A stretch of 64,000 nt of DNA from Dysgonomonas sp. HDW5A (lineage in GTDB: Bacteria > Bacteroidota > Bacteroidia > Bacteroidales > Dysgonomonadaceae): the NCBI RefSeq assembly GCF_011299555.1, contig NZ_CP049857.1:1178001-1242000 (forward strand), written 5' to 3'. The notes under the pieces were generated by a model. The model saw only the letters and a program-made list of their open reading frames with translations, was not told the origin of the DNA and searched no databases. The first letter of the stretch is position 1. Every line of letters begins with the position of its first letter. The translations under genes and the position numbers were made by a program. Positions 1 through 64,000 of this stretch are shown here, one piece after another.

Positions 1-1439
1 GACGGTTTTAGATTCTGTAGCGAAGCGTATGGTAAATTCTCGAAAAATGAAGAAGTGGAAGTTGCTGCTTTTACCAATATTTTAAATAAGCCAATCGGCA
101 AATACTGAAGATATGTAGCAACGGCAGGTAGAAAAACTCCTACCCCCTGTAAGAAAACGATAACAATTGCATCGTACAGAGCCAATGTTATCAGTGGAAT
201 AATAATCAAATTAGTTATGAAAAAATAAACAGGAAACGTACCGAAGTAATATAAGCACAGCGGAAATATACCTATCTGCACGGATAAGGATACATTGAAT
301 ATATCACGGAAATATCTTACATACCTATTTTTTACAGGCATTGCATCCGACAAAACAGGCATAAGAAGGAGCATAGATAATACGGCAAGAAAACTCAACT
401 GGAAACCCATATCAAACAACCACAGAGGATTCCAGACAAGCATAAGAAAAGCCGTCATAAATAAAGTATTATAAGAATAGCTCTTGCTTCCGAACAATGC
501 AGCAACACAGAGGGCAGTAAGCATAAGACAAGCCCGAAGTGCCGAAGGCGGAAAACCGATGACAAACACATAGATCCAGAGTAAAAGAATAATAATGATT
601 TGCTTTATCCAATTGTATTTTGAGTGACGGTGTACAAAACTCAACAAAGAAGAAATAACTACAAAAATAATTCCCACGTGCATTCCACTGACTGCCAGAA
701 TATGTGCGACACCCGTAGTCCTAAAAGACTCTACAGTCTCATCAGACAAGGCATCTGTATATCCTAATGTGAGAGCCGAAAGCATACCATATTCTTCCGT
801 AGTCAGACCTAACGATTTATATAATTGAAGTATATATTGCCTACTTTGTGCTGCCTTAATAAATAAATCGGAATTGGACACTTGTTCTTTCTGCCACCTG
901 TCTGATCTGACGAATGTCATCCCCGAATAGCCTTTATTATACATATAACGGGCGTAGTCAAATTCATCGGGATTACCTCTATTTTTGAAAGCTTGTATTT
1001 GAGAAAAGAAAGTAAAGGTATCTCCCTCTTTTAAATCTTCTAAATTATCCTCTTTCGAAAAATAACAAACAATCTGCTTATTGAAATCTTTTAGTTTAAC
1101 CTTGTAAGTATACGAGCTTGGTTTTTCCTGAGGTATATCGACAACAGTGGCTGTATAGGTTTCACTGACATCAGGAAATGTAAAGGCTGACATTTGCTGC
1201 CTGAGCATAGTCGAAACAATTCCTACACCTAACAACATAAAACAAACGCCATACCCAAATCGGAATTGGTGACCTAATATTTTAGACTTTGGAACAAAAT
1301 ACGAAAAGAGTATAATACCGAGTCCTAAGACAATCGGAATTATACTCCATTTTCCTATATGGTAATAATATTGAATTACAATACCTAAAAGAAGAGGTAA
1401 CAACAGTCTAAAAAACGGAGCTTTCGTAATTTTCTCCAT
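1..1439 (-). CDS. comEC: ComEC/Rec2-family DNA-uptake channel protein (C-terminus outside window)
   Basis: My own translation from the ATG at 1439 stays open to the window edge (about 479 residues). The N-terminus has hydrophobic segments. A soluble DUF4131-like region follows, and then the multi-pass Competence domain with the signature LAVSGMHVGII, close to the family's ALSGMHVGI. ComEC forms the inner-membrane channel that brings single-stranded DNA into the cytoplasm. The metallo-beta-lactamase-like C-terminal domain, if present, lies outside. The gene starts 21 nt after the rpe stop codon on the same strand, so the two are probably co-transcribed. The family is clear; competence in this organism is not shown. 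Confidence 0.9.
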   Translation of the reverse strand, partial: MEKITKAPFFRLLLPLLLGIVIQYYYHIGKWSIIPIVLGLGIILFSYFVPKSKILGHQFRFGYGVCFMLLGVGIVSTMLRQQMSAFTFPDVSETYTATVVDIPQEKPSSYTYKVKLKDFNKQIVCYFSKEDNLEDLKEGDTFTFFSQIQAFKNRGNPDEFDYARYMYNKGYSGMTFVRSDRWQKEQVSNSDLFIKAAQSRQYILQLYKSLGLTTEEYGMLSALTLGYTDALSDETVESFRTTGVAHILAVSGMHVGIIFVVISSLLSFVHRHSKYNWIKQIIIILLLWIYVFVIGFPPSALRACLMLTALCVAALFGSKSYSYNTLFMTAFLMLVWNPLWLFDMGFQLSFLAVLSMLLLMPVLSDAMPVKNRYVRYFRDIFNVSLSVQIGIFPLCLYYFGTFPVYFFITNLIIIPLITLALYDAIVIVFLQGVGVFLPAVATYLQYLPIGLFKILVKAATSTSSFFENLPYASLQNLKP

Positions 1440-1460
1440 ACCTCAACTTATTGATGCACC

Positions 1461-2111
1461 TTATAAATTTTTCAATTCATGGATCATCTGAGTAGGATTC
1501 GGTGCCGAAAAGACTGCATTACCTGCGACAAGAACATCGGCTCCTGCATCGAGTAAGCGTTTACCTGTTTCAAGATTCACACCTCCGTCTACTTCTATGA
1601 GAGTAGAGAGATTGCGCTCTTGTATCATTTTTTTTAAACGCGATACCTTAGATAAGGATCGTTCAATAAACCTTTGTCCTCCAAATCCCGGATTAACAGA
1701 CATGATCAGAACCATATCTAAATCCTCGAGAATATCTTCCAGAAATTCAACCGGTGTATGTGGATTTAGCGTTACTCCCGCTTTCATCCCTGCATCATGG
1801 ATAGCTCCTACTGTACGGTGAAGGTGTGTACACGCTTCATAATGCACAGTCATCATATAAGCATTTATATCTTTTACCTGCTGAATAAATTTTTCGGGTT
1901 GCACAATCATCAAATGCACATCCAGAGGTTTCTTGGCTATTTCTTTAACACGTTCCAATACCGGAAAACCAAAAGATATGTTAGGAACAAACACTCCATC
2001 CATTACATCACAATGCAACCAATCGGCCTCACTGTTATTTAACATTTCAATATCTTTTTGCAGATTCAAAAAATCGGCAGAAAGAAGCGAAGGTGATATT
2101 TTATGACTCAT
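1461..2111 (-). CDS. rpe: ribulose-phosphate 3-epimerase
   Basis: Interconverts D-ribulose 5-phosphate and D-xylulose 5-phosphate in the pentose phosphate pathway, in the cytoplasm. The 216-residue protein has the family N-terminus (SPSLLSADF), the metal-binding HCDVMDG motif near residue 33, LDVHLM near residue 63, SVNPGFGGQ near residue 138 and the C-terminal EVDGGVN and GADVLVAGNAVF segments. Length is normal for a single TIM-barrel Rpe. It is first in a minus-strand unit with comEC, preceded by its own promoter. Confidence 0.97.
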   Translation of the reverse strand: MSHKISPSLLSADFLNLQKDIEMLNNSEADWLHCDVMDGVFVPNISFGFPVLERVKEIAKKPLDVHLMIVQPEKFIQQVKDINAYMMTVHYEACTHLHRTVGAIHDAGMKAGVTLNPHTPVEFLEDILEDLDMVLIMSVNPGFGGQRFIERSLSKVSRLKKMIQERNLSTLIEVDGGVNLETGKRLLDAGADVLVAGNAVFSAPNPTQMIHELKNL

Positions 2112-2165
2112 AATACAATTTTATAGATTCGAAACGTAGCATTGCCTTAGATGCTTTGCTGTAAA

Positions 2166-2173
2166 CAAAGATA
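2166..2173 (-). promoter_or_regulatory. -7 box of the rpe-comEC promoter
   Basis: On the minus strand this reads TATCTTTG, a perfect Bacteroidota -7 element (TAnnTTTG). Transcription would start near 2159 and give a leader of about 48 nt before rpe. No TTTG is seen at the -33 position, which falls inside the upstream terminator hairpin. Confidence 0.55.
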
Positions 2174-2180
2174 ATAAAAA

Positions 2181-2215
2181 AACAGTCTTTCCTTTTAAAT
2201 GAAGGAAAGACTGTT
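2181..2215 (-). terminator. rho-independent terminator of the 55-residue ORF
   Basis: Perfect 14-bp inverted repeat (2181-2194 with 2202-2215, 7-nt loop). On the minus strand it is followed by a T-run. It closes the short gene at 2249-2416. Confidence 0.85.
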
Positions 2216-2248
2216 ATCTCTTAGATTTTTAATTCATTACTACAATAC

Positions 2249-2416
2249 TTAGTTTAAACATGTAGCTCTGATCTCTTCCGGCAATGATGGATCGGCATAG
2301 TAACTATGCGCAAACATCTTCAAAAAACTCAAAGTCTTTGCTGATGGTCCTTGTTCGTCTGTCAACATTTCCAATAATTTTTCATCGCCTGTTACTTGTG
2401 TAGATTTCTCATCCAT
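2249..2416 (-). CDS. small uncharacterised protein, 55 aa
   Basis: Found by hand. ATG at 2416, TAA at 2249-2251. The protein begins MDEKSTQVTGDEKLLEMLTD, is acidic at the N-terminus, and has a central PSAKTLSFLKMFAHSYY segment that looks helical. There is no signal peptide or membrane segment. A purine-rich stretch precedes the ATG and a strong terminator follows the stop codon, which supports a real monocistronic gene. I do not recognise a function. Confidence 0.65.
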   Translation of the reverse strand: MDEKSTQVTGDEKLLEMLTDEQGPSAKTLSFLKMFAHSYYADPSLPEEIRATCLN

Positions 2417-2521
2417 AGGCTTTCCCCTTTTAAATACTTTTGATTTCCCTTTATTACTACTTATTACATTTTATAAACGTTAGTTAATTGAACTTATTAT
2501 GTCCGTCATGCGTTTTTATGC

Positions 2522-2529
2522 TAAATTTG
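2522..2529 (+). promoter_or_regulatory. -7 box upstream of the DUF3298 lipoprotein gene
   Basis: TAAATTTG matches TAnnTTTG. It would start transcription near 2536, about 22 nt before the ATG. No good -33 match is present. Confidence 0.45.
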
Positions 2530-2558
2530 TTCTTAATAAAATATAAATTTGTTCAATT

Positions 2559-3380
2559 ATGAAAAAGATTAGTTTTGCTATCTTAATGGTGATCATAGCA
2601 ATCACTTCTTGTAAAAAGACACAACCAAACATGCCGGCAACCGAAAAGTGGAAGTTTGACAAGCTTAGTCTTGAAAAGAAAGTCTTTCTAGATAATGACT
2701 CGACAAAAGGAGGTATAAAATTAAGCTTCGAATTTAATTATCCATCTAAAATAGGAAATGATTCTCTCCTTTCTGTTATACAATCACACTTTGCAACTGC
2801 TTTTGCCGGAGATGATTACAAAAACCTCAACCCTCAAAGTGCATTCGACACCCTTACCAACAGATCAATCAACGAGAGTCTTGATATTGCAAAATTAGCA
2901 ATTAAAGACCGAAGCGATCTTTCTGATTATTATAAAAATGTTGTAACATCGGTATTTGACACTACCGACATGACTATTACAGCCAGAACCGAAACCAATG
3001 AATATATGGGAGGGGCTCACGGCTCACAATATATTTCCTATTACAATATCGATACTCGCAACGGATCTGTCATAAAAGGAGATAAACTATTCAAAAGTGG
3101 AAGTCAAGACAAGCTTACTCAATATATTAAAGAAGATTTAGCTAAAACCCTGAATTCTCAAGGGGATACTATCACCTTGCTTGATCCTGAATCAATTGTA
3201 CCCAGTGACAACTTTTACTTTAATAATCAAGGCATTGTATATGTATATAATAGTTATGAGGTTGCTCCTTATTCTGACGGATTAGTAGAAGTCACTCTTC
3301 CATATGCTAAAATCAAAGACATGATTACAAGCGAATATATACCAATAATATCCTTAAAGACTAAAGAAGGAACAAAATAA
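2559..3380 (+). CDS. DUF3298/DUF4163-type lipoprotein
   Basis: The 273-residue protein has a lipoprotein signal ending in the lipobox ITSC (Cys18). The body matches the RsiV/DUF3298 pattern: an N-terminal mixed region followed by the TARTETNEYMGGAHG segment near residue 146 and a C-terminal part ending in PYSDGLVEVTLPYAKIKDMI. Related domains occur in anti-sigma factor RsiV and in secreted proteins of unknown role. It should sit in the envelope, anchored to a membrane. It stands alone, with its own promoter and a shared terminator downstream. Confidence 0.75.
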   Translation: MKKISFAILMVIIAITSCKKTQPNMPATEKWKFDKLSLEKKVFLDNDSTKGGIKLSFEFNYPSKIGNDSLLSVIQSHFATAFAGDDYKNLNPQSAFDTLTNRSINESLDIAKLAIKDRSDLSDYYKNVVTSVFDTTDMTITARTETNEYMGGAHGSQYISYYNIDTRNGSVIKGDKLFKSGSQDKLTQYIKEDLAKTLNSQGDTITLLDPESIVPSDNFYFNNQGIVYVYNSYEVAPYSDGLVEVTLPYAKIKDMITSEYIPIISLKTKEGTK

Positions 3381-3398
3381 GATTAAACCATATAATCG

Positions 3399-3439
3399 AA
3401 AAAAGCCTTCGGATAACCAGATTATCCGAAGGCTTTTTT
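3399..3439. terminator. bidirectional terminator between convergent genes
   Basis: Perfect 18-bp stem (3399-3416 with 3422-3439) with a 5-nt loop, A-run on the left and T-run on the right. It can serve both the lipoprotein gene on the plus strand and the DUF1294 gene on the minus strand. Confidence 0.9.
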
Positions 3440-3471
3440 TCATATATCAAATGTCGATTCTCTATTTTAAG

Positions 3472-3747
3472 TTAGAATTTCATCAAAAGATAATCTCTAA
3501 AATAATAAAAGCAGACACAATTAAACAGCAATGATACAGGTATTAAAATTTTAAACTTCGCATGCTTTGTCTTATGGCGAAAAATATTCATACCCAAAAC
3601 TGCTCCTATTGCACCAAAAAGAAAAGAACTAAGGATTAGTATTTTTTCGCTGATCCTATATGTATGAGCTTTTGCTTTACGTTTATCGAGTCCGTATAAA
3701 AAGAATACGATGATATTCCAGATAATTAAGAAATAGAATATATACAT
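3472..3747 (-). CDS. DUF1294 small membrane protein
   Basis: The 91-residue protein has a hydrophobic N-terminal helix, then the DUF1294 signature YGLDKRKAKAHTYRISEKIL (residues about 19-38), a second hydrophobic segment with a GAIGAVLGM core, a basic FRHKTKHAKF stretch and a last helix. It is an inner-membrane protein of unknown function. It begins 20 nt after the nspC stop codon on the same strand, so it is probably the last gene of that transcript. Confidence 0.8.
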   Translation of the reverse strand: MYIFYFLIIWNIIVFFLYGLDKRKAKAHTYRISEKILILSSFLFGAIGAVLGMNIFRHKTKHAKFKILIPVSLLFNCVCFYYFRDYLLMKF

Positions 3748-3767
3748 AATATTAATTATGTGAGACC

Positions 3768-4910
3768 TTAGCTCATTCTGTTTTTATAATCCGTATAATC
3801 AAACTCCTTATATATTTCAAGTTGGTTATCCTGACGCCACAATGCGATAGCCGGATGTGATATTCCATTAAACATGGTTGTTTTCACAATAGTATAATGA
3901 ATCATATCCTCAAATACAATTTTATCTCCTATCGCTAAAGGTTCATCAAAAGACCAATCGCCCATAAAATCGCCGCTCAGACAGCTGTTCCCCCCCATAC
4001 GGTATGTTGGTTTTCCTTCAACAGGATCATGGTATGCACCTCGTATCTTTGGCTTGTAAGGCATTTCTAAACAATCGGGCATATGACAGGCAAACGAAAC
4101 ATCCAGAATAGCTGTTTTTATTCCCTGATTTTCTACTACATCTATAACAGAAGACACTAACACGCCTGTTTGCCAAGCAAATGCACTTCCGGGTTCCATT
4201 ATAATTTCGAGATGTGGATATTTCTCTCTTAAAGAAAGTAGCAATTCGACCAGATGCTCTACATCATAATCGTCACGGGTCATCAGATGGCCACCACCCA
4301 TATTCAACCATTTAGCCTGTTTAAGCCATTTATCGAATTTAGTAATTACTACATTTAGAGTTTTCTCCAGATCAAAAGAAGATGATTCGCATAGTGTATG
4401 AAAATGCAGTCCTTCAACACCTTCAGGTAATTTATCTCCCAAAGCCTCGGGAGTTACTCCAAAACGTGATCCGGGTGCACATGGATTATACAAATCGGTT
4501 TCTACCTCCGAATATTCGGGGTTAATTCGAATTCCACACGAAACCTTATTTCCATCCGCTACAACCTGAGGGTAAAACCTTTCAAATTGCGTCAACGAAT
4601 TAAAGGTTATATGATCGCTATATTTTAAGAATGTAGGAAAATTCTCATTGGTATAAGCAGGTGAAAAGGTATGTGCAGGACTTTTCATTTCCTCAAAAGC
4701 CAATTGTGCCTCAAACACCGAACTGGCTGTCGAATAGGGTACATATTCGCGGATAATAGGGAAAGATTTCCACATGGCAAAAGCCTTAAACGCCAATATA
4801 ATATTAACGCCGGTACGATCTTTTACCGATTTGATCAACGATAAGTTTTTTCGTAACAATTCTTCTTCCATCACAAAACATGGAGAAGGTACTTTATGTA
4901 TTTCTATCAT
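3768..4910 (-). CDS. nspC: carboxynorspermidine/carboxyspermidine decarboxylase
   Basis: PLP-dependent, alanine-racemase-fold decarboxylase that makes norspermidine or spermidine from the carboxy precursor, the last step of the alternative polyamine pathway. At 380 residues it has family length. Visible features are the PLP lysine in ILAFKAF (Lys42), the GGGH motif in the middle, EPGSAF and a C-terminal GGNSCLSGDF with the likely catalytic Cys310. It lies just downstream of thrA but behind a terminator, and has its own -7 box. The partner dehydrogenase is not in the window. Confidence 0.93.
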   Translation of the reverse strand: MIEIHKVPSPCFVMEEELLRKNLSLIKSVKDRTGVNIILAFKAFAMWKSFPIIREYVPYSTASSVFEAQLAFEEMKSPAHTFSPAYTNENFPTFLKYSDHITFNSLTQFERFYPQVVADGNKVSCGIRINPEYSEVETDLYNPCAPGSRFGVTPEALGDKLPEGVEGLHFHTLCESSSFDLEKTLNVVITKFDKWLKQAKWLNMGGGHLMTRDDYDVEHLVELLLSLREKYPHLEIIMEPGSAFAWQTGVLVSSVIDVVENQGIKTAILDVSFACHMPDCLEMPYKPKIRGAYHDPVEGKPTYRMGGNSCLSGDFMGDWSFDEPLAIGDKIVFEDMIHYTIVKTTMFNGISHPAIALWRQDNQLEIYKEFDYTDYKNRMS

Positions 4911-4936
4911 CTTTTTTACGTCCTTATTTGAATATA

Positions 4937-4944
4937 CAAAGATA
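4937..4944 (-). promoter_or_regulatory. -7 box of the nspC promoter
   Basis: Minus-strand TATCTTTG, a perfect -7 element, about 27 nt before the nspC ATG and immediately after the thrA terminator. It suggests nspC is not simply read through from thrA. Confidence 0.5.
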
Positions 4945-4952
4945 TTAATAAA

Positions 4953-4990
4953 AAAATTGCTTTATCCTTTTGATCGGATAAAACAATTTT
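4953..4990 (-). terminator. terminator of thrA
   Basis: 15-bp stem with one mismatch (4953-4967 with 4976-4990), followed on the minus strand by a T-rich tail. A smaller hairpin built on AGGTCT/AGACCT lies between it and the thrA stop codon. Confidence 0.8.
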
Positions 4991-5020
4991 GAGTTATTCT
5001 GGAGGTCTAAAACTCAGACC

Positions 5021-7465
5021 TTATCTCACATTGGCAATACTGATAATATCAGAAAACACACCTGCCGCAGTTACACTAGCTCCAGCACCATATCCTTTTA
5101 TAATCATCGGATACTCATTATAACGCTCGGTTGTAATCTGAATTATATTGTTGCTGCCTTCCAATTCATAAAACGGATGGCTCATATCAACTTCCTGTAA
5201 GCCTACTTCACATTCGCCATTTTCGTATTTGGCTACGAAACGAAGGTGCTTTCCTTCGACTTCCAAATTTTGGCGACGGTCTTCAAAGCCTTTGTCAACT
5301 TCAGCAATACTACTCCAAAACTCATCGAGTGTTCCATCAAAATATTTCTGAGGAACAAATAGTTTTACTTTCACATCTTTTTGCTCGACTTTATATCCGG
5401 CTTCGCGACTAAGAATAACCAATTTACGGATTACATCCTGTCCACATAAATCAACACGCGGGTCGGGTTCAGCATATCCTGCTTCCTTTGCCATCTGCAC
5501 AGCTTTACTAAATGGAATATCTTTACTTATGGTATTGAATATAAAGTTAAGTGTTCCCGATAATACAGCTTCAATCTTGATGATTTTATCCCCCGAGTTA
5601 GTTAGCGAATTCATTGTATTGATAATTGGAAGACCTGCCCCCACATTGGTTTCAAACAGAAACTTCACATTACGCTCACGAGCTGTATTTTTCAATTTCA
5701 AATAATTGTCGTAAGCCGACGAAGCGGCAATCTTATTGGCAGTAACTACCGAAACATTATTTGCCAATAAACTGTCATATAATGAGGCAATTTGTTCACT
5801 CGCTGTACAATCGACAAAAACAGCATTGAATATATTCATATCCAAAATTTTGTCTTGCAATATACTGGGGGAACTTGCGATACCTTCTTTGTCGAGAAGC
5901 TCCCTGTAATTATCCAGGTCAATACCTTCTCTGCAAAACAAGGCTTTACGTCCGTTGGCAATACCTGCAACATTTAACTTTAAAGAATACTGTTGCTTTA
6001 ATTTCGGCTGTTGCTTTTTGATCTGTTCGATCAAATGACCACCGACAATACCCGTACCTCCAACAATAAAAAGATTCAGTACCTTATATTCTGATAAGAA
6101 AAACGAATCGTGAATCGAGTTCAACGCCTTTCTCAAATATTTATTTTTGATAACAAAAGAGATATTTACTTCCGAAGCTCCCTGAGCACAGGCAACTACG
6201 CTGATACCACTTTTACCCAGTGTTTCGAATAGTTTTCCGGCAATACCGGGAGTATATTTCATATTCTCACCAACAATAGATACTGTTGCCAAGTCACGCT
6301 CCAACTGAACCCTATTGATACTACCCAGAGCTATTTCATTTGCAAATTCCTCTTCCAATACACTCGCTGCTAAATCGGCATCTACCGAACGAACCCCTAT
6401 CGAGGTACTGTTTTCGGATGAAGCCTGAGAGACCAAAAACACACTGATAGCATTTTTTGCCAATGCTCGGAATATTCGGTAATTGACCCCAATAATACCT
6501 ACCATACCCAAACCTTGAACGGTAAGCAAACAAGTATCATCTATGGATGAGATACCTTTTATCAGAGCCTTGCGTTTATTTTCGCCCCCATCGTGAGAAA
6601 TAAAAGTTCCGGGCAATTCGGGGTGAAATGTATTCTTTATACGGATAGGTATATTCTTATGGTAAACAGGGAATATTGTAGGTGGGTAGATAACCTTTGC
6701 CCCAAAGTTGCAAAGCTCGGTGGCTTCCGTAAAAGTCAAATGCTCTATCACATACGCTCCACTGATTACTTTCGGATCAGCCGACATAAAACCATCTACA
6801 TCTGTCCATATTTCTAAGACATCGGCATCTAAAGCAGAAGCAAATATGGCAGCAGTGTAATCCGAACCGCCTCTTCCCAGATTGGTAATCTCATTTCTCG
6901 ATTTGCAGGCAGAAATAAAACCTGCCACCAATACTTTGCCTGACGATGTTGCAAAAGCATTTTTAATCAGAGAGCTCGACAATTCGATATCAGGAGTATG
7001 TTTTCCGAAAGCCGAATTAGTCTTTATCAATTGAATAGCATCCAGATGCTCGAAATCACTTAATACATAACTTACAATAAGAGACGATAATCTCTCGCCA
7101 TAACTTACAATTTTATCAGACGTACGTTGCGAAAGGTCGTTTATTAAAAAAACACCTTTAAATATATTACTAAGTTCGTCTAACAAGACATTGATTTTAG
7201 ATAAAAGGTCGGATTCTGTTTTCCTGTCAAAATTCAAACCTTCTATTATCGAAAGATGAGTATCAATAATTCCCTTAAAACTCAATTCATAATCGGCATT
7301 CCCGTCGGCAGCAAGCAATGAGGTTGCCATCAGTTTGTCCGTTATTCCTCCAAACGCAGACGCCACAATAACCAAAGAGCCTTTTTCGGCATCTATTATC
7401 TTTTTTACATTGAGTATATTTTGAGCCGATCCCAGAGAGGTTCCGCCAAATTTCATTACTTTCAT
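5021..7465 (-). CDS. thrA: bifunctional aspartokinase / homoserine dehydrogenase I
   Basis: Catalyses the first and third steps from aspartate to threonine and methionine. The 814-residue fusion has the aspartokinase motif KFGGTS (residues 5-10) and GRGGSDYTA in the kinase half, two ACT-like regulatory repeats around residues 310-450, then the dehydrogenase with the NAD(P)-binding FIVGGTGIVG near residue 468 and the catalytic-domain segments NKIAAS and NVGAGLPI. Length is normal for ThrA. Homoserine kinase and threonine synthase genes, often adjacent in Bacteroidales, are absent here. It has a near-consensus promoter and a leader of about 80 nt. Confidence 0.97.
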   Translation of the reverse strand: MKVMKFGGTSLGSAQNILNVKKIIDAEKGSLVIVASAFGGITDKLMATSLLAADGNADYELSFKGIIDTHLSIIEGLNFDRKTESDLLSKINVLLDELSNIFKGVFLINDLSQRTSDKIVSYGERLSSLIVSYVLSDFEHLDAIQLIKTNSAFGKHTPDIELSSSLIKNAFATSSGKVLVAGFISACKSRNEITNLGRGGSDYTAAIFASALDADVLEIWTDVDGFMSADPKVISGAYVIEHLTFTEATELCNFGAKVIYPPTIFPVYHKNIPIRIKNTFHPELPGTFISHDGGENKRKALIKGISSIDDTCLLTVQGLGMVGIIGVNYRIFRALAKNAISVFLVSQASSENSTSIGVRSVDADLAASVLEEEFANEIALGSINRVQLERDLATVSIVGENMKYTPGIAGKLFETLGKSGISVVACAQGASEVNISFVIKNKYLRKALNSIHDSFFLSEYKVLNLFIVGGTGIVGGHLIEQIKKQQPKLKQQYSLKLNVAGIANGRKALFCREGIDLDNYRELLDKEGIASSPSILQDKILDMNIFNAVFVDCTASEQIASLYDSLLANNVSVVTANKIAASSAYDNYLKLKNTARERNVKFLFETNVGAGLPIINTMNSLTNSGDKIIKIEAVLSGTLNFIFNTISKDIPFSKAVQMAKEAGYAEPDPRVDLCGQDVIRKLVILSREAGYKVEQKDVKVKLFVPQKYFDGTLDEFWSSIAEVDKGFEDRRQNLEVEGKHLRFVAKYENGECEVGLQEVDMSHPFYELEGSNNIIQITTERYNEYPMIIKGYGAGASVTAAGVFSDIISIANVR

Positions 7466-7550
7466 AGCTATGTCGGGTCTAAAATTTATTGTTTTTCGTT
7501 CGAAGGTCTCAAACCTTTTTTATTATCATTTTATGTATGACGTTAACCTA

Positions 7551-7581
7551 CAAATATAAAGATTTAATCTTTGTTTACAAA
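7551..7581 (-). promoter_or_regulatory. thrA promoter, near-consensus
   Basis: On the minus strand there is TTTG (7578-7581), a 19-nt spacer and TATATTTG (7551-7558). This is the canonical Bacteroidota spacing. Transcription would start near 7544, leaving a leader that contains the small hairpin AAGGT-TTGAG-ACCTT near 7504-7518. Confidence 0.75.
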
Positions 7582-7610
7582 ATTAAGAAAATGACACACG
7601 CTTAAATACA

Positions 7611-7646
7611 AAAAGTGACGGAATCAGTTTAGATTCCATCACTTTT
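7611..7646 (-). terminator. terminator of the S41 peptidase gene
   Basis: 15-bp stem with one wobble (7611-7625 with 7632-7646, 6-nt loop), followed on the minus strand by a T-run. It lies just after the stop codon of the peptidase gene. Confidence 0.85.
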
Positions 7647-7670
7647 CTATTTTACGATCCTATATTCTTA

Positions 7671-9059
7671 TTATTGTAGATCTACCATAGTTTCATTAGC
7701 TCCGATTCTGTTTGATAAAGATGTTTTAAGTTCTCTTTCAAATCCGGTCGATCTTGTTTCTACAGATAGCGTTGATTTTGCACCGCCTATAGTTGCTAAT
7801 ATTTGAGAGAGGATAACTTCCTTATCAGTACCCAATTCTCCTAAAAGTATCTTCTTTTCTGCAGCAACTTTAACTTCCTGAATTGGAGTATTAGGAGCAA
7901 AACCTGCTGTGTAGTTATAGTTCTTATTAACGTCAGCCATATACAAATATGCCAAAGTCAAATTCCATTTACCGGCTGTTCCATTTTCGGTAGTTCTTGC
8001 AGTTGCAATATTACGCCCTTTTGTTTTTTCTCCAACAAGTACAACATCATTTGCTCTATATGCTTTAATAGCATTGATTAAAGCCTCTGAAGCACCCGCT
8101 GTCGTTTGTCCTGTTATTATATAGATCTTACCTAACTGATCCCCTAATGTAGGAATAGCAACTCCTTTACCTTCCGCTGTTTTATCTTGAAAGTTCAAGG
8201 GTCTAACAGGTGTTGGCAGATCCGGACGATATACTTGCTGAATAAAAGCCTTATTTATATCACGGCCTTTTACCAAAGCACTACCTAATGCCTGAACTCC
8301 GCTAAGACTTCCTCCTGAATTATAGCGTACATCAAATACAAGATCAGTTACTCCCTTATCTTTGAACTCGGTCAACTTAGCTGCTAAGCTGTTGTCATAA
8401 GCATAATTTGCTCCTGCTGAAAAATTATTGTAAGCAATATAACCAACTTTCTTAGATCCCGCAGTCAAGATACTAGACGTATGCATCGGAGCTTCTGAGT
8501 AGTTTGCGACAGGCGAAAATGACACAGATTTCTCCTCTGTAATCATAGGGGTTCTTATAGATAGTGTTATTTTTTCACCTTTACTATATGCACTTGCCAA
8601 TAGAGTAGATGCATTAGCTGCAGTAACAGCAGTACCATTTACTTTTGTAATATACAATCCACGTGCCATAAAGTCTTTCGCTGGGGTATTAGGCTTTACG
8701 TATAAAACCACATAATAGGTCACCCCACTGATATAATTATTAATAGCATATTCAAATCCCGGATCGTATACTGTTACAGCCGGTTCGCTTGTTGATGAGA
8801 TTCTTGAATAATTATACTTATTTCCTCCGTCTGTGTAAACATCATTCGCACTTAACAACGACTTGAAAAAAGCCGGAGTTTCTTGTTCTAAAGATACATT
8901 GTTTGGAGTCCAGAGGTAGTTATTTTTCATAACTGTTAATACCTGCTCATTGGTTTTCGTATCAACCGGTGGTGTGGGTACTGGATCGTCTCCACCACAA
9001 GATACCATAAACATAGTGCCTAAAACAACAGACAGTATTGTAAAAAGTCTTTTTTTCAT
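7671..9059 (-). CDS. S41-family peptidase-like lipoprotein, altered catalytic lysine
   Basis: The 462-residue protein has a lipoprotein signal with lipobox VSC (Cys21), a PDZ-like region around residues 125-175 (GLYITKVNGTAV) and a C-terminal S41 protease domain with VFDVRYNSGGS (about 242-251) and GASEALINA containing the expected nucleophile Ser324. The S41 general base is normally the Lys of GExTxGK. Here the aligned stretch is GEKTKGRN, so that position is Arg349, and there are two extra residues between it and the serine. A paralogue at 46.1 kb keeps GK. It may be inactive, or Lys347 may substitute. The substrate is unknown. Confidence 0.85.
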   Translation of the reverse strand: MKKRLFTILSVVLGTMFMVSCGGDDPVPTPPVDTKTNEQVLTVMKNNYLWTPNNVSLEQETPAFFKSLLSANDVYTDGGNKYNYSRISSTSEPAVTVYDPGFEYAINNYISGVTYYVVLYVKPNTPAKDFMARGLYITKVNGTAVTAANASTLLASAYSKGEKITLSIRTPMITEEKSVSFSPVANYSEAPMHTSSILTAGSKKVGYIAYNNFSAGANYAYDNSLAAKLTEFKDKGVTDLVFDVRYNSGGSLSGVQALGSALVKGRDINKAFIQQVYRPDLPTPVRPLNFQDKTAEGKGVAIPTLGDQLGKIYIITGQTTAGASEALINAIKAYRANDVVLVGEKTKGRNIATARTTENGTAGKWNLTLAYLYMADVNKNYNYTAGFAPNTPIQEVKVAAEKKILLGELGTDKEVILSQILATIGGAKSTLSVETRSTGFERELKTSLSNRIGANETMVDLQ

Positions 9060-9094
9060 ATTTTCGCTACTTAAGTATTATATTAATGTTGGTG

Positions 9095-9126
9095 CAAAAT
9101 TAGATATTTTATTTATTTCTACCAAA
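9095..9126 (-). promoter_or_regulatory. promoter of the S41 peptidase gene
   Basis: Minus strand: TTTG (9123-9126), a 20-nt spacer and TAATTTTG (9095-9102). The -33 element overlaps the 3' end of the upstream gene. The transcript would start near 9088 with a leader of about 29 nt. Confidence 0.6.
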
Positions 9127-9727
9127 TTAGCTCCCCTCTGCCTTGCCGTACGATAGTAGGCTCACCATCTGTACAATCGACTATGGTTGAAGCTTCGAGA
9201 CCTCCATATCCCCCATCAATAATAAGATCTACAACATTTTCATACTTTTCCTCCATTAATTCGGGGTCTGTTGTATACTCTATGATCTCATCATCGTTTT
9301 TAACAGATGTTGTCAAAACAGGATTACCTAGGATTCTAACAATTTCCCTGATGATATTGTTGTCCGGTATCCTGATACCAACTGTTTTTTTATCTTTATA
9401 TATTTTAGGCAGAGAGGATGTTGTATTTAACAAAAAAGTAAAGGGTCCTGGCAAATTTTTCTTCATTAATTTAAACGTAGAGGTATCTACCTTAGCATAT
9501 TCGCTGATATTACTCAAGTCATAGCATATAATCGATAGATTACTCTTTGCCGGATTTATACCTTTCATCTTACAAATTTTCTCTACGGCTCTCACATTTA
9601 GAGCATCACAACCAATTGCATAAACAGTATCGGTAGGATAGATAACCAGTCCTCCATCTTGAAGAACCTTCACCACTTTATCAATTTCTTTTTGATTGGG
9701 ATTTTCCGGATATATTTTTATTAACAT
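9119..9727 (-). CDS. L-threonylcarbamoyladenylate synthase, Sua5/YciO/YrdC family
   Basis: Makes threonylcarbamoyl-AMP from threonine, bicarbonate and ATP for t6A modification of ANN-decoding tRNAs. The 202-residue protein has the YrdC fold signatures: [18 protein letters not shown] (about 25-42), [33 protein letters not shown] and a final [20 protein letters not shown]. It is a single-domain form without the C-terminal Sua5 extension. A YciO-type paralogue with another role cannot be excluded from sequence alone, so no symbol is given. Confidence 0.9.
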
Positions 9728-9801
9728 AATTATTCCTAAACTTTTTCTTTGTACAGAAGAGTGTATCCTATTCTATTTATTTGTGTTTCTTCAAAACACG
9801 A

Positions 9802-9809
9802 CAAATATA
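9802..9809 (-). promoter_or_regulatory. -7 box upstream of the Sua5/YrdC gene
   Basis: Minus-strand TATATTTG, a perfect TAnnTTTG match, abutting the T-run of the fabI terminator. It predicts a leader of about 67 nt. Confidence 0.5.
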
Positions 9810-9815
9810 TAAAAA

Positions 9816-9847
9816 AAGAGACAGAAAACTCTTGTTTTCTGTCTCTT
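9816..9847 (-). terminator. terminator of fabI
   Basis: Perfect 14-bp stem (9816-9829 with 9834-9847, 4-nt loop) followed on the minus strand by seven T residues. Confidence 0.9.
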
Positions 9848-9893
9848 AAGACTTATAACCTTTTATTCTTTTTCCTTACGAATAAATTCCGGC

Positions 9894-10712
9894 TTATTTA
9901 TTTGCATTAAACTCATCCATCACGGCTGCAGTAAGTCCCATATTAGAGAAACCTCCATCGTGAAATAAGTTTTGCATGGTTACTTTGCGAGTCAAATCCG
10001 AGAACATAACAATACAATAATCGGCACACTCCTCGGCATTGGCATTACCTAGAGGCGACATTTTTTCGGCAAATTCAAGAAATCCGCCCATACCTCCGAT
10101 ACCTGCTCCGGCAGTGGTCATTGTAGGTGATTGTGAAATTGTATTCACACGTACACCTTTATCACGTCCATATACATAACCAAAGCTACGACCTATCGAT
10201 TCTAACAACGATTTAGCATCAGCCATATCATTATATCCTGCAAAAGTACGTTGTGCTGCAATATGAGTAAGAGCTAAAACCGAACCGCCTTCAGCAATCG
10301 CATCCATTTTTTTCGCAACCTGCATCATTTTGTGAAAAGAGACAGCCGAAATATCTAATGTTTTATCTAAAAATTTATAGTCTAAATCATCATAATCGCG
10401 TCCTTTACGTACGTTTGGAGACATACCTATTGAGTGAAGAACGAAGTCAATCTTACCACCCAGAATTTCTTGCGATCTTGCAAAAACAAGCTCAAGATCT
10501 TCTACGATTGTAGCATCTGCAGGAATCACTTCTGTCTTTAATTTGTCAGCCAATGCATTAGTTTCTCCCATCCTCATTGCCATAGGAGTATTTGATAATG
10601 TAATTGTTGCTCCTTGCTCTACAGCTTTTTCTGCAACTTTCCATGCTATTGACATTTCATTTAGAGCTCCAAAGACGATACCTCTTTTGCCCTTTAATAA
10701 GTTATGACTCAT
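9894..10712 (-). CDS. fabI: enoyl-[acyl-carrier-protein] reductase, NADH type
   Basis: Carries out the last reduction of each fatty-acid elongation cycle in the cytoplasm. The 272-residue short-chain dehydrogenase has the FabI N-terminus with GIVFGALNEMSIAW (11-24), LHSIGMSPN (92-100) and the catalytic Y-x6-K as Tyr160 and Lys167 (YNDMADAK). The position matching E. coli Tyr146, usually Tyr in LSY, is His150 here (LTHIAAQR), encoded CAT, one base from TAT. It is monocistronic with a -7 box and a strong terminator. Confidence 0.95.
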   Translation of the reverse strand: MSHNLLKGKRGIVFGALNEMSIAWKVAEKAVEQGATITLSNTPMAMRMGETNALADKLKTEVIPADATIVEDLELVFARSQEILGGKIDFVLHSIGMSPNVRKGRDYDDLDYKFLDKTLDISAVSFHKMMQVAKKMDAIAEGGSVLALTHIAAQRTFAGYNDMADAKSLLESIGRSFGYVYGRDKGVRVNTISQSPTMTTAGAGIGGMGGFLEFAEKMSPLGNANAEECADYCIVMFSDLTRKVTMQNLFHDGGFSNMGLTAAVMDEFNANK

Positions 10713-10761
10713 TTTTATTTTTCTATTAGTGAATAATATTCTTTTTGATTGTTGAATGGCA

Positions 10762-10769
10762 CAAAAATA
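10762..10769 (-). promoter_or_regulatory. -7 box of the fabI promoter
   Basis: Minus-strand TATTTTTG matches TAnnTTTG and lies about 50 nt before the ATG. No -33 TTTG is seen. Confidence 0.5.
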
Positions 10770-10789
10770 CTAAAAATGTGCAATATCTA

Positions 10790-11263
10790 TATTCTTTTAC
10801 CTAAAATTTCCCATAAATAAGAAATTACTCTTAATAAACAGCCTTCTTAAAAAGCAGCAGAATCACTTATAACCAAATGAATATCTTTCGATTATAGTAT
10901 ATATTTAGAAATAAGAAATCTACAACCACGAAATATGCATATCCTGCTTTTTTAGCTTTCTTTTTACCTATTCAACTCAACATTCTATTTGAATGAGGTT
11001 AGAATTTACCGCCACTTCGGTTCTTTAAACAGATCAATTATAAAGCATATAAGCTCCAATAATTAGCAAAGGTTTTTATTTAATACAATTGATTAAGACA
11101 AACAACCTGTGCCATAAATCATTTTAGGCGTCACGTAAAACATAAAGGAAATTGCTGATAGAAGATCGTAATATAAATAGTTATTTTCTTGGAAATAAAT
11201 CCGTATCAATAGCTATGTATCAATCGAAATAAGAAGAGGTTTGGAAGAATTTATTAAATATCT
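10790..11263. other. non-coding stretch between fabI and the rpsU promoter
   Basis: About 470 bp of A/T-rich sequence between divergent genes. I see no ORF with a plausible start and leader, no repeat shared with other parts of the window and no convincing hairpin. Upstream regulatory sites for rpsU could lie here but none is recognisable. Confidence 0.5.
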
Positions 11264-11294
11264 TTTGTGGTTCTCATTGAAACATATATCTTTG
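11264..11294 (+). promoter_or_regulatory. promoter of the rpsU-xerC-hpf operon
   Basis: TTTG (11264-11267), a 19-nt spacer and TATCTTTG (11287-11294), a consensus Bacteroidota promoter. The predicted start near 11301 gives an unusually long leader of about 175 nt before rpsU. I could not find a clear structure in that leader. Confidence 0.75.
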
Positions 11295-11475
11295 CAACCC
11301 GAAAAAGAAGGGAGGTTTTGATTAATACTTAGAATAATATAGTACTGAAACATAGGCTTTACAATAAGAATAAAGCATTATGTATGTATCCGGATCAATT
11401 AGATTAGATTGAGATGGACTTATTTTAATAAATCAAAACGTATTTTTTATAAACTGAAATTTAAAAATTAAAATT

Positions 11476-11667
11476 ATGATAGTTGTTCCTATAAAAGAAG
11501 GTGAAAACATCGAAAAAGCACTTAAAAAATTCAAAAGAAAATTCGAAAAAACTGGTGTCGTAAAAGAACTAAGACGTCGTCAAGCTTTTGAAAAACCATC
11601 TATTACAAATAGAAAACAAAGAATTCACGCTGCATACGTACAAAAACTTCATCAAATAGAAGATTAA
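11476..11667 (+). CDS. rpsU: 30S ribosomal protein S21
   Basis: The 63-residue basic protein has the S21 core: MIVVPIKEGENIEKALKKFK at the start, then FEKTGVVKELRRRQAFEKPS and a basic tail. S21 sits on the 30S platform near the anti-Shine-Dalgarno region. It is followed by xerC and hpf on the same strand, and I infer one operon of translation-linked genes. Confidence 0.97.
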   Translation: MIVVPIKEGENIEKALKKFKRKFEKTGVVKELRRRQAFEKPSITNRKQRIHAAYVQKLHQIED

Positions 11668-11726
11668 AACATTTGTATTTATAACAACGATTGTATAACT
11701 TCGTCTCTGAACCAGAAAGGTAAATA

Positions 11727-12611
11727 ATGACGATAGTTGACAAATATATAGATTATCTCCGTTATGAAAAGAACTACTCTTCTCACACGGAGATTTCTTA
11801 TTATAGTGACCTTATCCAATTCAGAGATTTTATAGACACTAATTATCCTGATGTGGAGCTGGAAACTGTAGATGGCGATATCGTCAGAGCATGGATCATC
11901 TTTTTAATGGAGACCAAAACCTCCGCCCGTTCAGTAAACAGGAAATTGAGTTCTTTGAAATCATTTTATCGGTACCTCCAAAAGATGGGGCTAGTATCCA
12001 TAAGTCCCTTAAAAAAGATAAGCGGACCTAAAGCGAAAAAGCCAATACCATCGTTTGTGAATTATGCGGATATGGAAAAGGTGCTTGATCTCGAAGTTTT
12101 GGACAATGACTATGAATCATTCCGAGACAAAGTTATCCTCGAGTTATTCTATGTAACCGGTATGCGAAGAGCAGAACTTATCGGACTAACTGATAAAGAT
12201 GTGGATCTTTATTCGGGCAGTATAAGGGTTACGGGTAAACGTAACAAACAGCGAATCATACCTATTAGCAAGAACACCATAGCACTAATAGATGATTATC
12301 TTGAAATACGCAACCAAAATTTCGAGAACCAAACAGTCTCTTTCTTTGTTAAAAAGGACGGAGAACCAATCTATCCCATGTTAATCCATCGGATAGTAAG
12401 CAGTCACCTCAAGTGGATTCCGACTTTAGCGAAAGCAAGTCCACACGTTTTAAGACATTCGTTTGCTACAGGAATGCTTAACAACGGAGCTGACATAAAT
12501 GCGGTAAAAGAACTGCTGGGACATTCGAGTTTAGCATCTACTGAGATTTACACGCATACATCTTTTGACGAACTTAAGAAAATATACAATAAAGCTCATC
12601 CTCGAGCATAA
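11727..12611 (+). CDS. xerC: site-specific tyrosine recombinase, XerC type
   Basis: The 294-residue protein has an N-terminal SAM-like core-binding domain (about 1-100) and a C-terminal catalytic domain. The catalytic set is visible: Arg147 (TGMRRAEL), Lys171 (TGKRNKQR), His240 and Arg243 (SPHVLRHSFA), His266 (LLGHSSL) and Tyr275 (EIYTH). With a partner it resolves chromosome dimers at dif. Its position between rpsU and hpf and its standard length argue for the housekeeping recombinase rather than an element integrase. XerC versus XerD assignment rests on general resemblance. Confidence 0.9.
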   Translation: MTIVDKYIDYLRYEKNYSSHTEISYYSDLIQFRDFIDTNYPDVELETVDGDIVRAWIIFLMETKTSARSVNRKLSSLKSFYRYLQKMGLVSISPLKKISGPKAKKPIPSFVNYADMEKVLDLEVLDNDYESFRDKVILELFYVTGMRRAELIGLTDKDVDLYSGSIRVTGKRNKQRIIPISKNTIALIDDYLEIRNQNFENQTVSFFVKKDGEPIYPMLIHRIVSSHLKWIPTLAKASPHVLRHSFATGMLNNGADINAVKELLGHSSLASTEIYTHTSFDELKKIYNKAHPRA

Positions 12612-12634
12612 CTATTAAAACAAAAGGAGGAATC

Positions 12635-12937
12635 ATGATGGACATTAAAATTCAAGCGCTACACTTTGACGCTAGTGAAAAACTTAGAGAGTTTATCCAA
12701 AAGAAGGTAATTAAGCTAGAAAAATATTCAGACGACATATTAAGTGCAGATATTATACTTAAGGTTGTAAAACCAGAAACCAGTAATAATAAAGATGCAT
12801 CAATAAAGTTAAATGTCAAGAATGATGAGCTTTACGCAAATAAAACAGCCGAAAGTTTCGAAGAAGCAATCGATTTATGCTCAGAGGCTTTGGAAAAGCA
12901 ACTGATCAAGTACAAAGAAAAAGTGCAACCTAAGTAA
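12635..12937 (+). CDS. hpf: ribosome hibernation-promoting factor, short form
   Basis: The 100-residue protein matches the HPF/RaiA fold: MDIKIQALHFDASEKLREFI at the start, a central VVKPETSNNKDASIKLNV strand region and a helix ending SEALEKQLIKYKEKVQPK. It binds the 30S decoding region and inactivates or dimerises ribosomes in stationary phase. It lacks the long-form C-terminal dimerisation domain. A strong AAAGGAGG precedes the tandem ATGATG, which is unusual in this window, and either Met (12635 or 12638) could be used. Last gene of the rpsU operon. Confidence 0.92.
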   Translation: MMDIKIQALHFDASEKLREFIQKKVIKLEKYSDDILSADIILKVVKPETSNNKDASIKLNVKNDELYANKTAESFEEAIDLCSEALEKQLIKYKEKVQPK

Positions 12938-12953
12938 AAATAACTGATATTTT

Positions 12954-12985
12954 CTTGGGAGTTAAGAAATTTCTTTCTATTTTTG
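12954..12985 (+). promoter_or_regulatory. putative promoter for the tRNA cluster
   Basis: CTTG (12954-12957), a 20-nt spacer and TATTTTTG (12978-12985). It lies about 65 nt before the first tRNA and would drive the Thr-Tyr-Gly-Thr cluster and perhaps tuf. Confidence 0.55.
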
Positions 12986-12986
12986 T

Positions 12987-13021
12987 CGCCGTTTCGCATA
13001 AAGCACATCTGCGAAGCGGCG
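12987..13021 (+). terminator. strong hairpin between hpf and the tRNA cluster
   Basis: 12-bp GC-rich stem (12987-12998 with 13010-13021) with one wobble and an 11-nt loop. It is followed only by ATTATTATTT, so it may be a weak terminator of the hpf operon or a leader hairpin of the tRNA transcript. Confidence 0.5.
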
Positions 13022-13050
13022 ATTATTATTTGGAGAATAATCAAGCCCAT

Positions 13051-13124
13051 GCCTCTTTAGCTCAGTTGGCCAGAGCACGTGATTTGTAATCTCGGGGTCG
13101 TTGGTTCGAATCCGACAAGAGGCT
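13051..13124 (+). tRNA. tRNA-Thr(TGT)
   Basis: Cloverleaf with acceptor GCCTCTT/AAGAGGC, D-arm TAGCTCAGTTGG, anticodon loop TTTGTAA with anticodon TGT, and GGTTCGAATCC T-arm. CCA is not encoded. Confidence 0.95.
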
Positions 13125-13169
13125 CAAAAAAAGAAAGGCAAAAGCCTATTTTTTTTCAGTGAGAAAAAG

Positions 13170-13252
13170 GGGCAGTTACCAGAGTGGCCAAATGGGTCTG
13201 ACTGTAACTCAGATAGCGTAAGCTTACGGTGGTTCGAATCCATCACTGCCCA
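13170..13252 (+). tRNA. tRNA-Tyr(GTA)
   Basis: Class II tRNA with acceptor GGGCAGT/ACTGCCC, anticodon loop CTGTAAC (GTA), a long variable arm (AGCGTAAGCT) and T-arm GGTTCGAATCC. Confidence 0.95.
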
Positions 13253-13263
13253 CTTTTTATTTT

Positions 13264-13336
13264 GCGAAAGTAGCTCAGTTGATAGAGCATCAGCCTTCCA
13301 AGCTGAGGGTCGCGGGTTTGAGCCCCGTCTTTCGCT
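13264..13336 (+). tRNA. tRNA-Gly(TCC)
   Basis: Acceptor GCGAAAG/CTTTCGC, anticodon loop CTTCCAA (TCC) and T-loop GGTTTGAGCC. Confidence 0.95.
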
Positions 13337-13342
13337 CTCATC

Positions 13343-13415
<73 letters not shown>

Positions 13416-13511
13416 CTAGAGATTGCAGCAGGCAATATAATAACGGTGGTTTTATTATCACCATAGAAAAGAATTAGAAAAGCAATCATTAATTAATAAG
13501 TACACTTTATT

Positions 13512-14699
13512 ATGGCAAAAGAACATTTTAACCGGTCGAAACCACACGTAAATATCGGTACAATCGGTCACGTTGACCACGGTAAAACTACTCTTACTGC
13601 TGCTATCACTAAAGTATTAGCAGATAAAGGGTTCTCTGAAGCTAAATCTTTTGATCAAATCGATAACGCTCCTGAAGAAAAAGAACGTGGTATCACTATC
13701 AATACTTCTCACGTAGAATATCAAACAGCTAACCGTCATTACGCTCACGTTGACTGTCCAGGTCACGCTGACTACGTAAAAAACATGGTTACTGGTGCTG
13801 CACAAATGGACGGTGCTATCATTGTAGTTGCTGCAACTGATGGTCCTATGCCTCAAACTCGTGAGCACATTCTTCTAGCACGTCAGGTAAACGTACCTCG
13901 TCTAGTTGTATTCATGAACAAATGCGATATCGTTGAAGACGAAGAAATGTTGGAACTAGTTGAAATGGAAATGAGAGAACTTCTTTCATTCTACAACTTC
14001 GACGGTGACAATACTCCAGTTATCCGCGGATCTGCTCTTGGAGCACTTAACGGTGTTGAGCCTTGGGTTAGCCAAGTTATGGAGCTTATGAACGCAGTTG
14101 ATACTTGGATTGAACTACCTCCACGTGATGTTGACAAACCATTCCTTATGCCCGTTGAAGACGTATTCTCGATCACAGGTCGTGGTACTGTAGCAACAGG
14201 TCGTATCGAAACAGGTATCATCAAAACTTCTGAAGAAGTTCAAATCATTGGACTTGGATCTGAAGGAAAAAAATCAGTTGTTACTGGTGTTGAGATGTTC
14301 CGTAAAATCCTAGACGAAGGTCAAGCTGGTGATAACGTAGGTCTTTTACTTCGTGGTGTTGATAAAGACGATATCAAACGTGGTATGGTTATCACTCACC
14401 CAGGAAAAGTAACTCCTCACACTAAGTTCAAAGCTGAGGTATATATCTTGAAAAAAGAAGAAGGTGGACGTCACACTCCATTCCACAATAAATATCGCCC
14501 TCAATTCTATATTCGTACATTAGATGTTACAGGTGAAATCACTCTTCCAGAAGGAACTGACATGGTAATGCCAGGTGATAACTTAACAATCAATGTAGAA
14601 TTGATCTACCCAGTAGCATGTAATGTAGGTCTACGTTTCGCTATCCGCGAAGGTGGTCGTACAGTAGGAGCTGGTCAGATTACAGAAATTGTTGAATAA
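13512..14699 (+). CDS. tuf: elongation factor Tu
   Basis: The 395-residue GTPase delivers aminoacyl-tRNA to the ribosome. G-motifs are visible: GHVDHGKT (P-loop, about 19-26), the switch I region [14 protein letters not shown] (about 80-84), NKCD (about 135-138) and SAL (about 173-175). Domains 2 and 3 follow, with a C-terminal [15 protein letters not shown]. Codon use is biased to a few codons, as expected of a highly expressed gene. It is embedded between tRNA genes, a common bacterial arrangement. Confidence 0.98.
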
Positions 14700-14723
14700 T
14701 ATTTATTCAATCAAATAAAGCCA

Positions 14724-14748
14724 AAGTCGGCTAATAAATAGCCGACTT
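14724..14748 (+). other. hairpin between tuf and tRNA-Trp
   Basis: Perfect 9-bp stem (14724-14732 with 14740-14748, 7-nt loop) without a T-run. It could be a processing site or weak terminator between the tuf message and tRNA-Trp. Confidence 0.55.
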
Positions 14749-14754
14749 CAGTTT

Positions 14755-14827
14755 ACGGGTTTAGCTCAGTTGGTAGAGCACTGGTCTCCAAAACCAGGTG
14801 TCGGGAGTTCGAGTCTCTCAACCCGTG
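14755..14827 (+). tRNA. tRNA-Trp(CCA)
   Basis: Acceptor ACGGGTT/AACCCGT with discriminator G, anticodon loop CTCCAAA (CCA), T-arm GAGTTCGAGTCTC. It sits directly upstream of secE, the usual Bacteroidota order tuf-trnW-secE-nusG. Confidence 0.96.
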
Positions 14828-14845
14828 CAAATCTCTTAATGGGTA

Positions 14846-15037
14846 ATGAAAAAAATAATTCAATACGTAAAAGACTCATATAACGAACTTGTACACAAGG
14901 TTTCTTGGCCTACACGTGCAGAGCTCACAAACAGTGCTGTTGTTGTCATGATAGCTTCCTTTATTATGGCTCTAATAGTGTTTGGAATAGATTCTGCTTT
15001 CGAATGGGCACTTAAGTATTTTTACAATCTTGTATAA
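14846..15037 (+). CDS. secE: preprotein translocase subunit SecE
   Basis: The 63-residue single-span subunit of the SecYEG channel. The amphipathic N-terminal helix (YVKDSYNELVHKVSWPTRAE) contains the conserved VSWPT motif before one membrane segment (about 29-50). Length is normal for the short SecE of most bacteria. First of the secE-nusG-rplKAJL run. Confidence 0.96.
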   Translation: MKKIIQYVKDSYNELVHKVSWPTRAELTNSAVVVMIASFIMALIVFGIDSAFEWALKYFYNLV

Positions 15038-15059
15038 TAATCCTCTTTAATTTATTAAA

Positions 15060-15605
15060 ATGACTGAAATCGAAAAGAAATGGTACGTACTGCGTGCTGT
15101 TAGCGGAAAAGAAAATAAAGTCAAAGAGTATCTTGAGGCGGAAATAAAAAAAACCGAGTTAGGAAAATACATTTCTCAAGTTCTTATACCTACCGAAAAG
15201 ACTTATATCATGCGTAATGGGAAAAAAGTTCTCAAAGAAAGAGCTTATCTCCCCGGATATATATTGATAGAAGCTGCTTTGGTGGGTGAAGTTGTGCATG
15301 AACTCCGCAATATAAATTATGTTGCAGGTTTTCTTCCTAATGCTACAAATCCTCAACCGTTAAGCCAATCTGAAGTAAATCGCATTTTAGGCACGATGGA
15401 TGAGTTGGATGAGCAAAGCGAAGAAATGGATGTTCAATATATCGTAGGTGAAACGGTGAAGGTCAATAATGGACCATTCAATGGCTTCTCGGGTATTATT
15501 GAAGAAGTGAATGCAGAGAAAAAGAAACTCAAAGTGATGGTAAAGATATTCGGACGAAAAACTCCTCTCGAATTGAATTACTTACAAGTCGAAAAAGAAC
15601 AATAA
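15060..15605 (+). CDS. nusG: transcription termination/antitermination factor NusG
   Basis: The 181-residue protein starts KKWYVLRAVSGKENKVKEYL, the NGN domain that binds the RNA polymerase clamp. It continues with PGYILIEA, and ends with the KOW domain (about 125-181) containing VKVNNGPFNGFSGIIEEVN and GRKTPLELNY. It couples RNA polymerase to ribosomes or Rho. It follows secE by 22 nt. Confidence 0.97.
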   Translation: MTEIEKKWYVLRAVSGKENKVKEYLEAEIKKTELGKYISQVLIPTEKTYIMRNGKKVLKERAYLPGYILIEAALVGEVVHELRNINYVAGFLPNATNPQPLSQSEVNRILGTMDELDEQSEEMDVQYIVGETVKVNNGPFNGFSGIIEEVNAEKKKLKVMVKIFGRKTPLELNYLQVEKEQ

Positions 15606-15674
15606 ATTTGGTTACGCATTTTTTATTGATTTTCCACTAAGTTTTAAACAAAAACAAAAAAATTTAAAACAAAA

Positions 15675-16118
15675 ATGGCTAAAGAAATTGCTGGACAATT
15701 AAAATTACAAATTAAAGGCGGTGCAGCAAATCCATCTCCTCCCGTAGGACCTGCTTTAGGTTCTAAAGGGATCAACATCATGGATTTTTGCAAGCAATTT
15801 AATGCCAGAACTCAAGACAAGGCAGGTAAAATATTACCAGTAGTAATTACTTACTACGCTGACAAGTCTTTTGATTTTATAATCAAAAATCCTCCTGTAG
15901 CAATACAACTACTTGAGCTTACTAAGCAAAAAAGTGGTTCTGCTGAACCTAACCGTAAAAAAATCTCTGAAATAACTTGGGAACAAGTACAAGTTATAGC
16001 TGAAGATAAAATGGGTGATTTGAATTGTTTTACGATCGAATCGGCTATGAAAATGGTTGCCGGAACAGCAAGAAGTATGGGGATCACTGTAAAAGGGGCT
16101 TTCCCTGATGTTAAATAA
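15675..16118 (+). CDS. rplK: 50S ribosomal protein L11
   Basis: The 147-residue protein has the proline-rich [19 protein letters not shown] region (23-41), binds the GTPase-associated centre of 23S rRNA, and ends with the C-terminal RNA-binding domain segment [13 protein letters not shown]. Standard length, 69 nt after nusG. Confidence 0.98.
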
Positions 16119-16136
16119 ATAAACTTCAATTGAGAA

Positions 16137-16835
16137 ATGGGTAAACTTACAAAAAATCAAAAGTTAGCTTTTAGCAAGATTGAAGCAGGGAAATCTTATT
16201 CACTTAAAGAAGCATCGGCACTTGTAAAAGAAATTACTACAAGTAAATTTGATGCATCTGTTGACGTAGATGTACGTCTAGGTGTAGATCCACGTAAAGC
16301 TAACCAGATGGTAAGAGGTGTAGTATCTCTTCCTCATGGAACAGGAAAACAAGTAAGAGTTCTTGTGTTATGTTCGCCAGACGCCGAAGCTGCTGCAAAA
16401 GAAGCCGGAGCAGACCACGTAGGTCTTGATGAATATATCGAAAAAATAAAAGGTGGCTGGACTGATATTGATGTTATCATCACTCAACCTGCCATTATGG
16501 GTAAAATCGGAGCTTTAGGTCGTGTACTAGGTCCTCGTGGTCTTATGCCGAATCCAAAGAGCGGTACTGTTACAGTAGATGTAGCAAAAGCTGTTACTGA
16601 GGTTAAAGCAGGTAAGATTGACTTTAAAGTAGACAAAACAGGTATTATCCATGCATCTATAGGTAAGGTATCATTTACTGCTGATCAAATCAAAGATAAT
16701 GCGAAAGAATTTATCAATACGCTTATCAAATTGAAACCAAGTTCGGCTAAAGGTACTTATGTGAAGAGTGTATTTCTTTCTAGCACTATGAGTCCGGGTA
16801 TTAAAATAGACCCTAAATCAGTAGACGAAAACTAA
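16137..16835 (+). CDS. rplA: 50S ribosomal protein L1
   Basis: The 232-residue L1 stalk protein contains the signature [17 protein letters not shown] near residue 130 and the N-terminal [17 protein letters not shown]. In many bacteria L1 represses its own operon by binding a leader mimic; no such mimic was identified here. It begins 18 nt after rplK. Confidence 0.98.
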
Positions 16836-16851
16836 TTAAAACTACGGAATT

Positions 16852-17364
16852 ATGAGAAAGGAAGATAAAAGCACTATTATAGATACCATTGCAGCTACAA
16901 TAAAAGGATATGATTTCTTTTATTTGACTGATATCTCTACACTTAATGCAGCAAAAACCAGCGCTTTAAGAGCTGAATGCTTTAAGAGTGATATCAAGCT
17001 GATGGTAGTTAAAAATACCTTATTGCAAAAAGCACTAGAATCATTAGATACTGATTATTCTGAATTGACTCCGGTCTTGACAGGTAACACTGCTATCATG
17101 CTTTCTAACGTTGCAAATGCTCCTGCTAAATTAATCGACAAATATAGCAAAGAAGGTATACCAGCGCTTAAGGCTGCATACGTGCAAGAAAGCTTCTATG
17201 TAGGAGCTGAAAACCTAAAAGCGTTAGTAAATATCAAGAGCAAAGAAGAACTTCTTGGAGAGGTTATCGGATTGTTACAATCGCCTATCAAGAATGTTGT
17301 ATCTGCTCTTCAATCAGGTGGTAACACCATCCACGGAGTACTTGAGACTCTATCGAAAAGATAA
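16852..17364 (+). CDS. rplJ: 50S ribosomal protein L10
   Basis: The 170-residue stalk base protein binds 23S rRNA with its N-terminal domain and carries L7/L12 dimers on its C-terminal helix. LKAAYVQESFYVG and the C-terminal LQSPIKNVVSALQSGGNTIHGVLETL match the family. It begins 16 nt after rplA. Confidence 0.97.
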   Translation: MRKEDKSTIIDTIAATIKGYDFFYLTDISTLNAAKTSALRAECFKSDIKLMVVKNTLLQKALESLDTDYSELTPVLTGNTAIMLSNVANAPAKLIDKYSKEGIPALKAAYVQESFYVGAENLKALVNIKSKEELLGEVIGLLQSPIKNVVSALQSGGNTIHGVLETLSKR

Positions 17365-17405
17365 ATTAAACAAAAGAAGTAATAACAATTTTAATACATA
17401 CAAAA

Positions 17406-17777
17406 ATGGCAGACGTAAAAGCTATTGCTGAACAACTAGTAAATTTGACAGTTAAAGAAGTTAGCGAATTGGCTGAAACTCTTAAAACAGAATACGGTAT
17501 CGAACCAGCTGCTGCAGCTGTTGCCGTTGCTGCTCCTGCTGCTGCAGCAGAAGCTGTAGAAGAAAAAACAGCATTTGATGTTGTTTTGAAATCTGCTGGT
17601 GCAAACAAACTAGCTATAGTAAAAGCTGTTAAAGAACTTACAGGTTTAGGTTTGAAAGAAGCGAAAGATCTAGTAGATGCTGCTCCTTCTGAATTGAAAA
17701 AAGGTGTTAGCAAAGACGAAGCTGATGCATTGAAAAAACAATTGGAAGAAGCTGGAGCTGAAGTTGAACTTAAATAA
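17406..17777 (+). CDS. rplL: 50S ribosomal protein L7/L12
   Basis: The 123-residue stalk protein has an N-terminal dimerisation helix, an Ala-rich hinge (about 33-52) and a C-terminal domain [20 protein letters not shown] and [15 protein letters not shown] that contacts translation factors. It lies directly before the rpoB leader. Confidence 0.98.
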
Positions 17778-17786
17778 AACAAAAAA

Positions 17787-17840
17787 ATCCTGTTAATCAG
17801 GATGTTGGTTGAGAACCTTCTGAGTAAGGAGGTTCTTGAC
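17787..17840 (+). terminator. two hairpins in the rplL-rpoB gap, likely attenuator
   Basis: A 6-bp hairpin (17787-17792 with 17798-17803) is followed by a 9-bp hairpin (17812-17820 with 17828-17836) and then CCTTTTTG. This resembles the partial terminator or processing site known between rplL and rpoB in other bacteria, which lowers rpoBC expression relative to the ribosomal genes. Confidence 0.6.
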
Positions 17841-17883
17841 CTTTTTGCGTCAAAAGTAATTAGTTCAAAAAAAAGAGTATTCC

Positions 17884-20800
17884 ATGTCTTCAACTACAAC
17901 AAATCAAAGAATCAACTTTGCTTCAATAAAAAATCCTCTTCACTACCCAGATTTTCTTGAAGTACAACTAAAGTCTTTCAGAGACTTTTTACAGCTTGAT
18001 ACACCTCCTGAAAAAAGAAAGAAAGAAGGCTTATATAAAGTTTTTGCTGAGAATTTTCCTATCGCAGATACTCGTAACAACTTTGTATTAGAATTTTTGG
18101 ACTACTATATCGATCCTCCCCGCTACACTATCGATGAGTGTGTTGAGAGAGGTTTAACGTATAGTGTTCCTCTTAAAGCGAAGCTAAAACTTTACTGTAC
18201 AGACCCTGATCATGAGGATTTCGATACAGTAATTCAAGACGTATACCTTGGACTAATTCCATACATGACAGAAAAAGGTACTTTTGTCATCAATGGAGCT
18301 GAGCGTGTAGTTGTATCGCAACTTCACCGTTCGCCAGGTGTATTCTTCGGACAAAGTGTACATGCCAATGGTAGTAAATTATACTCTGCTCGTATCATTC
18401 CATTCAAGGGTTCTTGGATTGAATTTGCAACAGACATCAACAGTGTCATGTATGCGTATATCGACAGAAAAAAGAAATTACCGGTAACTACTCTACTTAG
18501 AGCTATCGGTTTCGAAAGTGATAAAGATATTCTCGAAATATTTGACCTTGCCGAGGAAGTTAAAGTTAATAAGCAAAATCTAAAAAAGATTGAAGGACGC
18601 AGGCTTGCTGCCCGTATCCTTAAGACATGGATGGAAGATTTTGTAGATGAAGACACTGGTGAGGTTACTTCTATAGAACGAAATGAAGTTATAATCGAAC
18701 GTGAAACTATTGTTGAGAAAGACCATATGGATGCTATTCTTGACTCGGGTGTAGCTTCGATATTGTTGCATAAGAGCAATCAGAATGCTTCAGATTATAC
18801 TATAATCTATAACACTTTACAAAAAGACCCTAGTAACTCGGAAATAGACGCCGTGCGTCATATCTACCGCCAATTACGTAGTGCCGAGCCTGCTGATGAT
18901 ACTAGTGCACGCGAGGTTATCAACAGTTTATTCTTCTCTGAAAAACGTTACGATTTAGGAGAAGTTGGTCGATACAGAATCAATAAGAAACTTGGTTTGA
19001 ATACGAGCGTAGATGTTCGTGTTTTGACCAAAGAAGATATAATTGAAATCATAAAATACTTAATTGAGCTTATCAACTCCAAAGCAATTGTAGATGATAT
19101 TGACCACTTAAGCAACAGACGTGTACGTACTGTAGGAGAACAACTTTACAACCAGTTTGGAGTTGGTCTTAACCGTATGGCCCGTATCATTCGTGAGAGA
19201 ATGAATGTGCGCGACAATGAGGTATTTACTCCTATTGACTTGATCAATGCGAAAACTATTTCATCTGTTGTGAATACATTCTTCGGAACGAATGCACTTT
19301 CTCAGTTCATGGATCAAACCAACCCTCTGGCTGAGATTACTCACAAACGCCGTATGTCGGCCTTAGGACCAGGTGGTCTTTCTCGTGAAAGAGCAGGTTT
19401 CGAGGTTCGTGACGTTCACTTTACCCACTATGGCCGTTTGTGTCCAATTGAAACTCCTGAGGGACCAAATATCGGTCTTATCTCTTCTCTTTGTGTATAT
19501 GCTAAAATCAACGAACTAGGATTCATCGAGACTCCTTATCGTAAAGTTACCAATAACAAAGTAGATCTTTCTGAGGATGGTATTATTTACCTTGCAGCAG
19601 AAGAGGAAGAAGAAAAAATTATCGCTCAAGGAAATGCTCCTTTAGATGATAACGGAAGTTTCATTAATACTCGTGTAAAAGCTCGTCAGGACGCCGACTA
19701 TCCGGTAGTAGGCCCTGAGGAAATCGAATTGATGGACGTATCTCCTACTCAGATTGCATCTATTGCAGCATCTTTGATTCCTTTCTTGGAGCATGATGAT
19801 GCCAACCGTGCACTGATGGGATCTAATATGATGCGCCAGGCAGTTCCTTTACTTCGTACCGAAGCTCCTATCGTGGGAACTGGTATCGAAGGCTTGCTTA
19901 TTAAAGATTCGCGTACACAAGTTGTGGCAGAAGGTCCCGGCGAGATTGTGTATGTGGATGCGAGTACTATTAAGATTAAATATGACCGTACAGACGACGA
20001 AGAATTTATAAGCTTCGACAGTGCTGTTAAGACACATATAGTACCTAAATTCAGAAAGACTAACCAGAATACTACTATTGACCTTCGTCCAACATGCAAA
20101 AAAGGTCAACGTGTAGAAACAGGTGATATCCTGACTGAAGGGTATTCTACTGAAGATGGTGAATTGGCAATCGGAAAGAACCTTAAGGTTGCTTTCATGC
20201 CTTGGAAAGGTTATAACTTTGAGGATGCTATCGTATTGAACGAACGTATTGTTCGCGAAGACGTATTTACATCTGTTCACGTAGAAGAGTTTTCTCTTGA
20301 TGTACGTGATACTAAACGTGGTGTGGAAGAATTAACTTCTGATATTCCTAACGTTAGTGAAGAAGCAACCAAAGACTTGGATGAAAGAGGAATCGTTCGC
20401 ATAGGAGCTCGTGTGGGTCCCGGCGACATTCTTATCGGTAAGATTACTCCTAAGGGAGAATCGGATCCTTCTCCTGAGGAAAAACTTCTTCGTGCCATAT
20501 TCGGAGACAAAGCCGGAGATGTGAAAGATGCTTCATTGAAAGCTTCTCCATCATTGAAGGGTGTTGTTATCGGAACTAATTTGTTCTCTAAAGCGGCTAA
20601 AAAAGGAAAAACAAAACTTTCGAGCAAAGCATTGCTTCCTAAATTAGACGAAGAGTATGAAGAAAAAATGGCTAAACAAAAATCTATCTTGGTAGATAAG
20701 CTATTGGTTCTGACCGAAGGTAAAGCATCTCAAGGAGTAAAAGATTATTTGAATACAGATGTTATTGCTAAAGGTGCTAAATTCACAAAATCGGCACTTG

Positions 20801-21696
20801 ACAGCATCGACTTCGAATCGATACAAGTAAGTAAATGGACTGCGGACGATAACAAAAATGAGCTTATTAAGAGCGTTATTGTAAATTATCTACGTAAGTA
20901 CAAAGAACTTGACGCTGAATTGAAACGTAAGCGTTTCGATCTTACAATCGGTGATGAACTTCCATCGGGTATTGTACAAATCGCAAAAGTATACGTAGCT
21001 AAGAAACGTAAAGTGCAGGTAGGTGATAAGATGGCAGGACGTCACGGTAACAAAGGTATCGTGTCTCGTATCGTTCGTCAAGAAGATATGCCATTCTTAC
21101 CCGACGGAACACCGGTTGATATTGTGTTGAACCCACTTGGTGTGCCTTCTCGTATGAACCTTGGACAGATTTTCGAAACTGTACTTGGTTGGGCAGGTAA
21201 AGAACTGGGTGTTAAGTTTGCAACTCCAATTTTTGACGGTGCAAGTCTTGATGACCTGAATGAATGGACTGACAAAGCAGGTGTGCCTCGTTATGGTAAA
21301 GCTTATCTATACGATGGTGGAACCGGAGATCGTTTTGACCAAACTGCAACTGTAGGTATTATCTACATGTTGAAACTGGGTCACATGGTTGAAGATAAAA
21401 TGCACGCTCGTTCTATCGGACCATACTCACTTATTACGCAACAACCTCTTGGAGGTAAGGCTCAATTCGGGGGTCAACGTTTCGGAGAGATGGAGGTTTG
21501 GGCACTTGAAGCATTTGGTGCTGCACACATCTTACAAGAAATACTTACAATCAAGTCGGATGATGTGATGGGACGCTCTAAAGCTTATGAAGCTATTGTT
21601 AAGGGCGAACCAATGCCACAACCGGGTATACCTGAATCATTGAATGTATTGTTACATGAAATGAGAGGTCTTGGTTTAAGCGTAACTCTTGATTAA
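17884..21696 (+). CDS. rpoB: DNA-directed RNA polymerase subunit beta
   Basis: The 1270-residue core subunit. Visible landmarks are the rifampicin pocket [19 protein letters not shown] with SALGPGG, then [61 protein letters not shown] and the C-terminal [20 protein letters not shown]. Residues matching the classic E. coli rifampicin-resistance positions Q513, D516, H526 and S531 appear unaltered. It is shorter than the E. coli protein because a lineage-specific insert is missing. Cotranscribed with rpoC. Confidence 0.99.
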
Positions 21697-21712
21697 TAAA
21701 ACATAGGATTTG

Positions 21713-21739
21713 TGGAGTATTTCCCCGTGAAATACTCCA
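21713..21739 (+). other. intergenic hairpin between rpoB and rpoC
   Basis: Perfect 10-bp stem (21713-21722 with 21730-21739, 7-nt loop) without a T-run. A possible RNase processing or mRNA-stability element between the two polymerase genes. Confidence 0.55.
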
Positions 21740-21781
21740 TATACTTATAAATATACTTTAACTCTTTATATAATTTGATAT

Positions 21782-24700
21782 ATGGCTTTTAGAAAAGATA
21801 GTAAAGTAAAGAGTAGCTTTTCAAAAATCACAGTAAGTCTTGCTTCTCCGGAAGAAATTCTGGAAAATTCAAGCGGTGAAGTCTTGAAACCCGAAACTAT
21901 AAACTATCGTACCTACAAACCCGAACGTGATGGTTTGTTCTGCGAACGTATTTTTGGTCCGGTAAAAGACTACGAATGTCATTGCGGTAAATACAAACGT
22001 ATCCGATATAAAGGTATCGTCTGCGACCGTTGTGGTGTAGAGGTTACTGAGAAAAAAGTAAGACGCGAGCGTACCGGTCACATCCACTTGGTAGTGCCTG
22101 TTGCTCACATCTGGTATTTCCGTTCTTTACCTAACAAAATGGGTTATCTTCTTGGTATACCAACCAAGAAACTTGATATGATCATTTATTACGAACGTTA
22201 TGTTGTAATACAAGCTGGTATCAAAGAAGAAGAAGGTGTTGCTTATAAAGATTTATTGACTGAAGAAGAATATCTAAACCACTTGGATACACTTCCTAAA
22301 GACAATCAACTGTTGGACGACATGGATCCAAACAAGTTTATTGCCAAAATGGGAGCTGAAGCGGTTTACGATCTATTGGCTCGTTTGAATCTCGATTCAT
22401 TGGCTAATACACTTCGTCACAGAGCTAATACAGATACTTCTCAACAACGTAAAAACGAGGCTTTGAAACAACTTCAAGTTGTGGAAGCTTTCCGTGGATC
22501 GAAAGCAAAAAATCGCCCGGAATGGATGGTTGTTAAGATTGTACCTGTAATACCACCCGAACTTCGTCCACTGGTTCCTTTGGATGGAGGTCGTTTTGCT
22601 ACATCTGACTTGAATGACTTGTATCGTCGTGTTATCATACGTAACAACCGTTTGAAACGATTGATCGACATTAAAGCTCCGGATGTAATCCTTCGTAATG
22701 AGAAACGTATGCTTCAAGAGGCTGTGGATTCATTGTTTGATAACTCTCGTAAATCGAGTGCAATCAAAACAGAATCGAACCGTCCTCTTAAATCACTTTC
22801 CGATAGTTTGAAGGGTAAACAAGGACGTTTCCGTCAAAACCTTTTGGGTAAACGTGTTGACTATTCGGCTCGTTCGGTAATTGTCGTTGGACCTGAATTG
22901 AAGATGCACGAGTGTGGTCTTCCAAAAGATATGGCTGCTGAGCTATTCAAACCATTTGTGATCCGTAAATTGATTGAGCGTGGTATCGTGAAAACGGTAA
23001 AATCTGCTAAAAAGATTGTTGATCGCAAAGAACCTGTAGTATGGGATATTCTTGAGCATGTGATGAAAGGTCACCCCGTATTGCTCAACCGTGCCCCTAC
23101 TCTTCACCGTTTGGGTATTCAAGCATTCCAACCTAAAATGATCGAGGGTAAAGCAATCCAATTGCACCCACTTTCATGTACTGCCTTCAATGCCGACTTT
23201 GACGGTGACCAGATGGCTGTTCACTTACCTTTGGGTAACGACGCTGTATTGGAAGCTCAAATGTTGATGCTTGCTTCTCATAATATCTTGAACCCTGCTA
23301 ACGGTGCACCTATTACTGTACCTTCTCAGGACATGGTATTGGGATTGTATTATATCACAAAAATACGTCCGGGAGCACAAGGGGAAGGTCTTACTTTTTA
23401 CGGACCTGAAGAGGCTATTATTGCTTATAATGAGAAGAAAGTGGATATACATGCCCTTATTAAAGTGTATGTAAGAGACCTTGACGAGAACGGACAAGTG
23501 GCTACAATTATGCGTGAAACTACGGTTGGACGTGTACTTGTAAACCAAAATACTCCGATCGAAGTAGGATTTATCAACGAAATCTTATCTAAAAAATCAC
23601 TAAGAGATATTATCGGTAATATCATCAAATTGGCAGGAGTTGCTAAAACAGCTCAGTTCCTTGACGATATTAAAGATCTTGGATATACAATGGCATTCCG
23701 TGGAGGATTGTCGTTTAACCTTGAGGATGTAATTATCCCCGCAGAAAAAGAAACGCTGGTTAAACAAGGATATGATGAAGTTGAACAGATTCTAGGAAAC
23801 TACAATATGGGATTCATCACCTATAACGAGCGTTACAACCAGATTATTGATACCTGGACACACATCAACTCTAAGTTGTCGAACATTTTGATGAAACAAC
23901 TTTCGGAAGATGACCAAGGTTTTAATGCTGTATACATGATGCTTGATTCGGGAGCCCGTGGTTCTAAAGAGCAGATTCGTCAGTTGTCAGGTATGCGTGG
24001 ATTGATGGCAAAACCTCAGAAAAGTGGAGCGGAAGGTGCTCAAATTATTGAGAATCCTATCCTTTCTAACTTTAAAGAAGGTCTGTCGGTGTTAGAGTAC
24101 TTTATCTCTACCCACGGTGCTCGTAAAGGTCTTGCCGATACAGCATTGAAAACAGCCGATGCAGGATACTTAACACGTCGTCTGGTTGACGTATCACAAG
24201 ATGTGATCATCAATGAAGAAGACTGTGGTACACTTCGCGGACTTGTTTGTACAGAACTTAAAAACAACGAAGAAGTTGTAGCTTCACTATACGAACGTAT
24301 ATTGGGTCGTGTTTCGGTTCATGATATTCAACATCCTTTGACAGGAGAAGTCCTTGTTGAGTCTGGAGAACAAATCAGAGAAGAAGCCGCTACAATTATT
24401 CAAAATTCACCAATTGAGCGTGTTGAAATCCGTTCGGTATTGACTTGCGAATCTAAAAAAGGCGTATGTGCTAAGTGTTACGGACGTAACCTTGCTACAG
24501 GTCGTATGGTTCAAAAAGGAGAAGCCGTTGGAGTTATCGCTGCTCAGTCTATCGGTGAGCCTGGTACACAGCTTACACTTCGTACGTTCCACGTAGGGGG
24601 TATCGCTTCGAATATTGCTACTGAAAACAGCATCATGACAAAATACGATGGTATTTTGGAAATTGATGACCTGCGTGTTGTTGAAACTATCGACGAAGCA

Positions 24701-26065
24701 GGTAAGAAAGTACAAATCGTTGTGAGCCGTCTGGTTGAAATACGTGTGGTTGATCCTAATACTAAAATCGTATTACTTACTCACAATATTCCTTATGGTG
24801 CTAAACTTTATTTCAAAGAAGGTGCCAACGTTAAGAAAGGTGATGTAATTTGCGAATGGGATCCATTTAATGCTGTTATCGTATCGGAAGCAACAGGTAA
24901 GATTAAGTTCGAAAACGTAATAGAAAATGTTACTTACAAAGTAGAGTCGGATGAACAAACCGGTTTGAAAGAAAAGATCATTATCGAATCGCGTGATAAG
25001 ACTAAAGCTCCTGAAGCACACATTCTGGATGAAAAAGGCAATATAATCAAAACATACAGTTTACCTCTTGGTGCTCACGTTGTCAAAGAAGATGGCGACA
25101 CTATGAAAGCCGGAGATGTACTGGTTAAGATACCTCGTGCTGTAGGTAAAGCGGGTGATATTACCGGGGGTCTTCCTCGTGTTACCGAGCTATTCGAAGC
25201 ACGTAATCCGTCTAACCCTGCTGTTGTATCTGAAATTGATGGAGAGGCTTCGTTTGGTAAGATCAAACGTGGTAACAGAGAGGTAATTATTACATCTAAA
25301 ACAGGTGAAATAAAGAAATATCTGGTTCCACTTTCTAAACAAATTCTGGTACAAGAGAATGACTTTATCCGTGCAGGTATGCCTTTATCGGATGGTGCTA
25401 CTACTCCTTCGGATATTCTTGCTATCATGGGACCAACTGCGGTACAAGAGTATATTGTAAACGAAGTACAGGATGTATACCGTCTGCAAGGTGTGAAAAT
25501 CAATGATAAACACTTCGAAGTTATCGTACGTCAGATGATGCGTAAGGTAGAAGTGGTTGATCCGGGAGACACTCGTTTCCTTGAGCAACAAGTGATTGAT
25601 AAGCATGAGGTAATGGAAGAAAACGATCGTATCTGGGGTAAAAAAGTGGTTGTAGATGCAGGTGACTCTTCTACATTCGAACCCGGACAGATTGTTACAG
25701 CTCGTAAACTGAGAGACGAAAACTCGATGTTGAAACGACGTGACCTTCGTATAGTAGAAGTTCGTGATGCAATTCCTGCAACTGCGAATCAGATACTTCA
25801 AGGTATCACCCGTGCGGCTCTTCAAACACAAAGCTTCATGTCGGCTGCTTCGTTCCAGGAAACTACTAAGGTTCTTAACGATGCTGCTATTCATGGTAAG
25901 GTTGACAGATTGGAAGGTCTGAAAGAAAACGTTATTTGCGGTCACTTGATTCCTGCAGGTACAGGTCAACGAGATTTTGATAAGCTTGTTGTTGGTACTA
26001 AAGAAGATTTTGACAGAGTAATGGCTAACAGAAAGACTGTTGTTGATTTTGACAGTGTAGAGTAG
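21782..26065 (+). CDS. rpoC: DNA-directed RNA polymerase subunit beta-prime
   Basis: The 1427-residue catalytic subunit. It has the N-terminal zinc site [20 protein letters not shown] (about 68-87), the Mg-binding active site [15 protein letters not shown], the bridge-helix region [20 protein letters not shown], a second zinc site ([13 protein letters not shown]) and [25 protein letters not shown]. Start and 85-nt spacing from rpoB are ordinary. A strong terminator follows, ending the secE-rpoC block. Confidence 0.99.
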
Positions 26066-26088
26066 TTCACTCTTACATTATAATACCG

Positions 26089-26120
26089 AAAGGGGACGAA
26101 TAATATTCGTCCCCTTTTTT
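26089..26120 (+). terminator. terminator of rpoC
   Basis: 13-bp stem (26089-26101 with 26105-26117, 3-nt loop) followed by a T-run. It closes the ribosomal protein and polymerase block. Confidence 0.9.
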
Positions 26121-26294
26121 ATTTCAAAGTCTCAGACCTTTTTTATTGCTTTGGTAAGTAAAAAACATCCAAAGCCTTTCATAAGCCCAAAGTGCATCAT
26201 TACACACTTTCTTTTACTAATAATCCGTTAAATAATACTTAGGAAAGAACATTACTGATTATTAAGGCGTTTATAAAGGATAAACATTAACATT

Positions 26295-26462
26295 ATGAAG
26301 ATACTTAAGAAAACAGTTAAAGCTAGAGACTTCAAGTCATATGAAAGTGCTAGAATAGTTAAGAACTCAGGAGAGATTCCTGACAAAGTAACTAACAGTG
26401 AAGTAAAGGCTGCCACAAACAAGATTAATCCTGACGAGGCTAGTATGGAAAGCAGAGGGTAA
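26295..26462 (+). CDS. small basic protein, 55 aa, unknown
   Basis: Found by hand. ATG at 26295, TAA at 26460-26462. It starts MKILKKTVKARDFKSYESAR, is strongly basic at the N-terminus and more acidic toward the end, and has no membrane segment or signal. It sits about 230 nt after rpoC, behind the terminator, and is followed by another 55-residue ORF. Codon use fits the genome, but no Shine-Dalgarno-like site is obvious. Function not recognised. Confidence 0.6.
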   Translation: MKILKKTVKARDFKSYESARIVKNSGEIPDKVTNSEVKAATNKINPDEASMESRG

Positions 26463-26544
26463 TCAACAAAGCTTCATATAACTTTACATAAGCACAAATA
26501 TTTTTCACAATGCTAAATATTAGAAACCTAAATATTTAAATGCG

Positions 26545-26712
26545 ATGAGTAATAGACGTGAAGAACTTGAGAAAGAAATAGAGATAGTCCAAGACAGAAT
26601 TGACAGTCCGCCTGCGGGTACACCTAAAGATGTTATGGAATCTTGGATAAAAGAGCTAGATAGTTTATCTTTTGAGTTGAATAATCTTTATGATGACGAT
26701 GATAATGATTAG
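26545..26712 (+). CDS. small acidic coiled-coil-like protein, 55 aa, unknown
   Basis: Found by hand. ATG at 26545, TAG at 26710-26712. It begins MSNRREELEKEIEIVQDRID, and its heptad-like spacing suggests a helix. A PPAGTP turn, a second helix and an acidic tail YDDDDND follow. The basic charge of the preceding small protein and the acidic tail here are complementary, but an interaction is speculation. A hairpin terminator follows. Confidence 0.6.
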   Translation: MSNRREELEKEIEIVQDRIDSPPAGTPKDVMESWIKELDSLSFELNNLYDDDDND

Positions 26713-26763
26713 TGCTGATTGATTGGGCGTATTTCGACAGAATATACCCACACATAATACGGA

Positions 26764-26791
26764 AAAGGACGGATGAATATATCCGTCCTTT
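26764..26791 (+). terminator. hairpin after the two small ORFs
   Basis: Perfect 11-bp stem (26764-26774 with 26781-26791, 6-nt loop) with a short T-rich tail (CTTGTTT). Confidence 0.7.
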
Positions 26792-26883
26792 CTTGTTTGA
26801 ATAAATGAATCACTACAGAATCTCTTCAGAATGTTTAGCCACTTTTGTTCTTATTAAAAGAACACACATCTAAAATTATTTTT

Positions 26884-27795
26884 ATGAAAACCAGAATTAT
26901 TAGTGGCTTAGCTCTATTTTGTTTACTTACTGTATTTTACTCTTGTAGTGATAGTGATGATAATAATACTCCATCCATACCGGGAGATATTAGTGAGGAA
27001 GGTAAAGGACCTTCGGCTGACGACAGGCTAGATATACCTGTGAGTGAGGCTTTTTTAGGTGATTCGATTCAGTCGATGCTTAGATATTCGTTACAGACTA
27101 ATCCTGTAAGTATTGTAAATGCGTCTACGACTCAAAACGGGCATATCGAAGTATTAGGCGGATATAAATCGGAAGCGGCAGTATACATTTATGCCAAGGC
27201 AGATGACCAATCTTCTTTATCTAAGGAACAAATCAATACTATATTAGACAAATATTATGATGTAAAGTCAGAGGTAAATGGAAAAACAATCAATGCTTCT
27301 GTCACCGAGAAGACAGGTATAAATCATGGTACTGACTACCATCAGTTAAGGGTATCGATGAAAATCTTTACGCCTCAAAGTGTTTCTTCGCAGTTAAGCC
27401 TTCAGAACGGAAGTATCTTTGTACAGTCTCTTACCGGCCCGCAACATACAGCAACTACAACGAGTGGTGCCATAAAATATTTACATACAGAGGCTACTAC
27501 AATTACAGCCAACTCAACCAATGGCTATATTGCTTTTATTAATTCAAAAGCATCTGAAGCAATGAGTGCTAAGACTCAAAAAGGAAGTATACAGATTGCA
27601 GTGCCTTCAACAACAAAAGCTCATCTCAATTTGTCTTCAACAAACCATGTTACAGCTTCGGTATTAACGGCTAGTAATTTTGATGGTACAAAGACTAAAA
27701 ATGTTGTAAAAGGAGAATTAAACGGAGGAGGAGCCAACATTAATGCATCTGTCGGTTATGGATCTGTTATCTTCAGATGGTATACGAATAATTAA
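26884..27795 (+). CDS. DUF4097-like beta-helix lipoprotein
   Basis: I start at the ATG at 26884 because it begins a lipoprotein signal (MKTRIISGLALF, lipobox YSC). The longer upstream Met would put 13 charged and mixed residues in front. The mature part of about 285 residues has an N-terminal mixed domain and, from about residue 190, short repeats of the type TTTSGAIKYLHTEATTITA and GSIQIAVPS, as in DUF4097 and other putative adhesins that form a beta-helix. It is presumably surface or periplasmic. The role is unknown. Confidence 0.7.
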   Translation: MKTRIISGLALFCLLTVFYSCSDSDDNNTPSIPGDISEEGKGPSADDRLDIPVSEAFLGDSIQSMLRYSLQTNPVSIVNASTTQNGHIEVLGGYKSEAAVYIYAKADDQSSLSKEQINTILDKYYDVKSEVNGKTINASVTEKTGINHGTDYHQLRVSMKIFTPQSVSSQLSLQNGSIFVQSLTGPQHTATTTSGAIKYLHTEATTITANSTNGYIAFINSKASEAMSAKTQKGSIQIAVPSTTKAHLNLSSTNHVTASVLTASNFDGTKTKNVVKGELNGGGANINASVGYGSVIFRWYTNN

Positions 27796-27845
27796 ATAAT
27801 ATAGCAATACATATTTCAATTGCTTAATTCGAAGTTTTGTCAATG

Positions 27846-27880
27846 AAAAAGCCGCATACATATATTGTACGCGGCTTTTT
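27846..27880. terminator. bidirectional terminator between convergent genes
   Basis: 10-bp core stem (27846-27855 with 27871-27880) with A-run and T-run flanks, serving both the DUF4097-like gene and the alpha-2-macroglobulin gene. Confidence 0.85.
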
Positions 27881-27897
27881 TATTTAGAATATAAGTT

Positions 27898-30800
27898 TTA
27901 CTGTTTTACCTCAACCCACATGCCCGAAGTGCGGCTTTGAGTTTGCGGTTTATACATAGCCTCGCAAGACACTGCCGGAAGATAGAATCGACCGCAATAG
28001 GCAGCTTGTAAGCGAACTTTGATTGCTGTTGAATACCCATTACCCAAATTGAAGAATGTCATCACCCTATCGTCTCGTATATCCTGATAGTTAAACGATG
28101 GATTGGTAGCATTAGCGGCTGCATTAAATAAGCGGCTATTGAATATTTCCCAACCCGAAGGGAATATCTGGGTAAGTGCTAAGTCGGTGATAGATTCGCC
28201 CGAAACATTCTGAACAATCACATTAGCAAAGAACTCTGTCCCCTGTTGAAGTGAAGTCACATCAATCTCGTTATTATTATCATCCACATATTTCACATAC
28301 AGATTTATCCCGTCATTTTTAGGCTGAGATTTGTCTACCAGAGGTTGTGTACGTCCAATCAAACGAACGTATAATTGCCCTTGACCTTTATTTGTGAAAT
28401 TGATATTCACAGCTTCCTGTGGTTTAATCGTATATTCATTAAATACCAGAGATGAACTTTCGACCTTTTGAGCTACGCCATTCAAACTCCAGTCATAAGC
28501 TATCACTCCTTTACCCATCTTTTCGGCTAATTGAGACATGGCCATCAAACCAAATGCAGCCGTTTGGGTAGAAATGTAATCGGAGCTTAATGCAGCCGAT
28601 ATCTGAGATGCTAACGAAAGGGCTTTCTCGGTTCTGCCTAACAATAAGTTAGTTTCCATTATCATCGCCATATCACGAGCGGGGCTACCGTAGGTATTGT
28701 TGAATGCCGAATAATTATCGACAGTTAAAGGAACATTCGTCACAATTTGCTGAGCTGCATCTTTTTTACCTGCAATGGCATACGCGGCAGCTAATCTCCA
28801 ACGAGCTTGTATCGAAAGCTCTTTCATTTCTTTCAATCGATTCATAGCTCCTAATTCCGGTTCACCGGCTAAAGCCAATGTATACAAACGGTATGCTTGT
28901 TGCAGATCGTTCATCGAATACGAGTAATAAGAACTGTAAAGATCTCCCCTGTTCCAACGCTGAGCTGTTTTTTTCTGGAATTGTTTCCACTTACTGATAA
29001 CTGATTCGGGTACATTATAGCCTTTATTCTTAGCTTCGATAAGGAAATGACCTGCATAGGTACTCACCCACTCTGTTGGATACGAACTACCCGGCCAATA
29101 AACTATACCCCCATCTCCTAATTGACGTGATGACAATATTTTGATGGCTTCGTTGATATTGTATTTCATCTTCTCGGTTTCTTTTTCCGAGAATTTACGG
29201 AATGCTCCGACATATAACAGAGGGAACACGCGTGATGTTACTTGCTCCGAACATCCATAAGGATAATCATAGAGATAGGCCATATTCTTACTCAGATCAA
29301 CAGCCGGCATACGAGAAACTTCGAGTCTAACCCAATCATCTGCTGTGGGCGAATCCATATCAATATTTAATTCGTGCGATTGTCCTGCCGGAACCAAAGC
29401 ATCGGAAGTTAATATAATAGGTGGATTAGGGTTCCGTACCATTATATCGATAGTTTCGTTTGAGCTTTCGCCTCCGCCACTCGCTTTTATGGTTACTTTT
29501 TCAGCTCCTGTTTTCTTGGCTACTTTTACTTTAAAGTAAATCACCTTATCGCCTGTTTCGGTAAATGTTACCGACTTGCTTGTTCCGTCAACAAACTGGA
29601 ATAATCCATTGGCTGCCTGAACAGTTACATTTACTGTCTTCACTTTTTTATCCATTGCAAATACATTCACAGGAAGTAGTATCTCCTCGTCAGGTCCTGC
29701 AACTCTTGGAAGTGTTGATAAAACCATCAACGGATTCTTCACTGCAACCGTTTTTTCGGTACTTCCGTAAGCTCCGTCTTGTGAACCTGCAACCACCATC
29801 ACTCGTACCGAACCGATATACGGATCGAGTTTTATCTTATGCGATTGTGTTTCGCCTTTCTTCATGGTGAATGGTCCTAAGAATTTCACCACAGGTTTGA
29901 ATCGGTTCAAAGGATTGCTCGATGGTTTAAGAGTCTCGTCACCACCGATACTCAACAATGGACCCAGTTTTCCGGCTTGTGCACCTACTACCATATCGAA
30001 CATATCCCATGTACGAACTCCTAATGCCTGATAAGCATAGAAATCGGTCCACGCATTGGGTGTTTTAAATGAAGTCAGATCAAGCAGACCTTCATCCACT
30101 ACAGCCAGAGTATAGGTCATTGCCTTCTTATTCTTCTCCGATACCGAAACGGTAAATTCTTTTTCGGGTCGCAGTTCATCAGGCATGGTTATGACGGGAG
30201 TCAATATGGTGTTTTTATTCTCCACTTTGATATTCAACACACCATACAAACGAATAGGCAAATCATTGTCCGTTTGAGCATGTGGTTGTAAAAGTGTTGC
30301 GAAGATGAAGAAGTTAGGATTCATTTCGTCCGTTACTTCAAATGTGTATTTGGTATCTTCTTTTGCACTGGTTTTAGCCCAATCGCGTTGTATGACTTTG
30401 GTACCGTCTTCGATACTGATAAGCACTCGTCCATCCGAACTTTTAGGAATGGTCACCGTTACTTTTTCGCCCACCTGATAAGGTGTCTTTTTATCTGTTG
30501 AGAAAGACAGCATGGTTAATCCCGAAGCATCTTCTTTATCCGAACGTCCTTTCCATGCAGGCCAGTCAACATAGATCACTTTTCCTGAGATATGACCGCT
30601 TTGACGATCGGTAGCCATCACCAGATAGCGTCCCCACTCTGCATCTTCGACTTTAAAACTAACTTTGGCTTTTCCTCCGACTGTCGATACATCCTTATCC
30701 AATACTACATTTGCCGATGTATTGTTGACATAGGAAGACAGGTCGTCGTTATTACGATTCCACCACCACGACCATTTGATCTTATATATTTTGACATTGA

Positions 30801-33477
30801 CATCCGATCTGCTAACAGGTTTTCCTTCGGGAGTCAATGTTATTATATCCATCACATTGTCTTTGCCTGTTTCCAACATTTCATAGTCTGATTCATTAGG
30901 CGATTTTATACCTACATAAGCCGAATATGGAGAATAGGCTGCTGTTTGCGAATAGATACTTGCATCGCCTCCTGTTTCGAATACCCTCGATACCAATGTT
31001 GCTTTAAGCATTCCCGGAGCATTGGACGCCGGAGGTAGTTTCGCTGATATGGAAGCATTTCCACTCGCATCCAATCGACCTTCGTATATGGTATAGGTAT
31101 CGGTAGTAAAGTTGCTTGCCGGATTGTTAAACGAATATGCTTCATATCCTTTAAACGGATTACCGGCTAATGACAAGGTCATTTCAACACTCGCTTTCAG
31201 ATTGGATGCTGCTGCACCGTGCAACCATTGCGAAGATAAGGTACTGTTCAAGACACCTTTGCTTGCATCAATCAGTTCACCAACATTTAAACGGACTTTC
31301 AGCCTGTTGGGTTTTACGGTTTCGATTCGTATTGTTTTTGAGAAGGTAGCTCCTCCTACTTTTATATCTGCCCGCCAGTTACCGGTTATAGCTCCCGGAT
31401 CGGTTGCCAGTTTGAAAGTATAGAAGCCATCTTTTCCCGATGTATTTACAAATTTCTGATAGAGTTGCCCTGTGGGTGTAAACATGTCTAATGATACGGG
31501 ATGCCCTTTAGGCAGGGGATTTACTTTATCATCCAAAATAAATGTCAAGTAAATAGAATCGCCCGGACGCCAGACTCCTCTTTCTCCGTAAATATACCCT
31601 TTCAATCCCTTTTGTATCTCTTTTCCACTCACATCAAAATTGCTGAGCGATAGGGATAAATTAGAAGTCAGTTTCAGATATCCTTTGTCTTTATCTTTTG
31701 ATGCCACTACCACAAAAGGAATGCCTCCTTTGTAGTCAATAGTGGCGAAACCATCTCCGTCGGTTTTAGCCGATCCTATACGTTGCATCTGGAAATTATA
31801 TACATCAACAACTGCTCCTGATATGGGTTTTGTTGTAAGTATGTCGGTAAGTGCAACTGTTACTTTTTTGTCTGAGCCTATTTTAGCGATCAAACCTATA
31901 TTAGAAGCATATACTATACAATCGGATGAACGGTTGCTGTAATAGCTGCTTTTACAAGGATCTTCTCTTTCCTCCCAATTGTAATCCTCCCAATCTATAG
32001 GATCATAATAATAGGTTTGAGGTATGTCCCAAACAGCTTCGTCTTCTTCCGTCATACGGTTGTCGAATCGCTCCAAACCTGCCTCTTGAGGGACTTGGGG
32101 AACTATTCCGCTACATGGGTATAATGAATATTCTTTCTTCATGGTAAACTTAATCCGATAGATTGCACCCGGATCTTGTTTAATAAGTGTTGATAAGTCT
32201 ATCGAGAAATTATTCCATTGATCCAATCGCATGGTATGGTCTTCATCGAGCCTTATTTGCTTTTTAAGCACCAAACGCCCGAAGCGTCTCAATTCATTAT
32301 CACCTCCAAAATCATTTGATTGAAGGTATCCTAATACATTGTTTTCAAATATCTTGACAATGGTAATATCTACTGCCCACAGATTGACTGCCTGAAAGGG
32401 TATATTCAGATTATCGGAACTTGGAAGGATGTTACCCGAGTTGAGTAATTTAATTTCGGGTTTATTTTTTTCAAGTGAGAGCTGATAATTATAATTTTTA
32501 TCTAATGTTTTATTCTCGGAGCTTTTCAGCTCTTTAAAGATATTCAGATCGACACTGGTATTATTGCTGTTGGCATCTAAATAGAGTTTCAATACATTTT
32601 TTTGTATATCGTACGAGAAGTTTTCGATTCCATTCGGATTAACCAATCCTTGTATATTCTGATTGTTCGATAAAGGATCGCTGAATGTAATACGTATACA
32701 TTCCGATGGTTCGTAAGCCGTGCGTACATCAATCACCGAAAAGGTGGAAGCATTGATAGCCGGTAATACAATGGGCAATTGCTCTGCATCTCTTTTTGCT
32801 CCGATAGGCGAACCGTCTACCTTCAACGTATAGGTCAAATCCTGAGTTGTTCTTTTTAAACTGTCAATAGTAAAGGCATATCGTCCTTTTACGTCTGTAG
32901 CTTCTATTTTCACAACGGCTGTGTTGGAATTTCCTTCTACCGAAAGCATTTTCTCGATATCGGGCATAGCTGCCTCATCTGCCAGAGAAAGTGTACCTCT
33001 TACCGTGTTCCATGTCAGGTCATTGTCCTTTGTTGGGGAATAGGGTAAGATATCTACGGCAAAATTTTGCTCCGGTACTTTAAAGTAGAAATAAAACTCT
33101 TTGAAGTCTTTTTCCACCTGAAGTACTTTATCGAGTTTGAACCAAGCATCGTAAGTCTCGCCTTGCTTCAACTCGCCGGGTTCGGGTACAAATTTGATTG
33201 TACGTGTATTTACCCAATATGCTTTTCCTTTAATTTTCGGGGAAAACTCGAATAAGTCCTGATCGACTTCGGTATTCAACTCCACGGCAGGCATATCCTG
33301 ATTCAGTTCGATCTGGATAGAAGATACCGACGAAACCGATCCGTAAGTAAATGCTGCAATATAACGTGCAAATTCGGGATCAATAGTGCGTGATCCTTTA
33401 CGACTACAGGCATTTGTAAATAACAAAAAGCCTAGCGAGAGCATAAGTACCAATATGGGATTTATCTTTTTTCTCAT
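27898..33477 (-). CDS. bacterial alpha-2-macroglobulin lipoprotein
   Basis: The 1859-residue protein is a periplasmic or surface protease trap. It has a lipoprotein signal ending FTNACS (Cys24), MG-type beta domains through the N-terminal half, the MG2-like GLKGYIYGERGVWRPGDSIY near residue 630, the A2M domain (LRVSRMPAVDLSK region follows) and the thioester motif PYGCSEQ with Cys1409, followed by the alpha-alpha toroid and a C-terminal domain. The intact CxEQ means the covalent trapping chemistry is probably retained. The penicillin-binding protein PBP1C gene often paired with it is not adjacent. It is monocistronic. Confidence 0.93.
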   Translation of the reverse strand: MRKKINPILVLMLSLGFLLFTNACSRKGSRTIDPEFARYIAAFTYGSVSSVSSIQIELNQDMPAVELNTEVDQDLFEFSPKIKGKAYWVNTRTIKFVPEPGELKQGETYDAWFKLDKVLQVEKDFKEFYFYFKVPEQNFAVDILPYSPTKDNDLTWNTVRGTLSLADEAAMPDIEKMLSVEGNSNTAVVKIEATDVKGRYAFTIDSLKRTTQDLTYTLKVDGSPIGAKRDAEQLPIVLPAINASTFSVIDVRTAYEPSECIRITFSDPLSNNQNIQGLVNPNGIENFSYDIQKNVLKLYLDANSNNTSVDLNIFKELKSSENKTLDKNYNYQLSLEKNKPEIKLLNSGNILPSSDNLNIPFQAVNLWAVDITIVKIFENNVLGYLQSNDFGGDNELRRFGRLVLKKQIRLDEDHTMRLDQWNNFSIDLSTLIKQDPGAIYRIKFTMKKEYSLYPCSGIVPQVPQEAGLERFDNRMTEEDEAVWDIPQTYYYDPIDWEDYNWEEREDPCKSSYYSNRSSDCIVYASNIGLIAKIGSDKKVTVALTDILTTKPISGAVVDVYNFQMQRIGSAKTDGDGFATIDYKGGIPFVVVASKDKDKGYLKLTSNLSLSLSNFDVSGKEIQKGLKGYIYGERGVWRPGDSIYLTFILDDKVNPLPKGHPVSLDMFTPTGQLYQKFVNTSGKDGFYTFKLATDPGAITGNWRADIKVGGATFSKTIRIETVKPNRLKVRLNVGELIDASKGVLNSTLSSQWLHGAAASNLKASVEMTLSLAGNPFKGYEAYSFNNPASNFTTDTYTIYEGRLDASGNASISAKLPPASNAPGMLKATLVSRVFETGGDASIYSQTAAYSPYSAYVGIKSPNESDYEMLETGKDNVMDIITLTPEGKPVSRSDVNVKIYKIKWSWWWNRNNDDLSSYVNNTSANVVLDKDVSTVGGKAKVSFKVEDAEWGRYLVMATDRQSGHISGKVIYVDWPAWKGRSDKEDASGLTMLSFSTDKKTPYQVGEKVTVTIPKSSDGRVLISIEDGTKVIQRDWAKTSAKEDTKYTFEVTDEMNPNFFIFATLLQPHAQTDNDLPIRLYGVLNIKVENKNTILTPVITMPDELRPEKEFTVSVSEKNKKAMTYTLAVVDEGLLDLTSFKTPNAWTDFYAYQALGVRTWDMFDMVVGAQAGKLGPLLSIGGDETLKPSSNPLNRFKPVVKFLGPFTMKKGETQSHKIKLDPYIGSVRVMVVAGSQDGAYGSTEKTVAVKNPLMVLSTLPRVAGPDEEILLPVNVFAMDKKVKTVNVTVQAANGLFQFVDGTSKSVTFTETGDKVIYFKVKVAKKTGAEKVTIKASGGGESSNETIDIMVRNPNPPIILTSDALVPAGQSHELNIDMDSPTADDWVRLEVSRMPAVDLSKNMAYLYDYPYGCSEQVTSRVFPLLYVGAFRKFSEKETEKMKYNINEAIKILSSRQLGDGGIVYWPGSSYPTEWVSTYAGHFLIEAKNKGYNVPESVISKWKQFQKKTAQRWNRGDLYSSYYSYSMNDLQQAYRLYTLALAGEPELGAMNRLKEMKELSIQARWRLAAAYAIAGKKDAAQQIVTNVPLTVDNYSAFNNTYGSPARDMAMIMETNLLLGRTEKALSLASQISAALSSDYISTQTAAFGLMAMSQLAEKMGKGVIAYDWSLNGVAQKVESSSLVFNEYTIKPQEAVNINFTNKGQGQLYVRLIGRTQPLVDKSQPKNDGINLYVKYVDDNNNEIDVTSLQQGTEFFANVIVQNVSGESITDLALTQIFPSGWEIFNSRLFNAAANATNPSFNYQDIRDDRVMTFFNLGNGYSTAIKVRLQAAYCGRFYLPAVSCEAMYKPQTQSRTSGMWVEVKQ

Positions 33478-33510
33478 GAAGTGCTATTTTAGTGAAAGTG
33501 TAAATAAAAA

Positions 33511-33518
33511 CAAATATA
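33511..33518 (-). promoter_or_regulatory. -7 box of the alpha-2-macroglobulin gene
   Basis: Minus-strand TATATTTG, 34 nt before the ATG. No -33 match. Confidence 0.5.
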
Positions 33519-33581
33519 AGTAAACTTTATAAAGCATATATTGTTTCTTTAGAGAAAGAAAAAGTTAAATGTTCAATTTTT

Positions 33582-34003
33582 CTAACGCACCCTATGGGAT
33601 TGTTTTTTATTTTGCCTTGATGCAAAACGAAACAAAAGATCAAGACTGTGCCTTTTGCCCGACCCGCTACGGTCTCAAAAGCTAAAACAAAAGAAAAACG
33701 TTTATCGTTGATATCCTTTTGTTTTTTAACGCTTTCTTCACCCTTCGGGTACCCCGTGCAACCGGCAAGGTCGGGAGCCTAACGGACGAAAGCCGTTTAC
33801 GTGCGTCAGCTCCGGTGCATCAGTGGCGTAGCCGTTGGCTGACAAGCGAGGCAGGCGTAAAACTAAACGTGCCGTAAGGCAATAAGTTTAGTTTAGACCG
33901 CAAGCTTAAGGCAGGCAGGCGAGCCACGCGGCACAAAGCCTTTTTGATTCCTTTTGCGGATTTGGGCAAAATGAATACAAGCAATCTTCGATTGCGCGTA
34001 GAA
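33582..34003 (+). repeat. dispersed repeat family 1, copy A (inverted partner at 45293-45658)
   Basis: About 420 bp, GC-richer than its surroundings, closely matching the reverse complement of 45293-45658. One exact match is 47 nt long (33678-33724). Copy A carries an extra block of about 60 bp (about 33841-33915) with its own hairpin (AAACTAAAC/GTTTAGTTT). Neither copy holds a conserved reading frame: a one-base length difference near 33740 breaks the frame open in copy B. It could be a non-autonomous element or a structured RNA; the family is not one I can name. Confidence 0.85.
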
Positions 34004-34119
34004 GAATTTAAACGACTAATTCGCATAACTATAACAACCATAAGCTGTGAGGGTTCAGTAATAAACCCGATAATACCTTCTGCTACTTATCAGCCATTTT
34101 ATCTATTAAAGAAAGTATT

Positions 34120-34608
34120 ATGGGAAAATATACGCAGAAACTAGTTGAGAAAATATCAGGTTTGATAGAGGAGGATAATTATACTATTACAGAAATATGC
34201 CGCATAGCGGGAATAAGCCGTAATGTGTTTTATGAATGGAAAGCCACCAAGCCCGAATTTTCGGAGGCTTTGAATCAGGCATTCGAAGCTCGTGAAGAAA
34301 GATTGAGGCAGCAAGCTCGAAGGTCGATGAGACAGAAACTTGAAGGGCAAAAACAAATAGAAACCAAAATAACTTATACGGCTTCAAAAGACAGTGACGA
34401 CCCGTATACGCTCGTAGTAAAAGAGTACGTTGTAAAAGAAAAGTATTGCCTGCCGGAAACTTCGGCCATCATCCATTCGTTATCGGGAGGATATAATGAA
34501 TCGAAAAGCGGAAAACAGGCGATGCCTGCAAGCCCATTGATCATACAGGTGGATAGCGAAAAGACCAAGCGTGATATGGAAAGGTTGCAACAGCGGTTAA
34601 GTTCGTAA
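34120..34608 (+). CDS. phBC6A51-type helix-turn-helix protein (terminase small subunit-like)
   Basis: The 162-residue cytoplasmic protein has an N-terminal HTH (YTITEICRIAGISRNVFYEW, about 22-41), then FSEALNQAFEAREERLRQQA, a typical layout of phage small terminase-like or insertion-element HTH proteins. The C-terminal half is charged and ends QVDSEKTKRDMERLQQRLSS. No large terminase, portal or other phage gene is nearby, so it is an orphan, either domesticated or a relic. It lies between dispersed repeat copies. Confidence 0.7.
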   Translation: MGKYTQKLVEKISGLIEEDNYTITEICRIAGISRNVFYEWKATKPEFSEALNQAFEAREERLRQQARRSMRQKLEGQKQIETKITYTASKDSDDPYTLVVKEYVVKEKYCLPETSAIIHSLSGGYNESKSGKQAMPASPLIIQVDSEKTKRDMERLQQRLSS

Positions 34609-34611
34609 GAG

Positions 34612-34637
34612 GTGTCATTTTTGTAATCTTTGTCATC
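34612..34637 (+). repeat. GTGTCATTTTTGTAAT-type direct repeat, copy 1
   Basis: A 26-nt stretch matching 45754-45779 at 23 positions. It follows the HTH gene directly. At both loci it lies between the family-1 and family-2 repeats. Confidence 0.6.
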
Positions 34638-34775
34638 TTTTTTAACGGAACACGATGAAATACAGTTATTTGAAAACAGGACTAAATTACACCTGCCTTA
34701 CAGGCTAGTAAGGCACATTTGTAAGTTTATTCACAATTATATTCTTTGAAAATTTAAACAAGCTCTAAATATATT

Positions 34776-34846
34776 AAGTTCTCAGAACCATTTACTGGTT
34801 TAGTAAGCGAAACAGCGATAGGGTGTTACAGTCTTTAAATATTTTC
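34776..34846 (+). repeat. dispersed repeat family 2, copy 1
   Basis: Begins with a short palindrome AAGTTC-TCA-GAAC, followed by a conserved block and ending TAAATATTTTC. Two related copies occur on the opposite strand at 45979-46059 and 52821-52903. It lies about 190 nt upstream of mntH. Possibly a mobile or structured-RNA element. Confidence 0.65.
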
Positions 34847-34870
34847 TTTTTCTTATATGACCTTTTGTAC

Positions 34871-34878
34871 TAACTTTG
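34871..34878 (+). promoter_or_regulatory. -7 box of the mntH promoter
   Basis: TAACTTTG matches TAnnTTTG. The predicted leader is about 80 nt. No clear -33 element and no recognisable metal-regulator operator. Confidence 0.45.
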
Positions 34879-34963
34879 CTGGAACGGGGTTTATAAATGA
34901 GACATATTAACGGACTTGCGACATAGATGTAACTATAATGTATTGTAATGGTTATAAGGAAAT

Positions 34964-36256
34964 ATGAAAAACTTTTGGCAGAGATTAAGAAAAGATTATA
35001 ACAAGAAAGACACCAAGCTAAAATCGGGGGCTTTTGAACTGTTAAAGTACATAGGACCTGGATTGTTGGTGACTGTCGGGTTTATTGATCCGGGAAACTG
35101 GGCATCAAATTTTGCAGCCGGATCGGAGTTTGGATATGCTCTCTTGTGGGTGGTAACCTTATCTACCGTTATGCTGATTATACTTCAACACAATGTAGCC
35201 CACTTGGGTATTGTTACGGGATTGTGTCTGTCTGAAGCTGCCAATAAGTATCTTCCCCGACGAGCTTCGAGAATTACACTCTGGTCGGCTATTGCTGCTT
35301 CTATTTCGACATCTCTAGCCGAGATATTAGGGGGAGCAATTGCCTTACAAATGCTTTTTGATGTCCCTATAAAAATAGGAGCTATACTTGTTACCATATT
35401 TGTGGCGTGTATGATGTTCTCCAATTCATACAAGAAGATCGAGCGTTATATTATTGCCTTTGTATCTCTGATCGGATTGTCGTTTATATACGAACTTTTT
35501 CTGGTAGATATCGAATGGAAAGAGGCTGCTGTTTCGTGGGTCACTCCATCTATGCCCGACGGAAGTATACTTATTATAATGAGCGTCTTGGGTGCGGTTG
35601 TTATGCCTCACAACCTCTTTCTTCATTCCGAAGTTATTCAAAGTCGCGAATGGAATCTGAAAGATGATAAGGTTATTGAGAAGCAACTTAAATATGAGTT
35701 TTTCGATACCCTTTTTTCGATGGTTATCGGATGGGCTATTAACAGTGCGATGATCCTGCTGGCTGCTTCTACTTTTTTCAGAGAAGGGTTAATCGTAGAT
35801 GATTTACAACAGGCAAAAAGCCTTTTAGAACCTCTATTGGGAGCAAATGCTGCTGTTGTATTCGCCATTGCTCTTTTATTTGCAGGGGTTTCATCTTCGA
35901 TGACTTCGGGTATTGCGGCAGGGTCTATCTTTGCCGGCATGTATGACGAACCGTATAATATAAAAGATATACACTCTCGCACCGGGGTGGCCATTTCGTT
36001 GGGAGTAGCTCTTTTAATCATATTTCTAATAAGCAATCCTTTCAAAGGACTCATCATTTCGCAAGCGGTGCTTAGTATGCAATTACCGATAACTGTCTTT
36101 TTACAGGTAAGACTTACTTCTTCTAAAGAGGTAATGGGTAAATATGCAAACAAACCTCTCACCAAATACATGCTTTATACAATTGCAAGTATTGTTACTT
36201 TACTGAATATTTGGTTACTATATAGTTTAGCTACGGGATGGGTAATAACCGGCTAA
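34964..36256 (+). CDS. mntH: Nramp-family divalent metal transporter
   Basis: Proton-coupled import of Mn2+ or Fe2+ across the inner membrane. The 430-residue protein has about 11 membrane helices. Helix 1 carries the metal-site motif DPGN (Asp42-Asn45) and helix 6 carries MPHN (Met214-Asn217), so the canonical metal ligands Asp, Asn and Met are present. The 3' end overlaps the next gene by 19 nt in another frame, implying translational coupling. Whether Mn or Fe is preferred cannot be told. Confidence 0.93.
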   Translation: MKNFWQRLRKDYNKKDTKLKSGAFELLKYIGPGLLVTVGFIDPGNWASNFAAGSEFGYALLWVVTLSTVMLIILQHNVAHLGIVTGLCLSEAANKYLPRRASRITLWSAIAASISTSLAEILGGAIALQMLFDVPIKIGAILVTIFVACMMFSNSYKKIERYIIAFVSLIGLSFIYELFLVDIEWKEAAVSWVTPSMPDGSILIIMSVLGAVVMPHNLFLHSEVIQSREWNLKDDKVIEKQLKYEFFDTLFSMVIGWAINSAMILLAASTFFREGLIVDDLQQAKSLLEPLLGANAAVVFAIALLFAGVSSSMTSGIAAGSIFAGMYDEPYNIKDIHSRTGVAISLGVALLIIFLISNPFKGLIISQAVLSMQLPITVFLQVRLTSSKEVMGKYANKPLTKYMLYTIASIVTLLNIWLLYSLATGWVITG

Positions 36257-37227
36257 GTATAATTATACCTCTTTATAATGTTGAAGATTATATTGAAAGG
36301 TGTATTTTGAGCATTGTTCGTCAATCTATTGATACTGACAAGTATGAATTGATTGTGGTTAATGACGGCTCAACAGATAGAAGCGAATCTATCGTTAGAA
36401 AACTACAAAGCAATTATCCTTTTATAAAGCTGATTAAGAAAGAGAACGGAGGTCTTAGTTCTGCTCGAAACAAGGGATTAGATATTGCTTCCGGTGATTA
36501 TATATTCTTTGTTGATGCTGACGACTGGGTATCGCCCGACTCATTATCTCAATTATTGGATATTATAAATACTAACCCTGACGATATTATTTTATTCAAA
36601 GTGGCAGAAGTGTATCCTGATGGAAAGACAAAATCGATCCATTTCCATCTCCCCAAAAGCAACCAAATGCTACCGGTGGATGATTACATTTGCAACTACA
36701 CAATACTGAGTGCAGCATGGCAAGGATTATTTAAGCGTAGTCTCTTCACCGATCATAACATACGAATGCCCGAAGGTTATCTGGCTGAGGACGATGATCT
36801 GGTTGTCAAATTATACTCTGTAGCCGAAACTATTTATTATCTGCCTATCGAAGGTTATAATTACTACCAACGTCCGCAATCGATCAGCAATAATTCTGAC
36901 ACGCATCACAATGAAAAACTGATAAAAGACCGAATTTCTATTTTCAGGGAATTGGTAATCTATGTCCAAAGGTTCACAGGTAAAAGAAAAATGGGATTGG
37001 AACGCAAATTAAATTTTCTGGCACTGGATATAATAAGATTACTTATCCGAAAATCACAAACGAGACCGACAATCGATGCAATATTACGACAACTATCTGA
37101 TTTAGGCTATTTTCCATTAAGCAGAAAGGCATATTCGGTGAAATATACAATACTCCGGACGTTACTAAATAAGCCTTCCAGAATCCGTTTTTTTACTTCT
37201 TTGAAAAAAAGTGAAAAGTTTTTTTAA
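36238..37227 (+). CDS. family 2 glycosyltransferase
   Basis: The 329-residue protein begins LSIIIPLYNVEDYIERCILS, followed by the GT-A fold motifs VVNDGSTDRS, ENGGLSSARNKGLD and the metal-binding DADDW (about 95-99). The acceptor is unknown. It overlaps mntH by 19 nt, and the start at 36238 is the only one that keeps the GT-A first strand. No other surface-polysaccharide gene is nearby, so this is an unusual partner for a metal transporter. Confidence 0.88.
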   Translation: MGNNRLSIIIPLYNVEDYIERCILSIVRQSIDTDKYELIVVNDGSTDRSESIVRKLQSNYPFIKLIKKENGGLSSARNKGLDIASGDYIFFVDADDWVSPDSLSQLLDIINTNPDDIILFKVAEVYPDGKTKSIHFHLPKSNQMLPVDDYICNYTILSAAWQGLFKRSLFTDHNIRMPEGYLAEDDDLVVKLYSVAETIYYLPIEGYNYYQRPQSISNNSDTHHNEKLIKDRISIFRELVIYVQRFTGKRKMGLERKLNFLALDIIRLLIRKSQTRPTIDAILRQLSDLGYFPLSRKAYSVKYTILRTLLNKPSRIRFFTSLKKSEKFF

Positions 37228-37233
37228 TAATCT

Positions 37234-37264
37234 CTTGTTTTTTGCAACTTATAATATATCTTTG
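37234..37264 (+). promoter_or_regulatory. promoter of tRNA-Leu
   Basis: CTTG (37234-37237), a 19-nt spacer and TATCTTTG (37257-37264). The start would be near 37271, 17 nt before the mature tRNA. Confidence 0.65.
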
Positions 37265-37287
37265 TACCCGCTAACGCAATAGTAGCC

Positions 37288-37369
37288 GCGGATGTGGCGT
37301 AATTGGTAGCCGCGCCAGACTTAGGATCTGGTGCCGAGAGGCGTGGGGGTTCGAGTCCCTTCATCCGCA
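37288..37369 (+). tRNA. tRNA-Leu(TAG)
   Basis: Class II tRNA with acceptor GCGGATG/CATCCGC, anticodon loop CTTAGGA (TAG, reads CUN codons), long variable arm (TGCCGAGAGGCG) and T-arm GGGTTCGAGTCCC. Followed by a terminator. Confidence 0.96.
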
Positions 37370-37372
37370 CTG

Positions 37373-37410
37373 AAAGCGACAAATTGAAGATTTCTTCTTT
37401 TGTCGCTTTT
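37373..37410 (+). terminator. terminator of tRNA-Leu
   Basis: 11-bp stem (37373-37383 with 37399-37409) with a further short inner stem, followed by a T-run. Confidence 0.85.
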
Positions 37411-37597
37411 ATCGTTTTCATAACTTGCTATTTCTAAACCTATTACAGATAGTAACATATTGTGCCTTGGAGTTCGATAACCTTTGATTTCTTAGTCATA
37501 GATACCATCCCACTCTTTAATAAGTTGGAGTATAAAAACCATCAAGACTTAGCTATTACACTTGACTTGCTCTATATTGATAGTCATCATTCTTACC

Positions 37598-37664
37598 TTT
37601 CATCTCTGAAATCAGGTGTTCTGTCTCATTTCTCAAAAACACTTCCAAATGCTTGATACTTTCG
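37598..37664 (+). promoter_or_regulatory. TTCTGTCTC-box promoter, site 1 (CPBP protease gene)
   Basis: Box TTCTGTCTC at 37619, AAAA about 16 nt later, and the -7 variant TACTTTCG at 37657, exactly 38 nt from the box start. A degenerate second box may begin 21 nt upstream. The predicted start is near 37671, 24 nt before the ATG. The -7 differs from TAnnTTTG at one position and no TTTG is at -33, as expected for an activator-dependent promoter. Confidence 0.7.
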
Positions 37665-37694
37665 TTGTAGAAACGAACTAAAATATCAAGCATA

Positions 37695-38522
37695 ATGAAA
37701 GCAAAGAATCCTATTCAACAATTCAATCGCCCTGTACTGTTTTATACTTTATCCACACTTATTCCCTGGAGCTTTTGGTTTGCAGCAGGCTACATAAGTC
37801 AGATCACTCCTTATCAGGATAAATTTCTTCAGATAGCAAGCCTGCTATCCTTTATCGGACTACTTACTCCCTTGGCTGTCGTATTTGCATTAACAGCCAA
37901 GCACACGAATATAAAAAGAGATATAACAACACGTCTTTTCAACTTTAGTGATATTAAGCCTGTCTACTTTCTGCTGACTTGTCTGATTATGCCTGTCAGT
38001 ATAATGATAGGACAAGCCATTTCCCTGTTATTTGGATATAGCTCAGACCAATTTATTATCACAGGAAACTTCACTTTCTCCTCCGGCATCTTCCCGGTAT
38101 GGTTCCTGCTAATAGTAGCCCCTGTTATAGAAGAATTAGCATGGCATTCCTATGGCACTGATTCTTTACGTAATAGGTTCAACCTGTTTAATGTCTGTCT
38201 TATTTTCGCCTTGTTCTGGGGAATCTGGCATATCCCCTTATCCACTATTCGTGATTACTATCAAAGCAATGTTGTGAATGACGGTCTTATCTATGGCTTG
38301 AATTTTCTGGTTAGCATTTTCCCGTTTGTTATACTTATGAACTGGCTCTATTACAAGACAAACAGAAATATCCTTATCGCTATTATCTTCCATATCACAG
38401 CAGGGCTTTTCAACGAGCTGTTCGCTCCACATCCCGATAGTAAAATCATCCAAACTATCCTTTTGATTGTATTGGCTAGCATAGTGGTCGTAAGGGATAA
38501 AGAAATGTTCTTCAAAAGATAA
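37695..38522 (+). CDS. CPBP-family intramembrane metalloprotease (Abi/CAAX type)
   Basis: The 275-residue protein has about seven to eight hydrophobic segments. The CPBP motifs are visible: VIEELAWHSYG (glutamate pair, about 151-152), FWGIWHIPL (His of motif 2) and FHITAGLFNE (His/Asn of motif 3). CPBP proteins cleave prenylated or secreted peptides in the membrane, and many serve in peptide maturation or immunity. It lies directly behind a TTCTGTCTC-box promoter shared with the kinase genes next door, so it is probably part of that signalling regulon. Confidence 0.88.
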   Translation: MKAKNPIQQFNRPVLFYTLSTLIPWSFWFAAGYISQITPYQDKFLQIASLLSFIGLLTPLAVVFALTAKHTNIKRDITTRLFNFSDIKPVYFLLTCLIMPVSIMIGQAISLLFGYSSDQFIITGNFTFSSGIFPVWFLLIVAPVIEELAWHSYGTDSLRNRFNLFNVCLIFALFWGIWHIPLSTIRDYYQSNVVNDGLIYGLNFLVSIFPFVILMNWLYYKTNRNILIAIIFHITAGLFNELFAPHPDSKIIQTILLIVLASIVVVRDKEMFFKR

Positions 38523-38619
38523 TCAGACCAGAATATCATATAACACTGAAAATGGCAACCTGAACTTTTATTCAATTACGACTAAGGGAAAAATAAAGTT
38601 TAATCTACAACAAAGCTGC

Positions 38620-38686
38620 TTCTGTCGCAAAAAAACGGCATTCTGTCTCATATTTCAAAAGCAAGCCTTTACAAGCAATACTTTTG
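38620..38686 (+). promoter_or_regulatory. TTCTGTCTC-box promoter, site 2 (kinase pair)
   Basis: Two direct boxes, TTCTGTCGCA at 38620 and TTCTGTCTCA at 38641, exactly 21 nt apart, and the -7 TACTTTTG at 38679, 38 nt after the second box. Start near 38693, with a leader of about 160 nt that contains a GGAGGTA/TACCTCT inverted repeat (about 38770-38808). Confidence 0.75.
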
Positions 38687-38850
38687 CATCGTCAACTAAA
38701 TGGATAACTAAAAGAGGTAGAAAGTGGATAAGAAAGAAACGCCTGAAAAAGTATTATAGACTCTAAAAAGGAGGTAACTTCATTCTTCAACATACTATAC
38801 CTCTTAGATTTTTAATGTAAATTTGACAGCACACTACCAATAACTAGCAT

Positions 38851-39894
38851 ATGATAAAATCGAGACTGTATAATTTTTTTGTTGATCCTAAATACAGGAT
38901 ATGGAGACATATCCTGTTTATTCTTTCATTTGCAATAATATCCTATCGGCAGATTACTTATATCTTTCGGGATAATATTACCACTATAACAGATTACAGA
39001 CCTTTTCTTGTCTCCATCACCCTTATGGTATATCTATCGACATTGTATGTAAATATTTATTATTTAGTTCCCCGCTTTTTGTTGGGACAACGATATAGAA
39101 TTTATTTAGCAGGGTTCTTTTTTATCATATTTATTCAGATCGCATATCTTATTGGGATGGAACATATTGTACGCACCTTATTTGAGATGCCCTACAAAAT
39201 AACATCCTATACTCCGCTTGTATTTATTCAACTCATTCCTACTTCTACGATAAATATGATGTGTATAATGGGGATATCCGCCACATTATTATTTAAGCAT
39301 CAAATATTGGAAAACGAACGAATGAAGAAAATCGAAGAGGAATATATACAATCGCAATTAAACCGCTTAAAAGAACAGATTTCCCCGACTTTTCTATCAA
39401 ATATTCTGAACAGGACTTCGGAGTTAACTAAGACTGATTCGAATAAGGCATCCGATATGTTGATCAGGCTTGGACAATTACTAAGGTACCAATTGTATGA
39501 TTGCAACAGAGACAGAGTATTATTAAGTGCCGAAATAAATTTTATAAAGAACTACCTTGATTTGGAGCAAATATATTGCAATCAATTTGAATATGACTTT
39601 ACCTTCGACAATAATATCAAAGAACTATTACTTCCTCCTTTATTACTCATTCCTTTTATACAAAATGCTGCAAATAGAACAGAATCTATTGAAAAGCACG
39701 TGTGTTTACGTTTAAGTCTTAAAAGAATAGAAAACAGTTTGTTTTTTAGCTGTCAATCTACAAACAAAGCTCTATTGTCAGAAGTTCAACTTTTCGCTGT
39801 AAAAAAAAGGTTAAATTTAATGTATCCGGGCAACTATATTTTATCAATGGTCAAAGGCAAGACCGAACTCCAACTTAATTGTATTACCGAATAA
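38851..39894 (+). CDS. LytS/YehU-like membrane protein, degenerate histidine kinase
   Basis: The 347-residue protein has four membrane segments in residues 15-160, then a His_kinase (PF06580-type) region. The canonical QINPHFLFN is QISPTFLSN, so the phospho-acceptor His is Thr180. The N-box IQNA has Gln for Glu, and the Gly-rich ATP-lid motif GIGLxN is gone (LFAVKKRLNLMY). It should therefore be unable to autophosphorylate. Its stop codon is 2 nt before the ATG of an intact kinase, and I infer a pseudokinase partner. No response regulator is adjacent. Confidence 0.85.
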   Translation: MIKSRLYNFFVDPKYRIWRHILFILSFAIISYRQITYIFRDNITTITDYRPFLVSITLMVYLSTLYVNIYYLVPRFLLGQRYRIYLAGFFFIIFIQIAYLIGMEHIVRTLFEMPYKITSYTPLVFIQLIPTSTINMMCIMGISATLLFKHQILENERMKKIEEEYIQSQLNRLKEQISPTFLSNILNRTSELTKTDSNKASDMLIRLGQLLRYQLYDCNRDRVLLSAEINFIKNYLDLEQIYCNQFEYDFTFDNNIKELLLPPLLLIPFIQNAANRTESIEKHVCLRLSLKRIENSLFFSCQSTNKALLSEVQLFAVKKRLNLMYPGNYILSMVKGKTELQLNCITE

Positions 39895-39896
39895 TA

Positions 39897-40967
39897 ATGG
39901 ATCAAATAAAGAAAAAAACAATATTATATTATTTGAATGATAAAAAGTATCATGTTCACAGACATTTATTGTTGCAATTATTTGCATTGATATATGCCCT
40001 TGATGTTTTTTGTCCTGTACCGGGGCAGTTACCTCTGTCGGTAGGCCGATTCGTTACATTTTTAGGCTTCTATCTTATCCTCAATTTGATAATCTATCCG
40101 AATGCTTACATTTTTGTACCACGCTATCTGGTAAAAAAGAAGCTATTGAAATATATATTGTCAATAGTTGCGATCATACTTGTTTGCTTATTTATTATTG
40201 CAACCATTGTGGTTTTATTTGAAAAGCCAAATACGGGGATTTTAAAACAGGTTCCATCCCGTAATTTCTTTTTAATAATGTTAATAATATTACCTTCCGG
40301 AGTGACTTTTGGTTTACAGTGCGCCGGAGTGGCGGCATTTACGGTTTTCAGAAAGTGGACAGAAGAGAATCAACGGACTAATGATCTGAAAGCAGCTACT
40401 CTGCAGACAGAACTTACATTTCTGAAAAGCCAGATAAATCCGCACTTCCTATTCAATATTATAAATAATGCCAATATACTGGTGGATGATGAGCCTGAGA
40501 TGGCTTCCAGTATGCTGACTAAGTTGGATGACCTGCTAAAATACCAGCTAGAAGATAGCATGAAAGAGAAAGTACGATTAACGGATGATATCCGTTTTTT
40601 AACTGATTATCTGGATTTGGAAAAAGTAAGACGTGACCATTTTGAATTTGAAATTCAGACAAGAGGAAATATAGACAATATATCTATTGCTCCTTTATTG
40701 TTTATTCCATTTGTAGAAAACGCTGTTAAGCACAATTCGGATAGTAGCAGGACTTCATATGTAAACCTGTCATTCGCCATAGAAAATAACACGTTGGCCT
40801 TTATATGCGAGAATTCTAAGCCTATAAAGCCGATTCAACAGAAAACAGGCGGAATCGGATTGAGTAATATATCCCGTAGATTGAACCTACTTTATGACAA
40901 CAGCTACTCATTGGAGAGAAAGGAAACAGAACAAGTGTACATGGCAAAATTAACACTCAAACTATAA
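39897..40967 (+). CDS. LytS/YehU-family sensor histidine kinase
   Basis: Start chosen at the ATG at 39897, giving 356 residues; an upstream in-frame ATG at 39879 would overlap the preceding gene. Four membrane helices (about 20-150) are followed by an intact kinase core: QINPHFLFN with His183, LFIPFVENAVKHNS (N-box) and GGIGLSNISRRLNLLY (G-box). It is expected to phosphorylate a LytTR-type response regulator encoded elsewhere. It lies directly after, and probably pairs with, the degenerate homologue. Confidence 0.9.
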   Translation: MDQIKKKTILYYLNDKKYHVHRHLLLQLFALIYALDVFCPVPGQLPLSVGRFVTFLGFYLILNLIIYPNAYIFVPRYLVKKKLLKYILSIVAIILVCLFIIATIVVLFEKPNTGILKQVPSRNFFLIMLIILPSGVTFGLQCAGVAAFTVFRKWTEENQRTNDLKAATLQTELTFLKSQINPHFLFNIINNANILVDDEPEMASSMLTKLDDLLKYQLEDSMKEKVRLTDDIRFLTDYLDLEKVRRDHFEFEIQTRGNIDNISIAPLLFIPFVENAVKHNSDSSRTSYVNLSFAIENNTLAFICENSKPIKPIQQKTGGIGLSNISRRLNLLYDNSYSLERKETEQVYMAKLTLKL

Positions 40968-41029
40968 TACTATTCTTACGTTGAAAAGTAACTGAATAAA
41001 ACAAATTTTACTCCCATTACAATAACAAC

Positions 41030-41061
41030 AAAGGTTGCCTCATATTTCAAAGGCAACCTTT
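41030..41061. terminator. hairpin between convergent genes
   Basis: Perfect 11-bp stem (41030-41040 with 41051-41061, 10-nt loop) with weak T-tails on both strands. It lies between the kinase gene and the OmpA-family gene. Confidence 0.65.
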
Positions 41062-41091
41062 ATTATGTGAAAGTCTTTATATCTAAGAAAA

Positions 41092-41967
41092 TTAATTTAT
41101 ACCAGCAGAACTTGTAGGAGCCGGAGCCTGTTCGATCAATTCCATAAACTGATCGAGTTTTGGAGTAATAATTATCTCTGTCCGGCGGTTGCGGGCTTTT
41201 CCTTCGGCAGTACTATTGCTTACAATCGGATTATACTCTCCACGTCCGGCAGCAGTCAGACGTTTTGGATCAACTCCATAGGTATTTTGCAGAGCCTGAA
41301 CAACTGACGATCCACGTAACGCACTCAAGTCCCAGTTGTTACGGATATTAGGACGAGAAATGGCATCCGGGTCTGTATTTCCTTCTACCAATACATCATA
41401 ATCTTTATAATCTAAGATAATTTTAGCGATTTTACTGAGTGTTTGACCTGCTTTATCGCTTATTTCGAAACTACCCGAACGATACAGCATATTATCAGCC
41501 AAAGAAATATACACAACGCCTTTCAGCACTTGAATATCGAGATCCTGCATTTCTTCGCGAGTAAGTGAACGGGTAAGATTATTCACCATGACAAGATTCA
41601 AAGAATCTGATCTATTTTTAGCTTGTACCAAATGTTGAATAAAGCGGTTGGAAGCATTGATTTCATCTACCAATTTTCCAATATTGGCATTACCTTGAGA
41701 GTTATGCTGAAGGCTCTTATTCAGAGAACCCTGCATTTCGGCTAAAGCGGCACGCAGCTCGTCATTATTTTTTCGGGCATCGCCCAAAGTTTCTTCAAGG
41801 CTCGCCACTCGAGTACGATTCTCCGTCAGCTGCAATTGGCTTCCCTGATAGTCTGCCTGCAATTGCTTGTAATCGGTCTCTAAATTTCTAAATTTCCCCT
41901 TGCTTACACACCCTGTAAACATTATACTTGCTGTTAATATCAGCAGCGACCAAAATGAATATTTCAT
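41092..41967 (-). CDS. OmpA-family peptidoglycan-binding lipoprotein
   Basis: The 291-residue protein has a lipoprotein signal with lipobox TGC (Cys20), a coiled-coil stretch (about 26-125) and a C-terminal OmpA_C domain (about 150-275) with VLVEGNTDPDA, NWDLSALRGSSVVQAL, RLTAAGRGEYNPIVSN and KARNRRTEIIITP. The GNTD and N-R-R positions that bind peptidoglycan are present. It anchors the outer membrane to the cell wall, and the coiled coil probably spans the periplasm. Monocistronic. Confidence 0.92.
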   Translation of the reverse strand: MKYSFWSLLILTASIMFTGCVSKGKFRNLETDYKQLQADYQGSQLQLTENRTRVASLEETLGDARKNNDELRAALAEMQGSLNKSLQHNSQGNANIGKLVDEINASNRFIQHLVQAKNRSDSLNLVMVNNLTRSLTREEMQDLDIQVLKGVVYISLADNMLYRSGSFEISDKAGQTLSKIAKIILDYKDYDVLVEGNTDPDAISRPNIRNNWDLSALRGSSVVQALQNTYGVDPKRLTAAGRGEYNPIVSNSTAEGKARNRRTEIIITPKLDQFMELIEQAPAPTSSAGIN

Positions 41968-42182
41968 AGCCTGAATCTTATTATATTAATTTAATATGCA
42001 ATTAATATTTATAACAATGATATTCGCTAATAGTTTGGGACTGTATCGTTTATATTGATTAAAAATAGATTTGAAAGGAATACGTAATACCTTATAGTCT
42101 ATAAGTGATCTTCGTAGAAGAGTTTTCGGAATCGATAAAGTTCGCTGATTTATCTTCATCTAAACAATAATAAAGCTTTTCA
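41968..42182. other. non-coding stretch upstream of the OmpA-family gene
   Basis: A/T-rich, no ORF or repeat seen. It must hold the minus-strand promoter of the OmpA-family gene but I see no clear TAnnTTTG there. Confidence 0.4.
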
Positions 42183-42212
42183 AAAGGGGGAATGAACTAT
42201 CACTCCCCCTTT
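42183..42212 (-). terminator. terminator of the 89-residue hypothetical gene
   Basis: 12-bp stem with one mismatch (42183-42194 with 42201-42212, 6-nt loop), followed on the minus strand by TTTT. Confidence 0.75.
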
Positions 42213-42275
42213 CTCTCCTTATTTTACAAACCGTTAGATTAAGGTTAATAAACACAGATTGGTTGTAATGGCTAA

Positions 42276-42545
42276 CTATAATTGATCTATATCATCGGTT
42301 TGAAAAAAGGCATCTATACAGACATCGTCCCGAATGAGACACGAGAGTGTAGCTTCCGAAAAACGTATTTCGACTATCAAATCGGGATTCTTCTTTACAG
42401 GTTTTATGATGTGGTATGTCTTGTGAATTTTCAAGATCTCACCAAAGGATAGCCCTATACATTGGGAGGCTGCAACAGGTATAGATGCAACTGAACAACT
42501 ATTGGCAATAGATGGAGCAGGGAATTTTACGGTGTTTGTTGACAT
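42276..42545 (-). CDS. hypothetical protein, about 89 aa
   Basis: I start at the Met at 42545 (MSTNTVKFPAPSIANS); an in-frame Met 33 nt further up is possible. The protein is small and mixed in character with no signal or membrane helix. It has a cysteine-containing VASIPVAASQCIGLSF segment and a C-terminal IRDDVCIDAFFQTDDIDQL. Not recognised. If the adjacent rod-shaped RNA is made on the minus strand, this gene lies just downstream of it and may share the transcript. A terminator follows. Confidence 0.5.
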   Translation of the reverse strand: MSTNTVKFPAPSIANSCSVASIPVAASQCIGLSFGEILKIHKTYHIIKPVKKNPDLIVEIRFSEATLSCLIRDDVCIDAFFQTDDIDQL

Positions 42546-42621
42546 AGTGTATCGTTTATTGTGCTTGGATTCGTCCAAAACAAGCCTTATACTAATAAAA
42601 GAAGCGGGAGGACATTAACCT

Positions 42622-42754
42622 ATTCGCCAAAAAGGGAGTCGAAGCCCCGAAGCACAAACAGGAAACGCCTCCCGCCCTATATCAAATAAGACGGGATGGG
42701 CGTTCTACTGTTTCCAAATGCTTCTTTTATTTCGACTTTTTTTTGGCACAGAAT
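42622..42754. ncRNA. long rod-shaped structured RNA candidate (6S-like architecture)
   Basis: Seven nested helices in one rod: 42622-42625/42751-42754, 42626-42633/42740-42747, 42638-42643/42731-42736, 42649-42654/42719-42724, 42656-42661/42708-42713, 42664-42669/42699-42704 and 42671-42674/42692-42695. Together these make 40 base pairs around a 17-nt loop, with only small internal loops. The core is GC-rich in an A/T-rich gap. Rod shape and size recall 6S RNA, but no sequence signature proves it. Either strand can fold; a minus-strand -7 box at 42809-42816 favours minus. Confidence 0.6.
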
Positions 42755-42808
42755 CAGCTAAACGCTTAATACCTTATATTATACTATGTCTTGTCATTTC
42801 TGACAAGG

Positions 42809-42816
42809 CAAAGATA
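42809..42816 (-). promoter_or_regulatory. -7 box possibly driving the rod RNA
   Basis: Minus-strand TATCTTTG, about 55 nt before the rod. A 7-bp hairpin with a GAAA loop on the minus strand (42790-42796 with 42801-42807) lies at the predicted start. Confidence 0.45.
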
Positions 42817-43075
42817 TAGATATTCTTTTATTTTTTGTTTTTCATTCATATTAATCAGTTTGAAATGTGCTATTACAAAAATAAGTTCTTCTCGTGCAAT
42901 AAAATATTTTACTGCACGATATTATATTTGTTGATTACCAAGCGATTTCTTACTTTTGAAAAAGAAAAATCAAGAATGCGATAAATTATTATCTGAGTTG
43001 GGGTAAAATATCTTAATTTAGCACTAAACTTGACGAATACACATTTGTTTAATCAACTGATAACGATATATAAAT

Positions 43076-43522
43076 ATGGAAGCTGTTGCCGAAAAAAAGA
43101 AAAAAGTTCATCACGGGCGAAATATACGAATCGTCAGAACCAGTCAGAATGTTACTCAGGAAGACTTGGCTTTCAGGCTAAATCTATCACAAAGCAAAGT
43201 ATCTGCTTTGGAATTGGATGAGGTAATCGAAGATGCCGTTCTTGATAAATTTGCAATTGCTCTTAATGTTCCGGTTAATTTCCTGAAAAATTTTGAGCCG
43301 GAAGAAGTTATAAAATCATTTACAGTAACTGATAATACATTCAACAATACGCCATCGGAGAACTCGAAAGAAGTTATCACACAAGGCATTATTGAAGAAC
43401 AAAATAACACTTACACTTATCCGATTGATAAAGTTTCCGAACTATACGAAAGGCTTTTAAAAGAAAAGGATAAGCAAATAGATGAACTGAAAAAAGAGGT
43501 TGAGAAATTAAGCAAGAAGTAA
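43076..43522 (+). CDS. XRE-family HTH transcriptional regulator
   Basis: The 148-residue protein has a basic N-terminus (EKKKKVHHG), a Cro/CI-type HTH (about 15-72: GRNIRIVRTSQNVTQEDLAF, then LSQSKVSALELDEVIEDAVL and FAIALNVPVNFL), a low-complexity linker and a C-terminal coiled coil from about residue 118 (VSELYERLLKEKDKQIDELK). The coiled coil probably dimerises it. It is followed after 1 nt by the VOC gene, so the two form an operon. Target unknown. Confidence 0.88.
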   Translation: MEAVAEKKKKVHHGRNIRIVRTSQNVTQEDLAFRLNLSQSKVSALELDEVIEDAVLDKFAIALNVPVNFLKNFEPEEVIKSFTVTDNTFNNTPSENSKEVITQGIIEEQNNTYTYPIDKVSELYERLLKEKDKQIDELKKEVEKLSKK

Positions 43523-43523
43523 T

Positions 43524-43958
43524 ATGAACAGAATAAATATTACAACACTAGGCGTTAAAGACGTTGCTAAAGCAGCCGAGTTTTACAAAAAGCTAGGATT
43601 CATCACCCCAAGTACCGAAGAAAATCCATCGATTGTATTTTTCAATAACGGAGGTACAAAGCTTGCCCTTTATCCGCTCGAAGAACTTGCAAAAGATATC
43701 AACGAATCTGATCCTCCTAAAATATCAACAGGCTTTAACGGGTTTACATTGGCCTATAATGCCAAAACAAAAGAAGAGGTCGATTTAGTTTTCACCCAAA
43801 TAGAAGAATTGGGAGGAAAAATAATAAAAAGCCCCAAGCCGACTTTCTGGGGAGGGTATGGCGGTTATTTCCAGGACTTAGACGGATATTATTGGGAAGT
43901 GGCTTATGCCGACAGTTGGATATTTGATGATAATGACATGTTGGTCATTACAGAATAA
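43524..43958 (+). CDS. VOC-family (glyoxalase/extradiol dioxygenase fold) protein
   Basis: The 144-residue protein has paired beta-alpha-beta-beta-beta units: INITTLGVKDVAKAAEFYKK at the start, and GGYGGYFQDLDGYYWEVAY near residue 120, the common VOC C-terminal motif with the metal-ligand Glu. The first metal His of true glyoxalases is not apparent, so the reaction is unknown. Cotranscribed with the upstream XRE regulator and closed by a terminator. Confidence 0.85.
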   Translation: MNRINITTLGVKDVAKAAEFYKKLGFITPSTEENPSIVFFNNGGTKLALYPLEELAKDINESDPPKISTGFNGFTLAYNAKTKEEVDLVFTQIEELGGKIIKSPKPTFWGGYGGYFQDLDGYYWEVAYADSWIFDDNDMLVITE

Positions 43959-43963
43959 ATAGC

Positions 43964-43996
43964 AAAAAAACTTCCGGAAGACTTCGGGAGTTTTTT
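43964..43996 (+). terminator. terminator of the XRE-VOC operon
   Basis: Imperfect stem of about 14 bp (A-run then CTTCCGGAAG, paired with CTTCGGGAG then a T-run). Confidence 0.8.
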
Positions 43997-44055
43997 GTTT
44001 TAGACGATTTTCGTTCTTTTCATCCCATTACAGACGCATATCCAAAAACAAGCTG

Positions 44056-44063
44056 TATGTTTG
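44056..44063 (+). promoter_or_regulatory. -7 box of the VIT gene
   Basis: TATGTTTG matches TAnnTTTG, about 30 nt before the ATG. No -33 match. Confidence 0.45.
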
Positions 44064-44092
44064 CCTCTATAACGATATAAAACGAATACACA

Positions 44093-44782
44093 ATGCATCA
44101 CGAAAACCATTATACAAACCGTACCAATTGGCTAAGAGCAGCTGTTTTGGGAGCAAATGACGGAATCTTATCTACAACCAGCCTTGTTATAGGAGTGGCG
44201 GCAGCCGATGCTTCGAGACATTCGATCACTTTGGCGGCTTTAGCCGGACTGGTGGCTGGAGCTTGCTCGATGGCGGCAGGAGAATATGTTTCGGTAAGTT
44301 CACAAACCGATGTTGAAACGGCAGATCTTAAGAGAGAAAAAAAAGAACTCGAAGACAACCACCAACAGGAACTTGAAGAATTGGCAGGTATTTATGAAAA
44401 AAGAGGACTCGACGAAGATCTGGCCATGAAGGTTGCCCAACAACTGATGGATCATAATGCACTGGAGGCTCATGCACATGATGAACTGGGCATCAACGAC
44501 ATGACCAAGCCCAACCCCTTACAAGCTGCAATGGCATCGGCGGCTTCTTTTATTTCGGGAGGAATACTTCCTTTACTTGTGGCTGTTTTGGCTCCCCTAA
44601 AAGGAATGGTTTTCTATCAGTATGCATTTGCCATTTTATTTTTGGCAATATCGGGAACAATGGCGGCAAAAATGGGAGGTTCGAATATTTCTAAGGCCGT
44701 TGCCAGAATATGCTTCTGGGGAACTGTTGCCATGTTTATCACCGCTGCGGTAGGATATATATTCGGAGTGAAAACTTCGTAA
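44093..44782 (+). CDS. VIT1/CCC1-family transporter
   Basis: The 229-residue protein starts with a short His-containing N-terminus and then VLGANDGILSTTSLVIGVAA (first helix), SMAAGEYVSVSSQTDVE at the end of helix 2, a charged cytoplasmic helical domain (about 80-140, rich in Glu and His and probably metal-binding) and three more helices. Members export or sequester Fe2+ or Mn2+. With mntH elsewhere in the same accessory stretch, metal handling recurs, but the two are not linked. Confidence 0.88.
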   Translation: MHHENHYTNRTNWLRAAVLGANDGILSTTSLVIGVAAADASRHSITLAALAGLVAGACSMAAGEYVSVSSQTDVETADLKREKKELEDNHQQELEELAGIYEKRGLDEDLAMKVAQQLMDHNALEAHAHDELGINDMTKPNPLQAAMASAASFISGGILPLLVAVLAPLKGMVFYQYAFAILFLAISGTMAAKMGGSNISKAVARICFWGTVAMFITAAVGYIFGVKTS

Positions 44783-44830
44783 TAAGTACTTATAACGAAA
44801 CTAGCAAATATAAAACCGATCAGGATATAT

Positions 44831-45118
44831 TTAGCTAAATATATCCATGATTGTAAAAACACATTCTTTAGACTGGTGTTTATTAATAGCAGGAACAAGG
44901 CGTCTAAAATGCTCTGTTTGACAATGTCTGTCCAAAGCATCGTGATCGGGCCATTCTTCGATAAAAACAAAATGGGTTTTATCTTCCTGATCTATATACA
45001 AATTATACTCAATGCAATCTTTCTCTTCTTTTGTCTTAGCAACTAACTCTGCATAAAGCGGTTTGACTATTTCGAGATATTCTTCTTTTATAAAATCTTC
45101 GGCAATTACTTTAATCAT
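44831..45118 (-). CDS. antibiotic biosynthesis monooxygenase (ABM)-domain protein
   Basis: The 95-residue ferredoxin-like-fold protein resembles YgiN-type putative quinol monooxygenases: EIVKPLYAELVAKTKEEKDC at residues 14-33, CIEYNLYIDQED, FVFIEEWPDHDALDRHCQTE and a final helix. Such proteins dimerise, and their reactions are mostly untested. It is convergent with the VIT gene. A repeat element lies upstream. Confidence 0.85.
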   Translation of the reverse strand: MIKVIAEDFIKEEYLEIVKPLYAELVAKTKEEKDCIEYNLYIDQEDKTHFVFIEEWPDHDALDRHCQTEHFRRLVPAINKHQSKECVFTIMDIFS

Positions 45119-45292
45119 AACTATTTATTGGTTTTTGTATATATGATTAGTAAAGTTAAGAATACTATTTGTATAAAGTCTTTTGGGGGACAAATAAATA
45201 GTTAATAGAGTAAGAGTCTGAAGTAGGGATATTTATCTATAAAGATATAAATGACAGGAATCTGTAGTTGATTTGTTCTGTTTAATTCATTT
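45119..45292. other. non-coding stretch between the ABM gene and repeat copy B
   Basis: A/T-rich; presumably holds the minus-strand promoter of the ABM gene. No ORF or repeat recognised. Confidence 0.4.
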
Positions 45293-45658
45293 TTCTACGC
45301 GCAATCACAGATTGCTTGTATTCCTTTTGCCCTAAGCCGCAAAAGGAATCAAAAAGGCTTTGTGCTGCGTGGCTCGCCTGTCTGACTAAAGCTTGCAGCC
45401 AACGGCTGTGCCACTGATGCACTTCGGCTGACGCATGTAAAAGCTTGTAGTCCGTTAGGCTACCGACCTTGCCGATTGCACGGGGTACCCGCAGGGCGAA
45501 TGAAAGCGTTAAGAAACAAAAGGATATCAACGATAAACGTTTTTCTTTTGTTTTAGCTTTCGAGTCCATAGCGGGTCGGGCAAAGAGGCTCAGTCTTGAT
45601 CTTTTGTTTCGTTTTGTATCAAGACAAAATGAAAAACAAACCCGATAGGGTGCGTTAG
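45293..45658 (-). repeat. dispersed repeat family 1, copy B (inverted partner of 33582-34003)
   Basis: About 366 bp, the inverted copy of 33582-34003 without that copy's extra block. Internal hairpins are visible, such as ATTCCTTTTGC with GCAAAAGGAAT (45319-45347) and GCAATC/GATTGC. A 95-residue ORF spans it but its frame is broken in copy A, so it is unlikely to be translated. The two copies face each other across about 11.3 kb. Confidence 0.85.
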
Positions 45659-45753
45659 TAATAAAAGAACAGTTATTTAAACTACTGAATAAAATAAATA
45701 ATAGGATATGAATATTGACATTAAAATAAGAGAAAATAAGAATTACAAAAAAT

Positions 45754-45779
45754 GTGTCACTTTTGTAATGTTTGTAATC
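45754..45779 (+). repeat. GTGTCACTTTTGTAAT-type direct repeat, copy 2
   Basis: Matches 34612-34637 at 23 of 26 positions. An inverted partial copy (GCAAAAATGACAC) follows at 45823-45835, forming a potential protein-binding palindrome. Confidence 0.55.
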
Positions 45780-45941
45780 TTTTCACTCATTAAATACTGG
45801 ATTTTAGATATTTACAAAAATCGCAAAAATGACACTTCACTTGTCACCTTTTTACCCTTTTTGTGTACTTTCTGTAACCAATGATAGTTTATTGTCAGTT
45901 TATTTTTTACAGAAAAAGATGAAATAAAATAACAAGTTAGA

Positions 45942-45970
45942 TTCGTATGTTATACGAAATTGTATATTTG
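45942..45970 (+). promoter_or_regulatory. promoter with overlapping palindromic operator, S41 peptidase gene
   Basis: -7 box TATATTTG at 45963-45970. A perfect inverted repeat TTCGTAT-GTT-ATACGAA (45942-45958) lies where the -33 region should be, so a dimeric repressor could block it. The leader of about 134 nt contains the family-2 repeat. Confidence 0.6.
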
Positions 45971-45978
45971 CAAAGATT

Positions 45979-46059
45979 AAATATTTAATAATAAATTTTA
46001 AGAACATAATTGCTTATCGTTATTTTGTCGGTCAAAGCAATAAATAGTCCTGCGAACTT
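45979..46059 (-). repeat. dispersed repeat family 2, copy 2
   Basis: Minus-strand copy: AAGTTC-GCA-GGAC, then CTATTTATTGCTTTG and an A/T-rich end. It shares long blocks with the copy at 52821-52903. It sits inside the predicted 5' leader of the S41 gene on the plus strand. Confidence 0.7.
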
Positions 46060-46110
46060 AAGATATATGCACATAACAATACACTCATACAATTATTAAA
46101 CTAAACTCCG

Positions 46111-47547
46111 ATGAAAATAAAACTGATAATACTCCTTTCACTTCCCTTGTTTATATTTAGTTCGTGCAGCTCTGACGACGATAATATACCAAAATTAAAC
46201 CCTAAAAGTCCGACCTATGTAAATGATTGGATATATGAACAAATGGGGATGTATTACTTATGGAATGAAACACTTCCCGCGAATCCTGATAAAAGTTTAA
46301 GTCCTGATAAATTTTTCGATGCCTTACTCAACAAGAGCGATCGTTTTTCGTGGATACAAGATAATTATCTGGATTTGATGTCGTCACTCAGCGGTGTTAG
46401 CAGCGGCGATATAGGTTTTGAATATGTAGGGTATCTTATTTCCGAAGGCTCGGATCTGGTTGTTGGCCAAATTGCATATGTGAAACCCAATACACCCGCA
46501 CAATCGGCAGGATTGAAGAGAGGCGACCTTTTTACTAAAGTAGATGGGGTTGCTCTGACTACAACGAACTGGAGAACTCTCCTATCGGGACAAAACAGCA
46601 CAGCGCAAATTACATTTGTAGACTCTGAGTTTGTTAATCAAACGAATAAAACAATTGGAAAAATAAGTAAATATGCTGAGAATCCGGTTTATATGGATAG
46701 CACGTACACTGTTGGCAATAAAAAAATAGGATATCTTGTGTATAACTTTTTTGCCAATGATAACGGAAGTGGAGACAGGCAGTATGATCTTAAATTGAAT
46801 AAAGTATTTGCCGGCTTCAAATCAAAAGGTATCACCGACCTTGTGCTCGATTTACGTTACAACAGCGGAGGCTCGATGCTATCGGGTGTTATTCTTTCGA
46901 GCCTTATTGTACCCGATTTAAGCACTGACAAGGTCTTTAGTTCCGTACAATTCAACTCATTGTATCAAGCTGCTTATGTAAAGAAATACGGGGCCGGATC
47001 TTTGACCGATAAATTCATGGATAAAATTGAAGTGAATAAAACAAAGCAGGAAAAACTCAATAATCCGGGTACTATAAAATCGCTTTATGTACTTACCAGT
47101 GGTTGGACTGCCTCAGCCAGCGAAATGCTTATTAACGGGCTTAAACCATACATGAACGTATATCTTATCGGAACTACTACCGTGGGTAAAAATGTAGGTT
47201 CTTACACGATATATGATGAAGAAAATAAAACTACAAACAAATGGGGGATGCAACCTATTGTTTTGAAGTATTTCAATTCGAACGGAACTTCCGACTTCGA
47301 AAAAGGATTCATTCCCGATGAAGAGTTGAACGATAATAACATACATAAATTCGCTCTCGGCGATTTGCAAGAGGTAATGTTACAAACAGCTATCCAAAAA
47401 ATCACAGGAGTATCCGGTGTACGCAACGCTCAGGCAGATGCCAAACTACTTCAATCTCAGGGTTCGTCTGTTGAGAGAAAACCTTGGAGCAACAAAGGTA
47501 TTGTTGATAACAGGGTGTTAGTTCCCATGAATAACTTACAAGAATAA
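46111..47547 (+). CDS. S41-family peptidase lipoprotein (C-terminal processing protease type)
   Basis: The 478-residue protein has a lipoprotein signal with lipobox SSC, the N-terminal YVNDWIYEQMGMYYLWNE helix, a PDZ-like region with AYVKPNTPAQSAGLKRGDLF (about 128-147) and the S41 domain LVLDLRYNSGGSML, then TASASEMLINGL with the nucleophile Ser and TTTVGKNVG with the catalytic Lys. The Ser-Lys pair is intact, unlike the paralogue at 7.7-9.1 kb. It acts in the envelope; substrates are unknown. Followed after 1 nt by a small secreted protein. Confidence 0.92.
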   Translation: MKIKLIILLSLPLFIFSSCSSDDDNIPKLNPKSPTYVNDWIYEQMGMYYLWNETLPANPDKSLSPDKFFDALLNKSDRFSWIQDNYLDLMSSLSGVSSGDIGFEYVGYLISEGSDLVVGQIAYVKPNTPAQSAGLKRGDLFTKVDGVALTTTNWRTLLSGQNSTAQITFVDSEFVNQTNKTIGKISKYAENPVYMDSTYTVGNKKIGYLVYNFFANDNGSGDRQYDLKLNKVFAGFKSKGITDLVLDLRYNSGGSMLSGVILSSLIVPDLSTDKVFSSVQFNSLYQAAYVKKYGAGSLTDKFMDKIEVNKTKQEKLNNPGTIKSLYVLTSGWTASASEMLINGLKPYMNVYLIGTTTVGKNVGSYTIYDEENKTTNKWGMQPIVLKYFNSNGTSDFEKGFIPDEELNDNNIHKFALGDLQEVMLQTAIQKITGVSGVRNAQADAKLLQSQGSSVERKPWSNKGIVDNRVLVPMNNLQE

Positions 47548-47548
47548 C

Positions 47549-48004
47549 ATGAAATTATTGAGCATCAAGACTTTCATTATAGTTACATTATTGTCTGCTA
47601 CATGTACAGGGGTGGCATATTCGCAAACCCCTCAACTAAATAGCAGAAGACGACCTGTACTAGTAGATGATATACGAGCTCAACCTCTTTATGAAACCGA
47701 AGTTCTGAAGGACTGGAATAGCATACCTCATCTAAATGATAATCAACGCAAAAAGATCGAAGATATCAACAGTAAAGCTAAAAAGAAACTCATCGGAGTA
47801 AGTCAAACTCTTACAAATAGAATCTTTCAGCTGGAGACTTTATATGCCAACGATCCGACTAATGCCAAAGAGATCGGTAATAAAGAGAGGGAAATTGCAA
47901 AACTCGAAGGTAAATTAGATAACATAGTACTCGACTCCAGAAAGAAAATCAGAAAATTACTAGACCCGGAACAGATCGCTTATTTAGACTCTACAGACTG
48001 GTGA
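47549..48004 (+). CDS. small secreted helical protein (Spy/CpxP-like features)
   Basis: The 151-residue protein has a cleavable signal peptide ending near GVAYSQ (about residue 26). The mature part is highly charged and helical, with LNDNQRKKIEDINSKAKKKL and LLDPEQIAYLDS, reminiscent of the LTxxQ-type segments of periplasmic Spy/CpxP chaperones. The resemblance is weak. It is cotranscribed with the S41 peptidase, so it may be its partner or substrate. Not otherwise recognised. Confidence 0.6.
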   Translation: MKLLSIKTFIIVTLLSATCTGVAYSQTPQLNSRRRPVLVDDIRAQPLYETEVLKDWNSIPHLNDNQRKKIEDINSKAKKKLIGVSQTLTNRIFQLETLYANDPTNAKEIGNKEREIAKLEGKLDNIVLDSRKKIRKLLDPEQIAYLDSTDW

Positions 48005-48049
48005 TGAGTATAAACATTTAAATATCAGGCATACTTTCAAAAAAATAAA

Positions 48050-48057
48050 TACCTTTG
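48050..48057 (+). promoter_or_regulatory. -7 box upstream of the DUF1062 gene
   Basis: TACCTTTG matches TAnnTTTG. It would give a long leader of about 205 nt with minor inverted repeats (AGCCT/AGGCT). Start uncertain. Confidence 0.4.
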
Positions 48058-48271
48058 CACCAGAAATCATAAAAATCTGTGCTTTGAGAATAATTCTCTT
48101 ATATATTACTGCTTAATATTAGCCTTTACACTACAGGCTGATATATCTTTTTATTGGGGCTCACAGCTCTGATAAATTTTTCATTCCTAAAACTTATTAT
48201 TGGTTTACAATACTCTCATTAACAGAAGTATCGTATTCCTGTTACCCAATCGAGTCTCTTGACCATTCAAT

Positions 48272-48991
48272 ATGATCAAGCAGATAGATTTATATATGCA
48301 TACCATGCAGATGAAAAATATAGAGAAGGATATTAAGCAGTATATCTCGACAGAATCAGTAAGCAAAAACAATAATACGATCCGACATTTTATTTGGGAA
48401 GTTATACCTACCGATACGCCTTTATTTAAAAGAAAATGCAGTAAATGCAAAAACAGCAATCTATATTATTGCAGTGATAAATTCAGACTCAACTCGCAGA
48501 AAAAGAGTATTGATGTCTGGCTGATCTATAAATGTATCAAATGCGATAACACATGTAATATCACTATCCTGTCTCGTACCCGACCCGAATTGATTGATAA
48601 AGAACTATATCAAAAATTTATGATGAACGATGAGGAGACAGCATGGAAATACGCTTTCGATACAGAAACTGCAAAGCGAAACAACCTGGAGTCGGATCAT
48701 AGTAATATTGAATATAACATAGTCCATGAGAATACAACATTCGAAGATATCGTGAAGATGGAAGAAGATATAGTTGTGTTCGAGATAAGATCAAACTTCA
48801 ATCTCGATTTGAAATTAACATCATTAATCAGGCAGTGTTTCGGCACCTCATCAAATCAATTGGGCAAGATGCTCGAAGGTGGCATACTTACAATTCACCC
48901 TTTAGGTTCTGTCAAAAAAGCCAAAGTCAAAGATGGGGTTAAAGTTACTGTCAATCGTAATAAACTATATACATATCTCAAAAAAGAGTAA
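48272..48991 (+). CDS. DUF1062 zinc-ribbon-like protein
   Basis: The 239-residue cytoplasmic protein has two CxxC pairs, KCSKC and KCIKC (about 55-59 and 88-92), as expected of a zinc ribbon. A central DUF1062-like RPELIDKELYQKFMMNDEET region and a C-terminal SLIRQCFGTSSNQLGKMLEG part resemble an S4-like or HTH-like fold. The domain family is of unknown function. The exact start is uncertain; Met at 48296 or 48305 is also possible. It has a very strong terminator. Confidence 0.75.
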   Translation: MIKQIDLYMHTMQMKNIEKDIKQYISTESVSKNNNTIRHFIWEVIPTDTPLFKRKCSKCKNSNLYYCSDKFRLNSQKKSIDVWLIYKCIKCDNTCNITILSRTRPELIDKELYQKFMMNDEETAWKYAFDTETAKRNNLESDHSNIEYNIVHENTTFEDIVKMEEDIVVFEIRSNFNLDLKLTSLIRQCFGTSSNQLGKMLEGGILTIHPLGSVKKAKVKDGVKVTVNRNKLYTYLKKE

Positions 48992-48999
48992 CCATACTC

Positions 49000-49038
49000 A
49001 AAGAAGAATCAGCAGGATATCCTGCTGATTCTTCTTTG
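49000..49038 (+). terminator. terminator of the DUF1062 gene
   Basis: Near-perfect palindrome of about 18 bp per arm (49000-49017 with 49020-49037) ending in CTTCTTT. Confidence 0.85.
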
Positions 49039-49067
49039 TACTCACCTCTAATCTACAAAAGCAAGCA

Positions 49068-49134
49068 TTTGGTATACAAACAGAGGCGTTCTGTCTCTTA
49101 TCTAAAATCTGCTTATTGATAGGATATATCTTCG
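49068..49134 (+). promoter_or_regulatory. TTCTGTCTC-box promoter, site 3 (outer-membrane barrel gene)
   Basis: TTCTGTCTC at 49089, AAAA 14 nt later and -7 variant TATCTTCG at 49127, exactly 38 nt from the box start. A degenerate upstream box (TTTGGTATACAAA) starts 21 nt earlier. The transcript would start near 49141. Confidence 0.7.
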
Positions 49135-49179
49135 CAGTATAAATAATCAAAAAACAAATTAAAATAAAAAACAATCGTT

Positions 49180-49809
49180 ATGAAAAAGCTAGTAGTAGTA
49201 TTAATAATCATTCTTTGTTTCATCGCAACAGCTAGTGCACAAGTCCGCTTCGGAGTTAAAGCAGGAGGAAATCTGTCGTTCCTGTACACAAGTGGAAGTA
49301 ATCAAGGTATAAATGCCGATCAATATAATGGAAGATTCGGATATCATTTTGGAGGTATGCTGGAATACTCATTGTCGGAAATGTTCTCTATTCAACCGGA
49401 GTTAATGTATCTGAATCACGGAGCAAACCTGAAGAAAGAAAACTCTTTCGGAATGAAAGACGGACAGATAACATTAAACACCTTACAATTACCGATCAAC
49501 CTGAAAGCCAAATTCAATCTGGGTCAATCCGATTCTAAACTATTTGTATATGGAGGTCCTTACGTCGGTTACAATATGTATGGAAAGGTAGCAGGCAAAA
49601 TAGATGGTGCAAAGGTAGATAATAAACTTTATGCAAAAGATTCGAACATGAAGCGTTTTGATTATGGTTTTGGAATCGGCGTAGGTATTGAGATGAAAAA
49701 ATTCGTATTGACCTTAGGTAATCAATACGGAGCGAATGACATCAGCGGATCTGAAAAAGGAAAGATGAGAGCGGGTCACGTAAGCCTATCGGCAGGATAT
49801 TTTTTCTGA
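49180..49809 (+). CDS. outer-membrane beta-barrel protein (PorT/OMP_b-brl_2 type)
   Basis: The 209-residue protein has a signal peptide (MKKLVVVLIIILCFIATASA) followed by QVRFGVKAGGNLSFL, the usual start of the Bacteroidota small barrel family. It has alternating strands, FSIQPELMYLNHGA, KLFVYGGPYVGYN, FGIGVGIEMKKF and a terminal aromatic HVSLSAGYFF that fits Bam recognition. Function unknown; such barrels are often stress- or envelope-regulated. It has a TTCTGTCTC-box promoter in common with the kinase genes. Confidence 0.88.
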   Translation: MKKLVVVLIIILCFIATASAQVRFGVKAGGNLSFLYTSGSNQGINADQYNGRFGYHFGGMLEYSLSEMFSIQPELMYLNHGANLKKENSFGMKDGQITLNTLQLPINLKAKFNLGQSDSKLFVYGGPYVGYNMYGKVAGKIDGAKVDNKLYAKDSNMKRFDYGFGIGVGIEMKKFVLTLGNQYGANDISGSEKGKMRAGHVSLSAGYFF

Positions 49810-49834
49810 TAAAAGCTTAACCATAGCAATCATA

Positions 49835-49861
49835 AAAAAGCGAGCTTTGAACTCGCTTTTT
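49835..49861. terminator. bidirectional terminator between convergent genes
   Basis: 10-bp stem (49835-49844 with 49852-49861, 7-nt loop) with A-run and T-run flanks. It ends both the barrel gene and the CotH-like gene. Confidence 0.85.
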
Positions 49862-49879
49862 CTTTTTATTATAGTCTTA

Positions 49880-51259
49880 TCAATCGTGTATTTGGGGTAT
49901 ACGTTCTTTATCACCACTAACTTCAAAGAAGTTCCACCGTCCTCTTTCCAGCAAACGATAGTCTCGATTATTTCCTCCGGATGTCCACCAAGCAGGTCTA
50001 TCTTCAAATGGTGTTTGATGATTCTTATTCGGAAGTTGTAATACACATCCTGCCTCATCGTTATGACAGGCTAGATGTATAGTATCGTCCCAAAGATAAG
50101 GCCTTATTAAAGTATACCAGTTTTCGATACGGTGAATACTTCTGCTAACATAAAATGGGCCATCGTTTGCGTTAGTAAGTTCATAGAAAGCCGATATATA
50201 CAAATGCAAAAAATCAGAGACACTCAATAGTTTTTGAATTAAGGGGTGACCGGGGTTACCCCAGTCAAATATATCCTGAGTTCCGGCATCAATTCCCCAA
50301 CCTGTTCCTAACGTAGTATCAAAATCATTCGGTATAAAAAAGAATTTACCATGTGTGTTAAAATAAAAGTTGAAGTTATTGGCGTTAGCCCAATAATCGT
50401 CCATATTTCCACAGATTACATTTATCAAATAAGACTTGAGTAGTAATTTAACATCCATTGCCTCATGAGCCCAGTTCTTCAGAGCATCACCTTTCAGCGT
50501 AACAAGGTTACGGACAAAGCTTGTTAGCTGCGCATTAGCTACTTTACGGCTGGATGTATTTGTCCGCAGATCGTAAATACTACGATCTTCAATAACAGAA
50601 GGATCATAGTTATTTAAGGCTGCACCATTATCACCCTTCCATAGAAAAGGAATATGGCTACCCGGATTATCGTCTCCGAAATAGGTCTTTCGAGCATCAA
50701 GATAATCATCCTCAATAAATTCCTTCAGTTTATAAATACCAAAGTAAGCAGGCTTAGCCCCTCCATCAATGATGTGGATGAAAAATCTGCACATACTCAT
50801 CAGAGGTCCCGAATATACTCCGGCTTCCTGATACAGATCGAAACTGTATACTTCGCGAATACGGGTTGGATCTTCCCTGATAAACTTAAGATCAAGTCTG
50901 GATAAACTTTCAAACCTTTGTCCCGGGACATTTCTGCCGAATTGCAATGCAAAACTTGCCTGACGCCAAACCGGATTTTTAGGATTATGATGTTCTCCTT
51001 CATTTCCCTCAGGGCGATTACGGCTACTATTTCCTCGGACTCTCAAACCTACATTGGGAACTTTTTGTGCAGCAATGTGATCATTACCACTGAAAACAAA
51101 ATCTCCCGGAATCCAAAAATTAACATCGGGGGCTGCGTCAAAGGCTTCAAGCAACTTATTCCAGTCTGCCACTTTAATTTCCAGAGTAACTTCGGGTAGA
51201 GCCTCCAAGTCGAAAATTTCTTTCAGCTTGGGATTGTCAAAAACACTTTTCTTTTTCAT
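49880..51259 (-). CDS. CotH-family (atypical kinase fold) protein
   Basis: The 459-residue protein shows the CotH pattern: GLRVRGNSSRNRPEG (about 71-85), FALQFGR, GIYKLKEFIEDDYL, then NVICGNMDDYWANANNFNFY (Asn285/Asp287) and FIPNDFDTTLG (Asp312/Asp314), which match the catalytic and metal-binding Asp positions of CotH kinases. No signal peptide is present at this start, and no better start exists upstream. This is odd for a gene at the end of a SusCD locus. It may phosphorylate a protein or bind a phosphorylated ligand; this is inference. Confidence 0.8.
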   Translation of the reverse strand: MKKKSVFDNPKLKEIFDLEALPEVTLEIKVADWNKLLEAFDAAPDVNFWIPGDFVFSGNDHIAAQKVPNVGLRVRGNSSRNRPEGNEGEHHNPKNPVWRQASFALQFGRNVPGQRFESLSRLDLKFIREDPTRIREVYSFDLYQEAGVYSGPLMSMCRFFIHIIDGGAKPAYFGIYKLKEFIEDDYLDARKTYFGDDNPGSHIPFLWKGDNGAALNNYDPSVIEDRSIYDLRTNTSSRKVANAQLTSFVRNLVTLKGDALKNWAHEAMDVKLLLKSYLINVICGNMDDYWANANNFNFYFNTHGKFFFIPNDFDTTLGTGWGIDAGTQDIFDWGNPGHPLIQKLLSVSDFLHLYISAFYELTNANDGPFYVSRSIHRIENWYTLIRPYLWDDTIHLACHNDEAGCVLQLPNKNHQTPFEDRPAWWTSGGNNRDYRLLERGRWNFFEVSGDKERIPQIHD

Positions 51260-51342
51260 CTTGTAAAATTTTTAATTAATAAACTACACAATGTGCATAG
51301 CATTATACCGTGTTAAGAAATTAGTGAGTGTGTTTACTCCTG

Positions 51343-52641
51343 TTATTTGTTTTCGAGCAGAGACATATAATAAGCCTCTACATCTTTCCAATGGTAATAA
51401 GGTAGTATATCGCTCTTTATGGGCGGAATCGTTATTTCGTTTTCGTGCAATAGGAACTTCACCAATATATCGTCAGAGCCTTTCTTCCTGAAAAATACAA
51501 TCTGTACATTTCCTGCCATAGGCACAATCTTGAAATCGCTCCAGGCCTTATAAAACTCGGCAGGGTCTGCTACACTGCTGTAACAATTTTGCAAATGAAG
51601 AAGAGCAGCAAGAGGCATAAGATTACCATCGTGTCCGAAACGGAATGTTCCCCCTTTGCCGTTAGAGTGAATTACCTCATTGGCACTGTCGAGAATATTA
51701 CGAAGGAGCGGTTTGGCGTTCCCCATCATTATACCTCCGTTTTGTGCCGAAGTTGCATCACACACATAATGACGGTAGTTTACACACTGCCACAGATCGA
51801 AAAGTTCTTGCTTTTCGAACAGATCATAAAAAGACACGTTGGTCTCCATATTCTGCATATCACCTGCAATCCAGTATAGTGCCCACATTAGAGAAAATGG
51901 ATTTACTTTTTTTACGATATAAGTACTATCCGAAAATAACGAGTTTACCAACCTCTCGGGTTTGGTATGACTTTGCTCAAACTTGCGGTATTCTTCACGC
52001 CATATTCCGCCGTTCTTTGCTCTGAAGTCTAATGCCTCATTGGTATGATAGTTCAGATACTTCATATACTTATTGCTCGATTCGCGAGTAATATCCAATG
52101 TAGGATTGAATTCTTTCAACCGTTCGCTGAAAGCATCCATACTTAGCACACAGCGTATAATAACCGTTGAGCGTGCCGACAGTTTAACACTATCGGTAAA
52201 TATCTGAGGAAACGACTTGTACATCCGTTCGGCAATACCTCGTTGCTGACGTACGCCTAAAGGCGAAAGATCACCTCCATGCCCTTCGGCTTCTATCCAG
52301 ACTTTGCTTAAACGATTATAAGCATCTATACCCAAAGGGGTAAGTGCATTAGCTTTGTTTGCATCTTCCAGAAGATCAAGTACCCACTTATAATCATCGT
52401 CACTGATCAGATAGCGTGATCCATGGCGACCATAATGGCTGATATAAAAGGGCTCATATCCTTTGGGAACCGGTGTTTGGGCTACAATTTCATCAGAAGG
52501 ATAAGCATAGTAAACACTGCCTGTTTTCTCAAGTGTTGCAAACATTTCCTCTTTTGTGGTCTGCCCCCATAGGGAACTGATATTCAAGAGTAAGATTACA
52601 GATAACAAACAGGTACTTTTCAGATTTAGTCTTTTCATCAT
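51343..52641 (-). CDS. histidine acid phosphatase, MINPP/phytase type, secreted
   Basis: The 432-residue protein has a signal peptide (MMKRLNLKSTCLLSVILL, cut after about LWGQ). The nucleophile motif RHGSR (72-76, His73) lies in ISHYGRHGSRYL, and the proton-donor HD pair (His337-Asp338) in FRFGHDGNLMPL. Related Bacteroides enzymes (BtMinpp) remove phosphates from inositol hexakisphosphate. It sits in a SusCD locus, so an exported or surface phosphatase acting on an imported phosphate ester is likely. Start could be the second Met. Confidence 0.88.
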   Translation of the reverse strand: MMKRLNLKSTCLLSVILLLNISSLWGQTTKEEMFATLEKTGSVYYAYPSDEIVAQTPVPKGYEPFYISHYGRHGSRYLISDDDYKWVLDLLEDANKANALTPLGIDAYNRLSKVWIEAEGHGGDLSPLGVRQQRGIAERMYKSFPQIFTDSVKLSARSTVIIRCVLSMDAFSERLKEFNPTLDITRESSNKYMKYLNYHTNEALDFRAKNGGIWREEYRKFEQSHTKPERLVNSLFSDSTYIVKKVNPFSLMWALYWIAGDMQNMETNVSFYDLFEKQELFDLWQCVNYRHYVCDATSAQNGGIMMGNAKPLLRNILDSANEVIHSNGKGGTFRFGHDGNLMPLAALLHLQNCYSSVADPAEFYKAWSDFKIVPMAGNVQIVFFRKKGSDDILVKFLLHENEITIPPIKSDILPYYHWKDVEAYYMSLLENK

Positions 52642-52820
52642 TTACATTTTAAGAGGTAAGGCATTAAACCTTAAGTTAAAAAAATTATAAAAACCGACTG
52701 TATTCAAGTTAAGTTACTAAAAGCTGCCTATTATTTCAAAGCAGCTTTTGTCACATGAATGAGACGCATCACGCGCTTTCAGAAAAAGAATGTCGTGTTT
52801 TTATTGTATATTAAGTAAAA
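52642..52820 (-). other. non-coding gap between susD and the phosphatase gene
   Basis: Contains an 8-nt inverted repeat AAGCTGCC/GGCAGCTT-like hairpin (AAAAGCTGCC at about 52718 with GCAGCTTTT at about 52742). This may end or slow the susCD transcript before the phosphatase gene. No ORF seen. Confidence 0.5.
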
Positions 52821-52903
52821 GAAAATATTTAATGATACATTTTAGAAGCATAACAACCTGTCACTGTTTTGCTTGCCAAAGCAATAAATAGTTCTACGAA
52901 CTT
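52821..52903 (-). repeat. dispersed repeat family 2, copy 3
   Basis: Minus-strand AAGTTC-GTA-GAAC followed by CTATTTATTGCTTTGGCAAGC and an A/T-rich end. It begins inside the susD stop codon (TAAGTTC). Closely related to 45979-46059 and recognisably to 34776-34846. Confidence 0.7.
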
Positions 52904-54587
52904 ATTTATTTATGTAATCGGGATTTTGAGTAAGATAAGGATTAACCGTAAACTCATCCTGAGGGATAGGAAACAGGTTGTACTTATCGTTAACGTCTTT
53001 ACCGATATAGTTGCCTACTGTTCCATCGCTTCCTTTCCAGTCCCAATTATAGCCCTTGGTAAACTTGCCAAAGCGAATAAGGTCGGTACGTCTTACTAGT
53101 TCAGTGTGCAATTCGCGTGCACGTTCATCCAAGATAAAGTCGAGCGTCAATTGACTGTCGTCTATTCTTCCTGAAGCTCCATTACCATAAGCACCTGACA
53201 GGTAAGCCCTGTCTCTAATTTCGTTCACATATCCCAATGCCTGCGTGCGACTACCACTTGCTCCTCTAAGTATAGCTTCGGCGGCCATCAAGTAAGCATC
53301 TGCTGTACGGAACACAGGGTAATCAATCGAACTGTAAGTTGTACCTCCATCTGCCAGCGTTTTTCTATCTTTGGTCATATTACGCCATTTTAGACAAGCA
53401 TAGCCGTTTTCGAATTTAGTTGCTTGAAAATTACTTCCAACAATCCATGTCTCCTTCGTATGTTTAGGAGTATAGAACTGAGCCCGTTTATCTTTTTTAT
53501 TATCTCCCCAAGGATCGTTGATATTAAAGGTTTGATCAGCCGGACTAAACTTGTCAACCAATTGTGTTTTCACACGGGCATTGCCCCACGAATTCGAAAG
53601 ACCTATGTAGACATTCATATCTCCATTGCTCAGGGCTTTAAGGATAAAATTTGTACCTGCACTATTTATTGTATTAACACCGTCTTGTGGCAGATTCCAT
53701 ATAATTTCTTTACATGCATTGTTGTCCGCAAGGAAAATATGACGATAGTCGGAAGCCAGTGGATAAGTATTACTCTCAATTATCTTTTTTGAATATTGAT
53801 ATGCTTTTTCGTACTCGTTCTTTCCTACCCATGCTTCGGCATTCAGGTATACACGGGATAATAGGAACCATGCTGCAACCTGATCTACACGTCCGTATTG
53901 ATTCGTACCAGCCGGTTTCATCTCTGTAGCCAGAGCTTCTGTTTCTGCAACAACATAGTTATAAATATTTTCACGGGTAACCTGATTGGGGATAGTACCT
54001 ATTACCATCGTTTCATCTACAAAGGGGGCAGATCCATACAGATCACAAATCATGCTGTAGCAATATGCACGAATAAAACGTGCTTCGGTTCGATAGTAAG
54101 GCATCTCATCCTTTAGTTCATCGTATAATCCTCTATTTTTAAGATTATTGTCAGTCGATTCACGTAGAAATTCATTGCAATAATTAATAGTCATATACAG
54201 ACGATAGTATGAATAACTGATAATCTTTGTTGATTGATTCCAATTCATAAACAAAAGATCCCAACTTCCTTGTGAACTTCCCGAATGAAGAACAATTTCA
54301 TCTGTTGAACACTCTTGTAAATAAAATAATGATCGTGTATATCCGCTATATCCGGTATCCATACCTCCAACATCACCATCTTTATCGGGTCCATCCTGAC
54401 CGTTTAGTATTAACGAACCGTAGCACTTGGCTAATACTCCGCGATAACCGTCTGCTGTTGTATACACATTGGTATTTATAAGTTTCTTATCGTTAAGTGG
54501 TTCTGTATCGAGATCACCAAGACAGGACGTGAATAGCATTCCTAAAAGAACAGCTGCCCATATATATTTTATTGATTGTATTTTCAT
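52902..54587 (-). CDS. SusD/RagB-family outer-membrane glycan/nutrient-binding lipoprotein
   Basis: The 561-residue protein has a lipoprotein signal with lipobox TSC (Cys22, MLFTSCLGDLDTEPL), TPR-like helices in the N-terminal half (YYRTEARFIRAYCYSMI, VYLNAEAWVG) and the SusD C-terminal region with PVFRTADAYLMAAEAILRGA, YVNEIRDRAYL and LDFILDERARELHTE. It forms a lid over the SusC barrel at the cell surface. The substrate cannot be read from sequence; the phosphatase downstream suggests an organic phosphate. Confidence 0.93.
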   Translation of the reverse strand: MKIQSIKYIWAAVLLGMLFTSCLGDLDTEPLNDKKLINTNVYTTADGYRGVLAKCYGSLILNGQDGPDKDGDVGGMDTGYSGYTRSLFYLQECSTDEIVLHSGSSQGSWDLLFMNWNQSTKIISYSYYRLYMTINYCNEFLRESTDNNLKNRGLYDELKDEMPYYRTEARFIRAYCYSMICDLYGSAPFVDETMVIGTIPNQVTRENIYNYVVAETEALATEMKPAGTNQYGRVDQVAAWFLLSRVYLNAEAWVGKNEYEKAYQYSKKIIESNTYPLASDYRHIFLADNNACKEIIWNLPQDGVNTINSAGTNFILKALSNGDMNVYIGLSNSWGNARVKTQLVDKFSPADQTFNINDPWGDNKKDKRAQFYTPKHTKETWIVGSNFQATKFENGYACLKWRNMTKDRKTLADGGTTYSSIDYPVFRTADAYLMAAEAILRGASGSRTQALGYVNEIRDRAYLSGAYGNGASGRIDDSQLTLDFILDERARELHTELVRRTDLIRFGKFTKGYNWDWKGSDGTVGNYIGKDVNDKYNLFPIPQDEFTVNPYLTQNPDYINK

Positions 54588-54715
54588 AAATGATTCCTCC
54601 GATTATTAAATAAAATAATTAATGACTTGTTTTGCAGGGATGGACCTATATGTCTTTCTATATCGGCGAACATATAGGCTCCCCCTACATCAAAATATAA
54701 AGTAGGTTTAAGGTT

Positions 54716-57691
54716 TTAAAAGTTTAGATTCAGTGACAGGGTATAAGTTCTGGGACGTTGGTATGTATTATTATCAATACCATTGTATATCTCAGGGTCT
54801 GCTCCCGAATAGTTGGTTATTATAGCTATATTCTGTGCACTGAATGCCATACGCAAAGAGCTTGATGTATTCCATAATTTAGGAAAGGTATACCCCAGTG
54901 TTATATTATCGAACTTAAAGAATGCACCGCTTTCGAGGAAATAATCAGAGAAGTATTGTTCTTTAGCGAAACCTCTTTCCAATGCTACCCGTGATATATT
55001 ACCGGACATTCCTTCGCTATAAACGCTGGCTAAAGATTGCTTGGCTTGTTGATAGTTGAAGACGTAATTACCAAAGCTACCGTGTCCGTTTATCCCGAAA
55101 TCCCATTTCTTATATGTCAAGTGAGTAGATAATCCATAGTAATAAGGTGTTCTTGAACTCCTGCCTGTTACATATTTGTTATCATCACTTTGAATAGTAG
55201 TAATCGAACCGTCTTTTGCTATATATTTCCCTTCCAACGGTTTTCCATTCTCATCGTATGCTTGTTTAAGCAAAAAGAATGTATTTGGAGTTTCACCTAC
55301 TTTATGAATCTGAAGATCGTTTCTGCTTACACTTCCGGTTTTCACATAGCTGGTTTCTGTATCAATCGTATTCAACTTGGTAATCTTAGATTTTCCATAA
55401 GTGAAGTTTCCACTGATAGTCCACTCCCAGTCTTTCGTTTTTACAGGTATAGCACTTACTGCAAATTCGAATCCCTGCCCTTCCATGTCGCCGATATTTG
55501 TTTCGAGCTTGTTTGTAAAATTACTTCCTGCTGGGACATAAATATCGTTCAACAGATTTTTGGTATATCGTTTATAAACATCTATACTACCATAAATTCG
55601 GTTATTAAGAAATCCGTAATCAAGCCCGGCATTATAGGTACTGGTTGTTTCCCATTTTATATTCGGATCATATCCGTTTGGTCGGTACATATACAACCAC
55701 TCATCTCCAAATGGATATCTGGCTGCATCAGATGATATCGTATAGAGTGGTAAATAAGGATGGTATCCACCGATATCCTGCTGCCCCGTTTGCCCGTAAC
55801 TTAAACGAACTTTCAGATCGGATAAAGGTTTGATATCACGAATGAATTTTTCCTCAGTCAAACGATAACCCAGTGCCACAGATGGAAAATATCCCCAACG
55901 ATTATCAGGTGAAAAGCGAGAAGATGCATCGGCACGCAATGTAGCTGTCACCAATAGCTTTTGATCGAACGAATAGTTGAAACGACCAAAGAAAGAAAGG
56001 AGATATAAAAGGTCTTCATCAGGTATCGAAGTGTCAACTACATCTTTTACGAGGTTTCTGGGGTTGGTACTGTACCAAAAACGTTGCCATTCATACCCCG
56101 CCATTGCGTTAATATTGTGCTTAGATCCTAAATCTTTGATATAGTTGGCATAGGTAGAAATTATATAGTTCGTGTTTTTATTGTCCTCCGAATGGAATTG
56201 CCCTCTACCATCACTTCTGTTCGAAACATACATTAAAGGAGCTAAATCGGGAGTTGTTTCTTCTTGCTTATTACGACGTATATCATAACCTAGATTCATA
56301 TTCAAATGAAGGTCTTCAAAGCCGTGAATTTTATAATCAACCGCTAGGTTACCTAATGTACGGTTTATAGTATGCAGCTTTTTAGTAAGTTCTAGTTCGG
56401 CCACAGGGTTAGTGGCAGCCAAGCTTCTAGGCTTTCCGGAATCATCCATCCAAACATAATACCCAAGTCCTACATCACCGGGATAGCTTTGATGGACAGG
56501 GCGGGTTGGATCGAAAGAAATAGCACTGCCAATAGCACCAGTCGATACCGGGTGGCTTCGCTCGATACTTCCCTTTACATTAATATCAACAGAAAGGTGT
56601 TTATCAAAGAATTTAGGAGATAAACCAAACCCTCCGTTAAAACGTTTGTAATTATTAGACTTTAGGACACCGTCTTGACTTAAGTATCCTACTGATACCC
56701 TGTACGGTATTTGTTTTGCAGTACCTGTTACCGAAAGGTTATGCTCATTACCAAAGGCTGTTCTGTAGATTTCTTTTTGCCAATCGGTCGAAGCTGCTCC
56801 GAGCTTAAAGCTGGTTTCGGGTACATTAATAGTTCCGTTTGTATATATTTCACGGTATTCATCAGCCGATAAAACATCATAATAGTCCGGTATTTTGCTT
56901 ACCGTAAAATTGGCGCTGTAATTTACCTGCGGTTTGGAGCTTCCTCCCAGACTTCCTTTTTTAGTCGTAATAATGATTACTCCATTAGAGGCACGCGACC
57001 CATAGATGGCAGTAGCAGAGGCATCCTTAAGTACAGTAAATGTTTCTATATCATTCGGGTTAATAAAACTGATCGACGTATTATTTACAGGTACACCATC
57101 GATCACAATTAAAGGGTCGTTATCTGCCGACAAGGATGCTCCCATACGAATGCGTATGGTTCCACCACTACCGGGAGCGCCATCACCGGGTACTATATTT
57201 ACACCTGCCACACGTCCTATCAAGGCATCTTGAGCTGTAATTTGAAGTCCTTTATTCAGTTCGTCAGGCTTTACTGATGTTAATGCTCCGGTAGCATCAC
57301 CTTTTCTCACTTGCCCGTAACCGATAACTACTACTTCACTCAATAATTCGGAGTCTTCATCTAAATTTATAGACAAGTTAGTTTTATTAGCAACAGGTAC
57401 TTCTTTTGTTTTATATCCTAGGAATGAAACAACTAACGTAGCATTAGCTGATGCAGACAATTGGAATTTTCCATCGTAATCGGTGACCGTTCCTGTAGAA
57501 CCCGACTTAACTTTTACACTTGCTCCAATAACTGTTTCTCCGGATTTGCTATCTGTTACAACTCCTGAAACTTGGATTGTTCCTGAATTTTGGGCTGACA
57601 GACTCGTGAACGAAAATAGACCTACTAATAATAGTAAGAGTATCTCCCTGGCTCCTTTTCTGTTTTTTAAAATTAACTTTTCTTTCATCAT
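54716..57691 (-). CDS. SusC/RagA-family TonB-dependent transporter
   Basis: The 991-residue protein has a signal peptide ending LSAQN, a CarboxypepD_reg-like domain (about 38-115, SGVVTDSKSGETVIGASVKV) with the TonB-box-like region after it (ELLSEVVVIGYGQVRKGDAT), a plug (about 130-245, RVAGVNIVPGDGAPGSGGTIR and SRASNGVIIITTKKG) and a 22-strand barrel ending YTLSLNLNF. It imports the SusD-bound ligand using TonB energy. It is directly upstream of susD, and a regulator gene lies behind it. Confidence 0.95.
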   Translation of the reverse strand: MMKEKLILKNRKGAREILLLLLVGLFSFTSLSAQNSGTIQVSGVVTDSKSGETVIGASVKVKSGSTGTVTDYDGKFQLSASANATLVVSFLGYKTKEVPVANKTNLSINLDEDSELLSEVVVIGYGQVRKGDATGALTSVKPDELNKGLQITAQDALIGRVAGVNIVPGDGAPGSGGTIRIRMGASLSADNDPLIVIDGVPVNNTSISFINPNDIETFTVLKDASATAIYGSRASNGVIIITTKKGSLGGSSKPQVNYSANFTVSKIPDYYDVLSADEYREIYTNGTINVPETSFKLGAASTDWQKEIYRTAFGNEHNLSVTGTAKQIPYRVSVGYLSQDGVLKSNNYKRFNGGFGLSPKFFDKHLSVDINVKGSIERSHPVSTGAIGSAISFDPTRPVHQSYPGDVGLGYYVWMDDSGKPRSLAATNPVAELELTKKLHTINRTLGNLAVDYKIHGFEDLHLNMNLGYDIRRNKQEETTPDLAPLMYVSNRSDGRGQFHSEDNKNTNYIISTYANYIKDLGSKHNINAMAGYEWQRFWYSTNPRNLVKDVVDTSIPDEDLLYLLSFFGRFNYSFDQKLLVTATLRADASSRFSPDNRWGYFPSVALGYRLTEEKFIRDIKPLSDLKVRLSYGQTGQQDIGGYHPYLPLYTISSDAARYPFGDEWLYMYRPNGYDPNIKWETTSTYNAGLDYGFLNNRIYGSIDVYKRYTKNLLNDIYVPAGSNFTNKLETNIGDMEGQGFEFAVSAIPVKTKDWEWTISGNFTYGKSKITKLNTIDTETSYVKTGSVSRNDLQIHKVGETPNTFFLLKQAYDENGKPLEGKYIAKDGSITTIQSDDNKYVTGRSSRTPYYYGLSTHLTYKKWDFGINGHGSFGNYVFNYQQAKQSLASVYSEGMSGNISRVALERGFAKEQYFSDYFLESGAFFKFDNITLGYTFPKLWNTSSSLRMAFSAQNIAIITNYSGADPEIYNGIDNNTYQRPRTYTLSLNLNF

Positions 57692-57978
57692 GGTTAGATT
57701 GATAGATTTCTGGTTATTTGTTTTCCTTAATAATCTCCCTCCTATTATTGAACTGAAAATTTCTTCTTTTCAGAAAGAATCTTGTTTTTAAGGTTGGTGG
57801 GTTAACAAATACAAATCTATTACTGATCTAGTTGCATTGTATCGCATAGTAGATAGTATAAGTAGATAAAAAACAAATACACACAGACTCAATCGACTAT
57901 AAAATAAGCGATTGAGACATTGTTAAAATTCAAACAGAGTAGATTAAGTTTGAGGTATAAGTATACTATTATTTGTCA
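57692..57978 (-). promoter_or_regulatory. susC upstream region
   Basis: Contains a minus-strand -7 candidate TAGATTTG (57812-57819), without a -33 match, predicting a leader of about 115 nt. An 8-bp inverted repeat CTCAATCG/CGATTGAG (57888-57895 with 57909-57916, 13-nt gap) lies some 70 nt further up and could be a regulator site. Confidence 0.45.
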
Positions 57979-59598
57979 TTATTTACCTATTTGCTGAATA
58001 GCAACAGCAAATTCGTCTTTAGAAACGATTAATTTATTATGCACTTTGAGTCGATAATTATATACAGTCTGAGGAGAATAATGCAAGAAACTCGCAATCT
58101 TACTGCTATCGGTTATACCGAGACGTACTAATGCAAAGACGCGAAGTTCGGGCGTAAGAATATCGCCGGTCTTAGGGACAATTTTTTCATTTTCAATCAG
58201 AAGGGCATTGAATTCTTCTACAAAATTGGGGTATATGTTTAAGAATATTGCATCGAAATTACGAAAGAATTCTTTTAACTCGTCAGAAACCAGAGAGGTT
58301 GAACTGGTTATTTTAGCTGCCTCTGCTATTTGCCCCGATTTTAACTTCCGGTTTATATCTATTCTGTAGGCCTCCATTTTGTCGATATAAGTTGAACAGA
58401 GATTGAAAACAGAGCCGATATATTCTTCTTTTACCAAATTAGATTCGGAGAGCTTTTTATTTAAATCGTTCAGATCTCCATTCATCCGCTTTACATCCTC
58501 ATACATTGTGTTGATTGCTTTTCGAGCCAGTGACAGCTTTTTCAGTTGTTTATATATGCATATTACACTGATTACTAAAACAACAGCAAGAATTGATATC
58601 AGGAATAAATACTTCTCCAGTTTTTCTTTCTCCTGCTTCACTTTCTGGTCGTAAGCTGCAACAATAATAGGTAAGGTTTGCGAAATCTCAAGTGTTCGGA
58701 AACGGGCTCTACAGAAAATAGCATCTTCCATCGAACATTTAATATAGGTATATGCTCTATCAAGATCACCTTCCTTGTACAATAATATGGCTAGTTTGCG
58801 TAAAGCGATATAGCCTTTCACCGCTTTTTGCTGATCTGCAATTGCTGATATTATCAGGTACTTTTTCTCTTGTTCATGATCTCCCATTTTCCGGTATACC
58901 TCCGATAATCCGTATGCTATAGTTCCAACCAGCGACTGATCATTGCCATATTTGGCATAACATTCAAGCATAAGAGCAAGCGCCTCTTCGTTTTTTCCTT
59001 TTTCGACAAGCTTTCCGTTCATTACAAGTTGATATCCCAGCGAGGCCGGGTCATTAACCGATAATAAGGAGTCTTTATATTGGCTTAGCCTACTTTCGTA
59101 TTGCTTCTGCTCTTTCTGAGCAAAAGAGTTTTCAGACATTAGCGTATATATGGAATGATAGAGATGAAAATAATATGCTTTTTGCTTTTCGTCCAGCTTA
59201 TGACCATCTACCTGATCTATAATATCCAAAGATTCTTTGTACATACCCATTACACCGAGAATCTCCGCTATATTCATATTGGCCGTATTGATATAGTCTT
59301 CGCGGTGGAGCTTCTCCGCAATATCAAGCCTTTCATTAGCTATCCATAGTGCTGAGTCCATATTATAATTGCGATACTCGCGAAGTAGTTTATGATAAAA
59401 ATTAAAACGTTGATCAAGGTCTGCTATTTTATTCAACTCCAGCTTTAAACTATCTATCCGAAACTCTCTTTTTTGTTCATAAAACGGACGTTGCTTTATC
59501 GTAACATCCAATACTTTCAACAATGAGTCTATTTCGTTTACGGCAAATACCGATATATTCAAAAAGAGAAAAAATAAAAGCAGGATATTCTTTTTCAT
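57979..59598 (-). CDS. SusR-like membrane transcriptional regulator (DUF6377 type)
   Basis: The 539-residue protein has a signal peptide, a periplasmic TPR-like helical domain (about 20-320), one membrane helix (about 329-347, YLFLISILAVVLVISVICIY), a coiled coil and a C-terminal cytoplasmic domain with a LuxR-like HTH (LGITDSSKIASFLHYSPQTV, then YNYRLKVHNKL). This is the layout of SusR and relatives, which sense a ligand in the periplasm and activate the adjacent SusCD operon. It lies immediately upstream of susC on the same strand. Confidence 0.88.
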   Translation of the reverse strand: MKKNILLLFFLFLNISVFAVNEIDSLLKVLDVTIKQRPFYEQKREFRIDSLKLELNKIADLDQRFNFYHKLLREYRNYNMDSALWIANERLDIAEKLHREDYINTANMNIAEILGVMGMYKESLDIIDQVDGHKLDEKQKAYYFHLYHSIYTLMSENSFAQKEQKQYESRLSQYKDSLLSVNDPASLGYQLVMNGKLVEKGKNEEALALMLECYAKYGNDQSLVGTIAYGLSEVYRKMGDHEQEKKYLIISAIADQQKAVKGYIALRKLAILLYKEGDLDRAYTYIKCSMEDAIFCRARFRTLEISQTLPIIVAAYDQKVKQEKEKLEKYLFLISILAVVLVISVICIYKQLKKLSLARKAINTMYEDVKRMNGDLNDLNKKLSESNLVKEEYIGSVFNLCSTYIDKMEAYRIDINRKLKSGQIAEAAKITSSTSLVSDELKEFFRNFDAIFLNIYPNFVEEFNALLIENEKIVPKTGDILTPELRVFALVRLGITDSSKIASFLHYSPQTVYNYRLKVHNKLIVSKDEFAVAIQQIGK

Positions 59599-59641
59599 CT
59601 ATAGTAGTTTAAAGTGTTTGACCTATTTATAGCCTGTTCAA

Positions 59642-60163
59642 TTATAATAACTTTTCATATAACTTAAACCATTTCAGATGGTCATAATTCAGTCCCAGAT
59701 CAACAGTCCCGATATATTTATATCCTAGTTTCTCATACAAAGCTATAGCGGGTATATTATGTACGGAAACATCGAGTCGTATTGACTTTATTTTCTGTTC
59801 AACAGCATATTCCTGAGCAAACTGCATTAATTCACAGGCAACTTGTCTCTGCATAAACTTCGGATTAACAACCAGTGTATGTATTACAATAATATCTTTA
59901 TAATCGTCCTTTATCCCCCAAACAACTTCATCATATGCCCTTTCGGGCTCATGATTTAAGATAACGCTTCCGGCAATAACCCCATCCACTCTCAGCACAA
60001 ATAGATTCTCAGCCTTAATTCCCGCAACAGCAGTTTCTCTGACCGGATAGATACCCTTAATCCAACCCGGATAATTGATGCCTGCTTCCAAATAATCATT
60101 CAGATCATCATAGAGAACTTCCAGCTCATCAATATCATATATAGTTCCTTTTTCAATAAACAT
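59642..60163 (-). CDS. GNAT-family N-acetyltransferase
   Basis: I start at the Met at 60163 (173 residues). The Met 27 nt upstream would lie on a -7 promoter box (60190-60197). The fold is visible: IHTLVVNPKFMQRQVACELM with the acetyl-CoA loop (here QRQVA instead of the usual Q/RxxGxG/A) and LDVSVHNIPAIALYEKLGYK at the C-terminus. It is cytoplasmic; acceptor unknown. Divergent from the TonB-receptor operon. Confidence 0.85.
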   Translation of the reverse strand: MFIEKGTIYDIDELEVLYDDLNDYLEAGINYPGWIKGIYPVRETAVAGIKAENLFVLRVDGVIAGSVILNHEPERAYDEVVWGIKDDYKDIIVIHTLVVNPKFMQRQVACELMQFAQEYAVEQKIKSIRLDVSVHNIPAIALYEKLGYKYIGTVDLGLNYDHLKWFKLYEKLL

Positions 60164-60189
60164 AAGGCTAATTTCAATAAAGAAAAACA

Positions 60190-60197
60190 AATATACT
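60190..60197 (-). promoter_or_regulatory. -7 box of the GNAT gene
   Basis: Minus-strand TATATTTG, perfect match. The predicted start near 60183 supports translation from 60163. Confidence 0.5.
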
Positions 60198-60220
60198 CTA
60201 TGTATACAAGAAACTTCGTT

Positions 60221-60287
60221 CTGTCTACAAAAAATAGCCCTCTGTATATTCTAAAAATATTGCTCTTAATCAAATACTACTTTCGTA
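60221..60287 (+). promoter_or_regulatory. TTCTGTCTC-box promoter, site 4 (HU-like/TonB receptor/kinase operon)
   Basis: Box TTCTGTCTAC at 60221, second box CTCTGTATAT at 60242 (21 nt later) and -7 variant TACTTTCG at 60280, 38 nt from the second box. The 21/38 layout equals that of site 2. The start near 60294 makes the longer upstream reading frame from 60200 unlikely and supports ATG 60314. Confidence 0.7.
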
Positions 60288-60313
60288 TCATAATCATAAA
60301 AAATAAAAATAAA

Positions 60314-60496
60314 ATGAATAAGACAGAAGTAACTCTAAGGGTTTCAGAGAAATCAGGAATTAAACAAGATGATGCCAGAAAAGTACTGGATGCTTTCGAA
60401 GAAGTCTTAAGCGACAGATTATTCTACTGTATAAGCAAAGCATTCTATAAAACATATAGTATGACAAATTGCACCAAAAACAAAAATAGCAAATAA
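60314..60496 (+). CDS. truncated HU-like protein
   Basis: The 60-residue protein begins MNKTEVTLRVSEKSGIKQDD and ARKVLDAFEEVLSDRL, closely resembling the first two helices of HU/IHF-family DNA-binding proteins (residues 1-35). The remaining 25 residues (FYCISKAFYKTYSM and on) do not resemble HU; the beta-arm that grips DNA is missing. It could be a decayed HU gene or a short protein that keeps only the dimerisation helices. First gene after promoter site 4, 22 nt before the TonB receptor. Confidence 0.6.
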   Translation: MNKTEVTLRVSEKSGIKQDDARKVLDAFEEVLSDRLFYCISKAFYKTYSMTNCTKNKNSK

Positions 60497-60518
60497 AAAC
60501 CTTAAAATTATAAATAGT

Positions 60519-62861
60519 ATGTATTGCAAAACAACACTAATCGTTATATGGTTACTATTAACCCCAATAGGCATATCAGCACAAAAAGCGACAAATCAAT
60601 TGACGCAAACCATCCGGGGAATAGTTATCGACAGAAACTCATCTGCTCCTTTATCTTATGTTTCTATCGGGCTTCTTGATATGCCTGAGATTGGAGCGAC
60701 TACCGATGACAACGGGATATTTGTGCTGAAAAATGTGCCTCTAGGCAGACATAATCTTCAGGCAACATCAGTGGGATACGAAGCCAATATTTTTAAAGAA
60801 ATACTGGTAACTTCAGCTAAAGAAGTGTATTTAGAAATACCATTGATTGAAAATACAAATGAACTAGGAGAGGTCGTAGTTATTGCACAAACAAATAAAA
60901 ATGTACCGCTTAACAATATGGCAACAACCGGTGCCCGTATGCTTAGTGTAGAGGAAGCCAGCCGATTTGCAGGGGGGATGGATGATCCGGCTCGTTTAGT
61001 AAGTTCTTTTGCCGGAGTGGTTTCAAGTGTTTCTAACAATGGTATATCAATACATGGTAATGCTCCACATTTATTGCAATGGAAGCTCGAAGATGTAGAA
61101 ATTCCTAATCCTAATCACTTTGCTGATATCTCGACATTGGGCGGGGGAATATTATCTTCATTAAGCAGTAATGTATTGGGAAACTCTGATTTCTTCACAG
61201 GGGCTTTTCCCGCCGAATATGGTAATGCGGTATCGGGTGTATTCGACATGAAACTACGAAACGGTAATAACCAAAAAAGAGAAAATACTTTTCAGGTTGG
61301 AATATTAGGTATAGATGCAGCTTCGGAAGGTCCTATAAGCAAAAAACATAATTCGTCTTATATATTCAACTACCGTTATTCGACAACCAGCTTATTAAAT
61401 TTGGGTGGTAATTTAGATTATCAGGACTTGAATTTCAAAGTGAATTTTCCAACAAAAAAAGCAGGTACATTTGCTGTTTGGGGAACAGGTCTGATAGACA
61501 AGTTCTCAACTGATTTCGAGAAAAACCCCGATAAATGGGAGTTTATTGATGATAATAAAGATTCGAGAGCTAAACAATATATGCTGGCTGCCGGTGTAAC
61601 CCACCGTTATCTATTCAGCAACAATGCTTTGCTAAAGACGACATTGGCAACAACCTATTCGAGTAACGATGCTGATGAAGATGTGTATGATACTAAAGGG
61701 AATTCGACTCCGTTTTTAAATTTGAAAAATCAATATACCAACCTTATTTTTTCAACTTCTTTCAATCGTAAATTCAGTTCTAAACATACCAGTAAAACAG
61801 GTTTTACATTCACCAGAATGCATTATAATATGGATCTTGCTATGGCTCCATATGTAGGAAAACCGCTCGAAACAATTTCTCAGGGTGATGGTAATACCAA
61901 TCTGATATCGGGATATACAAGTTCTTCAATAAGCGTTAGTGATAAGGTTACTTTAAATCTGGGTGTAAACGGTCAACTGCTTACTTTGAATAATCACTTT
62001 ACGATAGAACCTCGCGTAGGAGTAAAATGGCAAAGCAGTAGTAAAACCTCATTTGCATTAGCATATGGTCTTCATAGCCGGATGGAAAAGATGGACGTAT
62101 TTTATGTAAAAACTGCCGGATCGAATAATAAACCGGTAAATAAGGATCTTGATTTTACAAAAGCTCATCACATTATGCTTACCTACAATTATGCCATATC
62201 AGACAATGTGAACCTGAGGATTGAACCCTATTTTCAATATCTATACGATGTTCCTGTAATAGCAGACAGCTCTTTCTCGGTACTTAACCGTAACACGTTT
62301 TATGTAGAGGATGCTCTTGTAAATAAAGGAAAAGGACGCAATTATGGTGTTGACATCACTTTGGAGAGGTATCTGGATAAAGGACTGTATTATATGGTTA
62401 CAGGATCGATATTCGACTCTAAATATAAGGGAGGAGATGGAGTTTGGCACAACACTAAATTTAACCGTAACTTTGCGTTTAATGTACTTATAGGTAAGGA
62501 GTGGACTATGGGACGTAATCGGCAAAACACGCTGGGAGCCAATCTAAAATTCACCATACAAGGAGGCGAACGATATTCACCGGTTGATGTTGAAGCAACA
62601 TTAAATCATCCTGATAAAGAAACTCAATACAATGAGAACAAGGCTTATTCTCAACAATTTTCGCCTATGTTCGTAACCAACGCGACTGTTAGCTTTAGAA
62701 TGAATAAGAAAAAGGTATCGCATGAGTTCGCTGTCAAATCTCTCAATACAACAGGATTTAAGGAGTATTACGGACATCAATATAATATAAGATCGGGAGA
62801 GATTGAGCCTTACCGACAAGCAACGTCAATACCTAACATCAGTTATAAGTTGGAATTCTAA
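60519..62861 (+). CDS. TonB-dependent receptor with CarboxypepD_reg-like domain
   Basis: The 780-residue protein has a signal peptide (to about ISAQ), a carboxypeptidase-regulatory-like domain (about 30-115, TIRGIVIDRNSSAPLSYVSI), a plug with ELGEVVVIAQTNKN and NGISIHGNAPHLLQWKLEDV (an unusual plug compared with SusC), and a barrel ending SIPNISYKLEF. It is shorter than SusC and has no SusD partner. Located behind promoter site 4 and followed after 49 nt by a degenerate LytS-like protein, it may be a signal-linked receptor. Ligand unknown. Confidence 0.9.
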   Translation: MYCKTTLIVIWLLLTPIGISAQKATNQLTQTIRGIVIDRNSSAPLSYVSIGLLDMPEIGATTDDNGIFVLKNVPLGRHNLQATSVGYEANIFKEILVTSAKEVYLEIPLIENTNELGEVVVIAQTNKNVPLNNMATTGARMLSVEEASRFAGGMDDPARLVSSFAGVVSSVSNNGISIHGNAPHLLQWKLEDVEIPNPNHFADISTLGGGILSSLSSNVLGNSDFFTGAFPAEYGNAVSGVFDMKLRNGNNQKRENTFQVGILGIDAASEGPISKKHNSSYIFNYRYSTTSLLNLGGNLDYQDLNFKVNFPTKKAGTFAVWGTGLIDKFSTDFEKNPDKWEFIDDNKDSRAKQYMLAAGVTHRYLFSNNALLKTTLATTYSSNDADEDVYDTKGNSTPFLNLKNQYTNLIFSTSFNRKFSSKHTSKTGFTFTRMHYNMDLAMAPYVGKPLETISQGDGNTNLISGYTSSSISVSDKVTLNLGVNGQLLTLNNHFTIEPRVGVKWQSSSKTSFALAYGLHSRMEKMDVFYVKTAGSNNKPVNKDLDFTKAHHIMLTYNYAISDNVNLRIEPYFQYLYDVPVIADSSFSVLNRNTFYVEDALVNKGKGRNYGVDITLERYLDKGLYYMVTGSIFDSKYKGGDGVWHNTKFNRNFAFNVLIGKEWTMGRNRQNTLGANLKFTIQGGERYSPVDVEATLNHPDKETQYNENKAYSQQFSPMFVTNATVSFRMNKKKVSHEFAVKSLNTTGFKEYYGHQYNIRSGEIEPYRQATSIPNISYKLEF

Positions 62862-62910
62862 GTGCGAATAAAAATAAAAGATTAATTTCGAAGATAAAAA
62901 TCAACTCTAT

Positions 62911-63972
62911 ATGCAAGAATCAATAAAAACAACGTTTCTATACCGATTTCTCACCAGTTCTAAATATAGGATAATGAGGCATATATTGTTGATATTCTTC
63001 GTTTTGCTTATTATATCTTTTAATCAGACATATATTACTTATCAGCCAAATCTAGAAATATTAGGCTCTAAAATATATGTATTAGCTCTAATTACTACTG
63101 TTGTATATATCATCATCATCTACTTAAATCTTTATGTACTTGTACCCCGATTGCTTTTACAAAAAAGATATCTTGCATACGGCAGTATATTATCGGGATT
63201 GGTCTTACTACTTGTTATAGCACTCAATGTTCAGGAGTATACAGCATATACAATATTAGGTATACCTCATGTACGTAGTACGTATTTCAATTATGTAACA
63301 TTACTTGATGGTATATCCAACTTCACCATCAACATGTTATGTATTGCAGGAGGTTCGATGATTATTTTATTGAAGTATTGGATGGAGAATGAACAGAAAG
63401 TAAATCAACTCCAAAATGAACAGATACAATCGGAAGTCGAACAATTAAAAGACCAGATAAACCCTCAATTCCTGTTCAACATATTAAACAGGGCAAGTGA
63501 ATTAGCCAAAACAGATCAGCGGTTAGCATCGAATATGCTTTTACAACTAAGCCACTTATTAAGGTATCAACTGTACGATTGTAGCAGGGATAAAGTTTTA
63601 CTCAATTCCGAAATCAATTTCCTGACCAATTTCCTGGCTTTAGAGAAGTTGTATTTCGACAGACTAGATTATTCTATATCTACCGAAGGTGATGTACATC
63701 GAATATTTGTTTCACCTCTGCTGTTTACTCCTTTTGTACAGAATGCAATAAATGAATTACAAATACAGGATAAAGAGCCTTTTATAAACCTACACTTTAA
63801 AGCGGATGGCGATACTGTTATTTTCACATGTAACCTCAACAATAGGGAAATCGGGATAGAAGATTCTGAACTTTCGGGTATTAAGCAACGGCTCAACCTA
63901 CTGTACAAAAGCAATTATAAGCTTTCAATTTCGAATGGAACTATAATATTAGAATTAAATACTCAGAAATAA
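62911..63972 (+). CDS. LytS/YehU-like membrane protein, degenerate histidine kinase
   Basis: The 353-residue paralogue of the protein at 38851-39894 (shared RYQLYDC and SEINF segments). Four membrane helices are followed by a kinase-like region in which QINPHFLFN is QINPQFLFN, placing Gln186 at the phospho-acceptor His. FVQNA replaces VENA, and the G-box is lost (ELSGIKQRLNLLY). It overlaps the next ORF by one base (TAATG). I infer a pseudokinase paired with the gene that starts at the window edge. Confidence 0.85.
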   Translation: MQESIKTTFLYRFLTSSKYRIMRHILLIFFVLLIISFNQTYITYQPNLEILGSKIYVLALITTVVYIIIIYLNLYVLVPRLLLQKRYLAYGSILSGLVLLLVIALNVQEYTAYTILGIPHVRSTYFNYVTLLDGISNFTINMLCIAGGSMIILLKYWMENEQKVNQLQNEQIQSEVEQLKDQINPQFLFNILNRASELAKTDQRLASNMLLQLSHLLRYQLYDCSRDKVLLNSEINFLTNFLALEKLYFDRLDYSISTEGDVHRIFVSPLLFTPFVQNAINELQIQDKEPFINLHFKADGDTVIFTCNLNNREIGIEDSELSGIKQRLNLLYKSNYKLSISNGTIILELNTQK

Positions 63973-64000
63973 TGATAAAAAAGATAGAGGATAATCTCAA
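63972..64000 (+). CDS. start of a further ORF, possibly the partner kinase
   Basis: ATG at 63972 shares its A with the stop codon of the preceding gene. Only nine residues are visible (MIKKIEDNL). The lysine-rich start loosely resembles the intact kinase at 39897 (MDQIKKK) and the gene order is the same. Identity cannot be shown from this window. Confidence 0.4.

Follow-up and report, generated by a model that had tools for sequence, protein, structure and literature searches.

Four sites at which direct-repeat boxes stand at a fixed distance from a -7 element lie in the 64,000-nt stretch of Dysgonomonas sp. HDW5A DNA analysed here (the window), each in front of a gene or operon (Table 1). 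Domain and motif analysis bore out the targets named in a preliminary description of this DNA: a CPBP protease behind site 1, a kinase pair (HKa and HKb) behind site 2, a small outer-membrane barrel behind site 3, and an operon of HU-like protein, TonB-type receptor and pseudokinase (HK1) behind site 4. This last operon runs past the window end through a kinase (HK2) to its final gene, the REC-LytTR response regulator P0001, which lies 1.2 kb beyond the window, and site 4 occupies the operon's promoter position.

Table 1. Boxes, -7 elements and genes at the four sites (window positions unless given as genome positions).
Feature	Position	Strand	Basis
Site 1 upstream box TTTCATCTCTGAA, degenerate	37598..37610	+	21 nt before proximal box
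Site 1 proximal box TTCTGTCTCATTT, contains TTCTGTCT	37619..37631	+	sequence scan
Site 1 -7 element TACTTTCG	37657..37664	+	38 nt from proximal-box start
CPBP / Rce1-like membrane protease, target of site 1	37695..38522	+	PF02517, E 1.4e-13
Site 2 third (distal) box TTTAATCTACAAC	38599..38611	+	21 nt above middle box
Site 2 middle box TTCTGTCGCAAAA, contains TTCTGTCG	38620..38632	+	sequence scan
Site 2 proximal box TTCTGTCTCATAT, contains TTCTGTCT	38641..38653	+	sequence scan
Site 2 -7 element TACTTTTG	38679..38686	+	38 nt from proximal-box start
HKa, PF06580 kinase-like pseudokinase, site 2	38851..39894	+	no phospho-acceptor His or G box, N box altered
HKb, PF06580 histidine kinase	39879..40967	+	His, N and G motifs intact
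Site 3 third (distal) box TCTAATCTACAAA	49047..49059	+	21 nt above middle box
Site 3 middle box TTTGGTATACAAA	49068..49080	+	sequence scan
Site 3 proximal box TTCTGTCTCTTAT, contains TTCTGTCT	49089..49101	+	sequence scan
Site 3 -7 element TATCTTCG	49127..49134	+	38 nt from proximal-box start
Small outer-membrane beta-barrel, target of site 3	49180..49809	+	PF13568, E 2.3e-25
Site 4 third (distal) box CTATGTATACAAG	60198..60210	+	conserved in L036
Site 4 middle box TTCTGTCTACAAA, contains TTCTGTCT	60219..60231	+	sequence scan
Site 4 proximal box CTCTGTATATTCT, contains CTCTGTAT	60240..60252	+	sequence scan
Site 4 -7 element TACTTTCG	60278..60285	+	38 nt from proximal-box start
60-aa HU-like protein	60314..60496	+	PF00216, E 1.4e-4, 22.5 bits (cut-off 22.4)
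Outer-membrane receptor, CarboxypepD_reg-like domain and TonB-dependent-transporter-like barrel	60519..62861	+	domain search, model, Foldseek
HK1, pseudokinase of site 4 operon	62911..63972	+	INPQFLFN replaces INPHFLFN; no G box
HK2, kinase past window end	genome 1241972-1243087		His and G box kept
REC-LytTR response regulator P0001, last gene of site 4 operon	genome 1243167-1243877		PF00072, E 1e-20; PF04397, E 8.3e-18

Several of these products matched known families only in part. The CPBP protein matched NF041656 below the model's cut-off, as did P0001 its best NCBIfam match, BtsR. Only positions 1-36 of 90 of HU/IHF were matched by the 60-aa protein, too few for a full-length HU fold with beta arms. 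The receptor model (pLDDT 63.6, pTM 0.61, plug region of low confidence) has a predicted barrel of the TonB-dependent transporter fold, with a Foldseek match to FptA (E 5.6e-20).

Neither the phospho-acceptor histidine nor the G box is present in the first member of any of the 22 kinase pairs aligned (20 of 25 LytTR operon loci, with L047, L051, L052, L063 and L093 left out). We found no LytTR gene beside HKb: the preliminary description had expected the regulator near the kinases at 38.9-41.0 kb, where the next gene is an OmpA gene on the opposite strand. The block of CPBP, HKa and HKb resembles an operon in genome G015 minus some genes, in a comparison whose HK2 query had no N-terminus and which did not cover the HU-like protein.

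At every site the next box upstream (starting at 37598, 38620, 49068 and 60219) begins exactly 21 nt above the proximal box, as had been claimed. The claimed 38-nt distance from proximal box to -7 element also holds exactly at 37619, 38641 and 49089, and at site 4 the geometry stands while the coordinates shift by 2 nt, the boxes lying at 60219 and 60240 rather than 60221 and 60242 with the -7 element at 60278. We also found a third box 21 nt above the middle one at three of the four sites (38599, 49047 and 60198), but none at that spacing above the upstream box of site 1; beyond the window, the third-box position (-42) scored above 0 in 9 of 10 targets. Across arrays the box consensus is TTTCGTCTACAAA (in the window TTCTGTCT...), which differs from published LytTR repeats of the ACCxCTTAx type, with a weak likeness by eye. 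A 21-nt period equals two helical turns and would set the copies on one face of the DNA. Described earlier as unlinked, the four sites together span 22.7 kb and all lie less than 28 kb from one LytTR gene.

The 30 nt before each -7 element contain no TTTG, confirming the reported lack of a -33 element. We rejected this absence as proof of activator dependence and treat it as weak evidence, because in Flavobacterium johnsoniae, according to the available part of one report, no -33 element was identifiable (PMC7366714).

Within the window, exact TTCTGTCT occurs 11 times on both strands and is followed exactly 38 nt downstream by TAnnTTnG in three cases, against a mean of 0.054 per spacing over 92 spacings (binomial p=1.1e-6 for a single spacing and about 1e-4 once all 92 are allowed for); this figure leaves the free choice of motif unaccounted for, which the cross-species tests do take into account. 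When each site was left out of the four-site matrix in turn, it outscored all window positions but the three training sites. Column permutation of the A1 matrix (200 permutations) gave a fourth-best window score of at most 4.0, compared to 37.9 for the real matrix.

We then turned to other species, using a profile (R1) built from 18 of their promoters. Scanning the 4.3 Mb genome with R1 (150 of 3867 candidates scored) placed the window sites at ranks 1-4, with E-values that are rough owing to shortened calibration (3.4e-8, 5.5e-8, 3.4e-6 and 9.5e-5; next 0.065), an outcome in favour of the preliminary description, whose reading mostly coding or random matches would have contradicted. This ranking is partly circular because the matrix that located the 18 training sites was itself derived from the four window sites, and a de novo motif run was therefore added to remove the circularity. 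Its input, the 330 nt upstream of 23 other-species LytTR operons (23 of 25 loci, L051 and L052 left out), was picked by gene position only and held no window sequence. The best of 24 runs recovered the same 69-nt layout, with 16 of the 23 input loci scoring above 15 and five below 0 (L041, L043, L044, L046 and L080), and again put the window sites at ranks 1-4 (32.3-42.8; next 11.9).

The four-site matrix gave many best matches on 80 loci that were weak and lay outside operon promoters. In a spacing spectrum over the upstream parts of 80 loci, box-to-box distances peaked at 21 nt, with 35 pairs against a mean of 3.26 per spacing. Of 95 box pairs picked without -7 information, 24 had a -7 element at 38 nt, against a mean of 0.59 per spacing. 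R1 matched at E<=0.01 in 13 of 62 named loci outside the training set. Some entries share an isolate (L040, L046 and G068; L042, L044 and G051; L080 and G071).

Surveys of the family (101 genomes, 50 candidates scored in each) and the order (149 genomes including our own, 34 candidates in each) yielded 68 R1 matches; in the order survey, 4 of 149 genomes, our own counted, had a match at E<=5e-4. Thirty of the 68 lie less than 9 kb upstream of a P0001-type LytTR gene on the same strand, or 24 of 62 once six training promoters (L036, L037, L040, L042, L069 and L093) are removed, in a count covering LytTR genes on contigs and in genomes that have R1 sites. R1 matches also accompany the close LytTR clade, occurring in 13 of 16 genomes with it versus 6 of 45 without (Fisher p=1.6e-6, kinship ignored), and in 8 of 11 versus 6 of 45 after removal of our own genome and the four training-promoter genomes (p=2.4e-4, kinship again ignored); the chance fraction computed alongside assumed four LytTR genes per genome. 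Three of the 16 clade genomes gave no match (G005, G015 and G042), and the survey has false negatives, because G015 does contain a 27.6-bit site. Contigs of Dysgonomonas, Bacteroides, Parabacteroides and Butyricimonas have sites beside P0001-type genes. In contigs of Spirosoma, Chitinophaga and Flavobacterium, the sites adjoin simpler kinase-LytTR genes and frequently point away from those genes.

Sites and targets also travel together: footprint alignments showed site and target gene kept together in other genomes. A site precedes CPBP relatives of 68-72% identity in G015, L040 and G045 (that of L040 weak, R1 E 0.053) and barrel relatives of 80% (G026), 65% (G051) and 62% (G068) identity, in a comparison that left out rows L182, L183, L184, L185, L186, L189 and L191. 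A single model covering all LytTR operons of our own genome was rejected, as three weaker full-length R1 matches lie upstream of other LytTR genes there (E 0.065, 1.0 and 1.5; 7, 4 and 1.5 kb upstream). Two of the weaker own-genome matches, L171 and L173, have credible box pairs (L173 with its -7 element at 39 rather than 38 nt); a match before a TetR-like gene, L172, is doubtful.

Judged from sequence, the boxes are very probably operators of P0001, and we consider it likely that they define an autoregulated LytTR regulon fed by receptor and kinase pairs. Linkage is the ground for the LytTR assignment: the REC-LytTR gene belongs to the operon whose promoter is site 4. The outer-membrane receptor, which may take part in signalling, and the membrane pseudokinase/kinase pair would sense a signal, and the active kinase would phosphorylate P0001. 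The regulator would then fill the box array cooperatively and bring RNA polymerase to promoters that have a sigma-A-type -7 but no -33 element. It would thereby raise its own operon, a positive feedback, together with the CPBP protease, the small outer-membrane barrel and the second pseudokinase/kinase pair.

The same LytTR operators might instead serve repression or a dual function rather than class-II-like activation, which we regard as unlikely. Taking TAnnTTTG as -12 to -5, the proximal box would start near -50 and the distal box would lie near -92, positions derived without start sites that leave some room for this reading. However, the 21-nt phasing just above the core promoter matches autoactivating LytTR promoters in the accessible text of PMC6193735, and the placement also matches the AgrA sites above P2 and P3 as given in part of PMC4227749. 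A different owner for the boxes, namely another regulator of 21-nt direct repeats (AraC-type or hybrid two-component) with the LytTR gene as a mere target, is in our judgement very unlikely. AraC-type activators do also use direct repeats in tandem at a spacing near 21 bp, and 32 of the 68 R1 matches have no listed LytTR gene within 30 kb; but no transcription-regulator gene other than LytTR was identified in the site 4 operon, the truncated HU-like protein aside, sites adjoin LytTR genes in several genera, and R1 matches co-occur with the close LytTR clade. That the pattern reflects chance, duplicated promoter DNA or selective reading is barely credible: it was first picked by eye, and the likeness of the CPBP, HKa and HKb block to the G015 operon means that sites 1 and 2 may have a single locus as ancestor, but most spacer and flank letters differ among sites that have boxes and -7 elements in common, the de novo run used no window input, the geometry returns in further genera whose boxes are spelled differently, and neither changing the spacing nor permuting the columns gave equally strong matches.

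Extending the P0001 regulon beyond this genome, we tentatively propose a phylum-wide trans-envelope switch, in which receptor, obligate pseudokinase/kinase pair and REC-LytTR regulator may form one operon activated via a three-box operator whose copies repeat every 21 nt and stand in a 38-nt register to the -7 element. Kinase pairs that lost their own regulator (38851-40967) would stay slaved through a retained operator, so that several receptor/kinase inputs might converge on one LytTR protein. What began as a pattern spotted by eye is now a regulon open to test, for which regulator, operator code and targets are predicted and which can be used in several Bacteroidota, gut Bacteroides included; its fixed 21/21/38 geometry allows easy scanning. 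With the phospho-acceptor histidine consistently lost from the first kinase of each pair, the role of pseudokinases in two-component signalling can be put to a direct test.

That LytTR regulators work through direct repeats is already known. Our literature search did not find the three-box array, the 38-nt register or the receptor/pseudokinase/kinase/LytTR operon described, returned nothing useful on Dysgonomonas LytTR, CPBP with LytTR, histidine-less kinases or HU domains with TonB receptors, and found no binding motif for HaeR of Porphyromonas gingivalis in the portions of the literature available. The AlgR box of Pseudomonas aeruginosa is CCGTTCGTC, and the Bacteroides version of our box, GTTCGTCTC, resembles it. 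In FecA/FecIR, an outer-membrane TonB-dependent receptor is encoded with its regulator, an anti-sigma/ECF sigma pair; the pairing of receptor and regulator genes is alike, whereas our receptor would be partnered by a pair of kinases with a response regulator.

To our knowledge, the AgrA system has no pseudokinase or outer-membrane receptor, and BtsS/BtsR and YpdA/YpdB have a single kinase and no receptor, pseudokinase, CPBP or barrel targets. These two E. coli systems do combine, as here, a LytS-type kinase with a REC-LytTR regulator, according to the available part of PMC5552118. Staphylococcus aureus AgrA, in the portion of PMC4227749 available, has two direct repeats immediately above P2 and P3, the promoters of its own operon; our predicted activator is likewise a LytTR-domain protein with direct repeats before its own operon, although the promoter-proximal AgrA repeats are centred near -60 and our proximal box would start near -50. 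The accessible text of PMC6193735 describes Bacteroides membrane LytTR proteins with 11-bp repeats 11 bp apart and, for Streptococcus mutans HdrRM and BrsRM, 9-bp direct repeats with a 12-bp spacer (21-bp period) just above the core promoter, the LytTR protein being held by a membrane inhibitor and autoregulated with positive feedback. Our locus did not fit such an inhibitor system, as P0001 carries a REC domain and its partners are PF06580 kinases. What it has in common with HdrRM and BrsRM, as far as that text goes, is a LytTR regulator, direct repeats of 21-bp period, promoter-adjacent placement and, probably, autoregulation; it differs in its REC-LytTR protein with kinases and receptor, its often three boxes, its box letters and its TAnnTTTG-like -7 element.

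All four promoter box arrays in the window share one layout: reading and scanning of the sequence agreed with the preliminary description that the proximal box begins exactly 38 nt before a -7 element (TAnnTTTG-like), and its 21-nt distance from box to box was likewise exact at every site. The coordinates of site 4 required correction, from 60221 and 60242 to those listed in the table. A third box was seen at three of the four sites. TTCTGTCT has 11 exact matches in the window on both strands, and TAnnTTnG lies at +38 from three of these, compared to 0.054 for the average of 92 spacings. When matrices were built from any three sites, the left-out fourth always outscored every other window position. 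In 200 column permutations of matrix A1, the best top score in the window was 21.7 (46.1 for the real matrix) and the best fourth-position score was 4.0 (37.9 for the real matrix).

Sites, kinases and associated features located by coordinate
Feature	Sequence	Coordinates	Remark
Site 1	window	37619	proximal box start; before CPBP protease
Site 2	window	38641	proximal box start; before kinase pair HKa/HKb
Site 3	window	49089	proximal box start; before small outer-membrane barrel
Site 4	window	60219, 60240; -7 at 60278	two box starts; before regulator operon
HKa/HKb pair	window	38851-40967	
First kinase, HKa	window	38851-39894	
First kinase, HK1	window	62911-63972	
HU-like domain	window	60314-60496	truncated
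Second two-component pair	L170	3912-5325	genome about 1244911-1246324
Site before RteC-domain protein	L164	16738-16796	
Site before RteC-domain protein	L080	10733-10798	
Site before RteC-domain protein	L222		
Box pair	L171, own genome	8977-9043	similar pair at another LytTR locus
Box pair	L173, own genome	6988-7055	similar pair at another LytTR locus

The preliminary description called for a genome-wide scan, and a profile scan placed the same four sites at the top. Profile R1, built on 18 LytTR-operon promoters, all from other species, placed its four best matches in the 4,298,355-base genome at the four sites of the window (1178001-1242000), with E-values of 3.4e-8 to 9.5e-5 versus 0.065 for the next best match, 150 of 3867 first-look candidates having been scored. 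Because the 18 promoters had been located via a window-site matrix, we reran the test without that link, applying a Gibbs search to 330-nt upstream regions from 23 operons that had been picked solely by gene position. The search recovered the same layout, with scores above 15 at 16 of 23 loci and between 9 and 12 at two, including L062, where the placement differed from that of R1; five of the 23 operons (L041, L043, L044, L046 and L080) scored below zero. The resulting motif ranked the window sites first to fourth (32.3-42.8, next best 11.9).

The spacing recurs across species. With single boxes taken solely from the window, the upstream parts of 80 named loci gave a box-to-box peak at 21 (35 pairs versus a mean of 3.26 per spacing, threshold 6), with 42 second highest and a smaller peak at 21 on the opposite strand (11 pairs versus a mean of 2.6). 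Among 95 box pairs picked without -7 information, 24 had their -7 element at a distance of 38, compared to an average of 0.59 for a spacing, and the second-highest distance was 59, or 38+21. Both second-place distances, 42 and 59, are compatible with a third box. Position -42 scored above zero in nine of ten target sites elsewhere, and no clear fourth box was found at the sites scored for the third; in 19 operon promoters the third box was less regular, with a mean of -3.7 at -42 versus -14.5 overall and four of 19 above 6. Most of the listed sites have a register of 38; a few, namely L072, L077 and L173, have 37 or 39 instead. In alignments of the window footprints with G026 and L036, the boxes, -7 element and leader are kept and the flanks have diverged. 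At L094, L098 and L099 (Flavobacterium, Spirosoma and Chitinophaga contigs), a minus-strand site near 8.8 kb points away from the kinase-LytTR genes and precedes a divergent gene.

The site-4 operon encodes, in order, an HU-like 60-aa protein, a receptor, HK1, HK2 and a REC-LytTR response regulator (P0001), whose gene begins 1.2 kb beyond the window end and whose closest named relatives, from Dysgonomonas, are 94% and 93% identical, which makes Dysgonomonas the probable source genus. The order receptor-kinase-kinase-LytTR, judged by ORF lengths, occurs in about 15 of 25 listed loci, including Bacteroides and Butyricimonas and with one split receptor ORF and one split kinase ORF; the others have kinases and regulator only. 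The HU-like domain is a stand-alone protein of 59-65 aa in L036, L037, L040, L081 and L160 and is apparently fused ahead of the receptor membrane segment in Bacteroides (L049, L050, L054, L055); the Pfam evidence covers the window and L160 copies. A second two-component pair follows the LytTR gene, with a kinase-like match ~1.0 kb and a REC gene with weak LytTR similarity ~1.8 kb downstream of it.

We aligned 22 kinase pairs, two from this genome and 20 from named loci. In 22/22, the first PF06580 kinase is without the phospho-acceptor His and the G box, and the second retains both; the first kinase also has an altered N box, with the Asn still present in some, including HKa and HK1. The term pseudokinase used in the preliminary description is therefore right, and it also fits the pair at 38.9 kb; by these motifs, the arrangement is a conserved pseudokinase/kinase pair. 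The receptor model (mean pLDDT 63.6) has an N-terminal signal-peptide-like helix, a small beta domain of the carboxypeptidase-regulatory-like type, a low-confidence region at the expected plug position and a barrel, and it matches TonB-dependent transporters (FptA, E 5.6e-20). We infer that the receptor signals to the kinases.

Similar targets lie behind the site in other genomes. CPBP relatives 68-72% identical to that of the window follow it in G015, G045 and the L040/G068 isolate (a weak site in the last, E 0.053), and barrel relatives 80%, 65% and 62% identical do so in G026, G051 and G068, respectively, with a second G068 barrel, the same as in L046, at 27%; in these CPBP and barrel cases the site lies 29-48 nt from the start codon. 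RteC-domain proteins, which have a role in conjugative-transposon control, are further targets (G015 by Pfam; G057 and L080 41.5% identical to that of G015), as is a receptor in G045, 64% identical to that of the window and adjoining its CPBP gene. The predicted G062 regulon is much larger, with 12 R1 sites; of the 11 inspected (L204-L214), nine precede a gene with a signal- or lipoprotein-like start (by eye), one precedes a kinase and one has no ORF found. HKa and HKb are closest to the receptor-operon pair of G015 (58% and 62% identity), an operon that runs CPBP, barrel, receptor, kinase, kinase, LytTR. Judging from identity and order, the CPBP-HKa-HKb block of the window looks like the G015 operon minus barrel, receptor and regulator.

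Sites also track the regulator. Among 68 R1 sites (63 from a family survey and five outside this genome from an order survey), 30 have a P0001-type LytTR gene less than 9 kb downstream on the same strand, six of these being training promoters, and 36 lie within 30 kb of one. Across 61 genomes searched with both queries, 13 of the 16 that carry the close LytTR clade had an R1 match versus 6 of the 45 that lack it, and the figures were 8 of 11 versus 6 of 45 when our genome and four training-promoter genomes were left out. In three of those six (G010, G036, G060), a LytTR gene with 41-44% identity follows the match at a distance of ~4 kb. The L171 and L173 box pairs precede an efflux-like operon (secreted protein, TolC-like gene) and a LiaF-like gene.

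According to PMC9723704, TAnnTTTG spans -12 to -5 in F. psychrophilum; if this placement applies, the box starts fall near -50, -71 and -92. The underlying LytTR principle is already known. PMC6193735 describes autoactivated LytTR systems with 21-bp-period repeats immediately upstream of the promoter, and PMC4227749 describes AgrA as a LytTR activator of its own operon. Given these precedents, the likeliest mechanism would be that the phosphorylated regulator fills the two- or three-box array cooperatively along one DNA face, that the filled array recruits RNA polymerase, and that positive feedback on the regulator operon results. In the portion of the open-licence PMC literature covered, we found no description of the receptor/pseudokinase/kinase/LytTR operon, the three-box array or the 38-nt register in Bacteroidota.
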